Both the position numbers and the translations under genes were made by a program. Of a stretch of 64,000 bases of DNA, positions 1 to 64,000 are shown piece after piece. Where the stretch lies: contig NZ_CP110128.1 of the NCBI RefSeq assembly GCF_028471945.1, forward strand, positions 4,638,501 through 4,702,500. The letters run 5' to 3'. The first letter of the stretch is position 1, and each line of letters opens with the position of its first letter. The stretch comes from Pseudomonas sp. WJP1. Its GTDB lineage: Bacteria; Pseudomonadota; Gammaproteobacteria; Pseudomonadales; Pseudomonadaceae. A model generated the notes under the pieces. It saw only the letters and a program-made list of their open reading frames with translations. It had not been told where the DNA came from and ran no database searches.

Positions 1-1251
1 GTGGAAGTGGCATTGGCCCGCGCCGAAGCGCGCTGTGGCGTAATCCCGAGCCAGGCCGCCGAACAGATCGCTGAACTTGCAACCTATGCCTCCCTCGACC
101 TGTCGCTGATGCAGCACGAAACCGAAATCGTCGGTTACCCGATCCTGCCGTTGGTTGAACAACTGTCGAAAACCTGTGGCGAAGCCGGGCGCTATGTCCA
201 TTGGGGTGCTACCACCCAGGACATCATGGACACCGCCGTCGTCCTGCAAGTGCGCGCGGCACTGCAACTGGTCGAGCGTGACATCCAGGCCGTACGTGGC
301 TTGCTGGCCGATCTTGCCAAGCGCTATCGCGACACGCCGATGGCTGGCCGTACCCACCTGCAACATGCCCTGCCCATCACCTTCGGCTACAAATGTGCGG
401 TGTGGTTGAGCATGTTCGACCGCCACGCCGAACGCCTGGTGGAGCTGCGTCCGCGGGTGGAAATCGGTCAGTTCGCCGGCGCCGCAGGCACACTGGCGTC
501 ACTGGGTGACAAAGGCCTGGAAGTCCAGGAAGCGTTGATGGCCGAACTGGGCCTGGGCGTGCCGCAAGCCACGTGGCATGTCGCCCGTGACGGCCTGGCG
601 GAAACCCTGAACTTCCTCGGACTGGTCACCGGCTCCCTGGGCAAAGTCGCCCTGGACGTCATGATGATGATGACCAGCGAGCTGGGCGAAGTGTACGAAC
701 CGTTCGTCAAGGGACGGGGTGCCAGCAGTACCATGCCGCAGAAACGCAACCCGATTTCCTGTGAGTTGATGTACGCCGCAGCCAAAGGTGTGCGCCAGCA
801 CGCGGGCCTGATGCTCGATGCAATGATTCAGGACTTCGAACGCTCGACCGGCCCTTGGCAAGCCGAATGGATCGCCATTCCTGAAGCGTTCGCCTTGAGC
901 GCCGCCTCGCTCGGCCAAGCCAAATTCATGCTCGCAGGCCTGGAAGTACGCACCGAGCGCATGCGCAAGAACCTTGATATGACCCAGGGCCTGATCGTGG
1001 CTGAAGCGGTGATGATGGGCCTGGCACCGGCCCTGGGCCGTCAGGTTGCGCATGACGTGGTGTATGCCGCCTGCCGCCTGGCGAACGATGAAGGCACCAG
1101 CCTGCTCGATGCGTTGCTCGCTCAGGGTGAAGCCACGGCGCAACTGGATATCGAGGAACTCAAGCGCCTTACCGACCCGTCCAACTATCTGGGTCTTGCC
1201 CCGCAAATGGTGGATATCGCCCTGTCTCGCGAGGGCTCCGTCAAGCGCTAA
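1..1251 (+). CDS. class-II fumarase/adenylosuccinate lyase superfamily enzyme (5' partial)
   Basis: A beta-elimination lyase or cycloisomerase of the fumarase/aspartase/adenylosuccinate lyase superfamily, cytosolic and normally a homotetramer. The signature loop SSTMPQKRNPISCE lies near residue 240 and the upstream catalytic segment GRTHLQHALP near residue 117. The frame is open from base 1 (GTG) and only about 416 residues are present, against about 450 in relatives, so some 30-40 N-terminal residues probably lie outside the window. The closest look is 3-carboxy-cis,cis-muconate cycloisomerase (PcaB-like), but the downstream C4-dicarboxylate symporter fits equally well a lyase that releases fumarate from an N-substituted aspartate. 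Family is certain, substrate is not. Confidence 0.88.
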   Translation: MEVALARAEARCGVIPSQAAEQIAELATYASLDLSLMQHETEIVGYPILPLVEQLSKTCGEAGRYVHWGATTQDIMDTAVVLQVRAALQLVERDIQAVRGLLADLAKRYRDTPMAGRTHLQHALPITFGYKCAVWLSMFDRHAERLVELRPRVEIGQFAGAAGTLASLGDKGLEVQEALMAELGLGVPQATWHVARDGLAETLNFLGLVTGSLGKVALDVMMMMTSELGEVYEPFVKGRGASSTMPQKRNPISCELMYAAAKGVRQHAGLMLDAMIQDFERSTGPWQAEWIAIPEAFALSAASLGQAKFMLAGLEVRTERMRKNLDMTQGLIVAEAVMMGLAPALGRQVAHDVVYAACRLANDEGTSLLDALLAQGEATAQLDIEELKRLTDPSNYLGLAPQMVDIALSREGSVKR

Positions 1252-1258
1252 TCCCACG

Positions 1259-1281
1259 GGGCTCGGCCATGGGTCGAGCCC
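1259..1281 (+). other. intergenic hairpin between lyase and symporter genes
   Basis: Arms GGGCTCG and CGAGCCC enclose a 9-nt spacer just after the lyase stop codon. No T-tract follows, so it is more likely an mRNA-stabilising or partial attenuating hairpin inside an operon than a full terminator. Confidence 0.4.
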
Positions 1282-1323
1282 TTCTGCACTTTGCTCGCCA
1301 ATAAAAACAACGAGATCGCAGAC

Positions 1324-2625
1324 ATGACCACTGTTAACAAAAAGCCGTTCTACAAAGACCTGACCTTTCAAGTCATCGCCGCCATGGTGCTGGGCATTGC
1401 CTTCGGCTTCCTGGCCCCGGAGTTGGCTGCCAAATTCAAGATTCTCGGCGATATCTTTCTCAAGCTGATCAAGACGGCCGTTGCACCCCTGGTGTTTTTC
1501 ACCGTAGTCCATGGCATCGCCTCGGCTGGCGACATCAAGCGGGTCGGCAAGGTCGGCTTGCGTGCACTGATCTATTTCGAGATCGTCTCGACCATTGCCC
1601 TGGCCATCGGCCTGCTGTGGGGCAACCTGCTGAACATCGGCTCGGGCATGCATGACGCACACCCCAGCAGCGCCACCGCCGCAGCCGCCAGTGCAGCCGT
1701 CGCCAAGGGCCACGCGCCGGCGTCGACCATGGATTTCATCTACGGGATTTTTCCGGACAACTTCGTCGGCGCCTTCGCCGGTGGCCAGTTGCTGCAAGTG
1801 CTGGTGATCTCGGTACTGTTCGGTTTTGCCTTGCTGGCCCTCAAGCCCGAGCGCCGCAGCGTGATCGAGGACGGCTTGAGCCGGGTCTCCGAATGCTTCT
1901 TCGAGTTCATCAACCTGATCATGAAGTTCGCCCCGCTTGGCGCCTTCGGCTCGGTGGCCTACGCCGTCGGCAGCAATGGCAGCGCCGTGCTGATGTCGCT
2001 GGCCAACCTGGTGCTGATGTTCTACGTCTGCGTCGCCTTCTTCATCTTCGTGGTGCTGGGCGCGGTCTGCCGCATTTCAGGCTTCAGCCTGTGGCGCTTC
2101 CTCAAGTACATCAAGGATGAGATCTTCATCGTACTCGGCACCGCCTCCTCGGAAAGCGCCCTGCCACGCCTGCTGCAAAAACTGGAGAAATTCGGCTGCT
2201 CCAAGCAGAGCGTCGGCCTGGTCCTGCCGACCGGTTATGCCTTCAACCTGGACGGCACCTCCATCTACATGTCGCTCTGCGTGCTGTTCATCGCCAATGC
2301 CTACGGCGTACCGATGAGCTGGGAGCAACAGTTGGGCACCATCGCCATCATGCTGGTGACGTCCAAAGGCGCGGCAGCCGTCTCCGGTGGCAGTTTCGTG
2401 GTGTTCGCCGCCACGGTGACCGCCATTGGCGTATTGCCGGTGGAAGGCCTCGCCCTGCTGTTTGGCGTGTACCGTTTCATGTCCATGGCCATCGCCACCT
2501 GCAACACCATCGGCAACAGCGTGGCGACGGTGGTGGTTTCCAAATGGTCGGGGGAATTCACCGAGCAGACTGCCAAGGCTGAATACAACCGGGTGTTTGG
2601 GCGGAATCTGGAGGCTGCGCTTTAA
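1324..2625 (+). CDS. dicarboxylate/amino acid:cation symporter (DctA/GltP family)
   Basis: Inner-membrane secondary transporter of the DAACS family, expected to import C4-dicarboxylates or acidic amino acids with Na+ or H+. The 433-residue product begins MTTVNKKPFYKDL and has the usual hydrophobic segments. The family motifs are TASSESALPRLL (around residue 275) and the substrate-site stretch PTGYAFNLDGTSIYMSL (around residue 305). The ATG at 1324 is preferred over an in-frame upstream start at 1291 because the protein then begins where the family does. It follows the lyase by about 70 bp on the same strand, so it probably feeds or drains that enzyme's substrate. A strong terminator follows. 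Confidence 0.93.
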   Translation: MTTVNKKPFYKDLTFQVIAAMVLGIAFGFLAPELAAKFKILGDIFLKLIKTAVAPLVFFTVVHGIASAGDIKRVGKVGLRALIYFEIVSTIALAIGLLWGNLLNIGSGMHDAHPSSATAAAASAAVAKGHAPASTMDFIYGIFPDNFVGAFAGGQLLQVLVISVLFGFALLALKPERRSVIEDGLSRVSECFFEFINLIMKFAPLGAFGSVAYAVGSNGSAVLMSLANLVLMFYVCVAFFIFVVLGAVCRISGFSLWRFLKYIKDEIFIVLGTASSESALPRLLQKLEKFGCSKQSVGLVLPTGYAFNLDGTSIYMSLCVLFIANAYGVPMSWEQQLGTIAIMLVTSKGAAAVSGGSFVVFAATVTAIGVLPVEGLALLFGVYRFMSMAIATCNTIGNSVATVVVSKWSGEFTEQTAKAEYNRVFGRNLEAAL

Positions 2626-2688
2626 TCGATCGATGGTCTGTCGATGGGAAGTGAAATCTTCCTGGAATGGTTGAAACACGCTGACTGT

Positions 2689-2715
2689 AAAGGGCCCTCA
2701 AAGGGCCCTTTATTT
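2689..2715 (+). terminator. rho-independent terminator after symporter
   Basis: Perfect 9-bp stem AAAGGGCCC/GGGCCCTTT with a 5-nt loop, followed by TATTTG. It ends the lyase-symporter unit. Confidence 0.85.
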
Positions 2716-2792
2716 GCTAAAAAACGAAGGTAAGACTACATAAATCTTTCCCCCCGTTCCTGTAGTCAGGCGAATTAGCTGGAGGCGTTGCA

Positions 2793-3347
2793 ATGACAAC
2801 AATCGATGTGAAATCCCGATTCGAAGCAAAGCTCCTTCGTCCGGCAAAGCCTGGCGGTGATACGCCGTGGGCGTTCGTGGTACTGCCAAGAGACGTGAGT
2901 GAACAGCTTCCGAGGCGAGGAAGGACGACCGTTGACGGCACAATCAATGGGCACCCTTTCCAGGCAACCCTTGAGCCGGATGGCAAGCTGAGCCATTGGC
3001 TGCAGGTCGGTCGCGAGTTGCTCGAAGCCGCAGGCGCGGCCGTTGGGGATGTCGTTACGCTAGAGCTGACACCTGTGAAGAAGGAACCTGAGCCTGACAT
3101 CCCAGCCGATTTTCAGGAGGTACTGGCAGCCACGCCTGAGGCTCATGAAGTCTGGAAGAATACGACGACCCTCGCACGGGTAGACTGGATACACTGGATT
3201 ACTTCAGCCAAGCAACTCAAGACGCGCGCAAAACGTATTGGTGATGCCTGCGATATGCTTGCGTCCGGTAAGAAGCAGGTTTGCTGTTTCGACCAGTCCG
3301 GCTACTACAGCAAGGCCTTCCGGGCGCCCGAGGCAGAAGATTTTTAA
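2793..3347 (+). CDS. YdeI/OmpD-associated family protein with DUF1905 domain
   Basis: A 184-residue cytosolic protein. Residues 1-95 form a DUF1905 beta-barrel-like domain (FEAKLLRP, WAFVVLP, INGHPFQATLEPDG). Residues 105-184 carry the YdeI/OmpD-associated C-terminal helical domain with W-H-WI-AK-TR-KRI and the CCFDQSGYYSKAF ending. Homologues are annotated as bacteriocin-protection or OmpD-associated proteins, but the biochemical role is not established. The preceding GGAGGCGTTGCA is a good ribosome-binding site for ATG 2793. It is a stand-alone gene. Confidence 0.85.
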   Translation: MTTIDVKSRFEAKLLRPAKPGGDTPWAFVVLPRDVSEQLPRRGRTTVDGTINGHPFQATLEPDGKLSHWLQVGRELLEAAGAAVGDVVTLELTPVKKEPEPDIPADFQEVLAATPEAHEVWKNTTTLARVDWIHWITSAKQLKTRAKRIGDACDMLASGKKQVCCFDQSGYYSKAFRAPEAEDF

Positions 3348-3477
3348 AGGGAGCATTGCGTTGAATGCGCCTGACAAGGCGGCCAAATCGTTCGTTACGT
3401 TCACCGGGTCCGGCTAAAGACGGGCTTTTAGCTTGATTGATATGTATGTCTGCAAAGGGTTGTTTTCTACCCATCGC

Positions 3478-3505
3478 GACAGGCAGCAATCGGCCAAAAG
3501 CGGTC
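3478..3505 (+). repeat. dispersed intergenic repeat, copy 1
   Basis: Core GACAGGCAGCAATCGGCC followed by AAAAGCGGTC. The same core recurs at 5980 and 6421 on this strand and at 9113 inverted. All copies are intergenic. Confidence 0.75.
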
Positions 3506-3548
3506 ACTGGAGAGCGCCGCTTTCAGTCGATAAATGAAATGTGCAGTC

Positions 3549-5624
3549 TCAGATGTATCGGCTGTGTCGCTCAATCAGCAATTGTCTGTCGTGAAATGCC
3601 ATCCAAGGCATTAGTGAGTCGAACGCCGCATCGCGTGTTCGCGGATCAATCCAACCGTCGTCCTCGCTGATTGCCTCGAGCATGGTTCGCATTACATATT
3701 CGACCGAAGTTGGTCCGGTGATGATAGTCCCGCTCTTCATTTGCTCGACGAGGCGGGTTTTGAGTTCAGCGTGATCCCGACAAGTACCTCCTAGCCCCAG
3801 GTTTGCCGCCATGTAAGGTGCATACCCACGATCCCCCTCAAGCAAGCAGAGCAGTGTCCGATACAACCCCATACAAACGTCCAGACTAAAATGCGCCCGA
3901 CTACAACGTTCTGCGTTGTTGTAGAACCCCTGCAGTCGACTTAACGTCTGAAAGAGCCCAAGGCTGCGGAAGGCCTCTCCAAGCATCAGATGCACGCTTC
4001 GGACTTCCTTCGATATCCAGGCACTGTTCCAGGTCTCTTCGATCTGTGCCATCTCGTCTCGCGTTGCTTTTGGATGCAACCAACGCTGCGAACGCGTGAA
4101 GCGGTTTATGCAAACCCATTTCCCGATGGCGGGTAAAAGTTCGTTATGAATCCAGGTGTAGCTTTCATCACAGGCCCATGCGGCCCGGCGATCCGAGCGA
4201 CCATCAAGAAAGGATGGATCCCAAAGAATCGCTATTTCGTTCTCGCCACAAAGCTCGGGGATGCTTACACCCCAGAAAATGCCCCTGTAGCCCAACTCAC
4301 ATTGTGGCATCAGCCGATCCCGCGCCTCGTGAAAAATATGCCATTGGGTTGAGCCTTCACGTACGTCATGGTGATTTGCGAACGCGAGGATCCAGTCCCA
4401 GGCCCACCTATCCACTTTGCAGAGTGCTACCTGTGGCCCGTTCCAATTCACGACCGGAAAACCTATTGATCCCCACTCAGTCTCTTGCTGCTGCAGTGCA
4501 TTGAGGTACGCATCAGAAAGCGCATCCGAAGCCGTGATGATCTGCTTCAGAGCCTCAGGAGGAATAATGAACCGGCAATGATTGAGCTCGATGATTTCGC
4601 CAGCTTTGTCCCCAACCAGGGGACCCTTGACGAATGGCCTTGCATCAGACGACACGGGGCTTCCAGAATGTCCCAGCAAGTTCTTCAGCATCCACCTCTG
4701 GTCCAGAACCACGTCCACACCCGCAGTGTCAGGGAGTTTTAGCGAAATGATGGCAGAGCCTGGGTACTGAAACTTCCTGCCCACGGGTAGCAGCGCCGAA
4801 ATTTCGATCCAAGGCCTCCTCATGAACCAGCTTTGGTCATTGGCGTGGTAGGTAACCAGTTCCTCGTTCGCGCCTCGATCCTGCCCGATAAAGTCACGGG
4901 CCAGCTCGGATACGTGTGGCCGTGAATCTTCAAGCGCCTGAAGCAACGAATCGTGAAAAGCCACTCGACGCATCCAATCCGCCCCCCATCGCGCCGCCGC
5001 CATCTCACCGAAGAATCGACTGATCACGTCAGGAGCTGCTTGTAGCCTCTCCGATAGATGCTCGGCGGTCCAAAGATCCGCTTCGATCCCTCGGTTGGCC
5101 AGTTTTCTGCGAGCCTCAATCCACTCGTCACTTAAACCCTGCACACCACTTCGGGAAAGAACCAAGGTAAATGCCCGGGTGCTGCTGGCCCATCGCCCAG
5201 ATAGAAAACGATCCACGGTGTCCTTTAGCACGCCAGGAGTGAATCGTTTCCAGCATTTGCATTCATAGACTCGCAGTGCGTCAGGGCGCGAACGGTGGAA
5301 GGCAAACAGATCGATTCCGTCCTGAGATTTTTTTCCCTGTTTGCCCAGCACTTGGCAGCCAACCAGGTCATGGTCCTTATTAAGCAGCCACCAACAGAGC
5401 TGCTCGAATTGCTCGCCGCTCATTTCGCTGAACGAAAATGGAGATGCCCCCAATGGAGCGTGCTGCGAATTTACGGTCGTTGGAGCCAGTTCATGCAGAT
5501 GTACGCCCCATTGCTGGGGAAACATAGACGCGCCCGGTGTGTCCTGTTCCTGTGTGTCCAGCCCAGATTTTCCCCAGTCCACTTTCAAGTCCACTCCGAC
5601 AAAAACGGCTTCACTGCCTGACAC
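3549..5624 (-). CDS. Mrr-like nuclease domain protein, candidate defence gene
   Basis: A 691-residue protein that I do not recognise as a named family. Residues about 64-210 look like a PD-(D/E)XK restriction-endonuclease (Mrr_cat-type) domain: MSGEQFEQLCWWLL, then GID (D105) and ECK (E121, K123), which supply the metal-binding residues. A following segment, ADLWTAEHLSERL...VISRFFG, is typical of the linker after such domains in defence proteins. Residues 215-691 show no Walker A motif, no membrane segment and no domain I can name. The gene is isolated and antisense to its neighbours, with visibly lower G+C and repeat copies on either side, so acquisition by transfer is plausible. Nuclease function is inferred from the motifs. 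The start at 5624 has a near-consensus ribosome-binding site absent, so the true N-terminus may be internal. Confidence 0.7.
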   Translation of the reverse strand: MSGSEAVFVGVDLKVDWGKSGLDTQEQDTPGASMFPQQWGVHLHELAPTTVNSQHAPLGASPFSFSEMSGEQFEQLCWWLLNKDHDLVGCQVLGKQGKKSQDGIDLFAFHRSRPDALRVYECKCWKRFTPGVLKDTVDRFLSGRWASSTRAFTLVLSRSGVQGLSDEWIEARRKLANRGIEADLWTAEHLSERLQAAPDVISRFFGEMAAARWGADWMRRVAFHDSLLQALEDSRPHVSELARDFIGQDRGANEELVTYHANDQSWFMRRPWIEISALLPVGRKFQYPGSAIISLKLPDTAGVDVVLDQRWMLKNLLGHSGSPVSSDARPFVKGPLVGDKAGEIIELNHCRFIIPPEALKQIITASDALSDAYLNALQQQETEWGSIGFPVVNWNGPQVALCKVDRWAWDWILAFANHHDVREGSTQWHIFHEARDRLMPQCELGYRGIFWGVSIPELCGENEIAILWDPSFLDGRSDRRAAWACDESYTWIHNELLPAIGKWVCINRFTRSQRWLHPKATRDEMAQIEETWNSAWISKEVRSVHLMLGEAFRSLGLFQTLSRLQGFYNNAERCSRAHFSLDVCMGLYRTLLCLLEGDRGYAPYMAANLGLGGTCRDHAELKTRLVEQMKSGTIITGPTSVEYVMRTMLEAISEDDGWIDPRTRDAAFDSLMPWMAFHDRQLLIERHSRYI

Positions 5625-6153
5625 TTACAATGCCAGAGTCGGAGGGGATCTGCATGGGGATGATATTGGCTTGATCGCTTGGAAAGCACTCCCTTGGCTA
5701 ATCTCGAATCAGGGTTAAATGTCACTGTTCTCATACAACTTCTGCTTCAGACGCCCTCCTTCACCAAATCCGGCTTCGCCCCAAAACGGCCAATTAGCAC
5801 CAACAGAAACGGGCTGGAAGAAAGCTGCCAGATCTATATCTTTCAGGATCAAATTATTGGCTAGGCCCGGAATATGTCAGCGAGACACGCCCCTGAATTT
5901 CTAGGCAAATATGGGTGTCTGTTTTCGGCCGTTAGCTGCTCCTCGCGAAGGGCAGCTAAGGGTGAGATCTGCTCTTCACGACAGGCAACAATCGGCCAAA
6001 AGCAGTCTTCGGTTCACGAGCCTGCTCCCTCTGCGTTCAGGCTGGTTGCGCCTCCTGCTGTTGACCCGCTCGTCGAGGCTGATGACGAAAAGTTGATATG
6101 ATAGCCATTTGCCGCTAAACATTAGGATTAGGATCCAAAATACAGGTGGTGAA
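5625..6153. other. gene-poor stretch, about 530 bp
   Basis: No ORF with recognisable protein sequence on either strand. It has lower G+C than its surroundings and contains repeat copy 2 near its 3' end. It presumably holds the promoter of the minus-strand nuclease gene. Confidence 0.5.
5980..6007 (+). repeat. dispersed intergenic repeat, copy 2
   Basis: GACAGGCAACAATCGGCC followed by AAAAGCAGTC. It differs from copy 1 at two positions over 28 bp. Confidence 0.75.
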
Positions 6154-6369
6154 ATGACATCGAGATTTGTTGTCGTTCCGGCGATACCTACGGAGATGGG
6201 ATCGATCCGTAGTGGTTCCCGCTTCTACTCCAGCACGGTGCCTTCTGGCTTCAACATTTACGACAACAAGGAAAAGTGTCGCCTGCCCCTTTCATTTTTA
6301 ACGCGAGCGGAAGCAGAAACGGAATGTGAAGTGAAAAACTCCGAGCAGCTATTCAGTTCAATGTATTGA
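6154..6369 (+). CDS. small hypothetical protein (71 aa)
   Basis: Not recognised. The ATG at 6154 has AGGTGG five bases upstream and is preferred to the in-frame ATG at 6109, which has no ribosome-binding site. The product is polar, with a central FNIYDNKEKCRLPLSF stretch and two cysteines, and no signal peptide or membrane segment. It sits between repeat copies 2 and 3 in the scarred region and has no operon partner. It could be a genuine small orphan or a remnant. Confidence 0.5.
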   Translation: MTSRFVVVPAIPTEMGSIRSGSRFYSSTVPSGFNIYDNKEKCRLPLSFLTRAEAETECEVKNSEQLFSSMY

Positions 6370-6420
6370 TCGCTGCGCATTCCTCTGATTGTCCGCATTG
6401 AGTTGCTTGCAGCCCTTCGT

Positions 6421-6440
6421 GACAGGCAGCAATCGGCCGA
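6421..6440 (+). repeat. dispersed intergenic repeat, copy 3
   Basis: GACAGGCAGCAATCGGCC core identical to copy 1. The flanking sequence diverges after the core. Confidence 0.7.
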
Positions 6441-6532
6441 TTCCGTTGAAAAAGCCGGACGTGGGTTCCACGACAGAAAAGTACGCGTCTGAGATTGAAA
6501 TCCTTATCTTCTGCAGAAGTTAACGGGCTTGG

Positions 6533-6991
6533 ATTTCACGTAGCAACATGCGCACGGATCAGGCTATAGCCCAACGTGTTGGCATTGATGAGCCGCGAGA
6601 AAACTTGCTACCTGTTGACAAGCTGGCGGTCATTGGCGAGTTGCAGGGCCGCAACCACGTGGCGGGGATGGTCGGTGACGGGATAAACGCTGTACCGGCA
6701 CTGGCGAAGTCGCAGATTGGTTTTGCCATGGCTGCCTCTGGTACGGGCACCGCCATTGAAACGGCTGATGTTGCGTTGATGGACGATGACCTAAGCAAGA
6801 TTCCGCCCTTTGTTCGCCTGTCACGGCAGACCGCATCGATCCTCAAACAAAACATCAGATTCGCCCTAGGCATCAAAGCCGTGTTTCTGGTGATCACCTT
6901 GATGGGCTTGGCCACCATGTGGTTGGCGGTATTCGCCGACGGGGGAGTCAGCTTGTTGGTGGTGCTCAACGGACTTCGATTGCTGAAGTAG
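6533..6991 (+). pseudogene. remnant of heavy-metal P-type ATPase (CadA/ZntA type), C-terminal part
   Basis: Only the last ~150 residues of a P1B-type ATPase remain: the end of the P domain and the last two membrane helices (RTDQAIAQRVGIDEPRENLLP, MVGDGIN, TAIETADVALMDDDL, LLVVLNGLRLL). The rest of the ~700-residue protein is absent upstream. Key positions are eroded. The invariant GDGINDAPAL reads GDGINAVPAL, which loses the Mg-binding Asp. The upstream GDN-RT reads RSN-MRT before the first ATG. The metal-site region near the end reads ADGG where relatives have ADMG. It cannot be a functional pump. It shows that a metal-resistance locus once stood here. Confidence 0.85.
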
Positions 6992-7347
6992 TAGAGTTGG
7001 AGGTCGCGATGAAGGAGGTTTTGCGTAACGCCATAAACGAAGCGTTCCATGAGGCTGGGCTCGCTAAGAGGAGCCATAATTTTTCAGGCTGCCTACTGCT
7101 GGATTGAGCCTGCTCACATACTCACCCAGCGTATGCCGTTGGCTCATGCAAAATCTCATTGGTTCATGTTGAATCTGGGGCGGATGACGAAAGATTGGCG
7201 GGTGACTGCGGGCCAGGATCCTCGAATCGTTGCCGCGTTGTTGTTTTCCAGGATTTTGGGGCCCGTCGGCAACACGGGAAGAGCGCGCATCAGTGCATTT
7301 TCCGTCATGCCACTGTCTGCCGATCTGGAGGAACTGTTGCGCGAAGA
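6992..7347. other. gene-poor stretch after ATPase remnant
   Basis: Short ORFs are open here (for example from ATG 7010), but none has recognisable sequence or a convincing start. I treat the stretch as decayed sequence at the edge of the scarred region. Confidence 0.45.
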
Positions 7348-8817
7348 CTAGCGCAACCCACTGACTCTTCTTTCCACCACCCTGAAACTCAGGTGCACGG
7401 ATGTTCCCTTGTCTTCATGGCGGGTCAGAGTGGCTTCTCCTCCAAAACTTTCCATGATCTGCTTCACCATGATCAACCCTATACCTAGCTTGCCTTGCTT
7501 GGTGGTGTAGAAGGTCTTGAAAGCCATCATTTCCTGTTGCCGTGACATTCCATCTCCGGTGTCAGCAATTACGAGATGCAGCCATTGATGGGTGTCATCG
7601 ACACTCACCTGGACAGTTAGCTTTCCGCCCCCAGGCATCGCCTCGATGGCATTGGCGATAACGCTATTCAATACTTGAGAAAGTAACAGTGGATTACTGA
7701 TGATCCGGGGGGTTGGCTCATTGTTGAATTCGACTTGGATTCTTGATTGAGCCAGTTGTGCGCTGTAGCCGGCCAAAGTGGCCTGTACCATATTCATCGG
7801 CTCCACCAGTTCCGCCTCTCCACGAATCGGTCGCAAGCACAGCAACAATTCATGCACCCACTGCGACATCCGATCCACTTGGCTGACAATATCGTCGATG
7901 TTCTTCTTGACGGGTTGGCAATCCATTTCGTTCGCCAGTTCTGCGCTGGAGCGGATGCAGGCCAGGGGGTTGCGCAGGCTGTGAGCGACCGCGGTGGACA
8001 TCTCGACCAAGCCCACGTACGTCTTGTTGGCGACAAGTTGCGCCTCCTGTGACGCGAGCTGAATCGATGCCCGTCGAACAATCCAATACAGTCCGAAATA
8101 AAGCAGCAGACCGCCCAGCGCTGTAGACAGCCAGATGATCCAGTGGCCCCGGTTGAGTCGTTCGATCAAATCGGCTGGCTCTTTGTAAATCTCAACCACT
8201 GCCAGGGTATTCCCCAGGTCATCGACCAAGGGGATGTAGCTCTCGATGAAGAACATTTTGGGTGCGAGTAAAAACTGCTGTTCGGGCCGGAGTTCATCAG
8301 CATTGCTGTACTTGGTCGAAACCCGGTCTTTCGAGCTGAATGCCGCTTCGAGTGCCTCGTCGTTGAAGATTTTTTGCCCAATCAACTGCGGGTTGGTTGA
8401 CCACATCACCGTCCTGAGCGGGGAGTAGATGCTGATCAAAAGTGAATCGGGGAGGTGTGATAAGTGGTCGAGGAACTCCGAACGCGCCCGTTGCCGATTC
8501 AGTGCCATTTCATCCGACATCATTCCATATTGGGTGGCTGCCAAAACGTCGCCCATACGCATCCCGGACAACCCGTGGTGACGGATTTCACCCTTGGCGA
8601 TGGTCTGAATAAATTGCGCTGACAACAGGGCGTCGCGCTCCAGGCTTTCGATGACCAGGAAACGCGTCGACACGAAGCCCAGCCCAATAGCTATGGCACT
8701 GATCAGAATGAAGCTGATGATCGAAAACCAGCGCAGGAGGTTGGGTGGTTTGGTCGGCGCAATTGAGTCGACCGCTTCCCGAGGCTGACGTATGAATTGA
8801 TCTGATATTGTTTGCAT
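7348..8817 (-). CDS. membrane sensor histidine kinase (orphan)
   Basis: A 489-residue inner-membrane kinase. Membrane segments lie at about residues 30-52 and 225-247 and flank a ~170-residue periplasmic sensor domain. The DHp helix carries the H-box AVAHSLRNPL with phospho-acceptor His279. The HATPase_c domain has an N-box (LNSVIANAIEAMP, 383-395), G1 (DTGDGM, 419-424) and a glycine lid (GKLGIGLIMVKQI, 442-454). The domain style resembles NtrB/DctB-like kinases that pair with sigma-54 activators. No response regulator lies within 5 kb on either side, so its partner is elsewhere. AGGAC precedes ATG 8817. The signal is unknown. Confidence 0.9.
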   Translation of the reverse strand: MQTISDQFIRQPREAVDSIAPTKPPNLLRWFSIISFILISAIAIGLGFVSTRFLVIESLERDALLSAQFIQTIAKGEIRHHGLSGMRMGDVLAATQYGMMSDEMALNRQRARSEFLDHLSHLPDSLLISIYSPLRTVMWSTNPQLIGQKIFNDEALEAAFSSKDRVSTKYSNADELRPEQQFLLAPKMFFIESYIPLVDDLGNTLAVVEIYKEPADLIERLNRGHWIIWLSTALGGLLLYFGLYWIVRRASIQLASQEAQLVANKTYVGLVEMSTAVAHSLRNPLACIRSSAELANEMDCQPVKKNIDDIVSQVDRMSQWVHELLLCLRPIRGEAELVEPMNMVQATLAGYSAQLAQSRIQVEFNNEPTPRIISNPLLLSQVLNSVIANAIEAMPGGGKLTVQVSVDDTHQWLHLVIADTGDGMSRQQEMMAFKTFYTTKQGKLGIGLIMVKQIMESFGGEATLTRHEDKGTSVHLSFRVVERRVSGLR

Positions 8818-9275
8818 GGGAGTGTCCTGTGCGTGCCGCTTGGCCAGTTGTAGCCGCTTGAATCACTCAGAGAATCATTGATGAGGTCCCAGCATTCTCT
8901 ATGCCAACAACTCAGGATTTAGTCGCGTTGACAACCCACCTAGTGTTTGTAACGTTTTAACGCTTGAGACGGAGCAAGCTGAATTTTTTTTGGCAATGCT
9001 GTCAGCATGGGCAAATGAAATTAATGGGGAAATACAGCCAACTCTGGGGGCATGCCCCCTGTAAACGGGGTATGGGAATTGATCGTTCGGGCTGAAAGCT
9101 GTCTTAAGCCGTGTCCGCTTCTGGCCGATTGCTGCCTTCCAAAAAAGTCCCTTTCGGTCTGATTCAGCCACTGGCTGAAACATACACGCTTTCCCAGCCC
9201 CCTTTGCCCCTCAGTCCAGCCTTGCTTGTCGCCCCCTTTATCAAAGACATGCAACACCCGCCCCTAATAAAACGC
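8818..9275. other. intergenic stretch with kinase promoter and repeat copy 4
   Basis: About 460 bp without a credible gene. It must contain the promoter for the minus-strand kinase. It carries the inverted copy of the dispersed repeat at 9113-9138. Confidence 0.5.
9113..9138 (-). repeat. dispersed intergenic repeat, copy 4 (inverted)
   Basis: Read on the minus strand it gives AAGGCAGCAATCGGCC followed by AGAAGCGGAC, matching the core of copies 1-3. Confidence 0.7.
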
Positions 9276-9734
9276 TCACTCCAGCAACGAAACCAGACGC
9301 GGTTCAATCACCCCCGCTTGCACGTCAAGCAACGCCAACGTCACCGGCAACTTGAACCGTCGCGGCCCTGCACTGCCTGGATTGAGAAACAGCCGTTCAC
9401 CGCGCCACTCAATGCGCGGGTTGTGGGAATGCCCGGTAATCACCAGCTTCGTGCCTGAATCCAGCACTGCCGGGACATCGGCAATGTCATGCACCAGCAG
9501 AATCTGCCATCCCTCAAGCTCGAAACTCAGGTGGTCGGCGAGATGTTCCGCCCACGCAGCCGCCAGGTCATTGTTCCCGCGCACGACATGCAGCGGCGCG
9601 ATCAACGCCAGTTGATCGAGAATTTCCGGCTTGCCGATGTCGCCGGCGTGAATGATCCGCTCACAGCCCTGCAACGCCGCGAGCGCTTCTTTGCGAAGCA
9701 GGCCATGGGTATCGGAGATCACGCCAACTTTCAT
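9276..9734 (-). CDS. YfcE/MJ0936-family metallophosphoesterase
   Basis: A 152-residue cytosolic phosphodiesterase of the calcineurin-like superfamily. It has the complete dinuclear metal-binding set: SDTHG (residues 7-11), GDIG (31-34), RGNND (52-56), VHD (80-82) and GHSHNP (101-106). Length and motif spacing match the short YfcE-type enzymes, which hydrolyse phosphodiesters in vitro. The physiological substrate is unknown. It is a single gene with ATG at 9734. Confidence 0.9.
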   Translation of the reverse strand: MKVGVISDTHGLLRKEALAALQGCERIIHAGDIGKPEILDQLALIAPLHVVRGNNDLAAAWAEHLADHLSFELEGWQILLVHDIADVPAVLDSGTKLVITGHSHNPRIEWRGERLFLNPGSAGPRRFKLPVTLALLDVQAGVIEPRLVSLLE

Positions 9735-9942
9735 TCAGGGCTCCTGGCCAGTCTCAAGGATGTACGCCCCCCCTGCCCCGGCGATTGCGTGTTCCGGGAT
9801 CAGGTGCTTGACTCACTTCGGCGAACCCGGGCCTTGACTGCATCCGGATTCATCCGCGATCTGTACTTTCATTGATCCAGGTCGCAAAGCCGTGCGATCG
9901 ACTCTGGATAATATTTTTTTCAGGTTTTTCAATAGGCTATAG

Positions 9943-11157
9943 ATGACCGCCCAACTCTTTGCTGTTCATGGCCTGGTGAGTTTCACCCTGGCCATCCTGC
10001 TGCTCTTCCTGGGCAAGACGCTGGTGCAGCACAGCACCTTGCTGCGTCAATACTGTATTCCAGAATCGGTGGTCGGTGGCTTTGTCTGTGCGGCGGTCAC
10101 GAGCCTGTTGTACTTCGGTCTCAACATCCAGGTCGAGTTCGACCTGCAAGTTCGCGACACCATGCTGCTGTATTTCTTTGCCGGCATCGGCTTGAGGTCG
10201 GACATGCGCCAGCTGGTCAAGGGTGGGCGACCGCTGTTGATCCTGCTGGTGCTCGCCGCAGTGTTCATCTTCCTGCAGAACGCGCTGGGCATGGGCATGG
10301 CCGAGGTATTCGGGCTTGATCCCAAGGCTGGCCTGATGGTGGGCTCCATCTCCCTCACCGGCGGGGTGGGCACGACCCTGGCCTGGGCACCGCTGTTTGT
10401 CGAAAGGCTGGGCATCGAGAACGCACATGAATTGGGGATCGCCAGCAACACTGTCGGCCTGATTGCCGCTTGTGTGATTGGCGGCCCCATCGCCAATCGG
10501 TTGATCCGTCGCCATCAACTGACGCCATCCCTGGATGCGGCGCTGGAAGTCGGCATTCTCGAGCAACAGCAGAGCAAGCCACTGGACTACTACGACGTGC
10601 TCTGGGCGTGGATGTGGCTCAATCTGACCTTGATGCTCGGCTATGGACTCAACCTGCTGCTGGTCGACAGCGGGATCACCCTGCCCAAGTTCGTCAGTTG
10701 TCTGTTCGCCGGTATCGTCATTCACCACCTTGTCCGGGGAGTGCTCGGCGAGCAGCGCCTGAAATCCTGGAGCGGCGCCAGCCAGGGCCTGTCGCTGATT
10801 TCCGACGTTTGCCTGGGCATGTTCCTGACCATGGCGCTGATGGGCTTGCAGCTGTGGCAGCTCAGCGGCGCGCTGCTGTTCATTGCTTGCGCATTGACCC
10901 TGCAGATCCTGTTGACGGTCCTCTATACGTATTTTCTGGTGTTCCGCTTCATGGGCCGCAATTACGAAGCCAGCGTGATCGCTTCAGGCTTCGGCGGTAT
11001 TGCGCTGGGCTCTACTGCGACAGCCATCGTCAATATGACGACCGTGACCCAGAAATACGGTGCGGCTCACCAGGCCTTTCTCATCGTGCCGCTGGTGTGC
11101 GGTTTTTTCATTGATCTGGTCAATGCCGTGATTATCGGGATGTTCAGTGGGCTGTAG
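9943..11157 (+). CDS. gltS: sodium/glutamate symporter GltS
   Basis: A 404-residue inner-membrane protein of the ESS family, importing L-glutamate with Na+. It has about ten hydrophobic segments and the two inverted re-entrant motifs: SISLTGGVGTTLAWAP near residue 130 and ASGFGGIALGSTATAIVNM near residue 350. IPESVVGGF near residue 40 is also typical. The ribosome-binding site before ATG 9943 is weak (AGG some ten bases upstream). It stands alone and converges with the HxlR gene. Confidence 0.93.
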   Translation: MTAQLFAVHGLVSFTLAILLLFLGKTLVQHSTLLRQYCIPESVVGGFVCAAVTSLLYFGLNIQVEFDLQVRDTMLLYFFAGIGLRSDMRQLVKGGRPLLILLVLAAVFIFLQNALGMGMAEVFGLDPKAGLMVGSISLTGGVGTTLAWAPLFVERLGIENAHELGIASNTVGLIAACVIGGPIANRLIRRHQLTPSLDAALEVGILEQQQSKPLDYYDVLWAWMWLNLTLMLGYGLNLLLVDSGITLPKFVSCLFAGIVIHHLVRGVLGEQRLKSWSGASQGLSLISDVCLGMFLTMALMGLQLWQLSGALLFIACALTLQILLTVLYTYFLVFRFMGRNYEASVIASGFGGIALGSTATAIVNMTTVTQKYGAAHQAFLIVPLVCGFFIDLVNAVIIGMFSGL

Positions 11158-11177
11158 CGGCCCGTTTGTTTGAATGG

Positions 11178-11861
11178 CTAACGCGCCGCGCTCCGGGTAC
11201 CGGCAAACGCGCTCGTGCCCAGCCAGCGCCAGAGGTTTTGTGCATCCTGCGCTGAGCCGTCTACACGCAGCTCTCGCGACTCAAGCACCTCCCGGGGTGT
11301 ACGGTCGCCCGCCCAAACCTCGGTCAAGGCACGCACGCTTGAATCCACAACAAGGGTCAATTCACGCCCGGGGTCGTCGCGGCACAGGTCTGCCACACCC
11401 TCCTCGACCACCAGCCACCATGCTTGCTCGCCGGACCGCGCATCGCGGAACTTGAACTGGATGACCACCGGCCGGGACGGGAACGTCTCGAGGCACACGA
11501 ACCGGCGCACGTCCCACATGAGCAGGCCTGCGTCGAGTTGGTCGTCGCGCAGGCGACTGCCGATCCAGCGCGCGCCCCAATGCCCCAGCGCCATGATGAT
11601 GGGGCGCAATTCCTCGCCCGCCTCGGTCAGGCTGTATTCCCAGACTTTGCCGACCGCCGTGCGATGCACCACACCGATTTCTTCCAGATGGCGCAGCCGC
11701 TGTGCCAGCAAACCGGTGGACATCCGGGGTACGCCGCGGTGCAGTTCATTGAAGCGTTTGCTGCCGCACAAGAGTTCGCGCACCACCAAGGGCGTCCAGC
11801 GCTCGCACAGCGCCTCGGCACCGCGCGCAACCGTGCAGAACTGACCATAGCTTTCGTCCAT
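11178..11861 (-). CDS. HxlR-family transcriptional regulator with C-terminal sterol-carrier-like domain
   Basis: A winged-helix repressor. Residues about 8-100 form the HxlR DNA-binding domain (CERWTPLVVRELLCGSKRFNELHRG, GLLAQRLRHLEEIGVVHR). Residues about 120-225 are an added domain like SCP2 (WWLVVEEGVADLC) that may bind a ligand. ATG 11861, preceded by GGTGGGAG, is preferred to the in-frame GTG at 11876. It is divergent from the nitrilase gene with a gap of about 105 bp, the usual arrangement for a regulator of its neighbour. Confidence 0.85.
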   Translation of the reverse strand: MDESYGQFCTVARGAEALCERWTPLVVRELLCGSKRFNELHRGVPRMSTGLLAQRLRHLEEIGVVHRTAVGKVWEYSLTEAGEELRPIIMALGHWGARWIGSRLRDDQLDAGLLMWDVRRFVCLETFPSRPVVIQFKFRDARSGEQAWWLVVEEGVADLCRDDPGRELTLVVDSSVRALTEVWAGDRTPREVLESRELRVDGSAQDAQNLWRWLGTSAFAGTRSAAR

Positions 11862-11966
11862 CGCCTGCACTCCCACCGCTGCAACGCTTCAGATTCTGAA
11901 CTAGCCCCGCGACTCTGCCACGCGCACGCTCAAGTCTCCGACAGCCAACCGCCCCAGGAGAACGCC

Positions 11967-12908
11967 ATGACCAAGATCGCCATCATTCAGCGCCCGCCCG
12001 TGCTGCTCGATCGCAGTGCGACGATCGCCCGGGCCGTGCAATCGGTCGCCGAGGCCGCGGCGGCGGGCGCCTCGCTGATTGTTCTGCCCGAATCGTTCAT
12101 TCCAGGTTACCCGTCGTGGATCTGGCGACTGGCGGCGGGAAAGGACGGGGCGGTAATGGGCCAGTTGCATGCCCGGCTGCTGGCCAACGCCGTCGATATC
12201 GCCAACGGTGACCTGAGCCAATTGTGCGAGGCGGCCCGCGTCCACGCGGTGACGATCGTGTGCGGCATCAATGAGTGCGACCGGCGCAATGGTGGCGGCA
12301 CGCTCTATAACAGCGTAGTCGTTATCGGCCCGAGTGGCGCCGTGCTCAATCGACACCGCAAGCTGATGCCCACCAATCCCGAGCGCATGGTGCATGGCTT
12401 TGGTGATGCGTCCGGGTTGCGTCCGGTCGATACTCCGGTCGGCCGCGTGGGCGCGCTCATCTGCTGGGAAAACTACATGCCGCTGGCGCGTTATTCGCTG
12501 TATGCCCAAGGGGTGGAAATCTACGTCGCGCCCACCTACGACACCGGCGAGGGCTGGATCTGTACGATGCGCCACATTGCCCTCGAGGGCCGCTGCTGGG
12601 TGCTCGGCAGTGGCTCCGCACTGCGCGGCAGCGACATCCCCGACGACTTCCCGTCCCGTGCGCAACTGTTTGCCGATCCGGACGAATGGATCAATGACGG
12701 CGACTCGGTGGTGGTCAATCCACAAGGCCGGATCGTCGCCGGCCCATTGCACCGAGAGGCAGGCATTCTGTACGCGGACATCGACGTCTCACTCGTGGCC
12801 CCGGCACGACGGGCCCTCGACGTCACCGGGCACTATGCGCGGCCGGACATTTTCAGCCTGCAGGTGCGGCGCACACCGGCAACAACGGTGCACTACGTCG
12901 ACGAATGA
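11967..12908 (+). CDS. nitrilase-superfamily carbon-nitrogen hydrolase
   Basis: A 313-residue cytosolic enzyme that hydrolyses a nitrile or amide. The catalytic triad is complete: Glu42 (LPESFIPGYP), Lys132 (HRKLMPT) and Cys166 (ICWENYMP). The CWENYMP form and overall length fit true nitrilases (branch 1) rather than amidases. AGGAG lies six bases before ATG 11967. The open frame reaches back to 11424, but that extension overlaps the divergent regulator and is not credible. The HxlR regulator upstream probably controls it. Confidence 0.9.
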   Translation: MTKIAIIQRPPVLLDRSATIARAVQSVAEAAAAGASLIVLPESFIPGYPSWIWRLAAGKDGAVMGQLHARLLANAVDIANGDLSQLCEAARVHAVTIVCGINECDRRNGGGTLYNSVVVIGPSGAVLNRHRKLMPTNPERMVHGFGDASGLRPVDTPVGRVGALICWENYMPLARYSLYAQGVEIYVAPTYDTGEGWICTMRHIALEGRCWVLGSGSALRGSDIPDDFPSRAQLFADPDEWINDGDSVVVNPQGRIVAGPLHREAGILYADIDVSLVAPARRALDVTGHYARPDIFSLQVRRTPATTVHYVDE

Positions 12909-12963
12909 AGGCAGGTAACGTTCGTGCGAGCAATCGCCTGACCATTGATCAAGGAGTCATGCC

Positions 12964-13398
12964 ATGAACATTGAACAATCTTACAAAGGCCGTTGTTTTT
13001 GCGGTGCCGTCGAGTTCACCGTGAGCGGTGAGCCGGCCGCGATGGGCTATTGCCATTGCGAGTCGTGCCGGCACTGGTCCGCAGGGCCGGTCAATGCCTT
13101 CACCCTGTGGAAACCCGAGGCGCTGCAAGTGACTCGCGGGGCCGACAACATCGGCACCTACAACAAGACACCCCAGAGTTACCGCAAGTGGTGCAAGATT
13201 TGCGGCGGGCATCTCTTCACCGAGCACCCGGGGATGGGGCTCATCGATGTGTATGCCGCGGTCATCCCGGATCTTGAGTACACGCCTGGGGTTCATGTGC
13301 ATTATCAGGAGTCGGTGCTGCGTATTAAGGACGGGTTGCCGAAGCTGAGGGATGTGCCGAAAGAATTGGGAGGATCGGGTGTTGGCGTCGGGGAATAG
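12964..13398 (+). CDS. GFA-family zinc protein (CENP-V/GFA domain)
   Basis: A 144-residue protein with the GFA fold: RCFCGAVEFTVSG, then YCHCESCRHWSAG, then WCKICGGHLF, giving the zinc-binding cysteines. The family name comes from glutathione-dependent formaldehyde-activating enzyme, but most members have no demonstrated activity. It lies 55 bp after the nitrilase on the same strand with a good ribosome-binding site (AAGGAG), so it may be co-transcribed. Confidence 0.88.
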   Translation: MNIEQSYKGRCFCGAVEFTVSGEPAAMGYCHCESCRHWSAGPVNAFTLWKPEALQVTRGADNIGTYNKTPQSYRKWCKICGGHLFTEHPGMGLIDVYAAVIPDLEYTPGVHVHYQESVLRIKDGLPKLRDVPKELGGSGVGVGE

Positions 13399-13418
13399 TT
13401 GTCAGGAACTTTGAATCC

Positions 13419-13916
13419 TTATCGCTTCGACGCATTACGAGGATCATCATGGCCATCCACGTACTCAAGCCCCAACGGCCCCGTCCCGTAGACTTGTGAG
13501 ATGTACTCTCCTGATTTCGCCCAATGGAAGTGTGGCGTATTGGCCGGGAGTATCACGACGCTGCCCGGCCCATAGGCAACCAGCTTGTCCGGATCAAACA
13601 CCGTTCCGAAGCCAATATGGAAAACGCCGGACATGACGGTGTAGATACGGTTTTCCGGATGGGTGTGGGGCATTAATCGGGTGCCGTTCGGCACTTTGAC
13701 TCGCACCACGTAGGGGGCTGGTTTGCCCGGGTCGCCGGCGATAACCGCCAGTCTTACTTCTTTGGGGAAGGCGGGGAAGCTGCGCCATTCCACGTCTTCA
13801 TTATGCAAGGCGCCGGTTTTATCGAGTGGCAAGGGTTGTGCCTGTGCGGGCGGGATGGCTGCGCTTGCGACAAGAAGTGCTGCCAGGGCAGTTGTTTTCA
13901 TAATGCTTTGAACCAT
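13419..13916 (-). CDS. exported cupin-domain protein
   Basis: A 165-residue protein with a signal peptide (MVQSIMKTTALAALLVASA, cleavage near AQAQ at residues 26-27) and a single cupin barrel. The first cupin motif reads PHTHPENRIYTVMSG and the second PANTPHFHW, supplying metal-binding histidines. ATG 13916 with AAGGTG upstream is favoured over GTG 13925. The substrate is unknown. It converges with the GFA gene and has no evident partner. Confidence 0.82.
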   Translation of the reverse strand: MVQSIMKTTALAALLVASAAIPPAQAQPLPLDKTGALHNEDVEWRSFPAFPKEVRLAVIAGDPGKPAPYVVRVKVPNGTRLMPHTHPENRIYTVMSGVFHIGFGTVFDPDKLVAYGPGSVVILPANTPHFHWAKSGEYISQVYGTGPLGLEYVDGHDDPRNASKR

Positions 13917-14072
13917 GAGAGGCACCTTGACTACGCCATAAACAAAATCGTCAGGCTGACTCTATGGGCGATTGGCATTAATGATAACGGCGTGATCGGG
14001 CATTACAGTTGATACGCAATGTAATCAATGCTCCGTGCCATATCATCACGCTCACCAGGGGGCTCGCGCTGG

Positions 14073-14181
14073 CCCTATCAATCGCATCGATGTTCAACAT
14101 CACGTCAATGAAGTTCTCTTAAAAAATCCGCGGCGTAACATCAGCTCCATACCAACCAACAACACCCCGGAGCACACGATC
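14073..14181 (+). repeat. duplicated leader of 13-residue repeat protein, copy 1
   Basis: This 109-bp stretch ending at the start codon matches 32749-32857 with one substitution and no indel. It includes GATGTTCAACATC (14089-14101), a perfect dyad that the substitution breaks in copy 2. The ribosome-binding site is CCGGAG. Such conservation outside the coding region suggests recent duplication, gene conversion, or a constrained promoter/5' UTR. Confidence 0.85.
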
Positions 14182-14661
14182 ATGAAACGCCAAACCCTCC
14201 TCAGCATCGCATTCTCGGTTTTTGCAGTTAACGCTTTTGCCGCTACCTCTGTTCAGCCTGTTGTCGCTGAAGGTGGTTCGGATCGTTTGGTCGAGAATCG
14301 TGTAGCTGAAGGCGGTTCGGATCGCCTGATCGAGAATCGCGTCGCTGCTGATGGTTCTGATCGTCTGCAAGGCAACACAGTCGCTGCCGATGGCTCGGAT
14401 CGCCTGCAAGGCAACACCGTCGCCGCCGATGGCTCCGACCGCCTGCAAGGCAACACCGTCGCTGCCGATGGCTCCGACCGCCTGCAAGGCAACACCGTCG
14501 CTGCCGATGGTTCCGACCGCCTGCAAGGCAACACCGTCGCCGCTGATGGCTCCGACCGTCTGCAAGGCAACACCGTCGCTGCCGATGGTTCCGACCGCCT
14601 GCAAGGCAACACCGTCGCCGCTGATGGCTCCGACCGTCTGCAAGGCAACACCGTCGCCTGA
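14182..14661 (+). CDS. exported protein of ten 13-residue tandem repeats
   Basis: A 159-residue protein: a signal peptide of about 20 residues (MKRQTLLSIAF...AFA), a short linker, two variant repeats (VAEGGSDRL-ENR), eight repeats of VAADGSDRLQGNT, and a terminal VA. There is no catalytic motif. The Gly-Ser-Asp and Asn-Thr content suggests an extended or beta-solenoid-like, possibly Ca-binding, periplasmic or secreted polypeptide; this is inference. A paralogue with six perfect repeats lies at 32858. Repeat number differs between them, so the array probably expands and contracts. Its own terminator follows. Function is unknown. Confidence 0.85.
   Translation: MKRQTLLSIAFSVFAVNAFAATSVQPVVAEGGSDRLVENRVAEGGSDRLIENRVAADGSDRLQGNTVAADGSDRLQGNTVAADGSDRLQGNTVAADGSDRLQGNTVAADGSDRLQGNTVAADGSDRLQGNTVAADGSDRLQGNTVAADGSDRLQGNTVA
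14497..14652 (+). repeat. perfect 78-bp tandem duplication inside the repeat gene
   Basis: 14497-14574 and 14575-14652 are identical, each holding two 39-bp units that differ from one another in synonymous codons. The higher-order copy shows that the last expansion added two repeat units at once. Confidence 0.9.
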
Positions 14662-14684
14662 ACCCATCGCTGCACCGCACCCAC

Positions 14685-14715
14685 AAAAAGCCCGGCCTGA
14701 TCAGCCGGGCTTTTT
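14685..14715 (+). terminator. rho-independent terminator of repeat gene, copy 1
   Basis: Perfect 12-bp stem AAAAAGCCCGGC/GCCGGGCTTTTT with loop CTGATCA, ending in a T-tract. An identical hairpin follows the paralogue at 33283. Confidence 0.92.
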
Positions 14716-14908
14716 CGTGTTCGTTATTCCGAGCGGGACAAATCGACTGCTATTGGTCCGGGAACCGAAGGTATTTCGGGCAGAATTTTTATGTTTGCTA
14801 CTATCAATGGACGGCGTCGAAGTTGAGGCCAGGGGTTTGCACAATCGGCTTGCATTTACCTGGCATTGATCCACTCATTTCATATCTGCCTGACCACAGG
14901 GAGCGGTG

Positions 14909-16429
14909 ATGCGTACCCCATTTTTCTACGTGTTGTCAGCGATGTTTTTTCTCAGCGGCGCTCCCTGCGTGGTGCAGGCCGCGGATCCAGCCCCCGCCCC
15001 GACAGCCAGCCCTGCCAATACGGCAGCGGCCACGGTGCCTGCCAAAGACCCGGTGTTTACCCAGGAACAGCTGGATCAAATGCTGGCGCCCATCGCGCTC
15101 TACCCGGACCCATTGCTGGCACAGCTACTGATGGCGTCCACTTATCCCGGGGAAGTCGCCGAGGCGGTCACTTGGTCGAAGGCTCACCCGGACGCCAAGG
15201 GCGATGACGCGGTCAAACAGGTGGCGAACCAGCCCTGGGACCCGAGTGTGCAGGCGCTGGTTGCCTTCCCGCAGGTCCTGGCAACGCTGGGGCAGGATCC
15301 GGTCTGGGTACAACGCCTGGGGGATGCCTTCCTGGCGCAGCCCGACGATCTCATGAATGCCGTGCAACGCTTGCGTCGCCAGGCCCAGGCCGCCGGCAAC
15401 CTGCAGAGCAACCAGTATCAGAACGTGACGATCCAGAACGCGGCACCGGCCCCCGCACCGGCCGCCACGACCACGACCACGACGGAGGCTCCGGCCCCTG
15501 CCAGCAGCAGCTCGACCATCATCATTCAGCCGGCCGATCCGCAGGTGGTGTACGTCCCCACCTATAACCCGACAACCACCTACGGCACCTGGGCCTATCC
15601 CGCCTCACCGCCTGCCTACTACCCACCACCGCCCGCCTATTACCCTGGCCAGGCGCTGATGGCCGGGCTGGCGTTTGGTACTGGGGTGGCCATCGTCGGT
15701 GCGTTGTGGGGTGAATGTGACTGGGGCAATAACGACGTCGACATCGACGTCAATCGCTACAACAACATCAATGCCAACAACCGGATCACCAACAACCAGA
15801 ACAAGTGGCAGCATAACGCCGCCCATCGCAATGGCGTGCCCTATCGAGACAACAGGAGCCGCGAACAGTTTGGCCGGCAGCTGGACGGCGCCAGTCAGCG
15901 CCAGGCCTATCGAGGGGACAATGCCCAGCGCGCCCAGGCGCGTGATAGAGCTCGTAGCTCAATGGACCGGCACGGCATAGAACGACCTGCCACCAGCAAC
16001 CTGGAGGCCCGTGATCGGGCGCGCGACGCCCAGTCCCGGGCCGCGGCCGGCAATCGGCTGCAGGCCGGCGCAGACAGGCCGAAAGCGGCTGATAGACCGA
16101 GGACGGCTGACCGGAACCAGGGTACCGCCAGAAATACCCGGGAGAATCAGCAATCGAGAGTTCAGCAACCCAGGAACCAGAACCAGGCGAATCAACGCGC
16201 CCAAACGCGCCAGGCGGCGCAAAACCGCCAGGCCGCACCGGCCGTCAATAGAGGCAGTGCCCGCAACAATGCCTTCGCCGGCGCGCGTTCGCCGTCCCAG
16301 GCCAACCTGCAAGCCAACCGTGGCCGGGCCAGCCAGGCTTCCTTCCAGCGCCCCAACGCCTCGCGGGCAGCCGGGCATCAGATCAGTCGGCCGTCCGGCG
16401 CAGCGCGTTCAAGGGGGGGCCGCCGTTGA
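14909..16429 (+). CDS. DUF3300 exported protein with long basic Gln/Arg/Asn-rich tail
   Basis: A 506-residue protein with a signal peptide (cleavage near VQAADPA). The DUF3300 domain spans about residues 45-250 (LDQMLAPIALYPDPLLAQLLMASTYP, VVYVPTYNPTTTYGTW) and is followed by a short hydrophobic, glycine-rich segment (residues about 250-270). From about residue 280 the protein is low complexity and rich in Arg, Gln, Asn and Ala, probably disordered. AGGGAG lies before ATG 14909. The downstream gene overlaps it by four bases. The function of DUF3300 is not established; the export signal places it in the envelope. Confidence 0.85.
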   Translation: MRTPFFYVLSAMFFLSGAPCVVQAADPAPAPTASPANTAAATVPAKDPVFTQEQLDQMLAPIALYPDPLLAQLLMASTYPGEVAEAVTWSKAHPDAKGDDAVKQVANQPWDPSVQALVAFPQVLATLGQDPVWVQRLGDAFLAQPDDLMNAVQRLRRQAQAAGNLQSNQYQNVTIQNAAPAPAPAATTTTTTEAPAPASSSSTIIIQPADPQVVYVPTYNPTTTYGTWAYPASPPAYYPPPPAYYPGQALMAGLAFGTGVAIVGALWGECDWGNNDVDIDVNRYNNINANNRITNNQNKWQHNAAHRNGVPYRDNRSREQFGRQLDGASQRQAYRGDNAQRAQARDRARSSMDRHGIERPATSNLEARDRARDAQSRAAAGNRLQAGADRPKAADRPRTADRNQGTARNTRENQQSRVQQPRNQNQANQRAQTRQAAQNRQAAPAVNRGSARNNAFAGARSPSQANLQANRGRASQASFQRPNASRAAGHQISRPSGAARSRGGRR

Positions 16430-17352
16430 ATAACCATCCTCGAGTAAAGGCACGCAAGAGCGTGTTTGTGCATGCCTTGGCGATCACGGTCGCCCTGGCC
16501 TGGTCGTGCATGGCCACGGCGCAGCAGGAATTTGCAACGCCGGAAAAGGCCGCCCAAGCGTTCGTCGAAGCATTGGGTACGAAAAACGCCGATCAGAAAC
16601 GCCTGGCCGAGTTGCTGGGTGAAGACTGGCGCAGTTTCATCCCTCGCGACGGCGCGGAACGCGAAGACGTGGAGGCGTTCTTGAAGCAATACCACGAGCA
16701 GCATCAGATTGAAAAAACCGGCGACAACAAGGCGATCCTGTCGGTGGGCAAGGAGCACTGGACACTGCCGATTCCCATCGTCAAAGGCGCAAAGGGTTGG
16801 CGCTTCGACATCAAGGCCGGCAGTGCCGAACTCCGTACACGGCAAATTGGCCGCAACGAGCTGGCCGCGGTGCAATCGGCGCTGGCCTATCACGATGCCC
16901 AGATGGACTATGCCTCGGTGGATCGTGACGGTGACGGCGCCCTCGAATACGCGCAGAAAATCTTCAGTACCCCCGGCAAGCACGACGGACTCTATTGGGC
17001 GGACGACGATAGCGGGCAGATCAGCCCGTTGGGGCCCGAGTTCGGCAAAACCATTGCCGGCGAGCCCTGGCATGGTTACCGCTTCCGCATCCTGTTGGGC
17101 CAGGGGCCTTCCGCACCGGGCGGGGCCTACAGCTACCTCATCGGGGACAAGATGAGCCGCGGCTTTGCACTGATCGCCTGGCCGGCGAAATACGGTGAAA
17201 CCGGGGTGATGAGCTTCATGATCAGCCATGAAGGACAGGTCTTCGAGAAAGACCTGGGACCCGGGAGTGAAAAGCTGGCGCAGGCGATGAAGCGCTTTGA
17301 TCCGGATGACAGCTGGGCAGAAGTGCCGGCCGATGACGAGAAGGCGGACTGA
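16426..17352 (+). CDS. DUF2950 exported protein
   Basis: A 308-residue protein with an N-terminal signal peptide (VHALAITVALAW..., cleavage near ATAQQ) and a DUF2950 domain over the rest (FATPEKAAQAFVEAL, DGLYWADDDSGQISPLGP, PWHGYRFRILLGQG). It starts at TTG 16426, inside the stop of the DUF3300 gene (TTGA overlap). A purine-rich AAGGGGGGG supplies the ribosome-binding site, and no ATG lies nearby. DUF3300 and DUF2950 genes are commonly adjacent, so the two products probably work together in the envelope. Their role is unknown. Confidence 0.85.
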   Translation: MNNHPRVKARKSVFVHALAITVALAWSCMATAQQEFATPEKAAQAFVEALGTKNADQKRLAELLGEDWRSFIPRDGAEREDVEAFLKQYHEQHQIEKTGDNKAILSVGKEHWTLPIPIVKGAKGWRFDIKAGSAELRTRQIGRNELAAVQSALAYHDAQMDYASVDRDGDGALEYAQKIFSTPGKHDGLYWADDDSGQISPLGPEFGKTIAGEPWHGYRFRILLGQGPSAPGGAYSYLIGDKMSRGFALIAWPAKYGETGVMSFMISHEGQVFEKDLGPGSEKLAQAMKRFDPDDSWAEVPADDEKAD

Positions 17353-17374
17353 CGGGCGTTCCCTCCCGTTGCGT

Positions 17375-17407
17375 TGATCGTTCCCACGCTCTGCGTGGGA
17401 ACGATCA
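17375..17407. terminator. perfect 15-bp palindrome, REP-like or bidirectional terminator
   Basis: Arms TGATCGTTCCCACGC and GCGTGGGAACGATCA with a 3-nt loop, between the convergent DUF2950 and TetR genes. The CGTTCCCACGC core is familiar as a repeated hairpin in Pseudomonas genomes. It has no T-tract, so calling it a terminator is tentative. Confidence 0.6.
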
Positions 17408-17449
17408 GCGGCGCACGGCGGTTGCGACCTGGGAAATCCACAACGCTCG

Positions 17450-18088
17450 TTAGCCACGCTTTCGACGTTTTTTCTCCTCCTCATCCAGCGCCTGGCGAAC
17501 CAGCGCCCGCGCCGCCCAGGCGGTAGTGGCGAGTGACTCTTCGATACTCGCGCCACCGATATCGCGCACGGCAATCAACGCCTCGGTACCCATGACGATC
17601 GACAGCGCCTGCTTCAGGCGTTTACGCGCCCTGGGTGACAGCACGTCCTTCATCGAATCGACAATCGGCTCGATGTAGCTCAGGCGTCGGCCCGGTCGCA
17701 AGGGCTCGTGAGACTCGTTTTCGAGCCACACGGTCATGAACGAACGCTCCATCACGTGCAGACCGATCTCGTCGTCGATCAGCAGTTTGTTCAACGCGTT
17801 CGCCGCCAGGCCCATGCCCTTTACCGGATCGTCACCCGGGCGCCAGATGCGTTCCAGCGGCGGCATGTCGCGATCGGCTGCCGTCTCGCTGAGTAGCGCC
17901 TCGACCGTGGGAAAGTAGCGATAGGCCGTGGCGCGTGACACCCTGGCGCGCTCGGCCGCCTGCGCCACCGTGGGCTGCTGGCCCTCGTCGCGCAAGGCGA
18001 CGGCGGCCTCGATCAGCGCCTGGCGGGTGCGCAGCTTCTGGTTGATTCGGCCCTCGCCGATCGACGGGCTTGACTTGGAGTTCGACAT
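17450..18088 (-). CDS. TetR/AcrR-family transcriptional regulator
   Basis: A 212-residue repressor. The N-terminal helix-turn-helix spans about residues 20-65 (TRQALIEAAVAL, VAQAAERARVSRATAYRYFPTVEALLSE). The remaining helical domain should bind a ligand and dimerise. The C-terminus is very basic (EEKKRRKRG). It is divergent from the small membrane protein gene at 18247, with a clean dyad in between. It probably represses itself and that neighbour. Confidence 0.9.
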   Translation of the reverse strand: MSNSKSSPSIGEGRINQKLRTRQALIEAAVALRDEGQQPTVAQAAERARVSRATAYRYFPTVEALLSETAADRDMPPLERIWRPGDDPVKGMGLAANALNKLLIDDEIGLHVMERSFMTVWLENESHEPLRPGRRLSYIEPIVDSMKDVLSPRARKRLKQALSIVMGTEALIAVRDIGGASIEESLATTAWAARALVRQALDEEEKKRRKRG

Positions 18089-18113
18089 GGAATAAATGAT
18101 ACCTTGTCTTGTA

Positions 18114-18131
18114 ATGAGACACGAGTCTCAT
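18114..18131. promoter_or_regulatory. probable TetR operator
   Basis: Perfect dyad ATGAGAC-ACGA-GTCTCAT, flanked by imperfect outer GTCT...AGAC half-sites (18106-18138). It lies 26 bp upstream of the TetR start in the divergent promoter region. Confidence 0.7.
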
Positions 18132-18246
18132 ATTAGACACACGGCACGGGATCTGCCACCGCCCCTGTGCGCGGCACTTGCGGGCATCACGATTTCAGGG
18201 ATTTTCCAGCAACTGAGCGCGCCTCAGGGCGCTTGAGGTAAATGCC

Positions 18247-18672
18247 ATGAATCACACTCCCCGTTCGCGGACCTGGTTTCGGCTCGCTGCCCTCTACTTT
18301 GCCATTGGTGTGATACTGGGGGTGACGATGGGCGCGTCCGGCGACCACTCGCTCTTCGCCGTACATGCCCACATCAATCTGTTGGGATGGGTGTCGATGG
18401 CGCTGTTCGGCGTCATCGGCACAGTGCACCCGGGCATGACCGAAGGTCGCGCGGCTGCCGTGCAGTTCTGGACGTACAACCTGGGGGTTCCGGTGATGCT
18501 CGGCGCGCTGACCCTGCGCCTGAAGGGCTTTGCGTCGATCGAGCCACTGATTGGCGTCGCATCGATCCTGATTGGCATGAGCGTGCTGCTGTTTGCCTGG
18601 CTGGTGTTCTCGCGCATCGGCGTTGCTGCCGGGTACTTGAGCCGTACGACAGGCGAATCACGCCTGTCATGA
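18247..18672 (+). CDS. small heme-copper-oxidase-subunit-I-like membrane protein
   Basis: A 141-residue protein with four predicted membrane helices. The second contains VHAHINLLGWVSMALFGVIG, the histidine pattern seen in the cytochrome oxidase subunit I/NnrS-like superfamily. It is far too short (a real subunit I exceeds 450 residues) to be an oxidase and has no partner subunits nearby. It may be a heme- or metal-binding membrane protein. The TetR gene divergent from it likely controls expression. Confidence 0.65.
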   Translation: MNHTPRSRTWFRLAALYFAIGVILGVTMGASGDHSLFAVHAHINLLGWVSMALFGVIGTVHPGMTEGRAAAVQFWTYNLGVPVMLGALTLRLKGFASIEPLIGVASILIGMSVLLFAWLVFSRIGVAAGYLSRTTGESRLS

Positions 18673-18734
18673 CCCGGTAGCTGCTGCGGGTGCCGAATGG
18701 ACAAGGCACCCGCAGCGAGATGTACGACTGCTTC

Positions 18735-20057
18735 CTACTGCGCCACCTGCAGGCGCAACCGGCTTCGACGTGACAAACCGGCCTGCAGGGCAAACGCCAG
18801 GACCACGGTCGAGGGCGCCGAAAAGCTGCCCAGGCCGCCACCGCTGTACATCAGGGCGAGGCCCGCTGCCGTGGCGCCAAACCAGGCCGCCAGGCCCGCC
18901 GGGTTGAAGGCCGCCACCCGTTCCAGCGCCGCCACGTCACTGCGCCCGTAAAGAATCTGCGCCAACGCCACGCCGACCCAGGCCACCACGAAAATGCCCT
19001 GGTAGGCCAACGCCTTGAGCAAATAGGCAAACACATCGGCGAGCATCAGGCCGTACACGATCACCCCAACCGCCAGGGCCCATGCCCAGTACGAACCGCG
19101 CACACCGAAACGGGCGAAGAACGCCTGCATGTTGAGCGTCGCCAGGTAGTAATTGGCGGTATTGATGCGGGTTTGCGTGGCCCAGACAAACAACAAGCCC
19201 CACAGGCCCATCAACTGCAGGATCGCCATGACCACCGACACTTCGTTCAACGCGCCTTCATGGGGAATGCTGCTGACCAGATAGATGCCCGCTGCGCCGT
19301 TGAGCAGAAAGGTCACCGCGTAGAACGGCATGCCGAAGTTCCAGCGACCGTGATACTCAGCGTCCTCAGGCTTGCCGAAACGTGCGTAATCGAAGGTGAA
19401 CAGCATCAGTACCCAAACGCCCATGTAGGCGACGAAGCAATCCCACCAGCCAGACGCACTGGGGGTTGCCGGGCCGAAATCCAGCCATTGCGGCTGGTAG
19501 CCATAGTGGCTGATCGACAGCCCTACCGCCACCAGCAAGCCACCCAGGTAGACCGGCAGCAGCACGCCATTGAGCTTGTCCAGCCAGTGCTGCACGCTGC
19601 CCAGGATCATCGGCACGCTGTACATCACCACCAGCAACGCGGCCAGTGGATAGACCAGTTCCGGGTACAGGTGATTGAGCGCCACGGCGATCACGGAACC
19701 TTCGAACACCGCGTAATAGATGGCCGTGGAAAAGAAGATCAAGGTGGCCAGGCAGGCCCCGGTGCTGCCGAACAACAGCCGCGAGAACAACGCCACCGAC
19801 AAGCCGCTGCGGATCGCGAAGCGGCTGAGCACACTGTTGACCAGCCCGTAGCTGATCACCGACAACAGCATGCCGATCAGCGCATTGCGCGCGCCGTAGG
19901 ACAGCGCCAGGGAAGCGCCCACCACGATGTAGAACATCGCACTGCACACCGCCCACCAGGCCATGGTCAGGGACAGTCGGCCCATGCGCGCTTGCGGTGG
20001 AACGGGGTGATTGGCCGGGTCCTGCCCGGTTTGACTCGATTGCGATAAAGCAGCCAT
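18735..20057 (-). CDS. NCS1-family (purine-cytosine permease-like) transporter
   Basis: A 440-residue inner-membrane protein with about twelve helices and the fold of the nucleobase:cation symporter-1 family (MAWWAVCSAMFYIVVGASLALSYG, LGSVQHWLDKLNGVLLPVYLGGL, FVWATQTRINTANYYLATLN). It is the last gene of the pxp operon, 110 bp after pxpC, so its cargo is probably 5-oxoproline or a related cyclic amide rather than a nucleobase. That substrate is inferred from context. Confidence 0.85.
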   Translation of the reverse strand: MAALSQSSQTGQDPANHPVPPQARMGRLSLTMAWWAVCSAMFYIVVGASLALSYGARNALIGMLLSVISYGLVNSVLSRFAIRSGLSVALFSRLLFGSTGACLATLIFFSTAIYYAVFEGSVIAVALNHLYPELVYPLAALLVVMYSVPMILGSVQHWLDKLNGVLLPVYLGGLLVAVGLSISHYGYQPQWLDFGPATPSASGWWDCFVAYMGVWVLMLFTFDYARFGKPEDAEYHGRWNFGMPFYAVTFLLNGAAGIYLVSSIPHEGALNEVSVVMAILQLMGLWGLLFVWATQTRINTANYYLATLNMQAFFARFGVRGSYWAWALAVGVIVYGLMLADVFAYLLKALAYQGIFVVAWVGVALAQILYGRSDVAALERVAAFNPAGLAAWFGATAAGLALMYSGGGLGSFSAPSTVVLAFALQAGLSRRSRLRLQVAQ

Positions 20058-20168
20058 ATGCGTGAACTCCAGAACCAGTCAAAGGTTGAAGCGCGGGCAG
20101 CCGCCACCGCACCGTAGTGCGGCGTTGGCTTGCCGTTTGGCTTTACCCGCGCAGTGCGACGGGCAGCG

Positions 20169-21143
20169 TCAGGAAGGGAACAGCTTGCTCAGGCAGCTGA
20201 GTTTTTTCTTATAGGAGCGTCGCGCTTCCAGCGCTTCTTCGAGGGTCACCGCCACGAAACGGGCTTTCTGGTTAGGTTGCATCTGGCCGATCAGGTCGAG
20301 GTCGGCGCTGATCACCGTGCCGATCATCGCGTAGCCGCCACCGGACACCGCATCGCGGTGCAGCACGATGGGTTCGAGCCCGGCGGGGACCTGGATCGAG
20401 CCGATCGGGTAGCAACTGTCGACGATGTTCGACGGATCGGAACCGGCGCCGAAGGGTTGCTCACGCGGCTGGAAAGTCAGCGGGCTGCCGCCCTTGAAGC
20501 GATAACCGATGCGATCCGCTTCCGAACCGACGGTCCAGGCCTCAGCAAAAAAGCTGTCCGCCGCCGCTGGGGTCAAGCGGTCGTAGTACAGCCCTGGCAC
20601 CACGCGCAGGGTGATTTCGCCCCCCAGGGATTGGCGCAGGGCCATCGGTAAACTGGCGCCAGCGCGGCCTTTGCCACTGGCGATACCCACGGGCAGTTCA
20701 TCGCCGGCGATCAGCCGACGCCCTTGGAAACCGCCGAGCGCACCCAGCGCATAGGTCGAACGGCTGCCGAGCACCACTGGCACATCGATCCCGCCGGCGA
20801 CCGCCAGATAGGCACGCGCACCGGCCTTCGGAAAGTCAAAGCGCAGCACTTGCCCGGCCTTGACCGTGAAGGCGGTGTCGAGGTGCATGTCTACGCCGTC
20901 GACCTTTGGCGTCATGTGCGCCCCGCACACGGCCACCAACGCGTCTTGGGCAAATTCCAGTTCCGGGCCGAGCAACGTGCATTCAAGCGCCGCCGCCCCT
21001 GCCGGATTGCCGACCAACTGGTTGGCTGCGCTCAACGCGTATTGGTCGAGCGCACCCGATGGCGGGATGCCCAAGTGGTAGTAACCTTCGCGGCCGAGGT
21101 CCTGAACCGAGGTGGCGAGACCGGGTTTGAGTACCTTGATCAT
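20169..21143 (-). CDS. pxpC: 5-oxoprolinase subunit C (PxpC/KipA family)
   Basis: A 324-residue protein of the biotin-dependent carboxyltransferase-like family (VLKPGLATSVQDLGREGYYHLGIPPSGALDQYALSAAN split over the first 40 residues, YLAVAGGIDVP, LGSRSTY). With PxpA and PxpB it forms the ATP-dependent enzyme that opens 5-oxoproline to glutamate. The start overlaps the pxpB stop by four bases, indicating translational coupling. Confidence 0.92.
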   Translation of the reverse strand: MIKVLKPGLATSVQDLGREGYYHLGIPPSGALDQYALSAANQLVGNPAGAAALECTLLGPELEFAQDALVAVCGAHMTPKVDGVDMHLDTAFTVKAGQVLRFDFPKAGARAYLAVAGGIDVPVVLGSRSTYALGALGGFQGRRLIAGDELPVGIASGKGRAGASLPMALRQSLGGEITLRVVPGLYYDRLTPAAADSFFAEAWTVGSEADRIGYRFKGGSPLTFQPREQPFGAGSDPSNIVDSCYPIGSIQVPAGLEPIVLHRDAVSGGGYAMIGTVISADLDLIGQMQPNQKARFVAVTLEEALEARRSYKKKLSCLSKLFPS

Positions 21144-22012
21144 GCCAGCACCTCCTGCAGCGACTTGGGATAGCCGACGGGATCGGCCAGGAACGCGTCC
21201 AGTGAAAACTCCACCGAGCGGATCCGCAGATCGAAGCGCCCGGCTTCGACTTCGGCCACAGCAAAGTCGTATTCCTCACGGTCCATCGGCTTGAACTGCA
21301 CGATGTCACCGGGGCGGAAGAACACCATGTGCTCTTTGAGATAGGCCAGGTTCTGCTGCGGGTCGTAGATCGGGGCCGGCGTGACGCCGAACATTTGATA
21401 GCCACCGGCTCCACGCACCGAGTAAATACAGCCGAAGCAACCGCCATGACCCAGGGTCAATTTCGGCGTATCGGTGCGCGGCCGCAGGTATTTGGGCACC
21501 TGCAACTGACGCTCGCGTTCGACCATCTGGAACATGAACGGCAGGCCCGCGACGAAGCCAACCATCGAGACAAACCATGGCGCGCCACTGTGGGCGGCGA
21601 TGAACGCCTCGACGTCCGCCAGGCCGTTGATCCGCGCGGCGTACTCCAGGTCCGTCGCGCTCGGGTCCTGGTGACGGTCGCGAAAGCGCATCAGGGTTTC
21701 GTGGGTCCAGGGATCGTTATAGAGCACCGGAATCTCAATGATCCGGGTCTGCAAGGTGCGCTCGGCCACGGCCTCGGCTTCTGCGCCTTTTACCGCTTCG
21801 AGCAAGGTATGAGGCGCGATGCGGTCCGGGTCGAAACGGATCTGGAACGAGGCATTGGCCAGGCACACATCGAGCACGCCATCCAGCGCCAGGCGCTCCA
21901 CGGCGCGGGTCACGGCCATGCCCTTGAAGAAGGCTTCAAGGGACATGCTGTCGCTGACTTCGGCGAACAAATGCTCGTCGGCGCCAAAGCTGTAGCGGAT
22001 TGGACTGCTCAT
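21140..22012 (-). CDS. pxpB: 5-oxoprolinase subunit B (PxpB/KipI family)
   Basis: A 290-residue protein with the allophanate hydrolase subunit 1 domain: IIEIPVLYNDPWTHETLMRF, FVAGLPFMFQM, TLGHGGCFGCIYSVRGAGGYQMFGVTP and FFRPGDIVQFKP. Relatives are typically about 220 residues, so the N-terminal part here is longer. It partners PxpC and is coupled to it and to the upstream biotin carboxylase gene by four-base overlaps. Confidence 0.9.
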   Translation of the reverse strand: MSSPIRYSFGADEHLFAEVSDSMSLEAFFKGMAVTRAVERLALDGVLDVCLANASFQIRFDPDRIAPHTLLEAVKGAEAEAVAERTLQTRIIEIPVLYNDPWTHETLMRFRDRHQDPSATDLEYAARINGLADVEAFIAAHSGAPWFVSMVGFVAGLPFMFQMVERERQLQVPKYLRPRTDTPKLTLGHGGCFGCIYSVRGAGGYQMFGVTPAPIYDPQQNLAYLKEHMVFFRPGDIVQFKPMDREEYDFAVAEVEAGRFDLRIRSVEFSLDAFLADPVGYPKSLQEVLA

Positions 22013-23382
22013 GCTTCACCTCCGCTGCGGCGCGCGGCCAGCCAGGTTTCCAGGGTGCCGGTGTGGAAGTCGGCGCTGTGCAGCCACGGTTGTTCCAGCA
22101 GCTCACCGTGCAGCGACAGGGTGCTGGCCATGCCCGTGAGCGTGGTCTGTTCGACCGCCACTCGGGCACGGGCCAGCGCTTCGTTGCGGTCGCGGCCATG
22201 CACGATCAGCTTGGCCAGCAACGAGTCATAGTAAGGCGGCACGCGGTAGCCTTGATAGAGATGACTGTCGACCCGCACACCCTCCCCCTGCGGCCAGACC
22301 AGCGATTCGACCAAACCTGGGCTTGGGAAGAAATCCCGTGCCGGGTCTTCGGCGTTCAAGCGCATTTGCAGCGCGGCGCCGTTGAGCTGGATATCGCTTT
22401 GCTGCAAGCCCAGCGGCTCGCCACCGGCAATGCGCAGCATGGCCTGGACCAGATCGATACCGGTGATGAGTTCGCTGACCGGGTGCTCCACCTGAATCCG
22501 CGTGTTCATCTCGATAAAGAAAAACTCACCGGTGGCGTCGTCGTACAGATACTCCAGGGTGCCGGCACCCTTGTACCCAAGGGCCTCGGTCAGGCGCACG
22601 GCGCTAGAGCAAAGCGTCTCGCGCTGTTGCGGGTTGAGGACCGGCGATGGCGCTTCTTCGAAGATTTTCTGACGCCGACGTTGCAGCGAGCACTCACGCT
22701 CGAACAGGTGCACCGCGTGCTGACCATCGCCCAACACCTGCACTTCGATGTGCCGGGCCTTGCCGATAAACCGCTCCAGGTACACCGCACCGTTGCCGAA
22801 TGCGGCCTGGGCTTCGCGCTGGGAACGGGGAAATTCTTCGCTCAGTTGCTCGGCGTTTTCCGCCAGGCGAATGCCACGTCCACCACCACCGGCCGAGGCC
22901 TTGATCAGCAATGGGAAGCCGACGGATTCGGCCGCCTTGAGCGCCGACTCGACGTCGAACAGCTCACCGGGCGAACCCGGCACCACCGGCACGCCAGCCG
23001 CTTGCGCAGTGCGCCGGGCTTCGGCCTTGTCGCCCATGCGCCGGATCGTCTCGGCGCTGGGCCCGACGAAAATTGCTCCGGCGGCGACAACAGCTTCAGC
23101 AAAATCGGCGTTCTCCGAGAGAAAGCCGTAACCGGGGTGTACCGCATTGGCGCCGGTGGCTTTCAAGGCACCGAGCAATGCCTCGACGTTCAGATAACTT
23201 TTGTCAGCGCGGGCCGGGCCGAGAATGTGCACCTCCTCGGCCATGCGCGCGGCCTGGGAGTCGACGTCCGCTTCGCTGCAGGCGGCAACGGTGGGAATCC
23301 CCAGTTCTTTGGCGGCGCGGATAATCCGCACGGCGATTTCGCCACGGTTGGCGATGAGTAATTTACGAATGCCTTGAGTCAT
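22009..23382 (-). CDS. biotin carboxylase (AccC-like) of the oxoprolinase operon
   Basis: A 457-residue ATP-grasp enzyme that carboxylates a biotin carrier. It has the AccC layout: N-terminal KLLIANRGEIAVRIIRAAKELGI, glycine loop KASAGGGGRGIR (about residue 158), MNTRIQVEHPVSE active-site segment (about residue 285), then a C-terminal biotin carboxylase domain. ATG 23382 is preferred to an upstream in-frame start at 23442, which would run into the carrier gene. A general accC is expected elsewhere in the genome, so this is probably a dedicated paralogue. Confidence 0.9.
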   Translation of the reverse strand: MTQGIRKLLIANRGEIAVRIIRAAKELGIPTVAACSEADVDSQAARMAEEVHILGPARADKSYLNVEALLGALKATGANAVHPGYGFLSENADFAEAVVAAGAIFVGPSAETIRRMGDKAEARRTAQAAGVPVVPGSPGELFDVESALKAAESVGFPLLIKASAGGGGRGIRLAENAEQLSEEFPRSQREAQAAFGNGAVYLERFIGKARHIEVQVLGDGQHAVHLFERECSLQRRRQKIFEEAPSPVLNPQQRETLCSSAVRLTEALGYKGAGTLEYLYDDATGEFFFIEMNTRIQVEHPVSELITGIDLVQAMLRIAGGEPLGLQQSDIQLNGAALQMRLNAEDPARDFFPSPGLVESLVWPQGEGVRVDSHLYQGYRVPPYYDSLLAKLIVHGRDRNEALARARVAVEQTTLTGMASTLSLHGELLEQPWLHSADFHTGTLETWLAARRSGGEA

Positions 23383-23392
23383 GGTGTCGCCC

Positions 23393-23638
23393 TCACGCGT
23401 CGTCGAGTGTGGCGATGACCTGACCCGGCTCCACCGGATCACCGTCTTCGACCAGGAAGGCGCTGAGGCGACCGGCTGTCCCGGCGGTCAGTTCGGAAAA
23501 CTGCTTCATGACTTCGATCAGGCCGATCACGGTGTCGGCGCTGACCTCTGCGCCCGGCTCGACGTAGTTCGGCGAGTCCGGTGTGGCTTTACGGTAGAAG
23601 GTGCCCGGCAATGGGGTAATAACGGTTTGTTCGGCCAT
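23393..23638 (-). CDS. biotin carboxyl carrier (BCCP-like) domain protein
   Basis: An 81-residue protein that is almost only a biotinyl domain. The biotinylation site reads EVMKQF where AccB has EAMKM, so the lysine and preceding methionine are kept but the following methionine is not. It lacks the N-terminal half of ordinary AccB. It sits 10 bp before the AccC-like gene and is presumably its carrier. AAGAGGAACAG precedes ATG 23638. Confidence 0.88.
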   Translation of the reverse strand: MAEQTVITPLPGTFYRKATPDSPNYVEPGAEVSADTVIGLIEVMKQFSELTAGTAGRLSAFLVEDGDPVEPGQVIATLDDA

Positions 23639-23740
23639 GTCTGTTCCTCTTGGAATAGTTGTAGAAAGGCAGGCATAAAAATTGATCGGTGTTTGAACCC
23701 TGGCGTCTCTGTGCCTGGTGTTTCGTTGTGATTTGCGGGC

Positions 23741-24499
23741 TTAGCGCGGCGCGCGAACCTTGATCCCGGCGTGATCCAGCGCTTGGCGTGTGGCCTGGAC
23801 CAACGCCAGGGCGCCCGGTGTATCGCTGTGCAAACAGATGGAATCGAATTCGATGGCCAGGTCTTCGCCTTCGACGGTGCGCACCACGCCTTCCTGGCAG
23901 GCACGCAGCACCCGCGCCGCCACTTGGGTCGGGTCGTAGGCACGTACGTTGCGGGTAAAGACGATGGAGCCGCTGAGGTCGTACTCGCGGTCGGCGTAGA
24001 ACTCGCGGATCACCGGTTGGCCGAGTTCCTTGGCGACACGCCAGATCACTGAGTTGGGCATGCAATACAGCAGCAATTCGGGCTCCAGGCGCTGAAGGTT
24101 TTCCACCAGCAAACGCGCGGCTTCTTCGTCCCGGGCCAGGTGCATGTACAGGGCGCCGTGGGGTTTGATGTGTTGCAGCGCCACGCCTTGAACCCGGGCG
24201 AGTTCACGCAGGGCGCCCAGCTGGTAAAGCATGTCGTCGACCAGTTCCTGGGCCGGGGCATTGATGTGCCGGCGACCGAAGCCGACCAGGTCGCGAAACC
24301 CCGGATGCGCGCCGATGGCCACGCCCAGCTGCTTCGCCCGCTCGACGGTGCGGCGCATGGTGCTTGGGTCGCCGGCATGGAAACCGGTGGCGATGTTGGC
24401 GGTGCTGATGAAACCCATCAGTTCGTTGTCGACGCCATCGCCGATGGTCCACGGGCCAAAGCCTTCGCCCATGTCCGAGTTGAAATCTACTGCCTGCAT
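23741..24499 (-). CDS. pxpA: 5-oxoprolinase subunit A (PxpA, LamB/YcsF family)
   Basis: A 252-residue cytosolic protein with the LamB/YcsF signature: [13 protein letters not shown] at the start, [12 protein letters not shown] (residue about 33), [15 protein letters not shown] (about 62) and [12 protein letters not shown] (about 109). It is the first gene of the operon and works with PxpBC in ATP-dependent hydrolysis of 5-oxoproline. ATG 24499 is chosen because the family starts right at the DFNSDMGE motif. Confidence 0.93.
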
Positions 24500-24574
24500 G
24501 ACGCTTGCTCCTGACGCTTGTGACTTCATGCAGGCCACGTTAAATTCCCGCCAACCCCTTGGGAAGATCTATTA

Positions 24575-24594
24575 TCAGAGGGGTCATCTTCTGA
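24575..24594. promoter_or_regulatory. dyad in pxpA/lysR intergenic region
   Basis: TCAGA and TCTGA arms with ten bases between them lie in the divergent promoter gap. LysR-type regulators usually bind such interrupted dyads next to their own gene. Assignment is by position. Confidence 0.5.
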
Positions 24595-24624
24595 AAAACA
24601 GATATTCCGTCAGCCGGAGCTTTC

Positions 24625-25542
24625 ATGTCACTGACCCTGCGCCAGGTCCGCTATTTCGTCGCCACCGCGGAGATCGGGCAAATCTCCCAGGCGGCCATTC
24701 ACCTGAACATCTCCCAGTCAGCGGTGACCACTGCGATCAAGGAACTGGAAGCCATGCTCGGCACGCTGTTGTTCCAGCGCTCGGCCCAGGGCATGAGCCT
24801 GACCGATGCCGGGCGGCATTTTCTCAATCGTGCCTACGTGATTTTGCGCAGCGTCGACGATGCGTTGAACAGCCCGCTGCCGGACGTCCGGGCCAGTGGC
24901 CTGTTACGTCTGGCAGCGAGCTACACGGTGATCGGCTACTTTCTGCCGCACCATCTGCAACGGCTGGAACACTGGCACCCGGACGTGGCCATCGAGGTCC
25001 ACGAGCAAGAACGCACGGCCATCGAACAAGGCCTGCTGGAAGGGAAATTCGACATGGCGGTGGTGCTGACCGCGAACCTCACGCACCCCGACATCGTCTC
25101 GGAAACCCTCTTCAACTCCGAACGCCGGCTGTGGCTGCCCAGCCACCATCCCCTGCTCGAACGCTCCGCCGTCAGCCTGGCTGACGTTGCGCAGGAGCCC
25201 TACATCCTGTTGACCGTCGACGAAGCCGAACAGAGCGCCATGCGTTACTGGGAACACGCGCACCAGCAGCCCAACGTGCGGGTGCGCACCAGTTCGGTCG
25301 AAGCTGTGCGCAGCATGGTCGCCAATGGCAGCGGCGTGGCGATCCTCTCGGACCTGGTGCACCGCCCCTGGTCGCTGGAAGGCAAACGCATCGAAACCCT
25401 GACTGTCACCGACAAGGTCACCCCCATGAGCGTCGGCCTGGCCTGGCATCGCGAGCGCGATTTCAGCCCGGCCATGCACGCGTTTCGTAATTATTTCCAC
25501 GATGCCTTCCTGGCGCCGCAACAACTGTCGGCACGGCGCTAG
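24625..25542 (+). CDS. LysR-family transcriptional regulator
   Basis: A 305-residue regulator: winged helix-turn-helix at residues about 4-62 (LRQVRYFVATAEIGQISQAA, ISQSAVTTAIKELEAMLG, LFQRSAQGMSLTDAG) and a periplasmic-binding-protein-like effector domain at about 90-300. It is divergent from pxpA, with a dyad in the gap, so it probably activates the 5-oxoproline operon in response to its substrate. Confidence 0.92.
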   Translation: MSLTLRQVRYFVATAEIGQISQAAIHLNISQSAVTTAIKELEAMLGTLLFQRSAQGMSLTDAGRHFLNRAYVILRSVDDALNSPLPDVRASGLLRLAASYTVIGYFLPHHLQRLEHWHPDVAIEVHEQERTAIEQGLLEGKFDMAVVLTANLTHPDIVSETLFNSERRLWLPSHHPLLERSAVSLADVAQEPYILLTVDEAEQSAMRYWEHAHQQPNVRVRTSSVEAVRSMVANGSGVAILSDLVHRPWSLEGKRIETLTVTDKVTPMSVGLAWHRERDFSPAMHAFRNYFHDAFLAPQQLSARR

Positions 25543-25543
25543 T

Positions 25544-26407
25544 TCACCCGGCTGCGGTACGTTGCCGTTTTATCCGGTACATGTCGTCGTCCGCATGGCT
25601 GAGCAGCGCATCGGCATCCTCCCCGTCCGCTGGATAACAGGCGATACCGATGCTGCAGGACGGCATTGTGAGTGCGCCAGAGCCCGCATCCGGTGGCTCG
25701 GCCATGACGGCGAGAATCTGCGCGACTTTCTCGCACACGTCGCCCTGGGACTGGATATCCGTCAACAGCACAGTGAATTCATCGCCGCCCATCCGGGCCA
25801 CCGTGTCCGTCTCGCGAACGCAGCGTTGCAGCCGTTGGGCGATCATGCAGAGCACCTGATCGCCAACGGCATGGCCATGGACATCGTTGATGCCCTTGAA
25901 GTCATTGAGATCCAGAAACAGCAAGGCCAGGCTGCTGTCGTGACGGTTGGCCGTGCGCAGGGCCGTATCCAGGCGATCATTGAACAGCGCGCGGTTGGCC
26001 AGCCCCGTCAGCGGATCATGATGGGCGAGGAAGCGCAGTTCCTCCTCCGCCTGCCAAAGGGCCGTGACGTTGCGCGCCACACCGATCCGCGCCCCCACCT
26101 CCTCGGACCAGAAGGCGGCCCACAGGATGTGCACGACACCGCCATCCTTGCGGATATAGCGGTTGCGGAAATCGAAGTGCGGCTGGCCACTCATGACCCG
26201 GACAATCGAGGCGCGTGTTTTCGCCAGGTCGTCAGGATGCATGTAGTCGGTGATCGGGGTGCCGGTCAGCTCTTCGGCACGGTAACCAAGCAGCGCCTGA
26301 CAGGCATCACTGACAAATACGATCTGGTTATCCCTGTCGACCACGAAGACCGTGTCCAGCATCAGATGGATCAATTTGGGGTAGAGCGCTTGCAAGTCGA
26401 CGGGCAT
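25544..26407 (-). CDS. PAS-GGDEF diguanylate cyclase
   Basis: A 287-residue soluble protein. An N-terminal PAS domain (residues about 10-125, LMLDTVFVVDRDNQIVFVSDACQALLGY, PAC segment RYIRKDGGVVH) precedes a GGDEF domain (about 130-285). The active site reads MGGDEF, and an RETD inhibitory site lies five residues before it, so synthesis of cyclic di-GMP with product inhibition is predicted. There is no EAL domain. The gene nearly abuts, and converges with, the LysR gene. Confidence 0.92.
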   Translation of the reverse strand: MPVDLQALYPKLIHLMLDTVFVVDRDNQIVFVSDACQALLGYRAEELTGTPITDYMHPDDLAKTRASIVRVMSGQPHFDFRNRYIRKDGGVVHILWAAFWSEEVGARIGVARNVTALWQAEEELRFLAHHDPLTGLANRALFNDRLDTALRTANRHDSSLALLFLDLNDFKGINDVHGHAVGDQVLCMIAQRLQRCVRETDTVARMGGDEFTVLLTDIQSQGDVCEKVAQILAVMAEPPDAGSGALTMPSCSIGIACYPADGEDADALLSHADDDMYRIKRQRTAAG

Positions 26408-26477
26408 AGGTCAGGAAAGTCCCGGTTCATGTGACGCTGATCATGCCTGATCGCGAAGGGAGGGGGCTAGGACCTTC

Positions 26478-27434
26478 TCATGCCGATTGTCTGCGCCAGG
26501 TGCCTGGAGATGCACCAAACTGGCGCTTGAAGGCGCGACTGAACGCCGCTTCGGATTCGTAGCCGACTGAAAAACCAATTTGCGCCACATTCGCGCGACC
26601 TTCACGCAACTGCTGAGCCGCCACGTGCATCCGCCACAGCGTCAGGTATTGCATCGGTGGCTGTCCGACCAATGCCGTGAAGCGCTGGGCGAATACCGAG
26701 CGCGACATGCCCACCTCAAGCGCCAGGGTTTCCGCAGTCCAGCCCTCGGTCGGACGTGCATGGAGCAGCGCCAGTGCGCGCCCGATCTGCGGATCGCGCA
26801 AACCGGCCAACCATCCGCGCCGTTCGGCCGGGAGGCTCGCGACGTACTGGCTGACGGCTTCGACGAAGAGCAATTCCGAGAGTTTGGCGATGACCGCCGT
26901 CGAGCCGACGCGACCGGCCGCAGTCTCGCTCACGGCGAAACGGAACGAGCTTTCAATCCAGGCCCCCGACGCCGTCGCGCGCATGTCCAGCTTCAATACC
27001 GACGGCAGCGACGACAGCAGCGGATTGAAGGGGGTTTCAGAGCCAAGGAAGCCACACAGCAACTGTGTGGCCTCCCCACCCCCGCCGCACTTGATGCGTG
27101 AAATGCCACCGGCTTGCGGCGGCGCAATGACGTCGCGCGCCGACAGGGGCGCAATGCCCAGGTCACTGCCAAACGTATGAACGTCGTTGCGGGCCAGCAG
27201 AATCAGTTCGCCTGCGCGCACGTCGAGGGGGGCGCCATCGCCGATGCGCAATTGCATGTGCCCCGCCGCGACAAAATGCGAGGCAATGATATGTCGAGGC
27301 GCCGCCAGGAACGGTTTGCAATCGTCGGCAGAAATTCTCCCGCTCATGCACCAGGGCGCAGTGAACTCCGCCTCGAGGAACACCCCTCCAGACAGCCGGA
27401 TCACACGCAAGACATCAGAAAGCGCATCCAGCAA
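26478..27434 (-). CDS. AraC-family regulator with cupin-type sensor domain
   Basis: A 318-residue regulator. The N-terminal AraC-binding cupin domain (residues about 10-190; HFVAAGHMQLRIGDGAPLDV split, LILLARNDVHTFGS) is followed by two helix-turn-helix motifs at about 215-315 (LALEVGMSRSVFAQRFTALVG, NVAQIGFSVGYESEAAFSRAFKRQFG split). No ATG lies near the start. TTG 27434 follows a strong AGGAGGGG, so it is taken as initiator. It is divergent from the diiron oxygenase gene, which it probably controls. Confidence 0.9.
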   Translation of the reverse strand: MLDALSDVLRVIRLSGGVFLEAEFTAPWCMSGRISADDCKPFLAAPRHIIASHFVAAGHMQLRIGDGAPLDVRAGELILLARNDVHTFGSDLGIAPLSARDVIAPPQAGGISRIKCGGGGEATQLLCGFLGSETPFNPLLSSLPSVLKLDMRATASGAWIESSFRFAVSETAAGRVGSTAVIAKLSELLFVEAVSQYVASLPAERRGWLAGLRDPQIGRALALLHARPTEGWTAETLALEVGMSRSVFAQRFTALVGQPPMQYLTLWRMHVAAQQLREGRANVAQIGFSVGYESEAAFSRAFKRQFGASPGTWRRQSA

Positions 27435-27617
27435 TTGCCACCCCTCCTCTACGGAGCCTGGAGCAAGTAATCAGGCGCAGTGGTCATTCTTCACCCGGAC
27501 GGCGAGGCCTAGATTAGCACCAACGCGGACTCAGCGATCAGGACTCTCCCCAGAGGCTTCATCAGGGTCATTGGCTCCGACGGCAACCGCCCTCAACCTG
27601 GAAAGCTGGAGATCGAC

Positions 27618-28571
27618 ATGAACAACTTCACGACCCTCCCCGCCCCTGATTCGCGCAACGCCGCCCGATACGCTCAACTGGTCAGATCATCGAAGAAGGC
27701 CGAATGGCAGATCGATCGCGATCTGCTGCAGGACCGGCATTTCGACTTCTCGCGCAAATTCCTGCCTGACTCACTGTCACTGGTCGACCGCCTGAGCTTT
27801 CTCACCACGCACGAGGCGCGCCAGCTCAGCCAGATCCAGGGCCGAACCTATGCGTACCTCTTCGGCCTGGTCGAGCGCTTCATCAGTGCCAAAATGCTCG
27901 ATCAGGGTCGCGCCCATGTCTTTGACGATCAGCTCGCACTCGAAGCGCTGGTGCGTTTTTCCAACGACGAAATCAAGCACCAGGAGCTATTCCGGCGCAT
28001 GGAGGCGATGATTGGCGCGCAACTGCCGGCGGGCTATCGGCAAGTGGCCGATCCGAACGATGTGGCGCGCGCGGTACTGGCGTCCAGCACCTGGTCGGTG
28101 CTCGCGCTGACCTGCCATATCGAGCTGTTCGTTCAAAGCCACTACGCCCAAAGCATCGCCCCGCGCGAGGAGTTGTGCCCGCTGTTCAAGGACGTCTTCA
28201 AGTTTCACTGGATGGATGAGAGCCGGCACGTCGTGCTCGATGAACTGGAGTGGAAGGCCGAGCACGCAAAACTTTCGCCCGCCGAGTGCGACCGGGCAGT
28301 GGATGATCTGATAGCGCTGGTGGCGGCCGTCGACGCCATCCTGCAGGCACAATCGGCGGCCGATGCCGAGTACTTCATGCGCCATGCTTCACGATCATTG
28401 AGTGTCGACCAGACCGCACGCATCAAAGCCTGTGTGCTGGGCGCCTACCGCTGGCAATACATTGTCTCGGGCGTGCAGCATCCACACTTTGGCCGGCTGC
28501 TGACGCGCATGACAACGCCTGCCCAGATGTCGAGGATCCAGACCGCACTGGCACCCATCATGAGCCATTGA
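27618..28571 (+). CDS. AurF-like diiron oxygenase
   Basis: A 317-residue helical protein with the ligand spacing of a ferritin-like diiron oxygenase. Candidate ligands are in DEIKHQELF (residues about 117-125), CHIELF near 173, and WMDESRHVVLDELEW near 198. The AurF group N-oxygenates arylamines, but the substrate here is unknown. It is followed by a MAPEG gene 15 bp downstream and faces an AraC regulator, suggesting an inducible pair dealing with a small hydrophobic or electrophilic compound. Confidence 0.75.
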   Translation: MNNFTTLPAPDSRNAARYAQLVRSSKKAEWQIDRDLLQDRHFDFSRKFLPDSLSLVDRLSFLTTHEARQLSQIQGRTYAYLFGLVERFISAKMLDQGRAHVFDDQLALEALVRFSNDEIKHQELFRRMEAMIGAQLPAGYRQVADPNDVARAVLASSTWSVLALTCHIELFVQSHYAQSIAPREELCPLFKDVFKFHWMDESRHVVLDELEWKAEHAKLSPAECDRAVDDLIALVAAVDAILQAQSAADAEYFMRHASRSLSVDQTARIKACVLGAYRWQYIVSGVQHPHFGRLLTRMTTPAQMSRIQTALAPIMSH

Positions 28572-28586
28572 CCGAGGCTGGCCGCC

Positions 28587-29009
28587 ATGACGATACCGAT
28601 GTGGATGTTGCTTGGATTCGCGACCTGGACGTTGCTGCTGTTGATGGCAACCGTCGGGGTCTATCGCTGGGCCAGGATACTGTTCTCGAATGTGCCGATC
28701 GCCTCTTTCCGAAGCGATCGGCTCGAAGGCGAGGATTGGTATCGGCGCGCAACCAGGGCGCACGCGAACTGTGTGGAGAATCTGCCTGTCTTCGGCGCGA
28801 TCGTGGTCGTGATTTCAGCCCTTGGTCTCGACGGCCCTGCCGTAAACTATTTGTCCATACTCATCCTGGTTGCCCGGGTTTGTCAGTCGCTGGTGCATGT
28901 CTGCCATGTGCAGACCAACAGCTTCGTGGCCGTTCGATTCAGCTTCTTTTTCGTTCAGCTGGCCTGTTTCCTCACGCTCATGGTGATGGCCGCCTGGTAC
29001 GGCGCATGA
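28587..29009 (+). CDS. MAPEG-family membrane protein
   Basis: A 140-residue inner-membrane protein with four helices and the MAPEG signature RATRAHANCVENLPVFGAIV (residues about 54-73). Family members conjugate glutathione to, or reduce, lipophilic electrophiles and peroxides. It lies 15 bp after the diiron oxygenase gene and is probably co-transcribed, so it may process the oxidised product. Confidence 0.88.
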   Translation: MTIPMWMLLGFATWTLLLLMATVGVYRWARILFSNVPIASFRSDRLEGEDWYRRATRAHANCVENLPVFGAIVVVISALGLDGPAVNYLSILILVARVCQSLVHVCHVQTNSFVAVRFSFFFVQLACFLTLMVMAAWYGA

Positions 29010-29076
29010 AGCCTCTCGGCCATGGCCTGCGCACGTTGCGCAGGCCACAGTGCCGAACCGCTTGCCTGATGCGCCC

Positions 29077-29520
29077 CTAGCCAGCGCTGATGTTGCCGCA
29101 GAAAAGTGCGCGGCTACCGTCTGCCGGGCTGCTGCGAACCAGCAAGGCATAGCTGCCCTTGGTCAGTTCGCTCAGCGCCACCGGCGCCTGGGCCCAATGT
29201 TGGGTGCGCGGGGCCAGCGACGGGTAGTCGACGCTGTTGGCCTGACGGGTCCTGTACGTCGGTTGTGCACCCAACTGCTGGCACGAGCCTGCGTAGATGG
29301 CCGTGTCGAGACGGCTGGACACCGCCATGTCGTGGGGGACTCCACCGACGGTGAGCCAGATGCTGGTTTGATTGCCCACCGGGCTGAGGGTGGCTCGAGC
29401 GATATGCTCTGCGTTTTGCGGGGTAGCATCGAGGGGGACATCGACGATTTCGGTTCTGCTCGCGCAGCCTGAAATCGCCCCTGCCGCCACTACCAACGCC
29501 AGCCAAGATGCACTGTTCAT
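29077..29520 (-). CDS. small putative lipoprotein
   Basis: A 147-residue protein with a lipoprotein signal (WLALVVAAGAISGC, lipobox ISGC at about residues 16-19). The mature part is mostly beta-like and polar with two further cysteines (GSCQQLG, ALFCGN), possibly a disulphide. I do not recognise a family. AGGAG precedes ATG 29520; the GTG at 29523 is an alternative. It stands alone. Confidence 0.75.
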   Translation of the reverse strand: MNSASWLALVVAAGAISGCASRTEIVDVPLDATPQNAEHIARATLSPVGNQTSIWLTVGGVPHDMAVSSRLDTAIYAGSCQQLGAQPTYRTRQANSVDYPSLAPRTQHWAQAPVALSELTKGSYALLVRSSPADGSRALFCGNISAG

Positions 29521-29615
29521 CACAGGTCTCCTGAGTTGAGTTGCGTAGACTTCATCCCCCCTGTGAAGTCTAGTGGCCCGCTTCAGGCGCGGGATCTGGC
29601 TGATGGGTGGTCATC

Positions 29616-29831
29616 TGTAGGAGCGAGCGATGCGGCGACCCGACTTGCCTAACGCGGTGCAACTGACAGACCGCGGCGCCTGGTTCGCCTGTAGGAGCGA
29701 GGCTTGCCCGCGAAGAACGGTAACGCGGTGCAACAGATAAACCGCGGCGCCTGGTTCGCCGGCAAGCCTGGCTCCTACAAGCGAAGAACGATAACGCGGT
29801 GCAGCAGATACACCGCGACGCCTGGTTCGCC
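29616..29831. repeat. three 71-bp tandem units with REP half-sites
   Basis: A 40-bp element beginning TAACGCGGTGCA and ending CGCCTGGTTCGCC occurs at 29650, 29721 and 29792, an exact 71-bp period. The 31-bp linkers are REP sequences (GTAGGAGCGAG...). The second and third linkers are in opposite orientation, so 29690-29780 can fold as a REPIN hairpin with one 40-bp unit in its loop. The stretch 29524-29854 has no gene. Confidence 0.88.
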
Positions 29832-29854
29832 TGAGCAACGCACCTGCCGCCCTG

Positions 29855-30841
29855 TCAGTGCCGCGACATCAACCCATGCAGCACGCCCAGCCTCAATCCC
29901 GGTTCGGAGGGCGTCATGTGCAACACGCCGAAGACCTTGAACGCCGCCAGCATTGCCACCAGGCCACCCGGCAGGATGCTCAGTCGATGGGCTTGCAAGC
30001 CCGCCAGCTTGAGCTGCCTGACATGCCCGACTTCCAGCAGGCGCAATGACAGGCGCAGCAGGCCACTGTAGGTGATACCGCTTTGGCCGTCGTCGTTCAG
30101 CCCGTTGGCCTTGAGCACTTTAGCCAGCATGCGTGCGGTGCCGGAAGAGCCAATCGCCTGCTGCCAACCCAGCGCTCGATAACGCCGTGCGACCTTTTCG
30201 AACTGCAGGGTGGCGACCCGCTCGGCTTCGAGCAGCGCCTTGGCGGTAATCACACCCCCGGCAAAATACCGCGCCCCCAGCGTGCCGCTGCCGATGGCAA
30301 TACTTTCGGTGACGAGGGGCTGTGCGCCCTTGCCCAGGATCAATTCGGTGGAGCCACCGCCAATGTCTACCACCAGCCGCATGCGCTCGGGATCAGGAAT
30401 CGTATGGGCCACACCGGCGTACACCAGCCGGGCCTCTTCTTGCCCGGAGATGACATCGATCCGAAACCCCAGGTGCCGCTCGGCGCTGGCTAGGAACAGT
30501 TGCGCATTCTCGGCTTCGCGCACGGCACTGGTGGCCACCGCCCGCACGCGACCGGCTTCGAAACCGCGCAGTTTTTTGCCGAAGCGCGCCAGGGCCTGCC
30601 AGCCACGGTCCAGCGCCAGTTCGTCGAGCGCGCCGCCCTGCAATCCCTCCGCAAGACGGACGGGTTCACGCAAGGTTTTCACTTCCTGGATCTGGATCTG
30701 CTGGCTGCGCCTGACTTGCTGGCCAATCATCATGCGAAACGCGTTGGAGCCCAGGTCAATGGCCGCAAATAGCGAGGCGTCGCCTTTCATGGTGGGGTTC
30801 CCGGCAAATTCATCGGCCCGTGGACGAGTCTGATCGCCCAT
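29855..30841 (-). CDS. Ppx/GppA-family phosphatase (short form)
   Basis: A 328-residue protein of the exopolyphosphatase/pppGpp phosphohydrolase family, limited to the actin-like ATPase domains: AIDLGSNAFRMMIG, AVATSAVREAENAQLFL, ISGQEEARLVYAGVAH, LVVDIGGGSTELILG and IGSGTLGARYF. It lacks the C-terminal HD-like domain of full-length Ppx (about 500 residues). Activity on polyphosphate or pppGpp is expected from the family. An internal ATG at 30790 with GGGAA upstream could be the true start. Confidence 0.88.
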   Translation of the reverse strand: MGDQTRPRADEFAGNPTMKGDASLFAAIDLGSNAFRMMIGQQVRRSQQIQIQEVKTLREPVRLAEGLQGGALDELALDRGWQALARFGKKLRGFEAGRVRAVATSAVREAENAQLFLASAERHLGFRIDVISGQEEARLVYAGVAHTIPDPERMRLVVDIGGGSTELILGKGAQPLVTESIAIGSGTLGARYFAGGVITAKALLEAERVATLQFEKVARRYRALGWQQAIGSSGTARMLAKVLKANGLNDDGQSGITYSGLLRLSLRLLEVGHVRQLKLAGLQAHRLSILPGGLVAMLAAFKVFGVLHMTPSEPGLRLGVLHGLMSRH

Positions 30842-30947
30842 GGCGGTTGCGCGGATGTTGCCATGGGTTCAGTGACAGCCGGATGACACTGGGATTAATT
30901 GTGCTGCCTTTTGTGGGTCATGGTTTCGTCATATCGTCGCAGAGGAC

Positions 30948-32621
30948 TCACTGGCAACAACCCTTGCCGACCCGGCAAAAACACGATGCCGAAATCTCCA
31001 CATCCGCCCGGGCCATGGCCAGGTTGAGGCGAACCTGCGCAACGGCCGCTTCGGCATCGCGACCCAGGCGCTTCAAGCACTCCACGTAGCCGTGCAGGCT
31101 CCACACATTGTCCAGGTGCCATGAGGCGCGACTGAGGGTGTTGTCCAGGCCCAGGTCGGCACGGTAGGCGTGCAGGGCTTCTTCCACCCTGCCCTGTTCC
31201 AGCAACAACGCGCCCAGGGCGTGGCGCACCGGTTGCATCCAGCCCCAGGGCTCGTCGTACGGCAGGTGATCGTCCAGCGATTGTGCCTCGCGCAGGTGGG
31301 CAAACGCTTCGTCGACGTTACCTTTGCGGTACTCGATTTCGCCGCGCAGCATGCCTGCGGCCACCGCCAGGATATCGTTGCATTGGTTGTTGAAGAGGTA
31401 GCGCGTGTCCGGTACCCGGGCCCAGGCCTCGAGGAACAGGTGATGCTCGCTTTCGGCGCTGGCGACTTGCCCGCAGGCTGCAAAGGCCACGCCTTTGGCG
31501 TAGTGCAGCATGGCCGTGGTCACGCAGTACAGCGCCTGGTCCTCGGGCAGCGGTGTGGCGAGGATGTCTTGCCATTTGCCGAAGCGGATCTGCACATGGA
31601 GCTTCATCGACACGAAGCTTTCCAGCCAGTCGGCCATGGGCGGTTTTTCCACCCGCAAAAGGTCTTCCTTGATGGTATCGGCCAGTTGTACCGCGGCTTC
31701 CAGGGCTGGCTGGTACTGGCCAAGGAACATCGCCGAGTAGAGTTTGAAATGGTAATTGTGGCTGCGGTACAGGGTGTAGAAGTTGATCGGCCCTTCCTCC
31801 GCCAGATAGCGGCTGTCAGCCTGGATTGCCCGGTGATTGGTGATCATTGCCCCGCGGTAATCGCCGCAGAGCACGTCGATGTGCGATGGCATGTGGCGAA
31901 GGTGCCCGGCATCCGGCACCAGGTCGCGCAGGATATCGCCCGCGCGCAGGGCCCGTTCCGGATATGGCGACATTTCCAGAGTGTGGACATACATGTGCAG
32001 CACGCCGGGGTGCGGTGCCTCGCCGTGTTGCTCCATGCGTTGCAGGGCGCGCTCAAGCACGGCCACCGTCTCAAGGGTATCGGCGCCGGCTGCCGGCTGG
32101 CCGGTTTTCAGGTCCCACAACTGCCAGGGCGTGCGGTCGATCAGCGCTTCGGCGAACAGCGCCACCACGTCGGGATCGTCGGTAAAGCTGTGGTAGACAT
32201 CGCGCATGGACGCTGCATAGGCATCGTTCCAGGTGAAGAGCTCGTCAACGCTGTTCGCCTGCTCGGCCTGGTAGCGTTGCTGCAGCGCGTGGATCAGGGC
32301 CTGCTCCACCGGCGTCGCGCCTTCGAGGTGTACCAGCGCGATTTGCGTTGCCAGTCGCGCCTGGGCCACGGCCTCCTTAAGCTCTTGCTCGATGAAGGCG
32401 TCCCAGCGCTTGTTGTAGTTGGGCCCCGAGGCGTAGGCGATGCCCCAGTAAGCCATCGCGCAGTTACGGTCGTGTTCCAGGGCCTTCTGGAAACAGCGGA
32501 TGGCTTCGTCGTGGTTGTAGCCGTAGCACCACATCAGGCCACGGTCGAACCAGAGTTGGGCCTGGGGTGAACCGGTTGTCACGGGGCGGCTATAGGTGCC
32601 CAGATCGTAATAGTCGTGCAT
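30948..32621 (-). CDS. tetratricopeptide-repeat protein
   Basis: A 557-residue soluble protein made of helical repeats. TPR units are visible at residues about 20-60 (WFDRGLMWCYGYNHDEAIRCFQKALEHD) and in the C-terminal third (ALGALLLEQGRVEEALHAYRADLG). A central part (VLHMYVHTLEMSPYPERALRAGD, HMPSHIDVLCGDYRGA) is conserved in large TPR proteins of unknown function. The C-terminus is cysteine-rich (SASCFCRVGKGCCQ). No signal peptide. AGAGGA precedes ATG 32621. Probably a scaffold; no specific role can be given. Confidence 0.8.
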   Translation of the reverse strand: MHDYYDLGTYSRPVTTGSPQAQLWFDRGLMWCYGYNHDEAIRCFQKALEHDRNCAMAYWGIAYASGPNYNKRWDAFIEQELKEAVAQARLATQIALVHLEGATPVEQALIHALQQRYQAEQANSVDELFTWNDAYAASMRDVYHSFTDDPDVVALFAEALIDRTPWQLWDLKTGQPAAGADTLETVAVLERALQRMEQHGEAPHPGVLHMYVHTLEMSPYPERALRAGDILRDLVPDAGHLRHMPSHIDVLCGDYRGAMITNHRAIQADSRYLAEEGPINFYTLYRSHNYHFKLYSAMFLGQYQPALEAAVQLADTIKEDLLRVEKPPMADWLESFVSMKLHVQIRFGKWQDILATPLPEDQALYCVTTAMLHYAKGVAFAACGQVASAESEHHLFLEAWARVPDTRYLFNNQCNDILAVAAGMLRGEIEYRKGNVDEAFAHLREAQSLDDHLPYDEPWGWMQPVRHALGALLLEQGRVEEALHAYRADLGLDNTLSRASWHLDNVWSLHGYVECLKRLGRDAEAAVAQVRLNLAMARADVEISASCFCRVGKGCCQ

Positions 32622-32748
32622 CGGTTTATCCTCTCGATCAGAGTGTGGACCCTGCAAAAAACCAGCATACCCCTACGCACCTGGCCGGGCGCCACAGCCG
32701 ACGACAGGCTGCGCCCTGTCATCATGCCCACGAGGGGTAAGCCAGCGC

Positions 32749-32857
32749 CCCTATCAATCGCATCGATGTTCACCATCACGTCAATGAAGTTCTCTTAAAA
32801 AATCCGCGGCGTAACATCAGCTCCATACCAACCAACAACACCCCGGAGCACACGATC
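32749..32857 (+). repeat. duplicated leader of 13-residue repeat protein, copy 2
   Basis: Matches 14073-14181 over 109 bp with one substitution (TTCACCAT for TTCAACAT). Similarity stops abruptly upstream of 32749. Confidence 0.85.
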
Positions 32858-33259
32858 ATGAAACGCCAAACCCTCCTCAGCATCGCTTTCTCGGTTTTCG
32901 CAGTTAACGCTTTTGCCGCTACTTCTGTTCAGCCTGTTGTCGCTGAAGGTGGCTCGGATCGTCTGATTGAAAGCCGCGTGGCCGAGGGTGGTTCGGATCG
33001 GTTGATCGAGAATCGTGTGGCTGCTGATGGTTCGGATCGCTTGCAAGGCAACACTGTCGCCGCCGATGGTTCTGACCGTCTGCAAGGCAACACCGTCGCC
33101 GCCGATGGCTCGGATCGCCTGCAAGGCAACACTGTCGCTGCCGATGGTTCTGATCGTCTGCAGGGCAACACCGTTGCCGCCGATGGCTCCGACCGCCTGC
33201 AAGGCAACACTGTCGCCGCCGATGGCTCGGATCGTCTGCAAGGCAACACCGTCGCCTGA
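32858..33259 (+). CDS. exported protein of eight 13-residue tandem repeats (paralogue)
   Basis: A 133-residue paralogue of the product at 14182: near-identical signal peptide, two variant repeats, then six copies of VAADGSDRLQGNT. Two perfect repeats fewer than copy 1 is the main protein-level difference; most other changes are synonymous. It also carries VESRVAEGG where copy 1 has VENRVAEGG. Leader and terminator are duplicated too, so the whole transcription unit was copied. Function unknown; see the finding on this pair. Confidence 0.83.
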   Translation: MKRQTLLSIAFSVFAVNAFAATSVQPVVAEGGSDRLIESRVAEGGSDRLIENRVAADGSDRLQGNTVAADGSDRLQGNTVAADGSDRLQGNTVAADGSDRLQGNTVAADGSDRLQGNTVAADGSDRLQGNTVA

Positions 33260-33282
33260 ACCCACCGCTTCACCGTATCCAC

Positions 33283-33313
33283 AAAAAGCCCGGCCTGATC
33301 AGCCGGGCTTTTT
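33283..33313 (+). terminator. rho-independent terminator of repeat gene, copy 2
   Basis: Stem AAAAAGCCCGGC/GCCGGGCTTTTT with loop CTGATCA, identical to the hairpin at 14685. Confidence 0.92.
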
Positions 33314-33396
33314 GTCGCAGGGTTCTTCCCCTGGATCGTGATCGTCTATCCTGTGGGCCCGATTCCAGCCATGCCGCCATCCCGCCGGAGACACCT

Positions 33397-33696
33397 GTGC
33401 CGCCCCTCACCGCCCGAGAGATTTACCAGCAACTGCGCGACGCCGCCCTGGGCCTGCGCCCGCTCAAGCTCCTTGATTGGCAAGCGGGTCCGGTACTGGT
33501 CGACATCGAGGGTTGGCGCTTGAGCCTCGATGTCGACCACACTCACCTGCGCCACTGCCTGCATTGCCAGAGCCCGGATGGCCGCGCGTTCGATGGTGGG
33601 CCGCGTTTCGGTACTGACCCGGTGAGTTTGCTCAGCACCTGGGAGCTGGCGCAGATCGAGCGGTTGCTGGCGGGCGATTGCCAAAGTGCTCCTTGA
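33397..33696 (+). CDS. small hypothetical protein (99 aa)
   Basis: A soluble protein that I do not assign to a named family. It begins at GTG with GGAG upstream and has an N-terminal helix (TAREIYQQLRDAALG) and a beta-like middle (VLVDIEGWRLSLDVD) with HCLHC, two cysteines and two histidines that could bind metal. The ending LSTWELAQIERLLAG looks helical. It follows the repeat-gene terminator and precedes the chorismate mutase gene by 69 bp. Confidence 0.65.
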   Translation: MPPLTAREIYQQLRDAALGLRPLKLLDWQAGPVLVDIEGWRLSLDVDHTHLRHCLHCQSPDGRAFDGGPRFGTDPVSLLSTWELAQIERLLAGDCQSAP

Positions 33697-33765
33697 ACTA
33701 TCGTTCATCTGACTCAGCTGTGATACATAAGACTTGATGCGCATCCCGTGCCCGAGAGGTTGCTT

Positions 33766-34335
33766 ATGTTCCACTGCCCACGCTTGCCGCAAGTCCTGGC
33801 CTGCTCGCTGTTCGGCTTACTCGCCAGCGTCGCCAATGCTGCCGCGCCCTCCCCGGCACCCGAAACGCTGCAGCCACTGCTGGACACCATCAACGAGCGC
33901 CTGAACATTTCCGATCTGGTGGCGCTGACCAAGTGGGACAGTGGCAAACCGATCCAGGATACCGCCCGGGAAACCCTGCTCATCAATAACGCGAGGAAGC
34001 AGGCAACCGGTAGCAACGTGAACCCGGACGAAGCCGCCGAGTTGATCGCCGCACAGATCGAAGCCAACAAACTGGTGCAGTACGGTCTGATCGCGCAATG
34101 GCAGGCGGCGCACAAGGCACCCGACTTGCCACGGCCGGACCTCAATCAACTGCGGGCCAAGCAGGACGAACTGCAAGTTCGCCTGTTGCAGCAATACGCC
34201 GCATTCGTGCCCTATCGCGTCGATCCGGAATGCCCGCAATGGCTGGCGGAACAACGCTCGGGGCTGATCAAGGATGTTTTGCATGGCCAGGCGCTGATCC
34301 GCGCTACGGGGGAATTGTGCATCACGGATCTATGA
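33766..34335 (+). CDS. secreted/periplasmic chorismate mutase (AroQ-gamma type)
   Basis: A 189-residue protein with a signal peptide (LACSLFGLLASVANA, cleavage near residue 25) followed by an AroQ-type all-helical chorismate mutase domain: LLDTINERLNISDLVALTKWDSGKPIQD carries the catalytic Arg/Lys pattern, and AAELIAAQIEANKLVQYGLIAQW follows. It should convert chorismate to prephenate outside the cytoplasm. AGAGG lies before ATG 33766, favoured over GTG 33748. Confidence 0.87.
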   Translation: MFHCPRLPQVLACSLFGLLASVANAAAPSPAPETLQPLLDTINERLNISDLVALTKWDSGKPIQDTARETLLINNARKQATGSNVNPDEAAELIAAQIEANKLVQYGLIAQWQAAHKAPDLPRPDLNQLRAKQDELQVRLLQQYAAFVPYRVDPECPQWLAEQRSGLIKDVLHGQALIRATGELCITDL

Positions 34336-34432
34336 TCCTTTTCTTTCGGAGTACATATCCATTCCTGCGGTAACGGCCACCTATGGTTTCGCCCTTACGG
34401 CGAGTCACTTGGAAAAACGGAACGCCGCCCGG

Positions 34433-34536
34433 CCTGTAGGAGCGAGCATGCTCGCGATGGTCGTCAACGATGACGAGGGCTATCTGAATGCCCGTGTTGT
34501 TCTGGCGTTTTTCGCGAGCATGCTCGCTCCTACAGG
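34433..34536. repeat. REPIN 1
   Basis: REP arms CCTGTAGGAGCGAGCATGCT (34433) and its inverse ending at 34536 enclose about 54 bp. Confidence 0.88.
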
Positions 34537-34575
34537 GCCCGCCGCGATGGGGCAAGAAAATCAAAAGCCAGAGCA

Positions 34576-34804
34576 AGATCAAAAGCCAAAGCAAGGCGGC
34601 CTTAAAGCCGACCTGATTGCAGGTCTGTCCGCATTCCCCTGTGGGAGCCAGCCTGCTGGCGATGGACTTCCAGGCGACGCGTTCATCCAGACAGGGCGCG
34701 TTATCGTTGGCGACCATCGCCAGCAGGCTGGCTCCCACAGGGAATCAGGTGCAGCAGTAAAAGTCAGGTCGGCTGTCAGGCCGCCTCGCTTTTGTTTTTG
34801 ATCT
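34576..34804. repeat. inner inverted arms around REPIN 2
   Basis: AGATCAAAAGCCAAAGC...GGCGGCC at 34576-34621 matches, inverted and imperfectly, the stretch ending TTTTTGATCT at 34804. Confidence 0.75.
34634..34745. repeat. REPIN 2
   Basis: Arms begin ATTCCCTGTGGGAGCCAGCC and end in its inverse at 34745. It is a different REP class from REPIN 1. Confidence 0.88.
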
Positions 34805-35228
34805 GGGTGCCCCGTTAACCACGCTGGCCGAACGCAGGTATTGCGCAGTGGGGAAACCGGCAGGACGCCGGTTTAGCTGCGCTGGGCCATGGATGGCCCA
34901 TCGCGGCGACCCACGGAGCAATGCCGGAGTGAGGGCATGCCGAGCCGAAGCGAGGCACCGAGTGGTGGGGCAAAGCCTTTTGCTTACTTTTTGGCGTTTG
35001 AAAAAGTGAGTCGCCGTAAGGGCGAAACCATAAGCCGCCGTTACCGCAGCAATGGATATGTACTCAGACAACAATCTCCCACAAGCTTCGACGCGGCATG
35101 GATCAACGTTGCTAGAGGCTCCGATGGAGGTCGTCACAGGTTGACGGATAGGCTCAGGGTTGAGGGGCAAGCCGGATCGCCGCAAGGTCGTAATCAACAA
35201 CCATGGGCGAGCATCCGGAAGCCCCCCG

Positions 35229-35288
35229 ATGTAAAACACCCTTTACATTCACCGAAACCCCGGCGAATATGTAAAGGTACTTTTACAT
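35229..35288. promoter_or_regulatory. two 20-bp operators, 40 bp apart, upstream of membrane protein/XRE operon
   Basis: Operator 1 (35229-35248) reads ATGTAAAA-N4-CTTTACAT and operator 2 (35269-35288) reads ATGTAAAG-N4-TTTTACAT. They are 40 bp centre to centre, about four helical turns. The second ends 12 bp before the start codon at 35301. The XRE protein of the same operon is the likely binder. Confidence 0.78.
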
Positions 35289-35300
35289 CAGGACGATGCA

Positions 35301-35675
35301 ATGAAACGCTACTACATGGAAATGGGCGCCGCGCTGGCGCTGTACATGCTGTTCTTGATCCTGTCGCTGACCCTGCTCAAGAATCCGCAAGACCTGGGTA
35401 CCGGTTTGCGTATCGTCATCACCTTGTTGCCGGTGATTCCGGCGGCGCTGATGTGCTGGGCGATCGTGCGGATGATGCGTACGCTGGATGAAATGCACCT
35501 GCGCATTCAATTCGAGGCACTCGGGTTTGCCTTTGCCGCTTCCGCGTTGCTGACCTTCAGCTACGGTTTTCTGGAGAATGTCGGCTTCCCCCACATCTCC
35601 TGGACCTGCGTATGGCCGGTGATGGGCTTGATGTGGATCATCGGGCTCGCCCTCGCCCGACGTCGCTACCAATGA
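35301..35675 (+). CDS. small inner-membrane protein paired with XRE regulator
   Basis: A 124-residue protein with four membrane helices (residues about 8-27, 38-57, 73-92, 100-118) and a short cytoplasmic loop MMRTLDEMHLRIQFEA. I do not recognise a functional family beyond this two-gene layout. Its stop overlaps the XRE start (ATGA), so the two are translationally coupled. Twin operators lie just upstream. Confidence 0.82.
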   Translation: MKRYYMEMGAALALYMLFLILSLTLLKNPQDLGTGLRIVITLLPVIPAALMCWAIVRMMRTLDEMHLRIQFEALGFAFAASALLTFSYGFLENVGFPHISWTCVWPVMGLMWIIGLALARRRYQ

Positions 35676-35872
35676 AAAACCGACTCAAGGCACTGCGCGC
35701 CGAACGCAAGTGGTCGCAGGTGGATCTGGCGGCGATGCTCAATGTCTCGCGACAGACCATCAACGCCATCGAAAATGGCCGCTATGATCCAAGCCTGCCA
35801 CTGGCGTTCCAGATCGCCCGGACCTTTGCATTGCCCATCGAAAGCATTTTCGACGATGAGTTCACCGGCTGA
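35672..35872 (+). CDS. XRE-family regulator (YgzD/Xre-like, 66 aa)
   Basis: A 66-residue helix-turn-helix protein: RLKALRAERKWSQVDLAAML, VSRQTINAIENGRYDPSLPLA, ending IESIFDDEF. This compact form is typical of autoregulatory proteins encoded after a small membrane protein. It probably binds the twin ATGTAAA operators upstream of the operon, possibly with the membrane protein as its sensor. Confidence 0.9.
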   Translation: MKNRLKALRAERKWSQVDLAAMLNVSRQTINAIENGRYDPSLPLAFQIARTFALPIESIFDDEFTG

Positions 35873-35926
35873 TCCATGGCGCCCGTAAGGCAAAGTTTGA
35901 ACAACAACAAAAAACAGGAGTTGACC

Positions 35927-36355
35927 ATGTCTGAACTGCAACTGCACCCCAAGGCCGCAGAGTCCTTGAGCCTGTGGCACGCAATGATCCGCACCGGTGA
36001 TTTGAAGGAGTTGCCTGCGCTGCTGGACCCGCAAGCGGTGTTTCGTTCGCCGATGGCGCACACGCCGTATCCGGGTGCGCCGGTGGTTTCGATGATTCTC
36101 AATACCGTGTGCAAGGTGTTCGAAGACTTCACCTATCACCGCGAACTGGCGAGCGCCGATGGCTTGAATGTGATCCTCGAATTCAGCGCCAAGGTTGGCG
36201 AGAAACAGCTCAAGGGCATCGACATGATCCGCTTCAACGAACAGGGAAAAATCGTCGACTTCGAGGTCATGGTCCGGCCATTGAGTGGCTTGCAAGCCCT
36301 GGGGGAGGAAATGGGCCGGCGCCTGGGCGCCTACCTGGCCGCCAGCAAAGCCTGA
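35927..36355 (+). CDS. NTF2-like/SnoaL-type small protein
   Basis: A 142-residue cytosolic protein with an NTF2-like alpha-beta fold (LSLWHAMIRTGDLKELPALLDPQAVFRSP, FEDFTYHRELASADGLNVILEF, GIDMIRFNEQGKIVDFEVMVRP). Catalytic or ligand-binding members share this fold, but no specific activity can be named. CAGGAG precedes ATG 35927; the upstream ATG at 35876 lacks a ribosome-binding site. Confidence 0.8.
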   Translation: MSELQLHPKAAESLSLWHAMIRTGDLKELPALLDPQAVFRSPMAHTPYPGAPVVSMILNTVCKVFEDFTYHRELASADGLNVILEFSAKVGEKQLKGIDMIRFNEQGKIVDFEVMVRPLSGLQALGEEMGRRLGAYLAASKA

Positions 36356-36363
36356 TAAAAATA

Positions 36364-36395
36364 GAGCAGCGACTGCTGGCATGCAGTCGCTGCTC
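36364..36395. terminator. hairpin between convergent genes
   Basis: Arms GAGCAGCGACTG and CAGTCGCTGCTC with an 8-nt loop follow the SnoaL-like gene. A bidirectional terminator is likely, although the T-tract is poor. Confidence 0.65.
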
Positions 36396-36421
36396 AATCC
36401 GCGGGATCAATCGTTAATCAA

Positions 36422-37831
36422 TTACAGCTTTGCTGGTGCGGGCGAATAGGCCGTCTTGTGGGAGTGACGACGGGTATTCAACAGTCCCAATGCCACGATC
36501 ACGACAGTCAAGGCTCCGGTAGAAAGCACCTCGCTACGGTGCGCAGGCATCATGACCATGGTGCCCAGGGCGAAGACGATAAAAGCGATGACCAGCCAGG
36601 TCAGCCAAGGGAACAACCACATCTTGAATTCAATCCTGGCATTGGTCTTGTCCAGCTTCGCTCGCATGCGCAATTGCGAGAACGCAATCACCAGATACAC
36701 CAGCAAGGCAATGGCACCGGAACTGGCGAGCAAAAACGCGAACACCTGCGCCGGGGCAAAGAAGTTCAAGGCTGTTGTGGCGATACCGATCACCGTACTG
36801 GCGATCACAGCCCCCCGAGGTACGCCAGCGGATGAGGTGCGCTGCAGAAAACCAGGGGCTTCGTTGCGTTTGCTCAGCGAGTAGACCATTCGCGAGGAAA
36901 TGTAGATCGCGGAGTTCAAGCAGCTGGCAACGGCAAACAGCACCACGATATCGACGATGGTTTTCGCATAGGGTACGTTCATGATTTCCAGCGCTCGCTG
37001 ATACGACCCTTGTACCGGCAGCAGCGGGTCATTCCACGACACCACGGAAATGATCACGAAAATGGAAAGCAGGTAAAAAATACAGATTCGCCAGATCACC
37101 GACTTGGTCGCCCTGGCGATATTTTTAGCCGGATCCTTCGATTCTGCCGCTGCGATAGTGACAGCTTCCGTGCCGACAAAACTGAACATGGTGGTCAGCA
37201 GCGCGCCGATGATCGCTTCCCAACCGTTAGGCATGAAGCCACCGAACTCAGTCACCAGGCGACTGACGCCGCTGACTTCCCGACCCGGCAGAACGCCTGC
37301 AATGGCACAGGCCCCCAAGGCAATGAACGAGACGATTGCCACCACTTTGACCATGGCGAACCAGAATTCAAATTCACCGTATTTGGCGACGCTGAACAGG
37401 TTGGTGAGGGTCAGCAGAGCCGTGACGCCCACCGCGAACATCCATGTCTCGACCTGAGGGAACCAGCTGTTCAGCACTACGCCGGCGGCAATGGCCTCGA
37501 GCGGAATCACCAATACCCAGAACCACCAGTACAACCAACCAATGGTAAAGCCGGCCCAAGGCCCGATGGCGCGATCGGCGTAGGTGGAAAAGGAGCCGGT
37601 ATCAGGACTTGCAACCGCCATCTCGCCAAGCATGCGCATGACCAGTACCACCAGCAATCCCGCCAGGGCGTAGGCCACGATAGCTGATGGTCCGGCCGCT
37701 GCAATGGCGTGGCCAGAACCGATGAAAAGACCGGCGCCGATGATGCCGGCAATTGAAAGCATCGTGACATGCCGCTGCTTGAATCCCGCAGCCAGATTGT
37801 CATCCGTCGAGAGTGTGCTGTTATTTGACAT
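36422..37831 (-). CDS. GABA/amino-acid permease (APC superfamily)
   Basis: A 469-residue inner-membrane transporter with about twelve helices and the amino acid permease signature HVTMLSIAGIIGAGLFIGSG at residues 20-39 and SFVGTEAVTIAAAES in helix 6. The closest look is GabP-type GABA:H+ symport, but relatives also carry other omega-amino acids. ATG 37831 is preceded by AAGGGCTC; the in-frame start at 37870 is less likely. It has no catabolic partner adjacent. Confidence 0.85.
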   Translation of the reverse strand: MSNNSTLSTDDNLAAGFKQRHVTMLSIAGIIGAGLFIGSGHAIAAAGPSAIVAYALAGLLVVLVMRMLGEMAVASPDTGSFSTYADRAIGPWAGFTIGWLYWWFWVLVIPLEAIAAGVVLNSWFPQVETWMFAVGVTALLTLTNLFSVAKYGEFEFWFAMVKVVAIVSFIALGACAIAGVLPGREVSGVSRLVTEFGGFMPNGWEAIIGALLTTMFSFVGTEAVTIAAAESKDPAKNIARATKSVIWRICIFYLLSIFVIISVVSWNDPLLPVQGSYQRALEIMNVPYAKTIVDIVVLFAVASCLNSAIYISSRMVYSLSKRNEAPGFLQRTSSAGVPRGAVIASTVIGIATTALNFFAPAQVFAFLLASSGAIALLVYLVIAFSQLRMRAKLDKTNARIEFKMWLFPWLTWLVIAFIVFALGTMVMMPAHRSEVLSTGALTVVIVALGLLNTRRHSHKTAYSPAPAKL

Positions 37832-38201
37832 TAGTGAGCCCTTGTTATTTTTTTGAAGGCGAGCGGCCACAGTTCAGCGATTCGCAAACAAGTTGCGAAG
37901 AACAAATCCGAACATTAATGACCACGTATTTCTAATGCGGCAGAGCGTCAGGAAGAGATAGAAAACCGAGCGTTTGAGGGGTGTGAGATTTTATTGTCTT
38001 GCATATTGCAGCTCCTGTTATTTCAAGTACATGAACCATCTAACTCCTTATGGCAAACAGGATGCTACGGCCTGACCTGTGCCGCCGAGATGACCCGGTA
38101 CGTCGCTCGCTTATCCGTTTGCGACACGACCAGCCATCCGCCAAGCGTTTAAAAATAAACCCAACAAGGCGATTTCGGCAGCGAACAGGTTGAACGGGAG
38201 A
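37832..38201. other. 370-bp gap; possible coding remnant
   Basis: Holds the permease promoter. Near 38107-38220, on the minus strand, the frame after the EamA gene reads LPFNLFAAEIALLGLFLNAWRM, which looks like membrane-protein sequence without a start. It may be a remnant or chance. Confidence 0.35.
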
Positions 38202-39080
38202 TTACTGAGTGACTGTCTTGTTTTGCCCTGAGTGCCCCTGGGGAGAAAAAACAATCGCCAGGACAATAATGGTCGCACCCGCGAGCATGCGATAAGACGG
38301 CGCCTCATTAAACAACCACCATGCACAGGCAATCGCATAGATGGGTTCCAGCGAAATGATCATTCCTGCACTTCGAGCATTCAAACCCTCAAGGCTTTTC
38401 ACGAAAAGATATTGTGAAAGCCCAGTGCAAAATATCCCTAACAACGCAAGATTGAGCCAGTCGAATGCACCAAGCTCGACAAGACTGAATGCAGAAAAAG
38501 GAACCATCACCAACGCCACTGTGGCATTTTGCCAAAATGCCACTTGTACGGCGTCCACGCCTTTGGCGGCTCTGCGGTTAGCGATTGCCAGTAAAGCAAA
38601 GGACAACCCAGACCCCAGGCCCCAGAGAAGTCCAACGGTTCCCTGGTTCCCCAAGCCGAATGAAGGCGTGACAAGGATCAGGCCCAGGCTAATAAGAATC
38701 AACAGAATCGACTCTGATAGATGGATTCGATCACGAAAGATTACAACATCCAACACTGCAATGAATGCTGGAAAACTGGCAAAGCCTAATGTCGCTACTG
38801 CAACGCCGCCAATTTTTATCGCTATGAAAAATGTAATCCAATGCGCAGCCAGAAGCAGGCCGGAAAGGATGAAAAAACCGAGTTTGAATGCACTTAACTC
38901 GCGAAATATTGGCCGTCGTTGCACCAGGGCAAACACAAACAGAGCGATCATTGCAAACGCAGCCCTGCCAAATGTTATGACACTGGCATTGGCATGGATC
39001 AAGGCGCCAAAAATTCCGGTTAAGCCGAACAATATTGCGGTGACATGGGCAGATGTTAAGGCAGTACGATGAGTCGTCAT
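38202..39080 (-). CDS. EamA/DMT-family transporter
   Basis: A 292-residue inner-membrane protein with ten predicted helices in two EamA repeats (residues about 8-138 and 150-278). Family members usually export amino acids or other metabolites. The G+C is visibly lower than in neighbouring genes. It has no clear operon partner. Confidence 0.85.
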   Translation of the reverse strand: MTTHRTALTSAHVTAILFGLTGIFGALIHANASVITFGRAAFAMIALFVFALVQRRPIFRELSAFKLGFFILSGLLLAAHWITFFIAIKIGGVAVATLGFASFPAFIAVLDVVIFRDRIHLSESILLILISLGLILVTPSFGLGNQGTVGLLWGLGSGLSFALLAIANRRAAKGVDAVQVAFWQNATVALVMVPFSAFSLVELGAFDWLNLALLGIFCTGLSQYLFVKSLEGLNARSAGMIISLEPIYAIACAWWLFNEAPSYRMLAGATIIVLAIVFSPQGHSGQNKTVTQ

Positions 39081-39413
39081 TTATTTGGTGTCGAGAATAT
39101 AGGTTATATCCGCAGCTATTCTCTTGGTTGGGAGCTTGTTATTTTACAGCCTTGTTTCAAAGTGCTGCTCTCCTCTCGCCGTCAGGGATTAGCCGTATTT
39201 TCAGAATTCGCATCAAAGCTCTTTTCGCACGGAGTAATAGCATGCACCTGATCCCGTCAAGCTGTTGTATTTATGATTGCAACAGACAGAGTTGGTTTTT
39301 TATTCTTGCCATTTTTATGCGGCTTACGCTGCATATACTCTAAGTGCAGCACTCATCCCGACATTCGTGGTATTCGGGATGAGTGTGCGTATCGCGGTCA
39401 TCCGGTTGGATGA
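39081..39413. other. AT-rich intergenic stretch
   Basis: About 330 bp without a credible gene; contains the hairpin at 39350-39385 and probably the EamA promoter. Confidence 0.5.
39350..39385. terminator. 12-bp hairpin downstream of aldehyde dehydrogenase gene
   Basis: Perfect arms CACTCATCCCGA and TCGGGATGAGTG with a 12-nt loop lie just past the end of the minus-strand block A operon. No strong T-tract; a terminator by position. Confidence 0.6.
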
Positions 39414-40907
39414 TTACTCAGACGCGTCAATCCAGATCGTCTTGATCTCGGTGTACTGATCGTGCGCCCAGATGGACTTGTCGCGCCCGCCAAACCCGGA
39501 CTCCTTGTAGCCGCCAAACGGTGTCGAGGCATCGCCTTCACCGAAGCAGTTGACCGTCACGATGCCGGCGCGGATTTCACGCGACAGCTTGATGGCGTGG
39601 CGCAGGTTGTCGGTGTAGACCGAGGCCGCCAGGCCATACACCGAGTCATTGGCCAGGGCGATGGCTTCGTCGAGGGTGGTGAAGGTCGTGACGGCGAGTA
39701 CCGGGCCGAAGATCTCCTCCTGGAACAGCTTGCTGTCGGTGCCCACGCCATCGACCACGGTAGGTTCGACGAAGATATTGCCCTGGGTGTTGCCGCCGAA
39801 CACCACCCGCAGTTTCTCGAGGCCAGCCTGCTCGAGGTAAGAGCGGACTTTTTCGTAATGCGCCCGGCTGACCATGGCGCCCAGGCGGTTTTCCGGGTCC
39901 AGGGGGCTGCCCATTTTCCATTCCAGCATCTGCACGCCGATGCGCTTGAGCAGTTCGTCCTTGATGTCGGCATGCACGATCAGGCGCGAGGAGGCGGAGC
40001 AGTTTTCGCCCATGTTCCAGAACGCGCCGTTGACCACGTGGCTGGCGACCGAGTCGAGGTCTGCCACGTCCTTCATGACCACGGCCGGGTTCTTGCCGCC
40101 GCACTCCAGCACGATGCGCTTGAGGTTGGAATCCGCCGCATAGTTGAGGAAGCGCCGCCCGGTCGCCGTGGAACCGGTGAAGCTGACCATCGACACGTCC
40201 ATGTGCCGGCCCAGCGGCTCCCCGACTTCACCGCCACCGCCGGACAGCACGTTGAACACACCGGCCGGTACACCGGCTTCGAACGCCAGTTCGGCGACCC
40301 GCAGCGCGGTCAGGGTGGTTTCCTTGGCCGGCTTGACGATGATCGAGCAGCCGGCGGCCAGGGACGGGCCGATCTTCCAGGCCAGCATCAGCAGCGGGAA
40401 GTTCCACGGCAGCACCAGGCCGACCACACCGATGGCTTCACGCACCACCAAGGTCAAGGCGCCGTTACCGACCGGTGCCGTGTTGTCGTAGATCTTGTCG
40501 ATCAGCTCGGCATGCCAGCGCAGGGTGTGAATGGTTTCCGGCACATCCGTGAGTTGGCATTCGCGCACCGGCTTGCCGCTGTCCAGGCTTTCCAGCACCG
40601 CCAGCTCGTGGGCGTTCTGCTCCACCAGCTCGGCAAAGCGCAGCAGCACTTTCTTGCGCTCGCCGGGGCTCAGCTTGTGCCAGCGACCGTCTTCGAAGGC
40701 CGCCTTGGCCTTGGCCACGGCGAAGTCAACGTCCTGGGCATTGCAGGCGGTGATCTCGGCCAGCACTTCATCGGTCGCCGGATTGGTCGTGGTGAAGGTG
40801 TTGCCCGACAACGAGGTGTAGGCTTCGCCATTGACGAAGGAGCGGGTCGGGAACTTCAATTCCCGGGCAATGGCGGCGTATTCAGCCGCGCTGAGAAGGC
40901 CAGTCAT
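39414..40907 (-). CDS. NAD(P)-dependent aldehyde dehydrogenase (PuuC/KauB-like)
   Basis: A 497-residue cytosolic enzyme oxidising an aldehyde to an acid. The active site is complete: Asn169 (PWNFP), Glu268 (LECGGK) and Cys303 (ENCSASSR), with the cofactor-loop SFTGSTATGRR near 242. Sequence style fits gamma-aminobutyraldehyde or guanidinobutyraldehyde dehydrogenases. It ends the block A operon and overlaps the DapA-like gene by four bases, so it probably takes that lyase's product. Confidence 0.9.
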   Translation of the reverse strand: MTGLLSAAEYAAIARELKFPTRSFVNGEAYTSLSGNTFTTTNPATDEVLAEITACNAQDVDFAVAKAKAAFEDGRWHKLSPGERKKVLLRFAELVEQNAHELAVLESLDSGKPVRECQLTDVPETIHTLRWHAELIDKIYDNTAPVGNGALTLVVREAIGVVGLVLPWNFPLLMLAWKIGPSLAAGCSIIVKPAKETTLTALRVAELAFEAGVPAGVFNVLSGGGGEVGEPLGRHMDVSMVSFTGSTATGRRFLNYAADSNLKRIVLECGGKNPAVVMKDVADLDSVASHVVNGAFWNMGENCSASSRLIVHADIKDELLKRIGVQMLEWKMGSPLDPENRLGAMVSRAHYEKVRSYLEQAGLEKLRVVFGGNTQGNIFVEPTVVDGVGTDSKLFQEEIFGPVLAVTTFTTLDEAIALANDSVYGLAASVYTDNLRHAIKLSREIRAGIVTVNCFGEGDASTPFGGYKESGFGGRDKSIWAHDQYTEIKTIWIDASE

Positions 40908-41809
40908 TTTGCGCTCCCGGTCACCTGGGCGACCTCACGTTTCAGCGTGGTGATGATCTCCTGCAAGGCCTGTTTCTCGTGCTCGTACATCGGCTGCAGC
41001 GGCGAACGCACACTGCCGGTGCGCAGGCCGTTCAGCTCGCAACCCACCTTGATCGACTGGACAAACTTGCCGCTTTCCAGGAAGTCCATCAGGGGCATGA
41101 AGGCGCTCATGATCTTGCGGCCTTTATCGAAGTCCTTTTCCACCACGCAGGCTTCATACAAGGCCACGTGTTCGCGCGGGATGAAGTTCGAGCCGGCGCA
41201 CACCCAGCTGCGCGCGCCCCAGGCGAAGAACTCCAGGGCCTGGTCATCCCAGCCGCAGGACAGGCTGATGTTCGGGTAGTCCCGCGCCAGGCGATGCACC
41301 TGGGCCATGTCGCCCGAGCTTTCCTTGATGGCGACGATGTTCTTGCTCTCGGCCACCGCGGCGAAATACTCCGGGCCCATGCTCACGCCCATGCGCGCCG
41401 GGTAGTTGTAGAGCATGATCGGCAGGTCGGCGGCACGGTCGACGGTCAACGCGTGGATGGCGTTTTCCTTCTCGGTCGGCAGCGCGTACGGCGGCGAACC
41501 CACCAGGATGGCATCGGCCTTGATGGCGCGGGCGGCCTTGGCATATTCGACCGAGTCTTCGGTGCGGATGGCGCCGGTGCCGATCACCAAGGGCAAGCGT
41601 GTGCCGATCACGTCCTTGGCCTGGGTCGCCAGTTCGATGCGTTCCTGTGAGGTATGGGCGTAGTACTCACCGGTGGAACCACCGATGATGATGCCGTGCA
41701 CCTTGGACTCGATCAGGTACTCGAGCACTTCGGCGAATGCCGCTTTGTCGATGTCACCGCTGGCGGTCAGGGGCGTGATTGCCGGGGTGTAGATGCCTTC
41801 GAATTTCAT
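40904..41809 (-). CDS. DapA-family lyase/aldolase
   Basis: A 301-residue Schiff-base enzyme of the dihydrodipicolinate synthase/N-acetylneuraminate lyase family. Lys162 (VAIKESSGD) is the Schiff-base lysine and Tyr136 (YNYPARMG) the catalytic tyrosine. The carboxylate-binding loop reads GGSTGE in place of GTTGE. True lysine synthesis is unlikely in this catabolic setting. Deamination, decarboxylation or aldol cleavage of a keto acid feeding the aldehyde dehydrogenase is more likely. Confidence 0.88.
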   Translation of the reverse strand: MKFEGIYTPAITPLTASGDIDKAAFAEVLEYLIESKVHGIIIGGSTGEYYAHTSQERIELATQAKDVIGTRLPLVIGTGAIRTEDSVEYAKAARAIKADAILVGSPPYALPTEKENAIHALTVDRAADLPIMLYNYPARMGVSMGPEYFAAVAESKNIVAIKESSGDMAQVHRLARDYPNISLSCGWDDQALEFFAWGARSWVCAGSNFIPREHVALYEACVVEKDFDKGRKIMSAFMPLMDFLESGKFVQSIKVGCELNGLRTGSVRSPLQPMYEHEKQALQEIITTLKREVAQVTGSAK

Positions 41810-41888
41810 GATTACTTCTCCATCACTAAGGGAATAATTTCAATCGTGTGTCCACCACTCTGAGGTGGGGACAACTCACCACTTCGAT

Positions 41889-43220
41889 TCAACTGCTCAA
41901 TGCCGCCGCGTCGCGCAAACTCAGCGAGCGTGTTTCAGGTGCCATGGCCCATGCCGCCGCAAGCCCGATAAAGGTGACAACTGCTGCCACATACATGGTG
42001 TTGCCAATGCCCAGTGTCTGCAGCGAAACCGGCACCAGATAAGTGCCGACTGCTGCACCAATACGTGAAAGCGACGTACCAATCCCCACCGCAAAAGCGC
42101 GAATCTCTGTTGGGAATAGTTCGTTCGGATACACCAACTGTAGTACCTGTGCGCCACCAATAAACAAGGCATAGGCACCAAACAGGAACAAAACAAGAAG
42201 TGCGTTACCACCCGAGAAAGTCGCCAGTAACAACAACGACAATCCCGACCAGAGAAAACTGTGGATCAACATGCTGCGTCGACCGATGACGTTGATCAGC
42301 CACGTTGCAAGAATGCAACCGACGACGAACAACAAAGTAATGACCATGGAGCCATAGGACGCCCACTCGCCTTTCAGATTAAGTGCCAGCAGAACTTTCG
42401 GCGCGAAGGCATAAACAGCGAACACCGGAATAATCGAACACGACCAGAACACCGAGACAAAGAACAAACGCTTGCCATAACCGGAATGCAGCAAATCGCG
42501 AAATGACATTTTCTTTGCGTGGGGTTCTTCAGGCAGGTCCCGTAGCGAATAGTGCTGGCCATAAACCCGCTTGATCACGCCCTCGGCCTCACCGTCGCGG
42601 CCTTTGCTCAACAGCCAGCGCGCGGATTCCGGCGTACCGATGCGCAGCACCAACAAGATCAACCCGACCACAGCGGCGCTGGCCAACGCATAGCGCCAGG
42701 CATCGTCACCGCCCGAATTGAGAATCGCGTTGCCCACGACATACGCGAATGCCGCGCCGGCAAACCACAGGATCGTCAGGGCGGCGAGCCTTGGGCCGCG
42801 TTGTTTCTTCGGCAAGAACTCCACCAGCAGCGACGTCGCCACCGGGTATTCGATGCCCACCGCCAGACCGATGATGAATCGCAAGGCGAACAATGCAGGC
42901 GCCGACTCCACCCAGAATTGCGCCAACGAGCACATGATGAACAGCGATGGCCCGATAAAATAAACTTTCTTGCGACCCAGCCTGTCAGTCAGCCAACCGC
43001 CGAGAAAACCACCAAAAAACACGCCCATCAACGCCGACGCAGCGATCATGCCCTGCCAGAACTCCGAGAGATTCAAGGCAGCGGTAATTTGCATCATCGC
43101 GATGCCGATAATACTCAATACATACCCATCGACAAATGACCCACCCCCCGAACGGGCTGTCAGTAAACGATGAAAGTTATTGAGCGGAACATCTTCAACA
43201 GATGCATTAGGACTTGTCAT
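41889..43220 (-). CDS. MFS transporter (sugar-porter/metabolite:H+ type)
   Basis: A 443-residue inner-membrane transporter with twelve helices and the MFS loop motif GGWLTDRLGRKKVYF between helices 2 and 3, plus PESARWLLSKGR after helix 6. It sits between the FAD oxidoreductase and DapA-like genes, so it probably imports the substrate of block A. GGAGACAATA precedes ATG 43220. Confidence 0.88.
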   Translation of the reverse strand: MTSPNASVEDVPLNNFHRLLTARSGGGSFVDGYVLSIIGIAMMQITAALNLSEFWQGMIAASALMGVFFGGFLGGWLTDRLGRKKVYFIGPSLFIMCSLAQFWVESAPALFALRFIIGLAVGIEYPVATSLLVEFLPKKQRGPRLAALTILWFAGAAFAYVVGNAILNSGGDDAWRYALASAAVVGLILLVLRIGTPESARWLLSKGRDGEAEGVIKRVYGQHYSLRDLPEEPHAKKMSFRDLLHSGYGKRLFFVSVFWSCSIIPVFAVYAFAPKVLLALNLKGEWASYGSMVITLLFVVGCILATWLINVIGRRSMLIHSFLWSGLSLLLLATFSGGNALLVLFLFGAYALFIGGAQVLQLVYPNELFPTEIRAFAVGIGTSLSRIGAAVGTYLVPVSLQTLGIGNTMYVAAVVTFIGLAAAWAMAPETRSLSLRDAAALSS

Positions 43221-43389
43221 TATTGTCTCCTATTTCGCCTCGTTAATTCGATGGACTGAAGCGTAAGCCCAAAATCCGAACAAACAGAAACCGTTGCGGC
43301 AGAATGTGTCAGCCCAATGGGATCACCCACTGAACTAACGCCTGCTACCAACAGATTTAACTCTAACGCTTTAAACAACTACTCTGGAT

Positions 43390-44709
43390 TTAGCTTTCTT
43401 TACCCGCGCGACATTGGCCCCACAGCAAGTTCATATTGACGCCCGCTGAAAGTATCGGCTCAGGCGGGTTTTTATTGGGCCCGGGAGAGGCCAATAGAAA
43501 ATCGATCAGATGACTCTTCTTGCCCGCCAGCCAGTCGGCCAGCAACGTACCCGTGACGGTGCCTCGAGTGACACCCAACCCATTGCAGCACAGGGCGCCA
43601 TAAACGTTATTGGCCAGCTGGCCAAAATGCGCCATGTGGTTTCTGGACAGCGCCAGCGACCCACCCCAGGTGTACTCGAAGTTGACCTCGGGGAGCATTG
43701 GGAACCGGCGCTCGAACGACTCTTTGTGCCGCTCCTTGAACCGCTGCAGGTATTTCTGCTGACTGCGTCCGTCGGCGTTGAAGCTGAAGCTGTTACGCAC
43801 CAGCAGGCGATTGTCGGTCGTACGGCGCAACGTGGTGCCGAAAGGGTCGGCGGGAATCACGCCCCAATAAGGCTTGCCGCCCAAGCGCGCTTGCTCATCT
43901 GGCGTGAGCGGGCGAGTGAGGCTCCCGTAGGTAAAGATCGGCAGCATCCGACCCGTCAAGAAGCCGAAGCTCATGGCGAACGCGTTATTGGTCAGCAGTA
44001 ATTTGTCAGCAACGATCCGTCCCGTCTTATGGATAAGGACGGTCTTTTCCCCATATTCCACTTCAGTGATGGGCGTATTTTCATAAAGCGTGACGTTGGC
44101 CGGCAGTGTATCGGCCAGACCTTTAACCAGCGCGGCCGGCTGTATCAGTGCAGTGCCTGGGGTAAACAAGGCTTTGCGATAGAAGTGCGTGCCGATATGA
44201 CTCGGCAAGTCCTTCTCTTCGATCATCTGGTATTCCTGACCGAGCTTGTCCAGGCCGCGACGGTAAGCATCCAATACCCCGATGCCGCGATCTTCAATGG
44301 CAGCCTGGTACTTTCCACACAGGCGGAATTGACACTCGATGCGGTGTTTTTCAACGAGATCTTTCAGGATGGATTGACCCGTCAGGTTCAACTCCATGCT
44401 GATCTTCGCCGTCTTGATATCACCGATATAGTCGTCAGCGCCGATATCGTGTGGCAGGTCAATGGCGAAGCCGGCGTTTCTTCCGGATGCGCCATAGCCC
44501 ACTTCCTGGGCCTCGATCAGCACAATCTCGTCATCAGGAAAATTCAGCGCCAGCTGACGCGCTGCCGCAAGTCCCGTGAATCCCGCCCCCACTACAACCC
44601 AACGGGCGGTACGGGAACCCTGGAGCGCTGGACGAGCGACCCTGGGTTGGCTGAGGTGAAACCAGCCACATGTAGCGTCATCTGCCGGTGTGTTTTTGAC
44701 TTTAGTCAT
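43390..44709 (-). CDS. FAD-dependent amine/amino acid oxidoreductase (DAO family)
   Basis: A 439-residue flavoprotein. The dinucleotide-binding segment is VVVGAGFTGLAAARQLA at about residues 38-54, with the acidic residue in VLIEAQ. SGRNAGF follows, and the C-terminal FAD part is GVTRGTVTGTLLADWLAG. Relatives such as PuuB or sarcosine/glycine oxidases dehydrogenate amine C-N bonds. It is strongly similar along its length to the protein at 62416 but lacks that protein's leader. It is the first structural gene of block A after gntR1. Confidence 0.88.
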   Translation of the reverse strand: MTKVKNTPADDATCGWFHLSQPRVARPALQGSRTARWVVVGAGFTGLAAARQLALNFPDDEIVLIEAQEVGYGASGRNAGFAIDLPHDIGADDYIGDIKTAKISMELNLTGQSILKDLVEKHRIECQFRLCGKYQAAIEDRGIGVLDAYRRGLDKLGQEYQMIEEKDLPSHIGTHFYRKALFTPGTALIQPAALVKGLADTLPANVTLYENTPITEVEYGEKTVLIHKTGRIVADKLLLTNNAFAMSFGFLTGRMLPIFTYGSLTRPLTPDEQARLGGKPYWGVIPADPFGTTLRRTTDNRLLVRNSFSFNADGRSQQKYLQRFKERHKESFERRFPMLPEVNFEYTWGGSLALSRNHMAHFGQLANNVYGALCCNGLGVTRGTVTGTLLADWLAGKKSHLIDFLLASPGPNKNPPEPILSAGVNMNLLWGQCRAGKES

Positions 44710-44815
44710 TTTCGCGACCTGGTTCTCTTATATTTGTACTTGCCAAAAGCATCCCTTGCGCTCGATGTCATCAAGCCTCATGGCGTGCTCATGCGATTGA
44801 CATCGGTGTTGCCTG

Positions 44816-45538
44816 TTAAAACGTCAGCGCCACATCCAGGCCTTCCGGCGCGGCGTATTCGGACATCCGGCGACGGGACAGTTCCAGATGTGCGCGCGCA
44901 GTCTCCCCGGCCACAACCGGATCATGGTTTTCAATGGCACTGATCATGTCGTCATGCTGCTGGGCTGCCAGCTCCAGGTCTTCCTGCATGTCCACCGTCG
45001 TGGGGTGGCGATAGAAGATCTTGCCCAGCCGCGCATGGTCGATCAGCAGGCGTTGCAAGCTCGGCATCAGATAGGCGTTGTGCGCCATCCTGCCGATCTG
45101 CAAATGGAATTTGTCATTGAACAGCACCCGTTTCTCGACATCCTTTTCCTCAATGGCTGTACGGAAAAACGCCTGGATACGTTTCAACTTTGCGATCTCG
45201 GAAGAGCTTGCGTGGACAGCCGCCAACTGGGTGGTAGCGATGTAAATCAGAGGGGCCGCCAGGAAAAAGCTGCGCAACGATTCATGACTCATGGACGACA
45301 CGCGGGCGGCCCGGTTGGCTTCGAGATCGATGTAACCCTCTGCCGCCAGCTGGCGCATGAGTTCCCGCACCGGAGGGCGAGACAGACCGAACTCGTCACA
45401 CAAGGCCTGCTCATCCACCACCGCGCCTGGCGTCAGCTCCATATTGAGGATCCGCCGGCGCAGCGCTTCTCCCAGCACGGCTTTACGATCAATTGGCAAC
45501 ACGACGGGGGCCTGCTGATCGCGTTCAATTGTGGCCAT
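44816..45538 (-). CDS. GntR-family regulator 1 (FadR subfamily)
   Basis: A 240-residue regulator: winged helix-turn-helix at residues about 20-85 (RRRILNMELTPGAVVDEQALC, LSRPPVRELMRQLAAEGYID) and an FCD-type helical effector domain with metal-ligand residues (FNDKFHLQIGRMAHN, LAAQQHDDMISAI). It probably controls block A. A TTGT-N4-ACAA site lies about 70 bp upstream. Confidence 0.9.
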   Translation of the reverse strand: MATIERDQQAPVVLPIDRKAVLGEALRRRILNMELTPGAVVDEQALCDEFGLSRPPVRELMRQLAAEGYIDLEANRAARVSSMSHESLRSFFLAAPLIYIATTQLAAVHASSSEIAKLKRIQAFFRTAIEEKDVEKRVLFNDKFHLQIGRMAHNAYLMPSLQRLLIDHARLGKIFYRHPTTVDMQEDLELAAQQHDDMISAIENHDPVVAGETARAHLELSRRRMSEYAAPEGLDVALTF

Positions 45539-45602
45539 TTAGAATCCTTCATACGGGTGCGTGAGGGTGGTCTGCTGCCTGTGCCCAGACTATATGACAG
45601 CA

Positions 45603-45641
45603 TTATTCTTTGTGTCTACAATTAAAATACAAAGAAAATAA
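45603..45641. promoter_or_regulatory. probable GntR1 operator region
   Basis: Contains the palindrome TTGT-GTCT-ACAA (45610-45621), which has the FadR-type pattern, inside a larger interrupted dyad CTTTGT...ACAAAG. A 10/12 match, TTGTGTATACAT, lies upstream of the FAD paralogue at 62295. Confidence 0.6.
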
Positions 45642-45714
45642 CGACGCCCCGCGCAATCGACGAATGGCGGTGTGGGGATTTTTTGGGGGAGTGGTGTGAC
45701 GCTGGAGCCCTAAA

Positions 45715-45779
45715 GAAAAAGCGTCCCTTCTACTGCGAACCAAAGCCTTGAATGACCATGGGAATCTGCAGCGGGACGC
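45715..45779 (-). terminator. probable terminator of gntR2
   Basis: On the minus strand GCGTCCC pairs with GGGACGC across a loop of about 45 nt that has further partial pairing, followed by TTTTTC. It lies just past the gntR2 stop. Confidence 0.5.
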
Positions 45780-45800
45780 CAGGGCTGAAGCCGTCGTCTG

Positions 45801-46490
45801 TCAATTGAGCTGCTTTGACGCGATCGCCGTCCTGATGGCTTTTGCCGCGTCCTCGATGTCGGCTCGAATGGCGTCGGCCGCCACCTCAGGGTCGTTGTTG
45901 AGAATTCCATTGATGACCGCGGCATGAAGGTTGTGCCCGGTATTGGATAACACCTGGCTGCGCACAATGTTCATCAGCGGGCCATAGCGCATCCACAGCA
46001 ACTCGATCATGTCGATCAACTCATCGTTTCGGCACTGTCGATAGATGGCGAAGTGGAACTGCTGGTTCAGGCGCAGATAACCTTTGCGGTCGTCCGATTC
46101 CACCTTGGCATCCATCTCCAGATTGATGGCCTGCAATTCGTCAGCCAGGGATTTGGCGCAGGCCGACACCGCCAACCGGGTGGCCTCGCCTTCCAGCATC
46201 AAGCGCAGTGGCAGCAGCGCATCCAGCTTGGCCGTGGTCGCTTCCGGCACACGCATCGATCGACGTGGCAAAGCTTCCATCGCCCTGGCGACCACCAGCC
46301 GGTTCATTGCTTCGCGGATAGGCATCTGGCTTGTGCCAAACGCCTCAGCCAGCAATGGCAGCGTCACACGTTGCCCAGGTTCGAACTCACCGATCATGAA
46401 CGACTGCTTCAACGCGCCGTACACGTATTCCAGATCCGATATCGGCCGCCGGGCTTCAAACAGCGGTAGCTCATTTTTACGTTCTGCCAT
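45801..46490 (-). CDS. GntR-family regulator 2 (FadR subfamily)
   Basis: A 229-residue regulator with an N-terminal GntR winged helix (residues about 12-78; LLAEAFGTSQMPIREAMNRLV) and an FCD effector domain (LRLNQQFHFAIYRQCRN, HNLHAAVINGILNNDPEVAADAI). ATG 46490 with AAGGAA upstream is chosen; the reading frame extends 46 codons further without a good start. It is divergent from the carnitine-dehydrogenase-like gene and likely binds the TGATCA sites in the gap and those at 62163 and 62205. Confidence 0.88.
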   Translation of the reverse strand: MAERKNELPLFEARRPISDLEYVYGALKQSFMIGEFEPGQRVTLPLLAEAFGTSQMPIREAMNRLVVARAMEALPRRSMRVPEATTAKLDALLPLRLMLEGEATRLAVSACAKSLADELQAINLEMDAKVESDDRKGYLRLNQQFHFAIYRQCRNDELIDMIELLWMRYGPLMNIVRSQVLSNTGHNLHAAVINGILNNDPEVAADAIRADIEDAAKAIRTAIASKQLN

Positions 46491-46611
46491 ATGCCGTGTT
46501 CCTTGATGAAATTTCGCCCCGCGCTCGTCAATCGGACGTAAGCATGGATTGCCCTGCCAAGCGAAGCATAAGCGCAAGCATATCAGGTGATCGCCACCCG
46601 AAAAAACTTCT

Positions 46612-46661
46612 TGATCAGATATCACCACGAGAGTAGGTTGAATAAAAATATCTGATCAGAT
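46612..46661. promoter_or_regulatory. paired TGATCA operators of block B
   Basis: TGATCA cores at 46612 and 46653 are 41 bp apart. The second sits in the perfect 12-bp palindrome ATCTGATCAGAT (46650-46661), 20 bp before the ATG at 46681. The same arrangement recurs at 62163/62205. Confidence 0.72.
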
Positions 46662-46680
46662 GTCAGAAAAGGAGCGTCCA

Positions 46681-47664
46681 ATGCCGCTGCACACTCAAGG
46701 ATTCAAAGACGAGGTAAACACGATCGCCGTTGTTGGCGCGGGACTTATCGGGTGCAGCTGGGCAGCGCTTTTCGCTGCAGCCGGCAATCAGGTGAACCTG
46801 TATGACAGCCGTCCGGAGGCGGCGCGGTTGATGTCTGATTTCTGGACATCCGTCAAACCGACGCTGATCAAGCTCGGCATGGCGACGGCCGAGACCGTGC
46901 CAAAACTTGAAGTCTTCACAACGCTCGCGGACGCGATACGGGATGCCGACTTCATTCAGGAGTGCATCCCGGAGCGGCTCGACGCCAAGCAAGCGCTTTA
47001 CGCCGAAATGGAGCCCGTACTCAAGCCCCAGGCCATCGTGGCGACCAGCTCTTCTGGCCTGAAACTCTCGGATCTGCAAGCGCAATGGCAAGACCCGGGG
47101 CGCATCATCATCGCCCACCCCTTCAACCCCCCGCACCTGATTCCGCTGGTAGAGCTCTACGGCAACGAACGTACCGCCGAGGGCGTGCTGCAGCGCTCAA
47201 CGGCCCTGTACGAGCGTTGCGGCAAAGTCGTGATCACGCTCAAACGCGAAGTGCTGGCCCATGTTGCGAACCGCCTGCAAGCCGCCCTCTGGCGCGAAGC
47301 CATCCACCTGGTGATCGAAGACGTGGCCAGCCTCAAGGACGTTGACACCGCCGTCAGTGCGGGGCCGGGCTTGCGCTGGGCGGTCATGGGGCCTCACCTG
47401 TTGCTCAACCTGGGCGGTGGTGAAGGCGGCTTGCGCGCCTACTGCGAGCAGTTCAAGGACAGCTACCACCAATGGTGGGATGACCTGGGCACTCCGCAAT
47501 TGACAGCACAGAACATCGACAAGCTGGTGCAAGCGCTGGGCGAGGAAATCGCCGGCCGCGATTACAACCAGCTGCGCAGTGAACGCGACAACAAGCTGGT
47601 CGCCATTCTCGGCGCCATGAAGGACGTCGAAGCCAAACACCTGAAGGCTGACGACGTCGCGTAA
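46681..47664 (+). CDS. L-carnitine-dehydrogenase-like 3-hydroxyacid dehydrogenase
   Basis: A 327-residue NAD-dependent enzyme of the 3-hydroxyacyl-CoA dehydrogenase fold. The Rossmann motif VVGAGLIGCSWA is at residues 17-28. Other family segments are FIQECIPERLDAK, the substrate-side motif HPFNPPHLIPLVEL (about 141-154) and GPGLRWAVMGPHLLL (about 231). It resembles carnitine dehydrogenases, which oxidise the 3-hydroxyl of a quaternary or primary amino acid. AAGGAG favours ATG 46681 over 46660. First gene of block B. Confidence 0.87.
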   Translation: MPLHTQGFKDEVNTIAVVGAGLIGCSWAALFAAAGNQVNLYDSRPEAARLMSDFWTSVKPTLIKLGMATAETVPKLEVFTTLADAIRDADFIQECIPERLDAKQALYAEMEPVLKPQAIVATSSSGLKLSDLQAQWQDPGRIIIAHPFNPPHLIPLVELYGNERTAEGVLQRSTALYERCGKVVITLKREVLAHVANRLQAALWREAIHLVIEDVASLKDVDTAVSAGPGLRWAVMGPHLLLNLGGGEGGLRAYCEQFKDSYHQWWDDLGTPQLTAQNIDKLVQALGEEIAGRDYNQLRSERDNKLVAILGAMKDVEAKHLKADDVA

Positions 47665-47717
47665 CACGCTGCAACCACTCAATGACAAAACCAACGTGAT
47701 CAACAGTGAGGATGTCC

Positions 47718-48623
47718 ATGAAACGTAAAGTCGTGCTGACCTGTGCCGTGACCGGAGATGGGCCGCTCAATCCGAAATACCCCGACTACCCGATCACCCC
47801 CGAGCAAATCGCGCGCTCCTGCCTGCAAGCCGCCGAGGCTGGCGCCGCGATCGTGCATATCCATGGCCGCAATGCCGAAACAGGCGAAGGCGACCGCTCT
47901 GCAGCCGTCTTTCGCGAGATCGTCGAGCGTGTGCGCGCCGAAAACCAGGATGTGGTGATCAATCTCACCACGGGCATGGGCGGTACCTTTGTGCCTGAGC
48001 CGAACAACGAAGCACTGGCGCACCCGACCACCGACGTGGCCAATGCCGCGGAACGGGTGCGGCATGTCTTCGACAACCGCCCTGAAATCTGCACGCTCGA
48101 CGCGACCACCATGAACCTCGAAGGTGGCATCGCCGGCGCGCCAGACTGCGTGTTCATGAATACGCCCGGCAAGCTGCGTGACATGGCCATGCTGATCCGC
48201 GAAGCGGGCACGCGAGTGGAAATCGAGGCGTTCAATCCGGGTGACATTCTGCTGGCCCGCAAACTTATAGAAGACGGCTACATCGATTCCCCTCCCCTGT
48301 TCCAACTGTGCCTGGGGGTGAAATGGTCAGCGCCGGCCGACGTCAAATCACTCGTCTACATGAAAGACCTGCTGCCGGACAACGCCATCTGGAGCGCCTT
48401 TGGCGTGTCGCGCTTCCAGATGCAGATGGTCGCCCTCTCGACCATGATGGGGGGCCATTGCCGGGTGGGTCTTGAAGACAACATTTATCTGGAGCGCGGC
48501 GTGTTTGCCACCAACGCTCAACTGGTCGAGCGCGCCAGCCGAATCATCCGCGACCTGGGTTGCGAGGTGGCGAGCCCGGATGAAGCCCGCGAAATTTTCG
48601 GTTTGAGCGGCGCAAGAACATGA
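47718..48623 (+). CDS. beta-keto acid cleavage enzyme (BKACE, DUF849)
   Basis: A 301-residue zinc-dependent enzyme of the BKACE family. The metal-binding HIH motif (residues 47-49 of AIVHIHGRN) and LEDNIYLERG near the C-terminus are present. BKACE enzymes react a beta-keto acid with acetyl-CoA to give acetoacetate and a new acyl-CoA; for dehydrocarnitine that is betainyl-CoA. Placed after a 3-hydroxyacid dehydrogenase, it should take that enzyme's 3-oxo product. GAGG lies before ATG 47718; two in-frame ATG/GTG codons just upstream are alternatives. Confidence 0.9.
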   Translation: MKRKVVLTCAVTGDGPLNPKYPDYPITPEQIARSCLQAAEAGAAIVHIHGRNAETGEGDRSAAVFREIVERVRAENQDVVINLTTGMGGTFVPEPNNEALAHPTTDVANAAERVRHVFDNRPEICTLDATTMNLEGGIAGAPDCVFMNTPGKLRDMAMLIREAGTRVEIEAFNPGDILLARKLIEDGYIDSPPLFQLCLGVKWSAPADVKSLVYMKDLLPDNAIWSAFGVSRFQMQMVALSTMMGGHCRVGLEDNIYLERGVFATNAQLVERASRIIRDLGCEVASPDEAREIFGLSGART

Positions 48624-49057
48624 ACATGTCGCCCCTGAACATCTCCCTCAGTTCGGCAGTCGTTCATCATTGGCATTGCGACCATTACGGACACATGAAC
48701 ACTCGCCACTACGCGGCGTTGTTTGACGATGCCATCTTTCTTTTCTGGGGTCGCCTGGGCAGGGATTCACACTCCACCGACAAGGCCCGGATCGTGCCGG
48801 TGACCGCTGAAATGAAAACCGGCTTCATCGCCGAAGCTCAAGCCGGAACCATCGTCGCGCTGAATGCACAGGTGATCAGAGTCGGATCAAAATCCGTGAG
48901 TCTGCGCTTTGAAATGACAGAGTCAGGTGCCAACAGGCTGTTGGCCACCTGCGATGTCGTGGAAGTGTTCTTTGACACGCATACGCGAAGCAGCCAACCG
49001 ATCCCGGACCCTATTCGACAACAGCTTCAGGAGGTATTCACTCCCCTTCCCTCTTGA
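48620..49057 (+). CDS. acyl-CoA thioesterase (hot-dog fold)
   Basis: A 145-residue hot-dog thioesterase of the 4-hydroxybenzoyl-CoA type: HWHCDHYGHMNTRHYAALFDDA carries the catalytic aspartate and histidine environment. It overlaps the BKACE stop by four bases. It should hydrolyse the acyl-CoA made by BKACE, completing a carnitine-like module of dehydrogenase, cleavage enzyme and thioesterase. Confidence 0.88.
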   Translation: MNMSPLNISLSSAVVHHWHCDHYGHMNTRHYAALFDDAIFLFWGRLGRDSHSTDKARIVPVTAEMKTGFIAEAQAGTIVALNAQVIRVGSKSVSLRFEMTESGANRLLATCDVVEVFFDTHTRSSQPIPDPIRQQLQEVFTPLPS

Positions 49058-49142
49058 GCAGCTTTAAAAAAGGGCCTTACCACGCCAGGTCAAACGTAAG
49101 CCAAAAAATACTGATAAGCGCATTTGACCGATCACATTTTTT

Positions 49143-49153
49143 GTCCATTGGAC
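49143..49153. promoter_or_regulatory. short palindrome before ABC operon
   Basis: GTCCA-T-TGGAC lies 60 bp before the binding-protein start. A possible operator; no matching site was found elsewhere. Confidence 0.3.
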
Positions 49154-49212
49154 CACTGCACCCCGACTAAATGGGCGCTTAGCCCGCCAACAAAACAAAC
49201 GAGGGCGTAATC

Positions 49213-50241
49213 ATGGTGTTCAACAAACGCGTTGTCGCGGCACTGACCGCAGGCATTCTGGCAATCGGGTTCGATAACGTGGCGATGGCTCAAACCATCA
49301 GCTTCGTCGGTTGGGGCGGCGGCACCCAGGAGGCGCAAAACGACGTCTGGGCCAAACCCTTCAGTGAGCAGACAGGGGTCAAGGCCGTCATGGATGGCCC
49401 CACCGATTATGGCAAGCTCAAGGCCATGGTCGACAGTGGAAATGTGGAATGGGACGTGGTCGACGTGGAGGGCGATTTTGCATTGCGCGCCGCCGCCGAG
49501 GGCTTGCTCGAGCCCATCGACTACAGCGTGGTGAATCGCGACAAGATCGCTCCGCGTTTTGTTTCCGAGCATGGTGTGGGTGCTTTCTACTATTCCTTCG
49601 TGCTCGGTTACAACCAAGGCAAACTGTCAGGCGCCAAAACCCCGCAAGACTGGACAGCCCTGTTCGACACCAGCAAATACCCCGGGAAACGTGCCCTCTA
49701 CCGATGGCCAAGCCCGGGCACCCTGGAATTGGCGCTGCTGGCCGATGGCGTCCCCGCCGACAAACTCTACCCACTGGATCTGGACCGCGCCTTCAAGAAG
49801 CTTGACACCATCAAGCGCGATATCGTCTGGTGGAGCGGTGGTGCCCAGTCACAGCAACTGCTGGCGTCGGGCGAGGCAAGTCTTGGTCAATTCTGGAACG
49901 GGCGGATCAGCGCACTGCAGAAAGACGGGGCCCCGGTGGGCGTGAACTGGAAGCAGAACCTGGTGATGTCGGACATGCTGGTCATCCCCAAAGGCTCCAA
50001 AAACAAGGAGGCGGCGATGAAGTTCCTGGCGGTGGCCACCAGCGCCAGGGCTCAGGCCGACTTCTCTGACCGCACCGCCTATGGGCCGGTGAACCTCGAC
50101 AGCACTGCGCTGCTGGACAAGGTTCAGGCACCCAACATGCCGACCTCCTACGCGGACGAGCAGATCACCCTTGACCTGAGCTATTGGGCCAAGAACGGAC
50201 CATCGATCGCGACCCGGTGGAACGAATGGCTAGTGAAGTGA
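49213..50241 (+). CDS. spermidine/putrescine-type ABC transporter binding protein
   Basis: A 342-residue periplasmic protein with a signal peptide (cleavage near VAMAQT, residue about 26) and the PotD-like fold (ISFVGWGGGTQEAQND, WDVVDVEGDFALRAAAEGLLEPIDY, WWSGGAQSQQLLASGEASLG). It delivers substrate to the permeases encoded next. Polyamine-type systems also import other organic cations, so a quaternary or amino compound matching block B enzymes is plausible. Confidence 0.9.
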   Translation: MVFNKRVVAALTAGILAIGFDNVAMAQTISFVGWGGGTQEAQNDVWAKPFSEQTGVKAVMDGPTDYGKLKAMVDSGNVEWDVVDVEGDFALRAAAEGLLEPIDYSVVNRDKIAPRFVSEHGVGAFYYSFVLGYNQGKLSGAKTPQDWTALFDTSKYPGKRALYRWPSPGTLELALLADGVPADKLYPLDLDRAFKKLDTIKRDIVWWSGGAQSQQLLASGEASLGQFWNGRISALQKDGAPVGVNWKQNLVMSDMLVIPKGSKNKEAAMKFLAVATSARAQADFSDRTAYGPVNLDSTALLDKVQAPNMPTSYADEQITLDLSYWAKNGPSIATRWNEWLVK

Positions 50242-51146
50242 AACTCAGCGTGCCGGCGGGGGCCGGCACCACCCGACAGAGCGCGGTGACGAGCACGACC
50301 ACCGCGCACAGTCTCCGACGCTGGACAGGGTTCGGCAACCTCGGACCGGCAGCGCTGTTTCTCGGCGTGTTTTTCCTTGCCCCGTTGATCGGTCTGTTGC
50401 TGCGAGGTGTGCTCGAACCCGTCCCGGGCATTGGCAATTACTCACAACTGTTCGACAACTCAGCCTATACCCGTGTGCTGCTCAATACCTTTTCGGTGGC
50501 GGGCCTGGTAACCCTGTTCAGTCTGGTCCTGGGCTTCCCGCTGGCCTGGGTGATCACCCTGGTGCCCCGAGGCTGGGGCCGATGGCTGATGAACATCGTC
50601 CTGTTGTCGATGTGGACCAGCCTGCTGGCACGTACCTATTCATGGTTGGTGCTATTGCAGTCTTCGGGGGTGGTGAACAAGGTGCTGATGGCCCTGGGCT
50701 TGATCGATCAACCGCTGGAAATGGTGCACAACCTGACCGGTGTAGTGATCGGTATGACTTACATCATGATCCCGTTCATCGTTCTGCCCCTGCAGGCCAC
50801 CCTGCAGGCTATCGACCCGATGGTACTGCAGGCCGGTTCGATCTGCGGGGCCAGCCCGTGGACCAACTTTTACCGGGTGATGCTGCCGTTGTGCAGGCCC
50901 GGGTTGTTCTCCGGCGCGCTGATGGTGTTCGTCATGTCGCTGGGGTATTACGTGACCCCGGCGCTGCTGGGTGGGGCGCAGAACATGATGCTGCCGGAGT
51001 TCATCGTCCAGCAGGTGCAGACCTTCCTCAACTGGGGCCTGGCCAGTGCCGCCGCGGCGCTGCTGATCCTGATCACGCTGGTGCTGTTCTACTTCTATCT
51101 CAAGCTGCAACCGGAATCCCCGGTCGGCTCGATCAACGAGAGATAA
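50226..51146 (+). CDS. ABC transporter permease 1 (PotB/PotH-like)
   Basis: A 306-residue inner-membrane permease with six helices and the EAA-loop region AGSICGASPWTNFYRVMLPLCRPG near residue 215. ATG 50226 has GGTGG five bases upstream and overlaps the binding-protein gene by 16 bases. The first ~40 residues are polar and poorly conserved in such permeases. Confidence 0.9.
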   Translation: MASEVKLSVPAGAGTTRQSAVTSTTTAHSLRRWTGFGNLGPAALFLGVFFLAPLIGLLLRGVLEPVPGIGNYSQLFDNSAYTRVLLNTFSVAGLVTLFSLVLGFPLAWVITLVPRGWGRWLMNIVLLSMWTSLLARTYSWLVLLQSSGVVNKVLMALGLIDQPLEMVHNLTGVVIGMTYIMIPFIVLPLQATLQAIDPMVLQAGSICGASPWTNFYRVMLPLCRPGLFSGALMVFVMSLGYYVTPALLGGAQNMMLPEFIVQQVQTFLNWGLASAAAALLILITLVLFYFYLKLQPESPVGSINER

Positions 51147-51149
51147 ACC

Positions 51150-51947
51150 ATGCTGCTGACTCCCAATGCCATGAGCCCGAGGCTGCGGTGGGGCCTCTAC
51201 CTGGGCACCGGCCTGATCTCCTCGGTCCTGCTGGTGCCCATCGTCTTCATCGTACTGTTGTCGTTTGGTTCGTCCCAATGGCTGGTATTCCCTCCACCCG
51301 CCTGGAGCACCAAATGGTACGTGCAGTTTTTTTCCAACGCGCAGTGGATGGACGCTGCCTGGTCCAGCCTGAAGGTTGCCATGTTGACCACGCTGTTCGC
51401 GGTGGCACTGGGGTTGCCGACAGCGTTCGCGCTGGTGCGTGGGCGGTTTCCCGGGCGCGAACTGCTCTACGGGTTGTTTACCCTGCCGATGATCGTGCCG
51501 CTGGTGATCATCGCCGTGGCGGTGTATGCGCTGTTTCTCAAGCTGGGGCTGACCGGCACGCTGTTCTCGTTCGTGGTCAGCCATGTGATCGTCGCGCTGC
51601 CGTTCACCATGATTTCGATCATCAACTCACTGAAACTGTTCGACCGTTCGATCGAGGATGCTGCCGTGATCTGCGGCGCCTCTCGCTGGCAGGCCATCTA
51701 CAAGGTGACCTTCCCGGCCATTCGGCCAGGGCTGGTAGCCGGCGCACTGTTCGCCTTCCTGGTGTCGTGGGATGAAGTGGTCATGAGCGTGATGATGGCC
51801 AGCCCAACGTTGCAAACCTTGCCGGTGAAAATGTGGACGACCCTGCGCCAGGATCTCACCCCCGTCATTGCCGTCGCTTCCTCGCTGTTGATCGGTCTGT
51901 CGCTGCTGATCATGTTGATCGCCAGTCGCTTGCGCCAACGTCATTAA
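51150..51947 (+). CDS. ABC transporter permease 2 (PotC/PotI-like)
   Basis: A 265-residue inner-membrane permease with six helices and the EAA-loop AAVICGASRWQAIYKVTFPAIRPG at about residues 170-193. It is three bases downstream of permease 1 and pairs with it. Confidence 0.92.
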   Translation: MLLTPNAMSPRLRWGLYLGTGLISSVLLVPIVFIVLLSFGSSQWLVFPPPAWSTKWYVQFFSNAQWMDAAWSSLKVAMLTTLFAVALGLPTAFALVRGRFPGRELLYGLFTLPMIVPLVIIAVAVYALFLKLGLTGTLFSFVVSHVIVALPFTMISIINSLKLFDRSIEDAAVICGASRWQAIYKVTFPAIRPGLVAGALFAFLVSWDEVVMSVMMASPTLQTLPVKMWTTLRQDLTPVIAVASSLLIGLSLLIMLIASRLRQRH

Positions 51948-51965
51948 CCCTGTCGGGAACCCACC

Positions 51966-53099
51966 ATGAGTGCAGTCTTGAATGAATCGACGCAGCGGCC
52001 TCTGGTCAGCCTGCGCCAGCTGAACAAACACTATGGCAACTTCACCGCCGTGGATAACCTGTCACTGGAAATACCCGAAGGGGAATTCCTGACGTTCCTG
52101 GGCTCCAGCGGTTCGGGCAAAAGCACCACGTTGTCCATGCTCGCCGGATTTGAAACGCCCAGTTCCGGAGAGATCCTCCTGGGTGGGCGTTCACTGGTCA
52201 ACGTGCCGCCACACAAGCGTGACATCGGCATGGTCTTCCAGCGCTACTCCCTGTTTCCGCATTTGTCGGTCAGGGACAACATTGGTTTCCCCCTGGCCAT
52301 TCGCAACCTGCCGCAAGCCGAGCGCAATCGCCGTATCGATGCCATGCTCAAACTGGTGCAACTGGAACCTTTTGCCCATCGCCGCCCTTCGCAACTTTCC
52401 GGTGGCCAGCAACAACGCGTCGCGATCGCCCGGGCGCTGGTGTATGAACCCAGCATGTTGCTGATGGACGAACCGCTCGGTGCACTGGATAAAAAGTTAC
52501 GTGAAGAACTGCAGGACGAACTGCGCCATCTGCATAGACGGCTGGGCTTGAACATCATCTACGTCACCCACGACCAGGAAGAAGCGATGCGCCTGTCCCA
52601 GCGTATCGCCATCTTCAGTCACGGCAAAATCGTTGGCCTGGGCACAGGTTATGAGCTTTATCAGAACCCGCCGAATGCCTTCGTGGCTTCGTTCCTGGGC
52701 AACTCGAATTTCCTTGCCCTGACCGCGCAAGGCAATGGCGTCGCCAGTTTCGAAGGGCAGGCGCTGGGCATTCGCTCGCCAGCTGACGTACGCGCAGACC
52801 AGGCACTGATGTTGATGATCCGCCCGGAGAAAGCATTGGCCCTGAGCCCGGCGCAAGCTGCCTGCACCCCGCTTCCACCCGGCTGGAACGAAATCAGCGC
52901 CAAGGTCACGGAAGTGCTGTTCCTGGGCGAGAGCCAAACCTGCAGCGTCATTACCCCAGGCGGAACAACGATGAACGTCAAGGCGTTATCGGCCATCGGA
53001 CTTGCCTTCGTTCCCGGTGGTGAAGTGCGCGTACGCTGGGCGATTGCAGATGCCTGCGTATTCACACATTGGCAAGCGGAAGACCTGAAGAAAGGCTGA
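51966..53099 (+). CDS. ABC transporter ATP-binding protein (PotA/PotG-like)
   Basis: A 377-residue ATPase with Walker A GSSGSGKST, Q-loop FQRYSLFPH, signature LSGGQQQR, Walker B LLMDEPLGALD and switch VTHDQEEA, followed by a C-terminal TOBE-type domain (residues about 275-370) as in PotA. It energises the two permeases before it and is the last gene of the block B transporter. Confidence 0.93.
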   Translation: MSAVLNESTQRPLVSLRQLNKHYGNFTAVDNLSLEIPEGEFLTFLGSSGSGKSTTLSMLAGFETPSSGEILLGGRSLVNVPPHKRDIGMVFQRYSLFPHLSVRDNIGFPLAIRNLPQAERNRRIDAMLKLVQLEPFAHRRPSQLSGGQQQRVAIARALVYEPSMLLMDEPLGALDKKLREELQDELRHLHRRLGLNIIYVTHDQEEAMRLSQRIAIFSHGKIVGLGTGYELYQNPPNAFVASFLGNSNFLALTAQGNGVASFEGQALGIRSPADVRADQALMLMIRPEKALALSPAQAACTPLPPGWNEISAKVTEVLFLGESQTCSVITPGGTTMNVKALSAIGLAFVPGGEVRVRWAIADACVFTHWQAEDLKKG

Positions 53100-53107
53100 T
53101 CCATCAC

Positions 53108-53133
53108 AGCGGCCTGGTGCAAGCCAGGCCGCT
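53108..53133. terminator. hairpin between convergent ABC operons
   Basis: Arms AGCGGCCTGG and CCAGGCCGCT with a 6-nt loop lie between the ATPase gene and livF. Probably bidirectional; T-tract weak. Confidence 0.7.
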
Positions 53134-53154
53134 GTCATGAGTACCTCACCGCCA

Positions 53155-53862
53155 CTAAAGTCCCAGGTACGCCCGACGAACCCCCTCATCGGCTTTCAAT
53201 GCGCAAGCCTTCCCCGCCAGCAAGGTGCGACCCAGTTCAAGCACATACGCATCCTCGGCGATGTCCAGCGCCAGGTTGGCATTCTGCTCGACCAGTAACA
53301 CGCCGCACTTCTCATCACGGGCCAACGTCGCAATGGTCCCCAACACCTCGCGTGTTATCAACGGCGCCAAGCCGATCGAGGGCTCGTCGAACAGGTAAAA
53401 CTGCGGCCGTGACATGATGCCCCGGCCAATGGCGATCATCTGTTGCTGCCCTCCGCTGAAATTGCGCGCAAGGCGATGGCGATGCTCCTTGAGCACCGGG
53501 AAGTAATGAAAAACCTTGTCCAGGTCATCGCTGATCGCAGCCTTGTCCTTGCGCAGGTAAGCGCCCACCAGCAGGTTGTCGAGCACAGACATGTAAGGGA
53601 ACAACCCCCGGCCTTCCGGAACATGGCAAATGCCACGGCGCACCACCGCCTGCGGTGACAGCGCAAGCAGCGAGCCGCCGCCAAAGCTGATCCCGCCGCT
53701 GCGCGGCGACAGCAGCCCCGAGATGGCCTTGAGCAACGTTGACTTGCCCGCACCATTGGCCCCGACCAGGGCAGTGACCACCCCCTCCCGAGCGGTCAGC
53801 GACACATTGTCCAACGCCATGACACCGGCATAGTCGACACTCAGTTGATTGATTTCCAGCAT
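53155..53862 (-). CDS. livF: LivF-type ABC ATP-binding protein
   Basis: A 235-residue ATPase: Walker A GANGAGKSTLL, signature FSGGQQQM, Walker B FYLFDEPSIGLAP and switch VEQNANLA, the LivF pattern of branched-chain amino acid-type transporters. Last gene of the block C operon, overlapping livG by one base. Confidence 0.92.
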   Translation of the reverse strand: MLEINQLSVDYAGVMALDNVSLTAREGVVTALVGANGAGKSTLLKAISGLLSPRSGGISFGGGSLLALSPQAVVRRGICHVPEGRGLFPYMSVLDNLLVGAYLRKDKAAISDDLDKVFHYFPVLKEHRHRLARNFSGGQQQMIAIGRGIMSRPQFYLFDEPSIGLAPLITREVLGTIATLARDEKCGVLLVEQNANLALDIAEDAYVLELGRTLLAGKACALKADEGVRRAYLGL

Positions 53863-54620
53863 CAGGCCACCTCCTCTCCCAGGTACGCACGAATGGTTTC
53901 CGGATGCCGGCTCACATGGGCCGGATCGCCTTCAGTCAACAAGTGGCCGTAGCACAGGACGGTGATGCGATCACACGCTTGCATGATCGCCTTCATATCG
54001 TGCTCGATCAGCAGCAGCGTGATGCCATCGTCGCGGACACCGCGCAACACTTGCATAAGCTGGGCTTTTTCACCGGGGTTCAGACCGGCCAGGGGCTCAT
54101 CGAGCATCAGCAGCCGTGGCCCGGTACACAGTGCAATGGCCACGCCGAGGATTTTTTGCGTTCCGCCCGGCAAGTCGACCGCCGGCACGTCGGCAAGCGC
54201 GCGCAAGCCGAACCGTTCCAGAAGTGCATCGGCCAACAGCAGATGCTGACGTTCTTCATTGCGTGCGGCACCCAGGTGCAGCAGGCGCGATACCGCGCTG
54301 CTGCGAACCTGATTCCTGCAGGCCATCACCAGGTTTTCCCGCGCGGTGAGATTGCCAAAATTGCTGGTGTTCTGAAATGTTCGGGCCACCCCCATACGGC
54401 TGACTTCATGAGGTTGGCAACCGATAATGTCGTGTCCCTCCCAGAACACCTGGCCGGCACTGGGCCGCAAAAAGCCCGTGACCAGGTTGAAGAACGTGGT
54501 CTTGCCCGAACCATTGGGCCCGATCAAGCCATGCAGGCACCCCTTCTCGATTTCGAAACTGACGTTATCCAGGGCCGCCAGACGGCCGAAACGCTTGGTG
54601 AGTTCATGGACGCGTAGCAT
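53862..54620 (-). CDS. livG: LivG-type ABC ATP-binding protein
   Basis: A 252-residue ATPase: Walker A GPNGSGKTTFFNLVTGF, the LivG insertion RMGVARTFQNTSNF, signature LPGGTQKILGVA (LSGG replaced by LPGG), Walker B LLMLDEPLAGLNP and IEHDMKAIM. It pairs with LivF and overlaps the fused permease gene by 17 bases. Confidence 0.9.
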   Translation of the reverse strand: MLRVHELTKRFGRLAALDNVSFEIEKGCLHGLIGPNGSGKTTFFNLVTGFLRPSAGQVFWEGHDIIGCQPHEVSRMGVARTFQNTSNFGNLTARENLVMACRNQVRSSAVSRLLHLGAARNEERQHLLLADALLERFGLRALADVPAVDLPGGTQKILGVAIALCTGPRLLMLDEPLAGLNPGEKAQLMQVLRGVRDDGITLLLIEHDMKAIMQACDRITVLCYGHLLTEGDPAHVSRHPETIRAYLGEEVA

Positions 54621-56520
54621 TCAAACCTCCCTTCGCCAGCACGGTCTGTGGCCGGCGAGTGCCCCTACGATTAATCAGCCGCTGCACAAGCCCTTCGAGG
54701 CCTTGCGGTATGAAAAGCACAGTCAGGATCAGCGTCATGCCCCAGATCAACGGGACCCATTGCGCCATTCCGCGCAGGGCTTCTTCCATGATGGTCAGCA
54801 CCAGCAGGCCAATAACCGGCCCCCAGAAGGTGCGATGCCCGCCGATAATCACCGCAGCGATGATCTTGAACATGAACTGGCTGGTGAAGTCCGTCGGCGC
54901 AACGATGCCGTTGTAGGCGGCATAGAGTGTCCCGGCCACACCGGCAAAGAACGAGCCGATGCAGAACGCCAGGGTCTTGAGCGCCCAGGCGTTGACCCCG
55001 ATGGCGGCCGACAGGTTTTCGTTCTCGGCCATGGCCTGGATGGTCCGCCCGGTTCGGCTGAGATTGAAACGGTAGAGCAGCCCGCCGCAGCCCAGCAATA
55101 TCAGCAGGACCAGCAGGTAGTAGTGGGTCGTGTCATAAAAACTGATCCCGAACAGCTTGCCCGGGGGTGACAGGAAGGCGATCCCGGAGATACCGCCAAA
55201 GGGCTGCTCGAACTGGATGAAGCATTGGCGAATGGCCTCGCCGGCGGCAAAGGTACTGAGGAAGAAGTAGAACTGCCGGGTGCGCATCACCGGGAAGGCG
55301 ATCAGCAACGCGGCCAGCGCTGCAACCAGGCCCGAGAGCGGCAAAACAGCCCAGAACGACCACTCGAAGTGGCTTTGCAATAGCGCGGTGGTGTAGGCAC
55401 CGATCGCCAGCATGGTGATGTGCGCGAACGACCAGCCCCCCATGGTGGTGACAGTGCGATAGCTGATGACCAACAGCACGTTGATCAGAAACAGCACGCC
55501 CACCCCTACGTAGTACTTGCTGCTCAGGAACGGATACAACACCAGCGCCCCCGCGCAGAGCAACGCCAGTGCCGTGCGCGCACCACTTGATAACCTGCCG
55601 GTGGCATGGATGGCGTGTTTTACCGTGCCCTGCTCCAAAGCTGGTGCTTCGCGCCCGAGCAATCCGCGAGGGAAAAACGACAACACCGCGAGCATGATCA
55701 ATGTGTCGACGATGATCAGGTACTGCCCCAGGCCCAGCGTGTTCACCACGCTGTCGATCAACCCGAACAGCAAGGCCGCGACAATCGCGCCTGGCACGCT
55801 GCCCAGCCCGCCGACAATGACCACGATGAAGGCTTTCCAGATGGCTTCCAGCCCCATGTACGGGCCGACGTTGATCACACTGGCCATCAGCACGCCCGCC
55901 ACCGCGGCCATGCCTGCGCCGATGCCCATGGTGACCCAGCGCACACGACGCAGGTTGATGCCCTGCAGCTGCGCGGCATTGCGATCTTGCGAGGCGGCTC
56001 GCAGCGAGCGGCCCGCGCGCGTGCGATTGAGGAAATACCAGAGGCCGGCGAGCATCAACACCGCGCCGCCGATGATCAGCAGGCGCTGATACGTGAGCAC
56101 CCCGGCACCGATGTGCAGCGCGCCGGGAATCAACACTGGCAGGCTCTTGGCGACCACCCCGAACGTCAGGGCTGCCAAGGCCTGCAGTACGTAGGAAAGC
56201 CCGAGCGAGGCAATGAAACCGGCAAATGCATCGTGGGCAGTCGGGCCGAAGATCAACCGTTCCAGCAGCGCGCCGAACAAGCTGACCAGTATCGGCCCCA
56301 CGACCAGGGCCAGCACGAATATCGCCCAAGGTGGCAGCCCGGCAAAGGTCGCCAGCATCAACCACAGGGCATAACCACCGAGCATGAAGAACTCTCCGTG
56401 AGCGAAGTTCACGGTTTTCATCACGCCGAAGACCAGCGCCAGGCCTACCGCAAACAAGCCGTAGAAGGCGCTCAAGGAAAAGAAGTTGATCAGCAATTGA
56501 GATACGTTGATGTCGAGCAT
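54604..56520 (-). CDS. fused LivH-LivM permease
   Basis: A 638-residue inner-membrane protein joining both permease halves of a Liv-type transporter. Residues about 1-290 match LivH (AVGLALVFGVMKTVNFAHGEFFMLGG, GLGSVPGAIVAALLFGLIDS). Residues about 310-610 match LivM (YRTVTTMGGWSFAHITMLAIGAY, AMAENENLSAAIGVN, GGHRTFWGPVIG). Most systems encode these separately. ATG 56520 with GAGG upstream is chosen over GTG 56526. Confidence 0.9.
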   Translation of the reverse strand: MLDINVSQLLINFFSLSAFYGLFAVGLALVFGVMKTVNFAHGEFFMLGGYALWLMLATFAGLPPWAIFVLALVVGPILVSLFGALLERLIFGPTAHDAFAGFIASLGLSYVLQALAALTFGVVAKSLPVLIPGALHIGAGVLTYQRLLIIGGAVLMLAGLWYFLNRTRAGRSLRAASQDRNAAQLQGINLRRVRWVTMGIGAGMAAVAGVLMASVINVGPYMGLEAIWKAFIVVIVGGLGSVPGAIVAALLFGLIDSVVNTLGLGQYLIIVDTLIMLAVLSFFPRGLLGREAPALEQGTVKHAIHATGRLSSGARTALALLCAGALVLYPFLSSKYYVGVGVLFLINVLLVISYRTVTTMGGWSFAHITMLAIGAYTTALLQSHFEWSFWAVLPLSGLVAALAALLIAFPVMRTRQFYFFLSTFAAGEAIRQCFIQFEQPFGGISGIAFLSPPGKLFGISFYDTTHYYLLVLLILLGCGGLLYRFNLSRTGRTIQAMAENENLSAAIGVNAWALKTLAFCIGSFFAGVAGTLYAAYNGIVAPTDFTSQFMFKIIAAVIIGGHRTFWGPVIGLLVLTIMEEALRGMAQWVPLIWGMTLILTVLFIPQGLEGLVQRLINRRGTRRPQTVLAKGGLNATRP

Positions 56521-56550
56521 GAGCACCTCGAAGTCCGGACAACAGGGCTA

Positions 56551-56579
56551 CCTCGCGCCAGGCTCGTCCCGGCGCGAGG
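56551..56579. other. intergenic hairpin between hyuA and permease gene
   Basis: Perfect arms CCTCGCGCC and GGCGCGAGG with an 11-nt loop. It may tune expression of the transporter genes relative to the enzyme genes. Confidence 0.5.
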
Positions 56580-56591
56580 CATCGCAGGCAG

Positions 56592-58721
56592 TTAAGGGGC
56601 TACAGCCACTTCCCTGGCCCTGGCCTTGGGTTTGCTCTGCTTGCCACTGGTGTCGACGTTCATCACGAAGTAGCCATTTTCGCGGGTCTCCAGCGAGGCA
56701 AACGGCGGCACCAGAATCGTAGTGTCGGGCAACACCACCAGAGCCGGCCCCGGCACGCTCATGCCGAACTGCAGCCTGTCACCGGAATACACCGGGGTTT
56801 CGACGCTACCGTAGTCACCAAAATAGGCCTGGCCGGTGCTCAGCAGCGCGGCGTCCAGGGAACAGTCGGTAGCGCGCGGCTGTACGGTGAGCTGGATTTC
56901 AGGACGATTGAAGGTGGCCATGTTGCGCCACATGACGAACTCGATGGCCGAAGCGGGATCGTTGGTTTTATAGCGAGCCAGGTAAGCCTCGTGGAACTGT
57001 TGGGTAATCTGCTCGATGGTGGCCGCGCTGATCTTGCCCTCGTCGAGCGTGAAGGGAATTTCTAGCTCGGTGGTCTGCAGCGGATAGCGTGCCGAAACGA
57101 ACAGCTCGAAGCACTGGTCCTGCTCTGCGACACCCATGCGGGTAAGGAAGGCAGTGCCCTTGCGGGTGATGCCGGCAATGGCCTGGTTGACCCCCTCGTA
57201 ATCGAAATTGCCGGTGTCGCTGTACTTGGTCACCACGTCGCTCATGGCAATCGGCGCATTGTTGGCACCGAAGGCGCACAGCACGGACGTCTCGCGCGGG
57301 ATCACGATTTTCTTGATGTCCATTTCCCGCGCCAGGAACGAGACCGGAATGGAGGTGGCACCGCCGCCGGTGACCAGGGCGAATTCGCGCGGGTCGACGC
57401 CGCGGCGGATCGTCATGTCGAGGATCCCGCCGATCATGTTCTCGTTGACCACCTGGGTGATGCCGAACGCGGCTTCTTCGACACTGATGCCCAGCGGGTC
57501 GGCGATATAGTCCTTCACGGCCTTGTAGGCCAGGTCGCGGTCAATTTCCATGCGCCCGTTGAGGAAGTATTTCGGGCTGATGTAGCCCAGTACCACATAG
57601 GCGTCGGTCACCGTCGGCTCCACACCGCCGCGCATGTAGCACGCAGGGCCCGGGATCGCTTCGGCGCTGCGCGGGCCAACGCTGATCAAGCCGCTGGCAA
57701 TGCTGGCGATCGAACCGCCGCCGGCACCCAGGGTGGCAATCTCGATAGAAGCCACGCCCGTGGGGTAGTTGAGGATGCGGCCGTCCTTGGTCGTGGTGAT
57801 CTGTCCTTCGAGCACGGTGGACACATCGAAGCTGGTACCGCCCATATCAACAGTAATGCAGTTGTCGACACCTTCGATCCTGCTGAAGTAATACCCGGCC
57901 GCCGGCGCCATGGACGGGCCGGAGAACAGCATGAACACGGGCTTTTTGGCCACTTCCGAAATCGGCACCACGCCCCCGTTGGACACCACGATCAGTGTTT
58001 CACCGGTAAAGCCACGTGCTTCGAGCTCACCTTGCAGGTTGTTGAGGTAGCGGCTGACCTTCGGTTGCAGCATCGCATTGAGTACCACGCAGCTGGTGCG
58101 ATGGTATTCGCGAATGATCGGCTGGATGTCGCAGCTCAGGCAGTAATCCACACCGGGCCACTCTTCTTCGATGATCTGGCCGATGCGCCGTTCGTGAACC
58201 TCATTGACGATCGACCAGAGGGTGCACACGGCGATGGCTTCGACACCCCAGGCCTTGAGCTGGCGAATTTCCGCGCGCACTTCGTCTTCGTCCAAGGCCA
58301 GCAGGACCTCACCTTCGGCGTTGATCCGCTCGGTCACTTCGCGGCACAGGTAAGGGCGCAGCAACGGGGTATTGGCGTCCATCTTGTAGTCGAACATCGT
58401 CTGGCGACGGCCTTCGCCGCGCCACAGATTGTATTTGGTGCCGCGCGTACAGATCAGCCCGGTCTTGGCGCCGCTCATTTCCAGGATGGTGTTGGTCGCC
58501 GTGGTCGAGCCATGGCAGAACACCGAGGTCTTTGCGAGCAACTGCTCCAGGGTCAGACCAAGCTCGTCGGCCGCCAGGGTCATGGCATTGAGGATGCCGA
58601 TGGAACGGTCCTGCGGTGTGGTCGGCGACTTGTGCCGGCCCAATTGGCTGAAAGTCTCGGACTCGGCGATGGTCAAGTCGGTAAAGGTGCCGCCTACGTC
58701 AACACTGATGCGAAATGTCAT
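56592..58721 (-). CDS. hydantoinase/oxoprolinase subunit A (HyuA)
   Basis: A 709-residue subunit of an ATP-dependent amide hydrolase. The N-terminal ATPase part starts SVDVGGTFTDLTIAES, followed by FCHGSTTATNTILEM, VDMGGTSFDVS (about residue 290) and LGAGGGSIASI. With HyuB it hydrolyses cyclic amides such as 5-oxoproline or N-methylhydantoin, or carboxylates ketones in the acetone carboxylase branch. Substrate unknown here. It is 19 bp after hyuB. Confidence 0.9.
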   Translation of the reverse strand: MTFRISVDVGGTFTDLTIAESETFSQLGRHKSPTTPQDRSIGILNAMTLAADELGLTLEQLLAKTSVFCHGSTTATNTILEMSGAKTGLICTRGTKYNLWRGEGRRQTMFDYKMDANTPLLRPYLCREVTERINAEGEVLLALDEDEVRAEIRQLKAWGVEAIAVCTLWSIVNEVHERRIGQIIEEEWPGVDYCLSCDIQPIIREYHRTSCVVLNAMLQPKVSRYLNNLQGELEARGFTGETLIVVSNGGVVPISEVAKKPVFMLFSGPSMAPAAGYYFSRIEGVDNCITVDMGGTSFDVSTVLEGQITTTKDGRILNYPTGVASIEIATLGAGGGSIASIASGLISVGPRSAEAIPGPACYMRGGVEPTVTDAYVVLGYISPKYFLNGRMEIDRDLAYKAVKDYIADPLGISVEEAAFGITQVVNENMIGGILDMTIRRGVDPREFALVTGGGATSIPVSFLAREMDIKKIVIPRETSVLCAFGANNAPIAMSDVVTKYSDTGNFDYEGVNQAIAGITRKGTAFLTRMGVAEQDQCFELFVSARYPLQTTELEIPFTLDEGKISAATIEQITQQFHEAYLARYKTNDPASAIEFVMWRNMATFNRPEIQLTVQPRATDCSLDAALLSTGQAYFGDYGSVETPVYSGDRLQFGMSVPGPALVVLPDTTILVPPFASLETRENGYFVMNVDTSGKQSKPKARAREVAVAP

Positions 58722-58740
58722 GTTTGCTAACCTCGTGGTC

Positions 58741-60624
58741 TCAGGATGGGCGACTCATCTGTGCGCGCAGGGCCGCGGTGGCCTGCGTGTCGACGGCGAA
58801 AAGCTCCGGCACGGTGTCGAGCACGACGCCGTACAGCTCACGCGCGGCATCGAGCGTAATGAACCCATCGCGGGCGTCGTCACGGACCTTTTGCGGATCC
58901 CGCTCAAGCGGGTTGCCGAAGCCACCTCCACCCCCGGTCTTGGCGTACCAGTGCTGGTCATGCCGGCAGATGGCCTCTCCCATGTTTTCCAGATGTTCTT
59001 CGATCGCCTGGCTCTGGGCGTTGACCAACCAGTGATCGGCCACGGTGCCGCCCTCGCCGCCGAACAGGCCGAACGCCGGATGGGTGTGGCCCGTCCCGCA
59101 ATAGATCAATTGCATGTCATGACCGATCGGCTGCTGGCGGTGCGACATGGATATCCCGCCACGCCACTTGCCGGCGCCACCGGAATTGGGCTCGGCCTTC
59201 ACTTCCCAGACAATGTGCGGCAAGGATTGCTCGTGGATCTCGATCGATTCGTAACCCATGTTGCCCATGATGCAGTGGCCGAACATGTGAGGCAGGCCGT
59301 CAAACCCTTCCGTCGCTCCCGCGGCACTGGCCGCCAGGTAATGCAGGTGACCATAGGGTTCGTTGTTTTTACGCGGGTCCACGCCGGTGCCGGTATGGTT
59401 GGCTGCCGGGTGCTCCCCCATCCCCGCCAGGGCACGGTGCGGCAACACCTTGGCCCAGGTCTTGAACACCAGGTTGGTCACTTCGTCGCTCAGGCCGACC
59501 GTGGCCACTTCAGTACCGACCGGCCATTGCGGAATACCGGCAATCGAACCCACGCGTTGCTTGACGCGAATGCGCTCCAGCGCGCCACTGTTATAAGGAA
59601 GGTCGGGCGACAGCACCGGCAGCGTGCCCTGAATGGCAGTGCACAGGCAGGTGGCGTAACTGAGGTTGTAGCTGAAGTCGATCTGGTCGGGCATTTCGGT
59701 GTAGTCGAAATCGATCGTGCCCTCCTCCGGATCGATGCTCAGCGTCATCTTCAGTTCCAGCGGCTCGTCGATATAACCCTTGAAGCATTCGGACATGAGC
59801 GTTTCGGTGACGGTGATCTTCGGCAGCTTGGCGATTTCCTCGCGCATGGCCCGTTCGCCATGGCGCAGGCATTCACTCAGGCAGCCCTTGAATGTCTCGT
59901 AGCCGAAGCGCTTGCACAGCTCGATCATGCGCGCCTCAGCCACCCACAGGGAACTCAGTTGCGCCAGGAAGTCGCCGTGCCATTGCTGGGAGTAACGGAA
60001 GTTGTAGGCAATGAAGCGCACCAGGTCATCGATGGGCTTGTGATCACGGCAAAGACGCACGCCGGGAAAGTGGAAGCCCTCTTCGTAAATGTCCTTGGCG
60101 AAGGGGTCCATGCTGGTGGGGATATGCGCGCCAATGTCGAGCAAGTGACATTTGGAACAAGCCCACGCCACCAGTTTTCCCTCATAGAAGATCGGCGCGA
60201 ACATGGTGAAATCACCCACGTGCGAGTTGCCGGCATAGGGGGCGTTATTGACGAAGACGTCACCTTCCTTGATGTCATTGCCGAATGCCCGGATAACGAA
60301 ACGCAGCGGCGGGCTCATGGTGCCGACGTGTACCGGGATACAATCGACCATCGACAGGATGGACGCGCCATGGGTGTCGAGCAGACAGCAGGTAAAGTCT
60401 TTGGCCCCATGCAGGATCGGGTTGCGGGCCGTGGCCAGGATAGTCTCGGTCATCTCGGTCATGATGCCCTCGACGCGGGCATGGACCACCGAGAAGGTGA
60501 CCGGGTCGACCTGTTCCGCGCCTGTGTCGAGTGCACCGGGCAGTCCGGCGATTTCCTCGTCACGAATCGGCGAAGCGTATAGCTCGGGCTTGAAGGGCGG
60601 AATCAGGATATCGTCTCTCGTCAT
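58741..60624 (-). CDS. hydantoinase/oxoprolinase subunit B (HyuB)
   Basis: A 627-residue partner of HyuA (VDPVTFSVVHARVEGIMTEM, FVNNAPYAGNSHVGDFTMFAPIF, GGAGKWRGGISMSHR, KTGGGGGFGNPLERDP). Length and the C-terminal GGGGGFGNP loop are as in family members. It follows the Tat-exported binding protein gene by 83 bp, and precedes hyuA and the transporter genes in one operon. Confidence 0.9.
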   Translation of the reverse strand: MTRDDILIPPFKPELYASPIRDEEIAGLPGALDTGAEQVDPVTFSVVHARVEGIMTEMTETILATARNPILHGAKDFTCCLLDTHGASILSMVDCIPVHVGTMSPPLRFVIRAFGNDIKEGDVFVNNAPYAGNSHVGDFTMFAPIFYEGKLVAWACSKCHLLDIGAHIPTSMDPFAKDIYEEGFHFPGVRLCRDHKPIDDLVRFIAYNFRYSQQWHGDFLAQLSSLWVAEARMIELCKRFGYETFKGCLSECLRHGERAMREEIAKLPKITVTETLMSECFKGYIDEPLELKMTLSIDPEEGTIDFDYTEMPDQIDFSYNLSYATCLCTAIQGTLPVLSPDLPYNSGALERIRVKQRVGSIAGIPQWPVGTEVATVGLSDEVTNLVFKTWAKVLPHRALAGMGEHPAANHTGTGVDPRKNNEPYGHLHYLAASAAGATEGFDGLPHMFGHCIMGNMGYESIEIHEQSLPHIVWEVKAEPNSGGAGKWRGGISMSHRQQPIGHDMQLIYCGTGHTHPAFGLFGGEGGTVADHWLVNAQSQAIEEHLENMGEAICRHDQHWYAKTGGGGGFGNPLERDPQKVRDDARDGFITLDAARELYGVVLDTVPELFAVDTQATAALRAQMSRPS

Positions 60625-60707
60625 CGTTTTTCTCCACGTTTTTCAAAAGGGCCAGGCGCGCCGATTAACACGCACTGACTTTTGCGGGCATGCGAAAAGA
60701 ACAACTA

Positions 60708-62012
60708 TCAGGCTTGGGTCATCGAATACTTTTTCAGTACCGGCAGGGCGATGTCGCGGTGCTGCGCCCACCAGTCGTGGTCGTTGACCACGCCAGAGAG
60801 CGCGAAACTTCCCTGCTTGAGCACGTACTTGGGGGTAGGCGTCAGCAAGTGATGGTCGGCACCGAAGATGTCCTTGCCCGACCAGGCCGATGTGCCGTAG
60901 ATGGGATGGTCCATGGCGCGAATGCCATAAAGCGTGTTCATCACCGCTTGCGGTTCTATCGAGGGGCTTTCCCGGAATGCCTGGTCAAGGGTGGCCATTG
61001 CCGAGTAGGTGAGCCCGGCAAAACCGATCCATTCGTCCTTGCCGTGGCGTTGCACGTATGTCTGGTACATGGCGTGGGCCTTGGGCGAAAAGGTCGGCTC
61101 CGAGGCATCCACGCCAAAGCCGCAATACAGGCGCCCTTCCAGGTCGTTCAGGTTCACCCTCTGACCGATCTGCGGAAGGTCCCAGGAGTGGGACATCCAC
61201 ACTCCGTCGAACTTCAGCGCCTGCGCGGTTTCCAGAAGAATGGCCTGTTTGCCGGGTGGTAGATCCGAGAAGAAGATCGCGTCGGGCCGGTTTTTCAATA
61301 CGGCGCCGAGCAACGGAAAATAGTCAGTGGTACTGGGATCGAATACTTCGTTATAGACAATCTCCAGACCACCCTGCCCCATGAACGGCGCGCATCCGGC
61401 CTCACTGTAGGCGCGCCCGGAATGGCCGAAGGAGTTGTCCGTGAACAGCAGCGCGACACGCTTGATTGTCGGATGCTGGCTCATGACATGTGAAACCAGC
61501 CCGAGAAATGCCGTGGGCGATCCTGTCAGCCCTCCCATCAGGTACGGGTAATCACTGCTCATGAAGCCGCCGCCATATGAATTGGTCAGCACCTGGCTTT
61601 CGCTGGCAATACGCGCAATCGCCTTGCGCGAGGCTGGCGTGTAGGTCTGGAACATGTATTTGCAGTCATCCTGCTGGATGGCACTGCGAAACGCGCGCAA
61701 CTCTTCCTTGGGGTAAAAGCACACGTTGGTGTAGGCCTTGTAATCGATCAGGTGCCGTGCCCCGTCGCCACACAGAATTCCGCCTTGGCTGTTGTGCTCA
61801 TCAGCCCAGATCTGCCCCGCACGCATGATCGGAACACCCCACTGCGCACATTCGCCTTCCAGGGGGGTGACCATTCCGAGCGTGATTTTGCTCGCCTCGG
61901 CGGCCATGCCGCGCGACGAAATGAACGCGGGGGCCACGGCACCCACCGCTGCAACGGCACCGGCCTTGAGAATTTGCCGCCGGCTCAGCCTCACATCAGA
62001 AAATTCACTCAT
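60708..62012 (-). CDS. Tat-exported ABC transporter binding protein (LivK/AmiC-like)
   Basis: A 434-residue periplasmic binding protein with a twin-arginine leader (LSRRQILKAG, residues about 8-17, then AVAAVGAVAPAF) and a type-1 periplasmic binding fold (ITLGMVTPLEGECAQWGVPIMRAGQIWADEHNSQGG split, RVALLFTDNSFGHSGRAY, DAIFFSDLPPGKQAILLETAQALKF). It serves the Liv-type transporter downstream. Tat export is unusual for this group and suggests folding, perhaps with ligand or cofactor, before export. ATG 62012 with GGGAG is clear. Confidence 0.9.
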   Translation of the reverse strand: MSEFSDVRLSRRQILKAGAVAAVGAVAPAFISSRGMAAEASKITLGMVTPLEGECAQWGVPIMRAGQIWADEHNSQGGILCGDGARHLIDYKAYTNVCFYPKEELRAFRSAIQQDDCKYMFQTYTPASRKAIARIASESQVLTNSYGGGFMSSDYPYLMGGLTGSPTAFLGLVSHVMSQHPTIKRVALLFTDNSFGHSGRAYSEAGCAPFMGQGGLEIVYNEVFDPSTTDYFPLLGAVLKNRPDAIFFSDLPPGKQAILLETAQALKFDGVWMSHSWDLPQIGQRVNLNDLEGRLYCGFGVDASEPTFSPKAHAMYQTYVQRHGKDEWIGFAGLTYSAMATLDQAFRESPSIEPQAVMNTLYGIRAMDHPIYGTSAWSGKDIFGADHHLLTPTPKYVLKQGSFALSGVVNDHDWWAQHRDIALPVLKKYSMTQA

Positions 62013-62159
62013 TTGGTGCTCCCTGGTAGCCGCACTTGCCTGCTGCCGATTCCTCGCCATCACCTGAAAAGGCGCGAGCCGGAATCGATCAGTCACGGGG
62101 AGTGCAGCCGGTGGCGTACCGGCCACCTGTATTGTTGTTATTAAGAGTCACTTTTTGAC

Positions 62160-62212
62160 ATCTGATCAGAGATCTGAAATCAACCTTAGGTCATAGCTGA
62201 TATTTGATCAAA
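62160..62212. promoter_or_regulatory. paired TGATCA operators of block C
   Basis: TGATCA cores at 62163 (in TCTGATCAGA) and 62205 (in TTTGATCAAA) are 42 bp apart, like the pair before block B. They lie between the binding-protein operon and the FAD paralogue. Confidence 0.72.
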
Positions 62213-62294
62213 CATTTTTTACCAAAAGAGGAGCCTCATGACCGCCAAATCACTCGTAGGAAGCAAATTGACGATGCGCAGAAACAATTATACA

Positions 62295-62306
62295 TTGTGT
62301 ATACAT
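62295..62306. promoter_or_regulatory. GntR1-like site before FAD paralogue
   Basis: TTGTGTATACAT matches the GntR1 candidate site TTGTGTCTACAA at 10 of 12 positions and lies 110 bp before the ATG at 62416. Confidence 0.45.
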
Positions 62307-62415
62307 AAATTATTTCAAATGAAGACGCTAAGTTTTAGTGCATCACCGAAGAGGTCGAGCGGGGATGTCCAGCTTGTGTCTTATTCAAACACCCGTTGAA
62401 AAGAGTTGAGTTTGC

Positions 62416-63852
62416 ATGGCAGTTTCAAGAAGAAACGTACTCATTGGTGCAGGTGCAGGTGCTGGAATCATTGCTGCCGGAGGCGCGACAGCATTGCTGC
62501 GCGACGGCGTGCCGAAAGAACCTGATTCATTACTGCGAATCGGCTCGCTTCCTTTGGATGATGCAACGCCTGGCTGGTTCCACACGAGCCGCCTTCGTCA
62601 ACCACAACCGCCCCTGGTCGGTGATGCCAAGGCCCCCTGGGTGGTGGTCGGTGCCGGGTTCACCGGGTTGGCGGCAGCCCGTCAGCTGGCGCTGAACTTC
62701 CCTGACGACACAGTCATTCTCGTGGAGGCGCAACAGGTCGGTTTCGGTACCTCCGGTCGTAATGCCGGCTTCCTTATCGACGTGCCCCATGACATCGGCG
62801 CACCGGACTACATCGGGGATCCGACAAATGCCAGGAATGTCCTGGCGCTCAATCAACGGGGGCAAGGCATACTTCGTGACCTGGTTGAACAACACCACAT
62901 CGTCGACGCCCAGCTTCGTCACTCGGGCAAGTACCAGGCGGCAGTCGAGGACAAAGGCATTGCCGTGCTCAATGCCTACCGTGGCGGCCTGGAAAAGCTG
63001 GGGCAACCTTGTGAGTTGATCGAGGGTTCGGAGCTGCGAGATCACATTGGCACCTCCTTCTATCGCAAGGCGCTATACACCCCCAACACCATACTGGTGC
63101 AGCCGTCGGCGCTGGTGAAAGGCCTGGCCGATTCCCTGCCCGAGAATGTGAAACTGTACGAAGATACGCCGATCACAGCGGTCGACTATGGCGAAAAAAC
63201 CGTCCTGCATCATCCTACCGGCCGAATCACGGCTGACAGGCTCGTGTTGGCGAACAACGCCTTCGGCGCCTACTTCGGCTTCCTGCAAGGGAAGATGTTG
63301 CCGATCTTCACCTATGGCAGCCTGACCCGACCCTTGACGCAAGCCGAGCAGGCCAGCATCGGCGGCAAGGAGTTCTGGGGCGTGATCCCGGCCGACCCGT
63401 TTGGCACGACACTGCGCCGTACCCATGACAACCGGATCCTCGTGCGCAACAGCTTCAGCTTCAACCCCGATGGGCGCGCCAAGACCAACTACACCAACAA
63501 AGTTCGCCCGGCCCACCGGCTTTCGTTCGAGCGACGCTTCCCGACACTGGTAAACGTCGAGTTCGAGCATACGTGGGGCGGTGGATTGGCAATGACGCGC
63601 AACGGTGCGGGCTTCTTCGGTGAGCTAAGGCCCAACGTCTACGGCGCACTGGGCTGCAATGGACTGGGGACAGTGCGCGGCACCGCCACCGGAACGCTGC
63701 TGGCCAACCTGTTGGCAGGCAAACGCGAAAGCCTGACCGAGTACCTCCTGGCCGCACCGAAGCCAAACTGGAATCCGCCCCAGCCGATGCTGTCGATCGG
63801 CGTGAACTTCACTCTGCGAAAAGGTCAGTACGCTGCCGGCCTCGAAGCCTGA
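62416..63852 (+). CDS. FAD-dependent oxidoreductase with Tat-type leader (paralogue of the block A enzyme)
   Basis: A 478-residue flavoprotein. Residues 1-30 form a twin-arginine leader (MAVSRRNVLIGAGAG), absent from the paralogue at 43390. From about residue 48 the two align without obvious large gaps: VVVGAGFTGLAAARQLA, SGRNAGF, IFTYGSLTRPLT, GVIPADPFGTTLRRT, LVRNSFSFN. It may be exported folded with FAD and oxidise an amine in the periplasm. It is divergent from the binding-protein/hyu operon. Confidence 0.87.
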   Translation: MAVSRRNVLIGAGAGAGIIAAGGATALLRDGVPKEPDSLLRIGSLPLDDATPGWFHTSRLRQPQPPLVGDAKAPWVVVGAGFTGLAAARQLALNFPDDTVILVEAQQVGFGTSGRNAGFLIDVPHDIGAPDYIGDPTNARNVLALNQRGQGILRDLVEQHHIVDAQLRHSGKYQAAVEDKGIAVLNAYRGGLEKLGQPCELIEGSELRDHIGTSFYRKALYTPNTILVQPSALVKGLADSLPENVKLYEDTPITAVDYGEKTVLHHPTGRITADRLVLANNAFGAYFGFLQGKMLPIFTYGSLTRPLTQAEQASIGGKEFWGVIPADPFGTTLRRTHDNRILVRNSFSFNPDGRAKTNYTNKVRPAHRLSFERRFPTLVNVEFEHTWGGGLAMTRNGAGFFGELRPNVYGALGCNGLGTVRGTATGTLLANLLAGKRESLTEYLLAAPKPNWNPPQPMLSIGVNFTLRKGQYAAGLEA

Positions 63853-63894
63853 AGCGCCGACAACCGGAACCAGTTCCACCTGTTTGCGACAAAC

Positions 63895-63920
63895 GCCAAG
63901 GCTGACGCCTTGGCCGTTTT
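63895..63920 (+). terminator. rho-independent terminator after FAD paralogue
   Basis: Stem GCCAAGG/CCTTGGC with loop CTGACG, followed by CGTTTT. Confidence 0.8.
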
Positions 63921-64000
63921 CTCGTGTTTTTTGTCCTAACGGAATGAGATCGCGTGCTTCTAGGATACCGCACCGATTCTCCGTTCCCAGCCCGACCAAA

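Follow-up and report, generated by a model that had tools for sequence, protein, structure and literature searches.

We analysed a window of 64,000 nt from Pseudomonas sp. WJP1 (NZ_CP110128.1, positions 4,638,501 to 4,702,500), in which the region studied (39414-63852) holds three adjacent gene blocks, A, B and C (Table 1). Pfam and NCBIfam matches confirmed the gene identities proposed in a preliminary description: an aldehyde dehydrogenase (ALDH), a DapA-family lyase, an MFS transporter, two DAO-type FAD oxidoreductases and two FCD-GntR regulators; a carnitine-dehydrogenase-like enzyme (DH), a beta-keto acid cleavage enzyme (BKACE), a thioesterase (TE) and a PotABCD-type ABC transporter in block B; and HyuA, HyuB and a Liv-type transporter in block C. 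The two amine oxidoreductases are paralogous, as had been noted (65% identical), and the regulators FadR1 and FadR2 share 25% identity.

Table 1. Genes and operator sites in the studied region (window coordinates).
Feature	Coordinates	Strand	Remarks
Block A PuuC-like aldehyde dehydrogenase (ALDH)	39414..40907	-	519.7 bits, under PuuC cut-off 850
Block A DapA-family lyase	40904..41809	-	
Block A MFS transporter	41889..43220	-	
Block A DAO1, FAD amine oxidoreductase	43390..44709	-	
Block A FadR1, FCD-GntR regulator	44816..45538	-	
Block A operator motif upstream of FadR1	45610..45620	+	TTGTGTCTACA
FadR2, FCD-GntR regulator	45801..46628	-	transcribed away from block B; real start probably within ORF
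FadR2-type operator, exact core	46612..46623	+	TGATCAGATATC
FadR2-type operator palindrome before DH	46647..46664	.	TCTGATCAGA at 46651-46660
Block B 3-hydroxy-acid dehydrogenase (DH)	46681..47664	+	L-carnitine/3-hydroxyacyl-CoA dehydrogenase family; Pfam 3HCDH_N/3HCDH
Block B BKACE	47706..48623	+	PF05853, 298.1 bits
Block B hot-dog thioesterase	48620..49057	+	PF13279, 77.5 bits; matches C-terminal part of PRK07531
Block B periplasmic binding protein, Pf622/Atu4243 GABA-binding type	49213..50241	+	matches 6dgv/9d57/4eq7
Block B ABC permease 1, PotB/H type	50184..51146	+	start uncertain
Block B ABC permease 2, PotC/I type	51150..51947	+	
Block B ABC ATPase, PotA type	51966..53099	+	
Block C LivF-type ATPase	53155..53862	-	
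Block C LivG-type ATPase	53862..54620	-	
Block C LivH-LivM permease, fused	54604..56526	-	best NCBIfam match UrtB, under its cut-off
Block C HyuA, ATP-dependent lactamase subunit, CapA-like	56592..58721	-	NF050156, 562.3 bits (cut-off 1000)
Block C HyuB, lactamase subunit, CapB-like	58741..60624	-	NF050157, 309.3 bits (cut-off 1000)
Block C LivK-type binding protein	60708..62126	-	PF13458; TAT signal match slightly under its cut-off; solved structures gave no sequence relative at E 0.001
Operator palindrome upstream of LivK	62157..62174	.	TCTGATCAGA at 62161-62170
Second operator-like site upstream of LivK	62199..62210	-	one mismatch vs core
Block A-type operator motif upstream of DAO2	62295..62305	+	TTGTGTATACA
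DAO2, FAD amine oxidoreductase	62416..63852	+	preceded by block A-type operator motif

Blocks B and C are joined by their operator sites. Across the whole genome (7,004,124 bases, 7.0 Mb), TCTGATCAGA occurs exactly twice, upstream of block B and of block C. With up to one mismatch allowed, the core TGATCAGATATC precedes DH in 17 of the 18 loci with the block B BKACE clade, and LivK in all eight loci carrying both blocks (B+C); a single stray one-mismatch site was seen among the locus stretches scanned (in L015). Six of the 13 genome-wide matches at this threshold lie in the two promoters, the reversed pattern gave two matches, and the B and C sites are not explained by chance alone. The same core before DH and LivK is what a FadR2 regulon spanning both blocks calls for. 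With the window counted, 16 of these 18 loci have FadR2 or a relative with 56-75% identity, which at three of them was seen only in extended stretches (L188-L190); none was found at loci L013 and L014. Judging from position and conservation, FadR2 probably binds the palindrome, and FadR1 presumably binds the other motif. Open reading frame starts for DH (46660) and FadR2 (46628) overlap operator sites; for DH, a start at 46681, behind AAAAGGAGCG, is more likely than 46660.

The motif of block A, TTGTGTMTACA, has four genomic occurrences: upstream of FadR1 in both copies of the block, upstream of DAO2, and at one other place that we read as unrelated. A scan of window positions 36000-64000 found no FadR2-type core site (up to one mismatch) in block A, which is therefore not tied to B and C by this operator. 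The link is DAO2, since its A-type site and FadR2-type sites lie in one and the same gap, between LivK and DAO2. The shared motifs that had been taken to tie all three blocks together are thus real, and TCTGATCAGA joins B and C, but they fall into two separate sets, with block A under its own.

Gene order and distribution point the same way. Genes of block C lie at the B locus in 8 of the 18 loci, from two Pseudomonas-like genomes, four Paracoccaceae, Aureimonas and a Sinorhizobium plasmid, and in three of the loci (L010, L015 and L018) LivK-HyuBA-LivHMGF-DH-BKACE-TE all run in one direction. When 13 clade-B genomes were searched whole, five had a close HyuB, always at the B locus, and the other eight had nothing above 32% identity. 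Because these eight carry B without C, it seems that B was extended by block C as an upper pathway. The window HyuB is 87-89% identical to the alphaproteobacterial copies. Synteny, operator sites and whole-genome co-occurrence together indicate that blocks B and C form one regulon.

The enzymes of block B suggest oxidation followed by beta-keto cleavage. DH carries an HPFNP motif, and the BKACE scores well above the PF05853 cut-off of 24.8 bits and retains HIH and GLED, the metal-site motifs of its family. In an 89-row tree, it belongs to a clade of its own (17 rows, support 100/100), separate from the clade holding the genome's own carnitine BKACE. One residue counts against the GABA-analogue route proposed below: by our own reading of alignments, the window BKACE has Gly at the position of KCE Glu14, which is said to bind the substrate amine.

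In HyuB, all four CapB metal ligands (D41, H99, D102 and H124) are kept as D76, H135, D138 and H160, and HyuA contains DVGGTFTD and DMGGTSFD, which correspond, by motif match only, to the ATP-site Asp residues of CapA and to phosphate-type motifs. Since both subunits score under the caprolactamase equivalog cut-offs (Table 1) and 13 of 15 CapB pocket positions differ in HyuB, with the vicinal Cys-Cys reading Cys-Ile, the lactam of HyuAB is not fixed by these comparisons.

The predicted ligand type of the block B binding protein likewise points to 4-amino-3-hydroxybutyrate (GABOB). It matches the Pf622 part of 6dgv at 213 of 277 aligned columns (77%), and seven of eight GABA-contact side chains are identical (W9, T13, F100, W202, R205, D228 and Y264); the eighth, F102, is replaced by Tyr, the residue of the engineered iGABASnFR2. 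A 75% relative is encoded elsewhere in the same genome. At the eight other-genus loci with a matched binding protein, identity to the window protein is only 34-40%, and the GABA-type protein is therefore a local recruit that need not report the ancestral ligand.

Building on features established by sequence, namely gene content, B+C synteny, conserved operator sites, and metal-site and GABA-contact residues, we infer a catabolic route for B and C whose every step and substrate are predictions. The Liv-type transporter would import a small neutral lactam, most likely 4-hydroxy-2-pyrrolidone, which HyuAB would open with ATP to GABOB; the GABA-type ABC transporter of block B could also import GABOB directly. 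DH would oxidize GABOB to 4-amino-3-oxobutyrate, BKACE would convert this with acetyl-CoA to acetoacetate and glycyl-CoA, and the thioesterase would release free glycine, so that the whole would amount to the carnitine route applied to an amine without methyl groups and preceded by the opening of a lactam. We give even chances to the reading of B and C as one catabolic regulon under FadR2 for degrading 4-hydroxy-2-pyrrolidone via GABOB to acetoacetate and glycine. More tentatively, the two blocks may constitute a complete, horizontally spread pathway for this hydroxylated gamma-lactam, served by two transporters of its own and a single FCD-GntR operator, making it a GABA-analogue counterpart of carnitine degradation. 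The order suggested earlier, in which HyuAB yields a 3-hydroxy-4-amino acid that is then oxidized and cleaved by BKACE, fits the anatomy of B and C and the GABA-type protein, but not as a three-block pathway.

The same regulon and chemistry could serve another substrate, either N-methylated GABOB or its lactam, with the FAD oxidases stripping N-alkyl groups, or 4-hydroxy-2-piperidone, degraded via 5-amino-3-hydroxyvalerate to beta-alanine; we consider this unlikely, yet the most credible alternative. An N-substituted substrate comes into question because DAO2 adjoins LivK in the window (and lies ∼2.3 kb from block B in Ap-967) and because another DAO-type oxidase, TIGR03329-like (519-525 bits, cut-off 632.8), occurs near block B in three B-only loci (L007, L008 and L009). 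However, DAO2 has the block A-type motif, its relatives (83-87%) in G067, G157, G257 and G259 sit in stretches without B or C and in genomes without this HyuB, and the B+C loci of Paracoccaceae (L010, L015, L017 and L018) yielded no match to a DAO1 or DAO2 relative. Reported substrate ranges also speak for this alternative and against the main reading: among simple lactams in the available parts of the sources, good activity is reported for delta-valerolactam and caprolactam, and only a trace for gamma-butyrolactam (with the related OplAB of P. putida, PMC11033972), although hydantoins and 5-oxoproline, which are five-membered, are opened by this family too.

It is improbable that the two blocks have only a regulator in common, with carnitine or norcarnitine as the substrate of block B and an unconnected hydantoin or lactam as that of block C. 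The best NCBIfam matches of DH are indeed carnitine dehydrogenases, and B occurs without C in the eight whole-searched genomes mentioned above; however, DH reaches only 241.3 bits against the L-carnitine dehydrogenase model (cut-off 414), for which the genome's own CdhA scores 663.7 bits. That CdhA belongs to a carnitine operon elsewhere in the genome, encoding an OpuAC-type binding protein, a BKACE, an L-carnitine dehydrogenase, a thioesterase and a gamma-butyrobetaine dioxygenase, with the two oxidizing enzymes, dehydrogenase and dioxygenase, both over their cut-offs, and carnitine itself is therefore an unlikely substrate of block B. DH, BKACE and TE are 36, 44 and 23% identical to the genome's CdhA, CdhC and CdhB (E 2e-8 for the thioesterase). 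The GABA site of the binding protein and the single-direction B+C loci also argue against this alternative.

A single pathway of A, B and C, with block A processing an amine part of the same substrate, is largely refuted. In its favour, the blocks are adjacent in this genome, the A-type motif of DAO2 lies within the block C control region, and next to block A lie genes for a GABA permease and an EamA transporter. Yet in a survey of 297 genomes of the genus Pseudomonas, DapA was found in 75 (E 1e-60; 66 of these with at least 67% identity) and HyuB in two, and block A lacks the FadR2-type core. In G134, the one further genome of the genus in which B+C was found, block A lies on a different contig: DAO1 and DapA sit together on C77, and B+C on C44, a contig of 395 kb. 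Of block A-type genes, a 40 kb stretch read there around B+C contains only DAO2 and a 64% MFS relative. In alphaproteobacterial B+C loci, block A genes were unmatched except for one 36% ALDH match in L018. Block A is also duplicated in the genome; over 2409 bp, its ALDH and DapA genes share 98.1% identity with the other copy. It is thus an independent Pseudomonas module with its own operator motif, common to DAO2, with which it forms a separate regulon, perhaps for a hydroxyproline-like or other amine. Of the three-block unit put forward in the preliminary description, B and C hold together; the independent occurrence in relatives that it named as counter-evidence was found for block A and not for B and C.

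It is very improbable that HyuAB is instead a ketone carboxylase supplying BKACE with a beta-keto acid (e.g., 4-amino-3-oxobutyrate from aminoacetone), although there are matches of HyuA to subunits of acetophenone carboxylase (336.7 and 216.7 bits) and of HyuB to acetone carboxylase alpha, and these carboxylases make beta-keto acids, on which BKACE enzymes act. The best matches are the caprolactamase subunits CapA and CapB (562.3 and 309.3 bits), HyuAB has only two subunits, and the conserved 3-hydroxy-acid dehydrogenase would have no role.

HyuAB-type enzymes and BKACE are, to our knowledge, large families with few natural substrates known. If the lactam-to-GABOB reading holds, it would suggest what one BKACE clade and one clade of the ATP-dependent lactamases (HyuAB) act on in nature, add a lactam-to-glycine route, and define an FCD-GntR operator with possible use in sensing hydroxylactams or GABOB. 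Because the regulon ties one clade of each family to a GABA-type transporter, both can be tested with compounds that are obtainable. We found no description of a HyuAB-BKACE pathway in the openly licensed PubMed Central literature, judged mostly by listings.

The blocks can be set against several known systems. Block B resembles the carnitine catabolism (Cdh) operon in combining a 3-hydroxy-acid dehydrogenase, a BKACE-type enzyme (CdhC) and a thioesterase (CdhB) with a binding protein gene. However, the Cdh operon has an OpuAC-type betaine binding protein and an AraC-type regulator, whereas block B has an SBP_bac_8 GABA-type binding protein, an FCD-GntR regulator and an attached lactam-opening block, and its proteins are only 23-44% identical to the genome's own carnitine set, sited elsewhere. 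A racemase-like gene near the second copy of block A reads Cys/Gly where the 4HypE motif presumably has two Cys; near the block A copies in L154 and L155 the sequences are MCGAG and DRSPGGTG. Block A has the same three superfamilies (DAAO, DHDPS and ALDH) as the cis-4-hydroxy-D-proline module in the available part of its description (eLife 2014, PMC4113996), but no epimerase was seen in block A, unlike in that module. HyuAB shares with CapAB, the P. jessenii caprolactamase (PMC8453981), and OplAB (PMC11033972) the two subunits, the CapB metal ligands and the phosphate-type motifs of HyuA, and differs from them, as far as the available parts of both sources go, in being coupled to a beta-keto cleavage pathway. 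Likewise, the block B binding protein is close to the GABA-binding proteins Pf622 (iGABASnFR; available part of PMC12999171) and Atu4243, with 77% identity to Pf622 and seven of eight contacts, but unlike them it adjoins a beta-keto cleavage operon.

Blocks B and C make up a genuine regulon that is conserved and can be read as a coherent pathway; block A is separate from them. All genes named in the preliminary description lie where it had placed them in the window (C1:4638501-4702500 of a genome consisting of a single contig of 7,004,124 bases), and their families agree with Pfam and NCBIfam. Given that the opening of the DH frame at 46660 falls within the operator and that the ATG at 46681 is preceded by AAAAGGAGCG, the latter is the likelier start of this carnitine-dehydrogenase-like gene.

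Layout of the gene blocks, DAO2 and the operator sequence in the window
Feature	Position	Strand	Content
Block A	39414-45538	minus	ALDH, DapA family, MFS, DAO1, FadR1
Block B		FadR2 minus; other genes divergent from it	FadR2; DH, BKACE, thioesterase (TE), binding protein, two permeases, ATPase
Block C		minus	LivK, HyuB, HyuA, fused LivHM, LivG, LivF
DAO2		divergent from LivK	second FAD amine oxidoreductase
TCTGATCAGA	46651		before DH
TCTGATCAGA	62161		before LivK

BKACE relatives were collected from one genome per species; among the best 80 of 183 relatives, 14 had 75-89% identity and the next had 52%. The 18 loci compared were these 14, the window itself and loci from three of the four plasmid records that matched at 74-78%. 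DH lay directly 5' of BKACE in all 18, with L014 represented by a fragment match only (22% of the query). Block C genes were found at the block B locus in eight of them: the window, L006, L010, L015, L016, L017, L018 and L086, the last on a plasmid of Sinorhizobium sp. BG8. This shared locus, together with a common operator before DH and LivK, bears out the earlier proposal that blocks B and C belong together. Block C directly adjoined DH-BKACE-TE or its transporter in L006, L010, L015, L017, L018 and L086; in L016, DH-BKACE-TE and the block C genes were separated by the block B transporter and FadR2. Gene order in L010, L015 and L018 was LivK-HyuB-HyuA-LivHM-LivG-LivF-DH-BKACE-TE, all in one direction, and in L086 it was DH-BKACE-TE-LivK-HyuB-HyuA-LivHM-LivG-LivF, with LivF in two frames. 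The L017 contig ends within HyuA and covers block C only up to that gene; the L016 stretch also ends within HyuA, and the rest of its block C was read in L191, as was that of L006 in L092. Two candidates for further pathway genes were uninformative, namely the gene 3' of TE in L015, an MFS transporter (46.3 bits) with which a relative from L018 clusters, and, past FadR2 in L188, genes for a sulfate transporter. The L006 record is titled Pantoea sp. Ap-967, but the genome set places its genome, G134, in the same genus as the window genome, and the name looks wrong.

HyuB of the window was 96% identical to that of G134 and 87-89% identical to those of alphaproteobacteria. Thirteen genomes carrying a clade-B BKACE, the group that holds the window enzyme, were searched whole, and close HyuB relatives (87-88%) occurred in five, always at the block B locus, while the other eight, including that of L014, had HyuB relatives of at most 32% identity or none at E 1e-50. 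Since, in addition, the Paracoccus plasmids L087 and L088 had no block C within the 31 and 25 kb stretches read, block B without block C is common. Block C without block B was not seen in a search that began from block B and was thus poorly able to reveal such cases. Sampling of 297 genomes from the genus, 398 from the phylum and 345 from the family added no further carriers of this HyuB; the phylum sample (1/398 at E 1e-120, the own genome only) and the family of the L010 genome (1/345 at E 1e-180, that genome only) are too sparse to address block C without block B. Within the genus, HyuB was present in 2/297 genomes and clade-B BKACE in 2/194, the same two genomes. Given this rarity, we infer that both were horizontally acquired.

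The genome contains exactly two copies of the operator sequence TCTGATCAGA, one preceding DH and one preceding LivK. We scanned all 18 loci, taking the window from position 36000, for the 12-base operator core, TGATCAGATATC, allowing at most one mismatch. A core site, often as a tandem pair, was found at DH in 17 loci, just 5' of the matched start or, in L012 and the window, spanning it. Core sites also preceded the transporter in L007 and L008, and LivK in all eight loci with both blocks (window, L016, L017 and L086, as well as L092, L188, L189 and L190, which extend L006, L010, L015 and L018); a single site, in L015 and with one mismatch, lay away from these positions in the stretches scanned. 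With no more than one mismatch, the core matched the window genome 13 times, six of these in the two promoters, where the palindrome is counted on both strands, against two matches for the reversed pattern. The only other exact core site lies in a stretch read as prophage-like and was taken as chance. In a stricter test, we counted mismatches to a 20-base palindrome in the 260 bases 5' of the matched DH start: 14 of the 18 loci had 1-4, the window, L009 and L012 had 6, and L014 had 10, against averages of 8.7-11.3 across the rows after shuffling. In the window and L012, the two loci whose matched start cuts through the palindrome, the best of 200 shuffles also came to 6. Given that its gene is present at 16 of the 18 loci, including the window, FadR2 would be the protein binding this operator. 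L014, from Mesorhizobium sp. WSM3860, encodes a clade-B BKACE without stops (9721-10888), has no more than a DH fragment by tblastn, and shows neither a regulator match nor a core site with at most one mismatch in the stretch scanned; it appears to be a decayed or rearranged module.

DH, BKACE and TE are homologous to CdhA, CdhC and CdhB, the genome's own carnitine enzymes (36, 44 and 23% identity). This homology points to a 3-hydroxy acid that carries an amine on carbon 4 as the block B substrate. Carnitine itself is rejected as the most likely candidate because the genome has a separate carnitine operon and block B has a GABA-type binding protein. The true carnitine genes, at C1:6.55 Mb, encode an OpuAC-type binding protein, BKACE, L-carnitine dehydrogenase (663.7 bits against a cut-off of 414, which the window DH missed at 241.3), thioesterase and gamma-butyrobetaine dioxygenase (454.6 bits, cut-off 414.75). 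In an 89-row BKACE tree, which excludes L088, the 17 clade-B rows formed one group with support 100/100, and the carnitine BKACE fell in a neighbouring 29-row group joined to clade B at a fork with support 99/64. In 213 of 277 aligned columns (77%), the block B binding protein was identical to the Pf622 portion of 6dgv, from which the iGABASnFR sensor derives as one of its precursors; it is also related to Atu4243. It is probably a second, recruited copy, since the genome has another relative of 75% identity at C1:4512399 and 85/149 genus genomes have matches at E 1e-100; at the eight loci from other genera with a matched block B binding protein, identity to the window protein was only 34-40%. 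The smallest compound compatible with a GABA-type site, with hydroxylation at carbon 3 and with formation from a lactam would be 4-amino-3-hydroxybutyrate (GABOB), the lactam then being 4-hydroxy-2-pyrrolidone.

In Burkholderia, Paraburkholderia and Azospirillum, block B has a FAD oxidase gene nearby (L007 16060-17484, L008 16298-17749, L009 6006-7391); its product is close to TIGR03329 (519-525 bits, below the cut-off of 632.8) and 25-27% identical to DAO2. An ALDH-like stretch 3' of the L007 oxidase was discarded, as its strand contains no open reading frame of any length there.

The single pathway spanning all three blocks that the preliminary description had proposed is unsupported, given the genus counts and the contigs of G134. 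DAO1-like proteins occurred in 133/297 genus genomes and DapA in 75/297, both at E 1e-60 and with more distant relatives included (66 of the 75 DapA matches reach 67% identity), against 2/297 for HyuB, and G134 has DAO1 and DapA on contig C77 and blocks B and C on C44. Block A also occurred independently of B and C: all eight mapped neighbourhoods outside the window with DAO1 of at least 74% identity (L154-L157, L160, L165-L167) held DAO1, DapA and ALDH, and their only matches to block B or C were distant ones to ABC ATPases. In L162 and L163, DapA-ALDH accompanied a DAO of 32-36% identity. The window genome carries a second block A copy lacking the MFS gene (about C1:2885555-2890268, L154), whose ALDH-DapA part matches the window at 98.1% identity over 2409 bp (window 39414-41822, C1:2887860-2890268) next to a DAO1-FadR1 part of 81.5% identity, a mosaic suggestive of recent gene conversion or duplication. 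The motif TTGTGTMTACA occurs four times in the genome and its reverse never; sites precede both FadR1 copies and DAO2, and therefore DAO2 is probably a member of the block A regulon despite sharing its intergenic stretch with LivK. The fourth site, next to genes read as unrelated, was taken as chance. Beyond block A, the window encodes a GABA permease (36422-37870; 702.9 against an NCBIfam cut-off of 678.1) and an EamA transporter (38202-39080), relatives of which lie beside block A and DAO2 in L160.

In L155, and by reading also in L154, block A is preceded by genes for an OpuAC-type transporter and a racemase-like protein. The latter belongs to the proline racemase family (L155 4749-5747; L154 near 5400-6400) and has the motifs MCGAG and DRSPGGTG, a Cys/Gly pair lacking the second Cys, in contrast to the Cys/Cys motif of 4HypE, which makes block A no more than a candidate for the textbook hydroxyproline module. 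The LivK AlphaFold model, built from six sequences, had a mean pLDDT of 38.1. Among the best 120 of 210 HyuB relatives, a broad group at 57-64% identity (P0009-P0084) came mostly from metagenomes, the few named being Deltaproteobacteria, Desulfobacterales or Gammaproteobacteria MAGs.

Blocks B and C combine known enzyme families in a way for which searches of openly licensed PubMed Central papers yielded no description, and no comparable GABOB, 4-hydroxy-2-pyrrolidone or BKACE-hydantoinase pathway was found there. The block A triad resembles the cis-4-hydroxy-D-proline module, composed of DAAO, DHDPS and ALDH superfamily members (PMC4113996). Of the eight GABA-contact residues given for the sensor protein in PMC12999171, seven are identical in the block B binding protein; the eighth, Phe102, is replaced by a native Tyr (residue 127, window 49591-49593), a substitution that was engineered in iGABASnFR2. 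Among known relatives of HyuAB, OplAB is described as poor on gamma-butyrolactam in PMC11033972, and compared with CapB of the P. jessenii caprolactamase (PMC8453981), HyuB keeps all four metal ligands and differs at 13 of 15 pocket positions.
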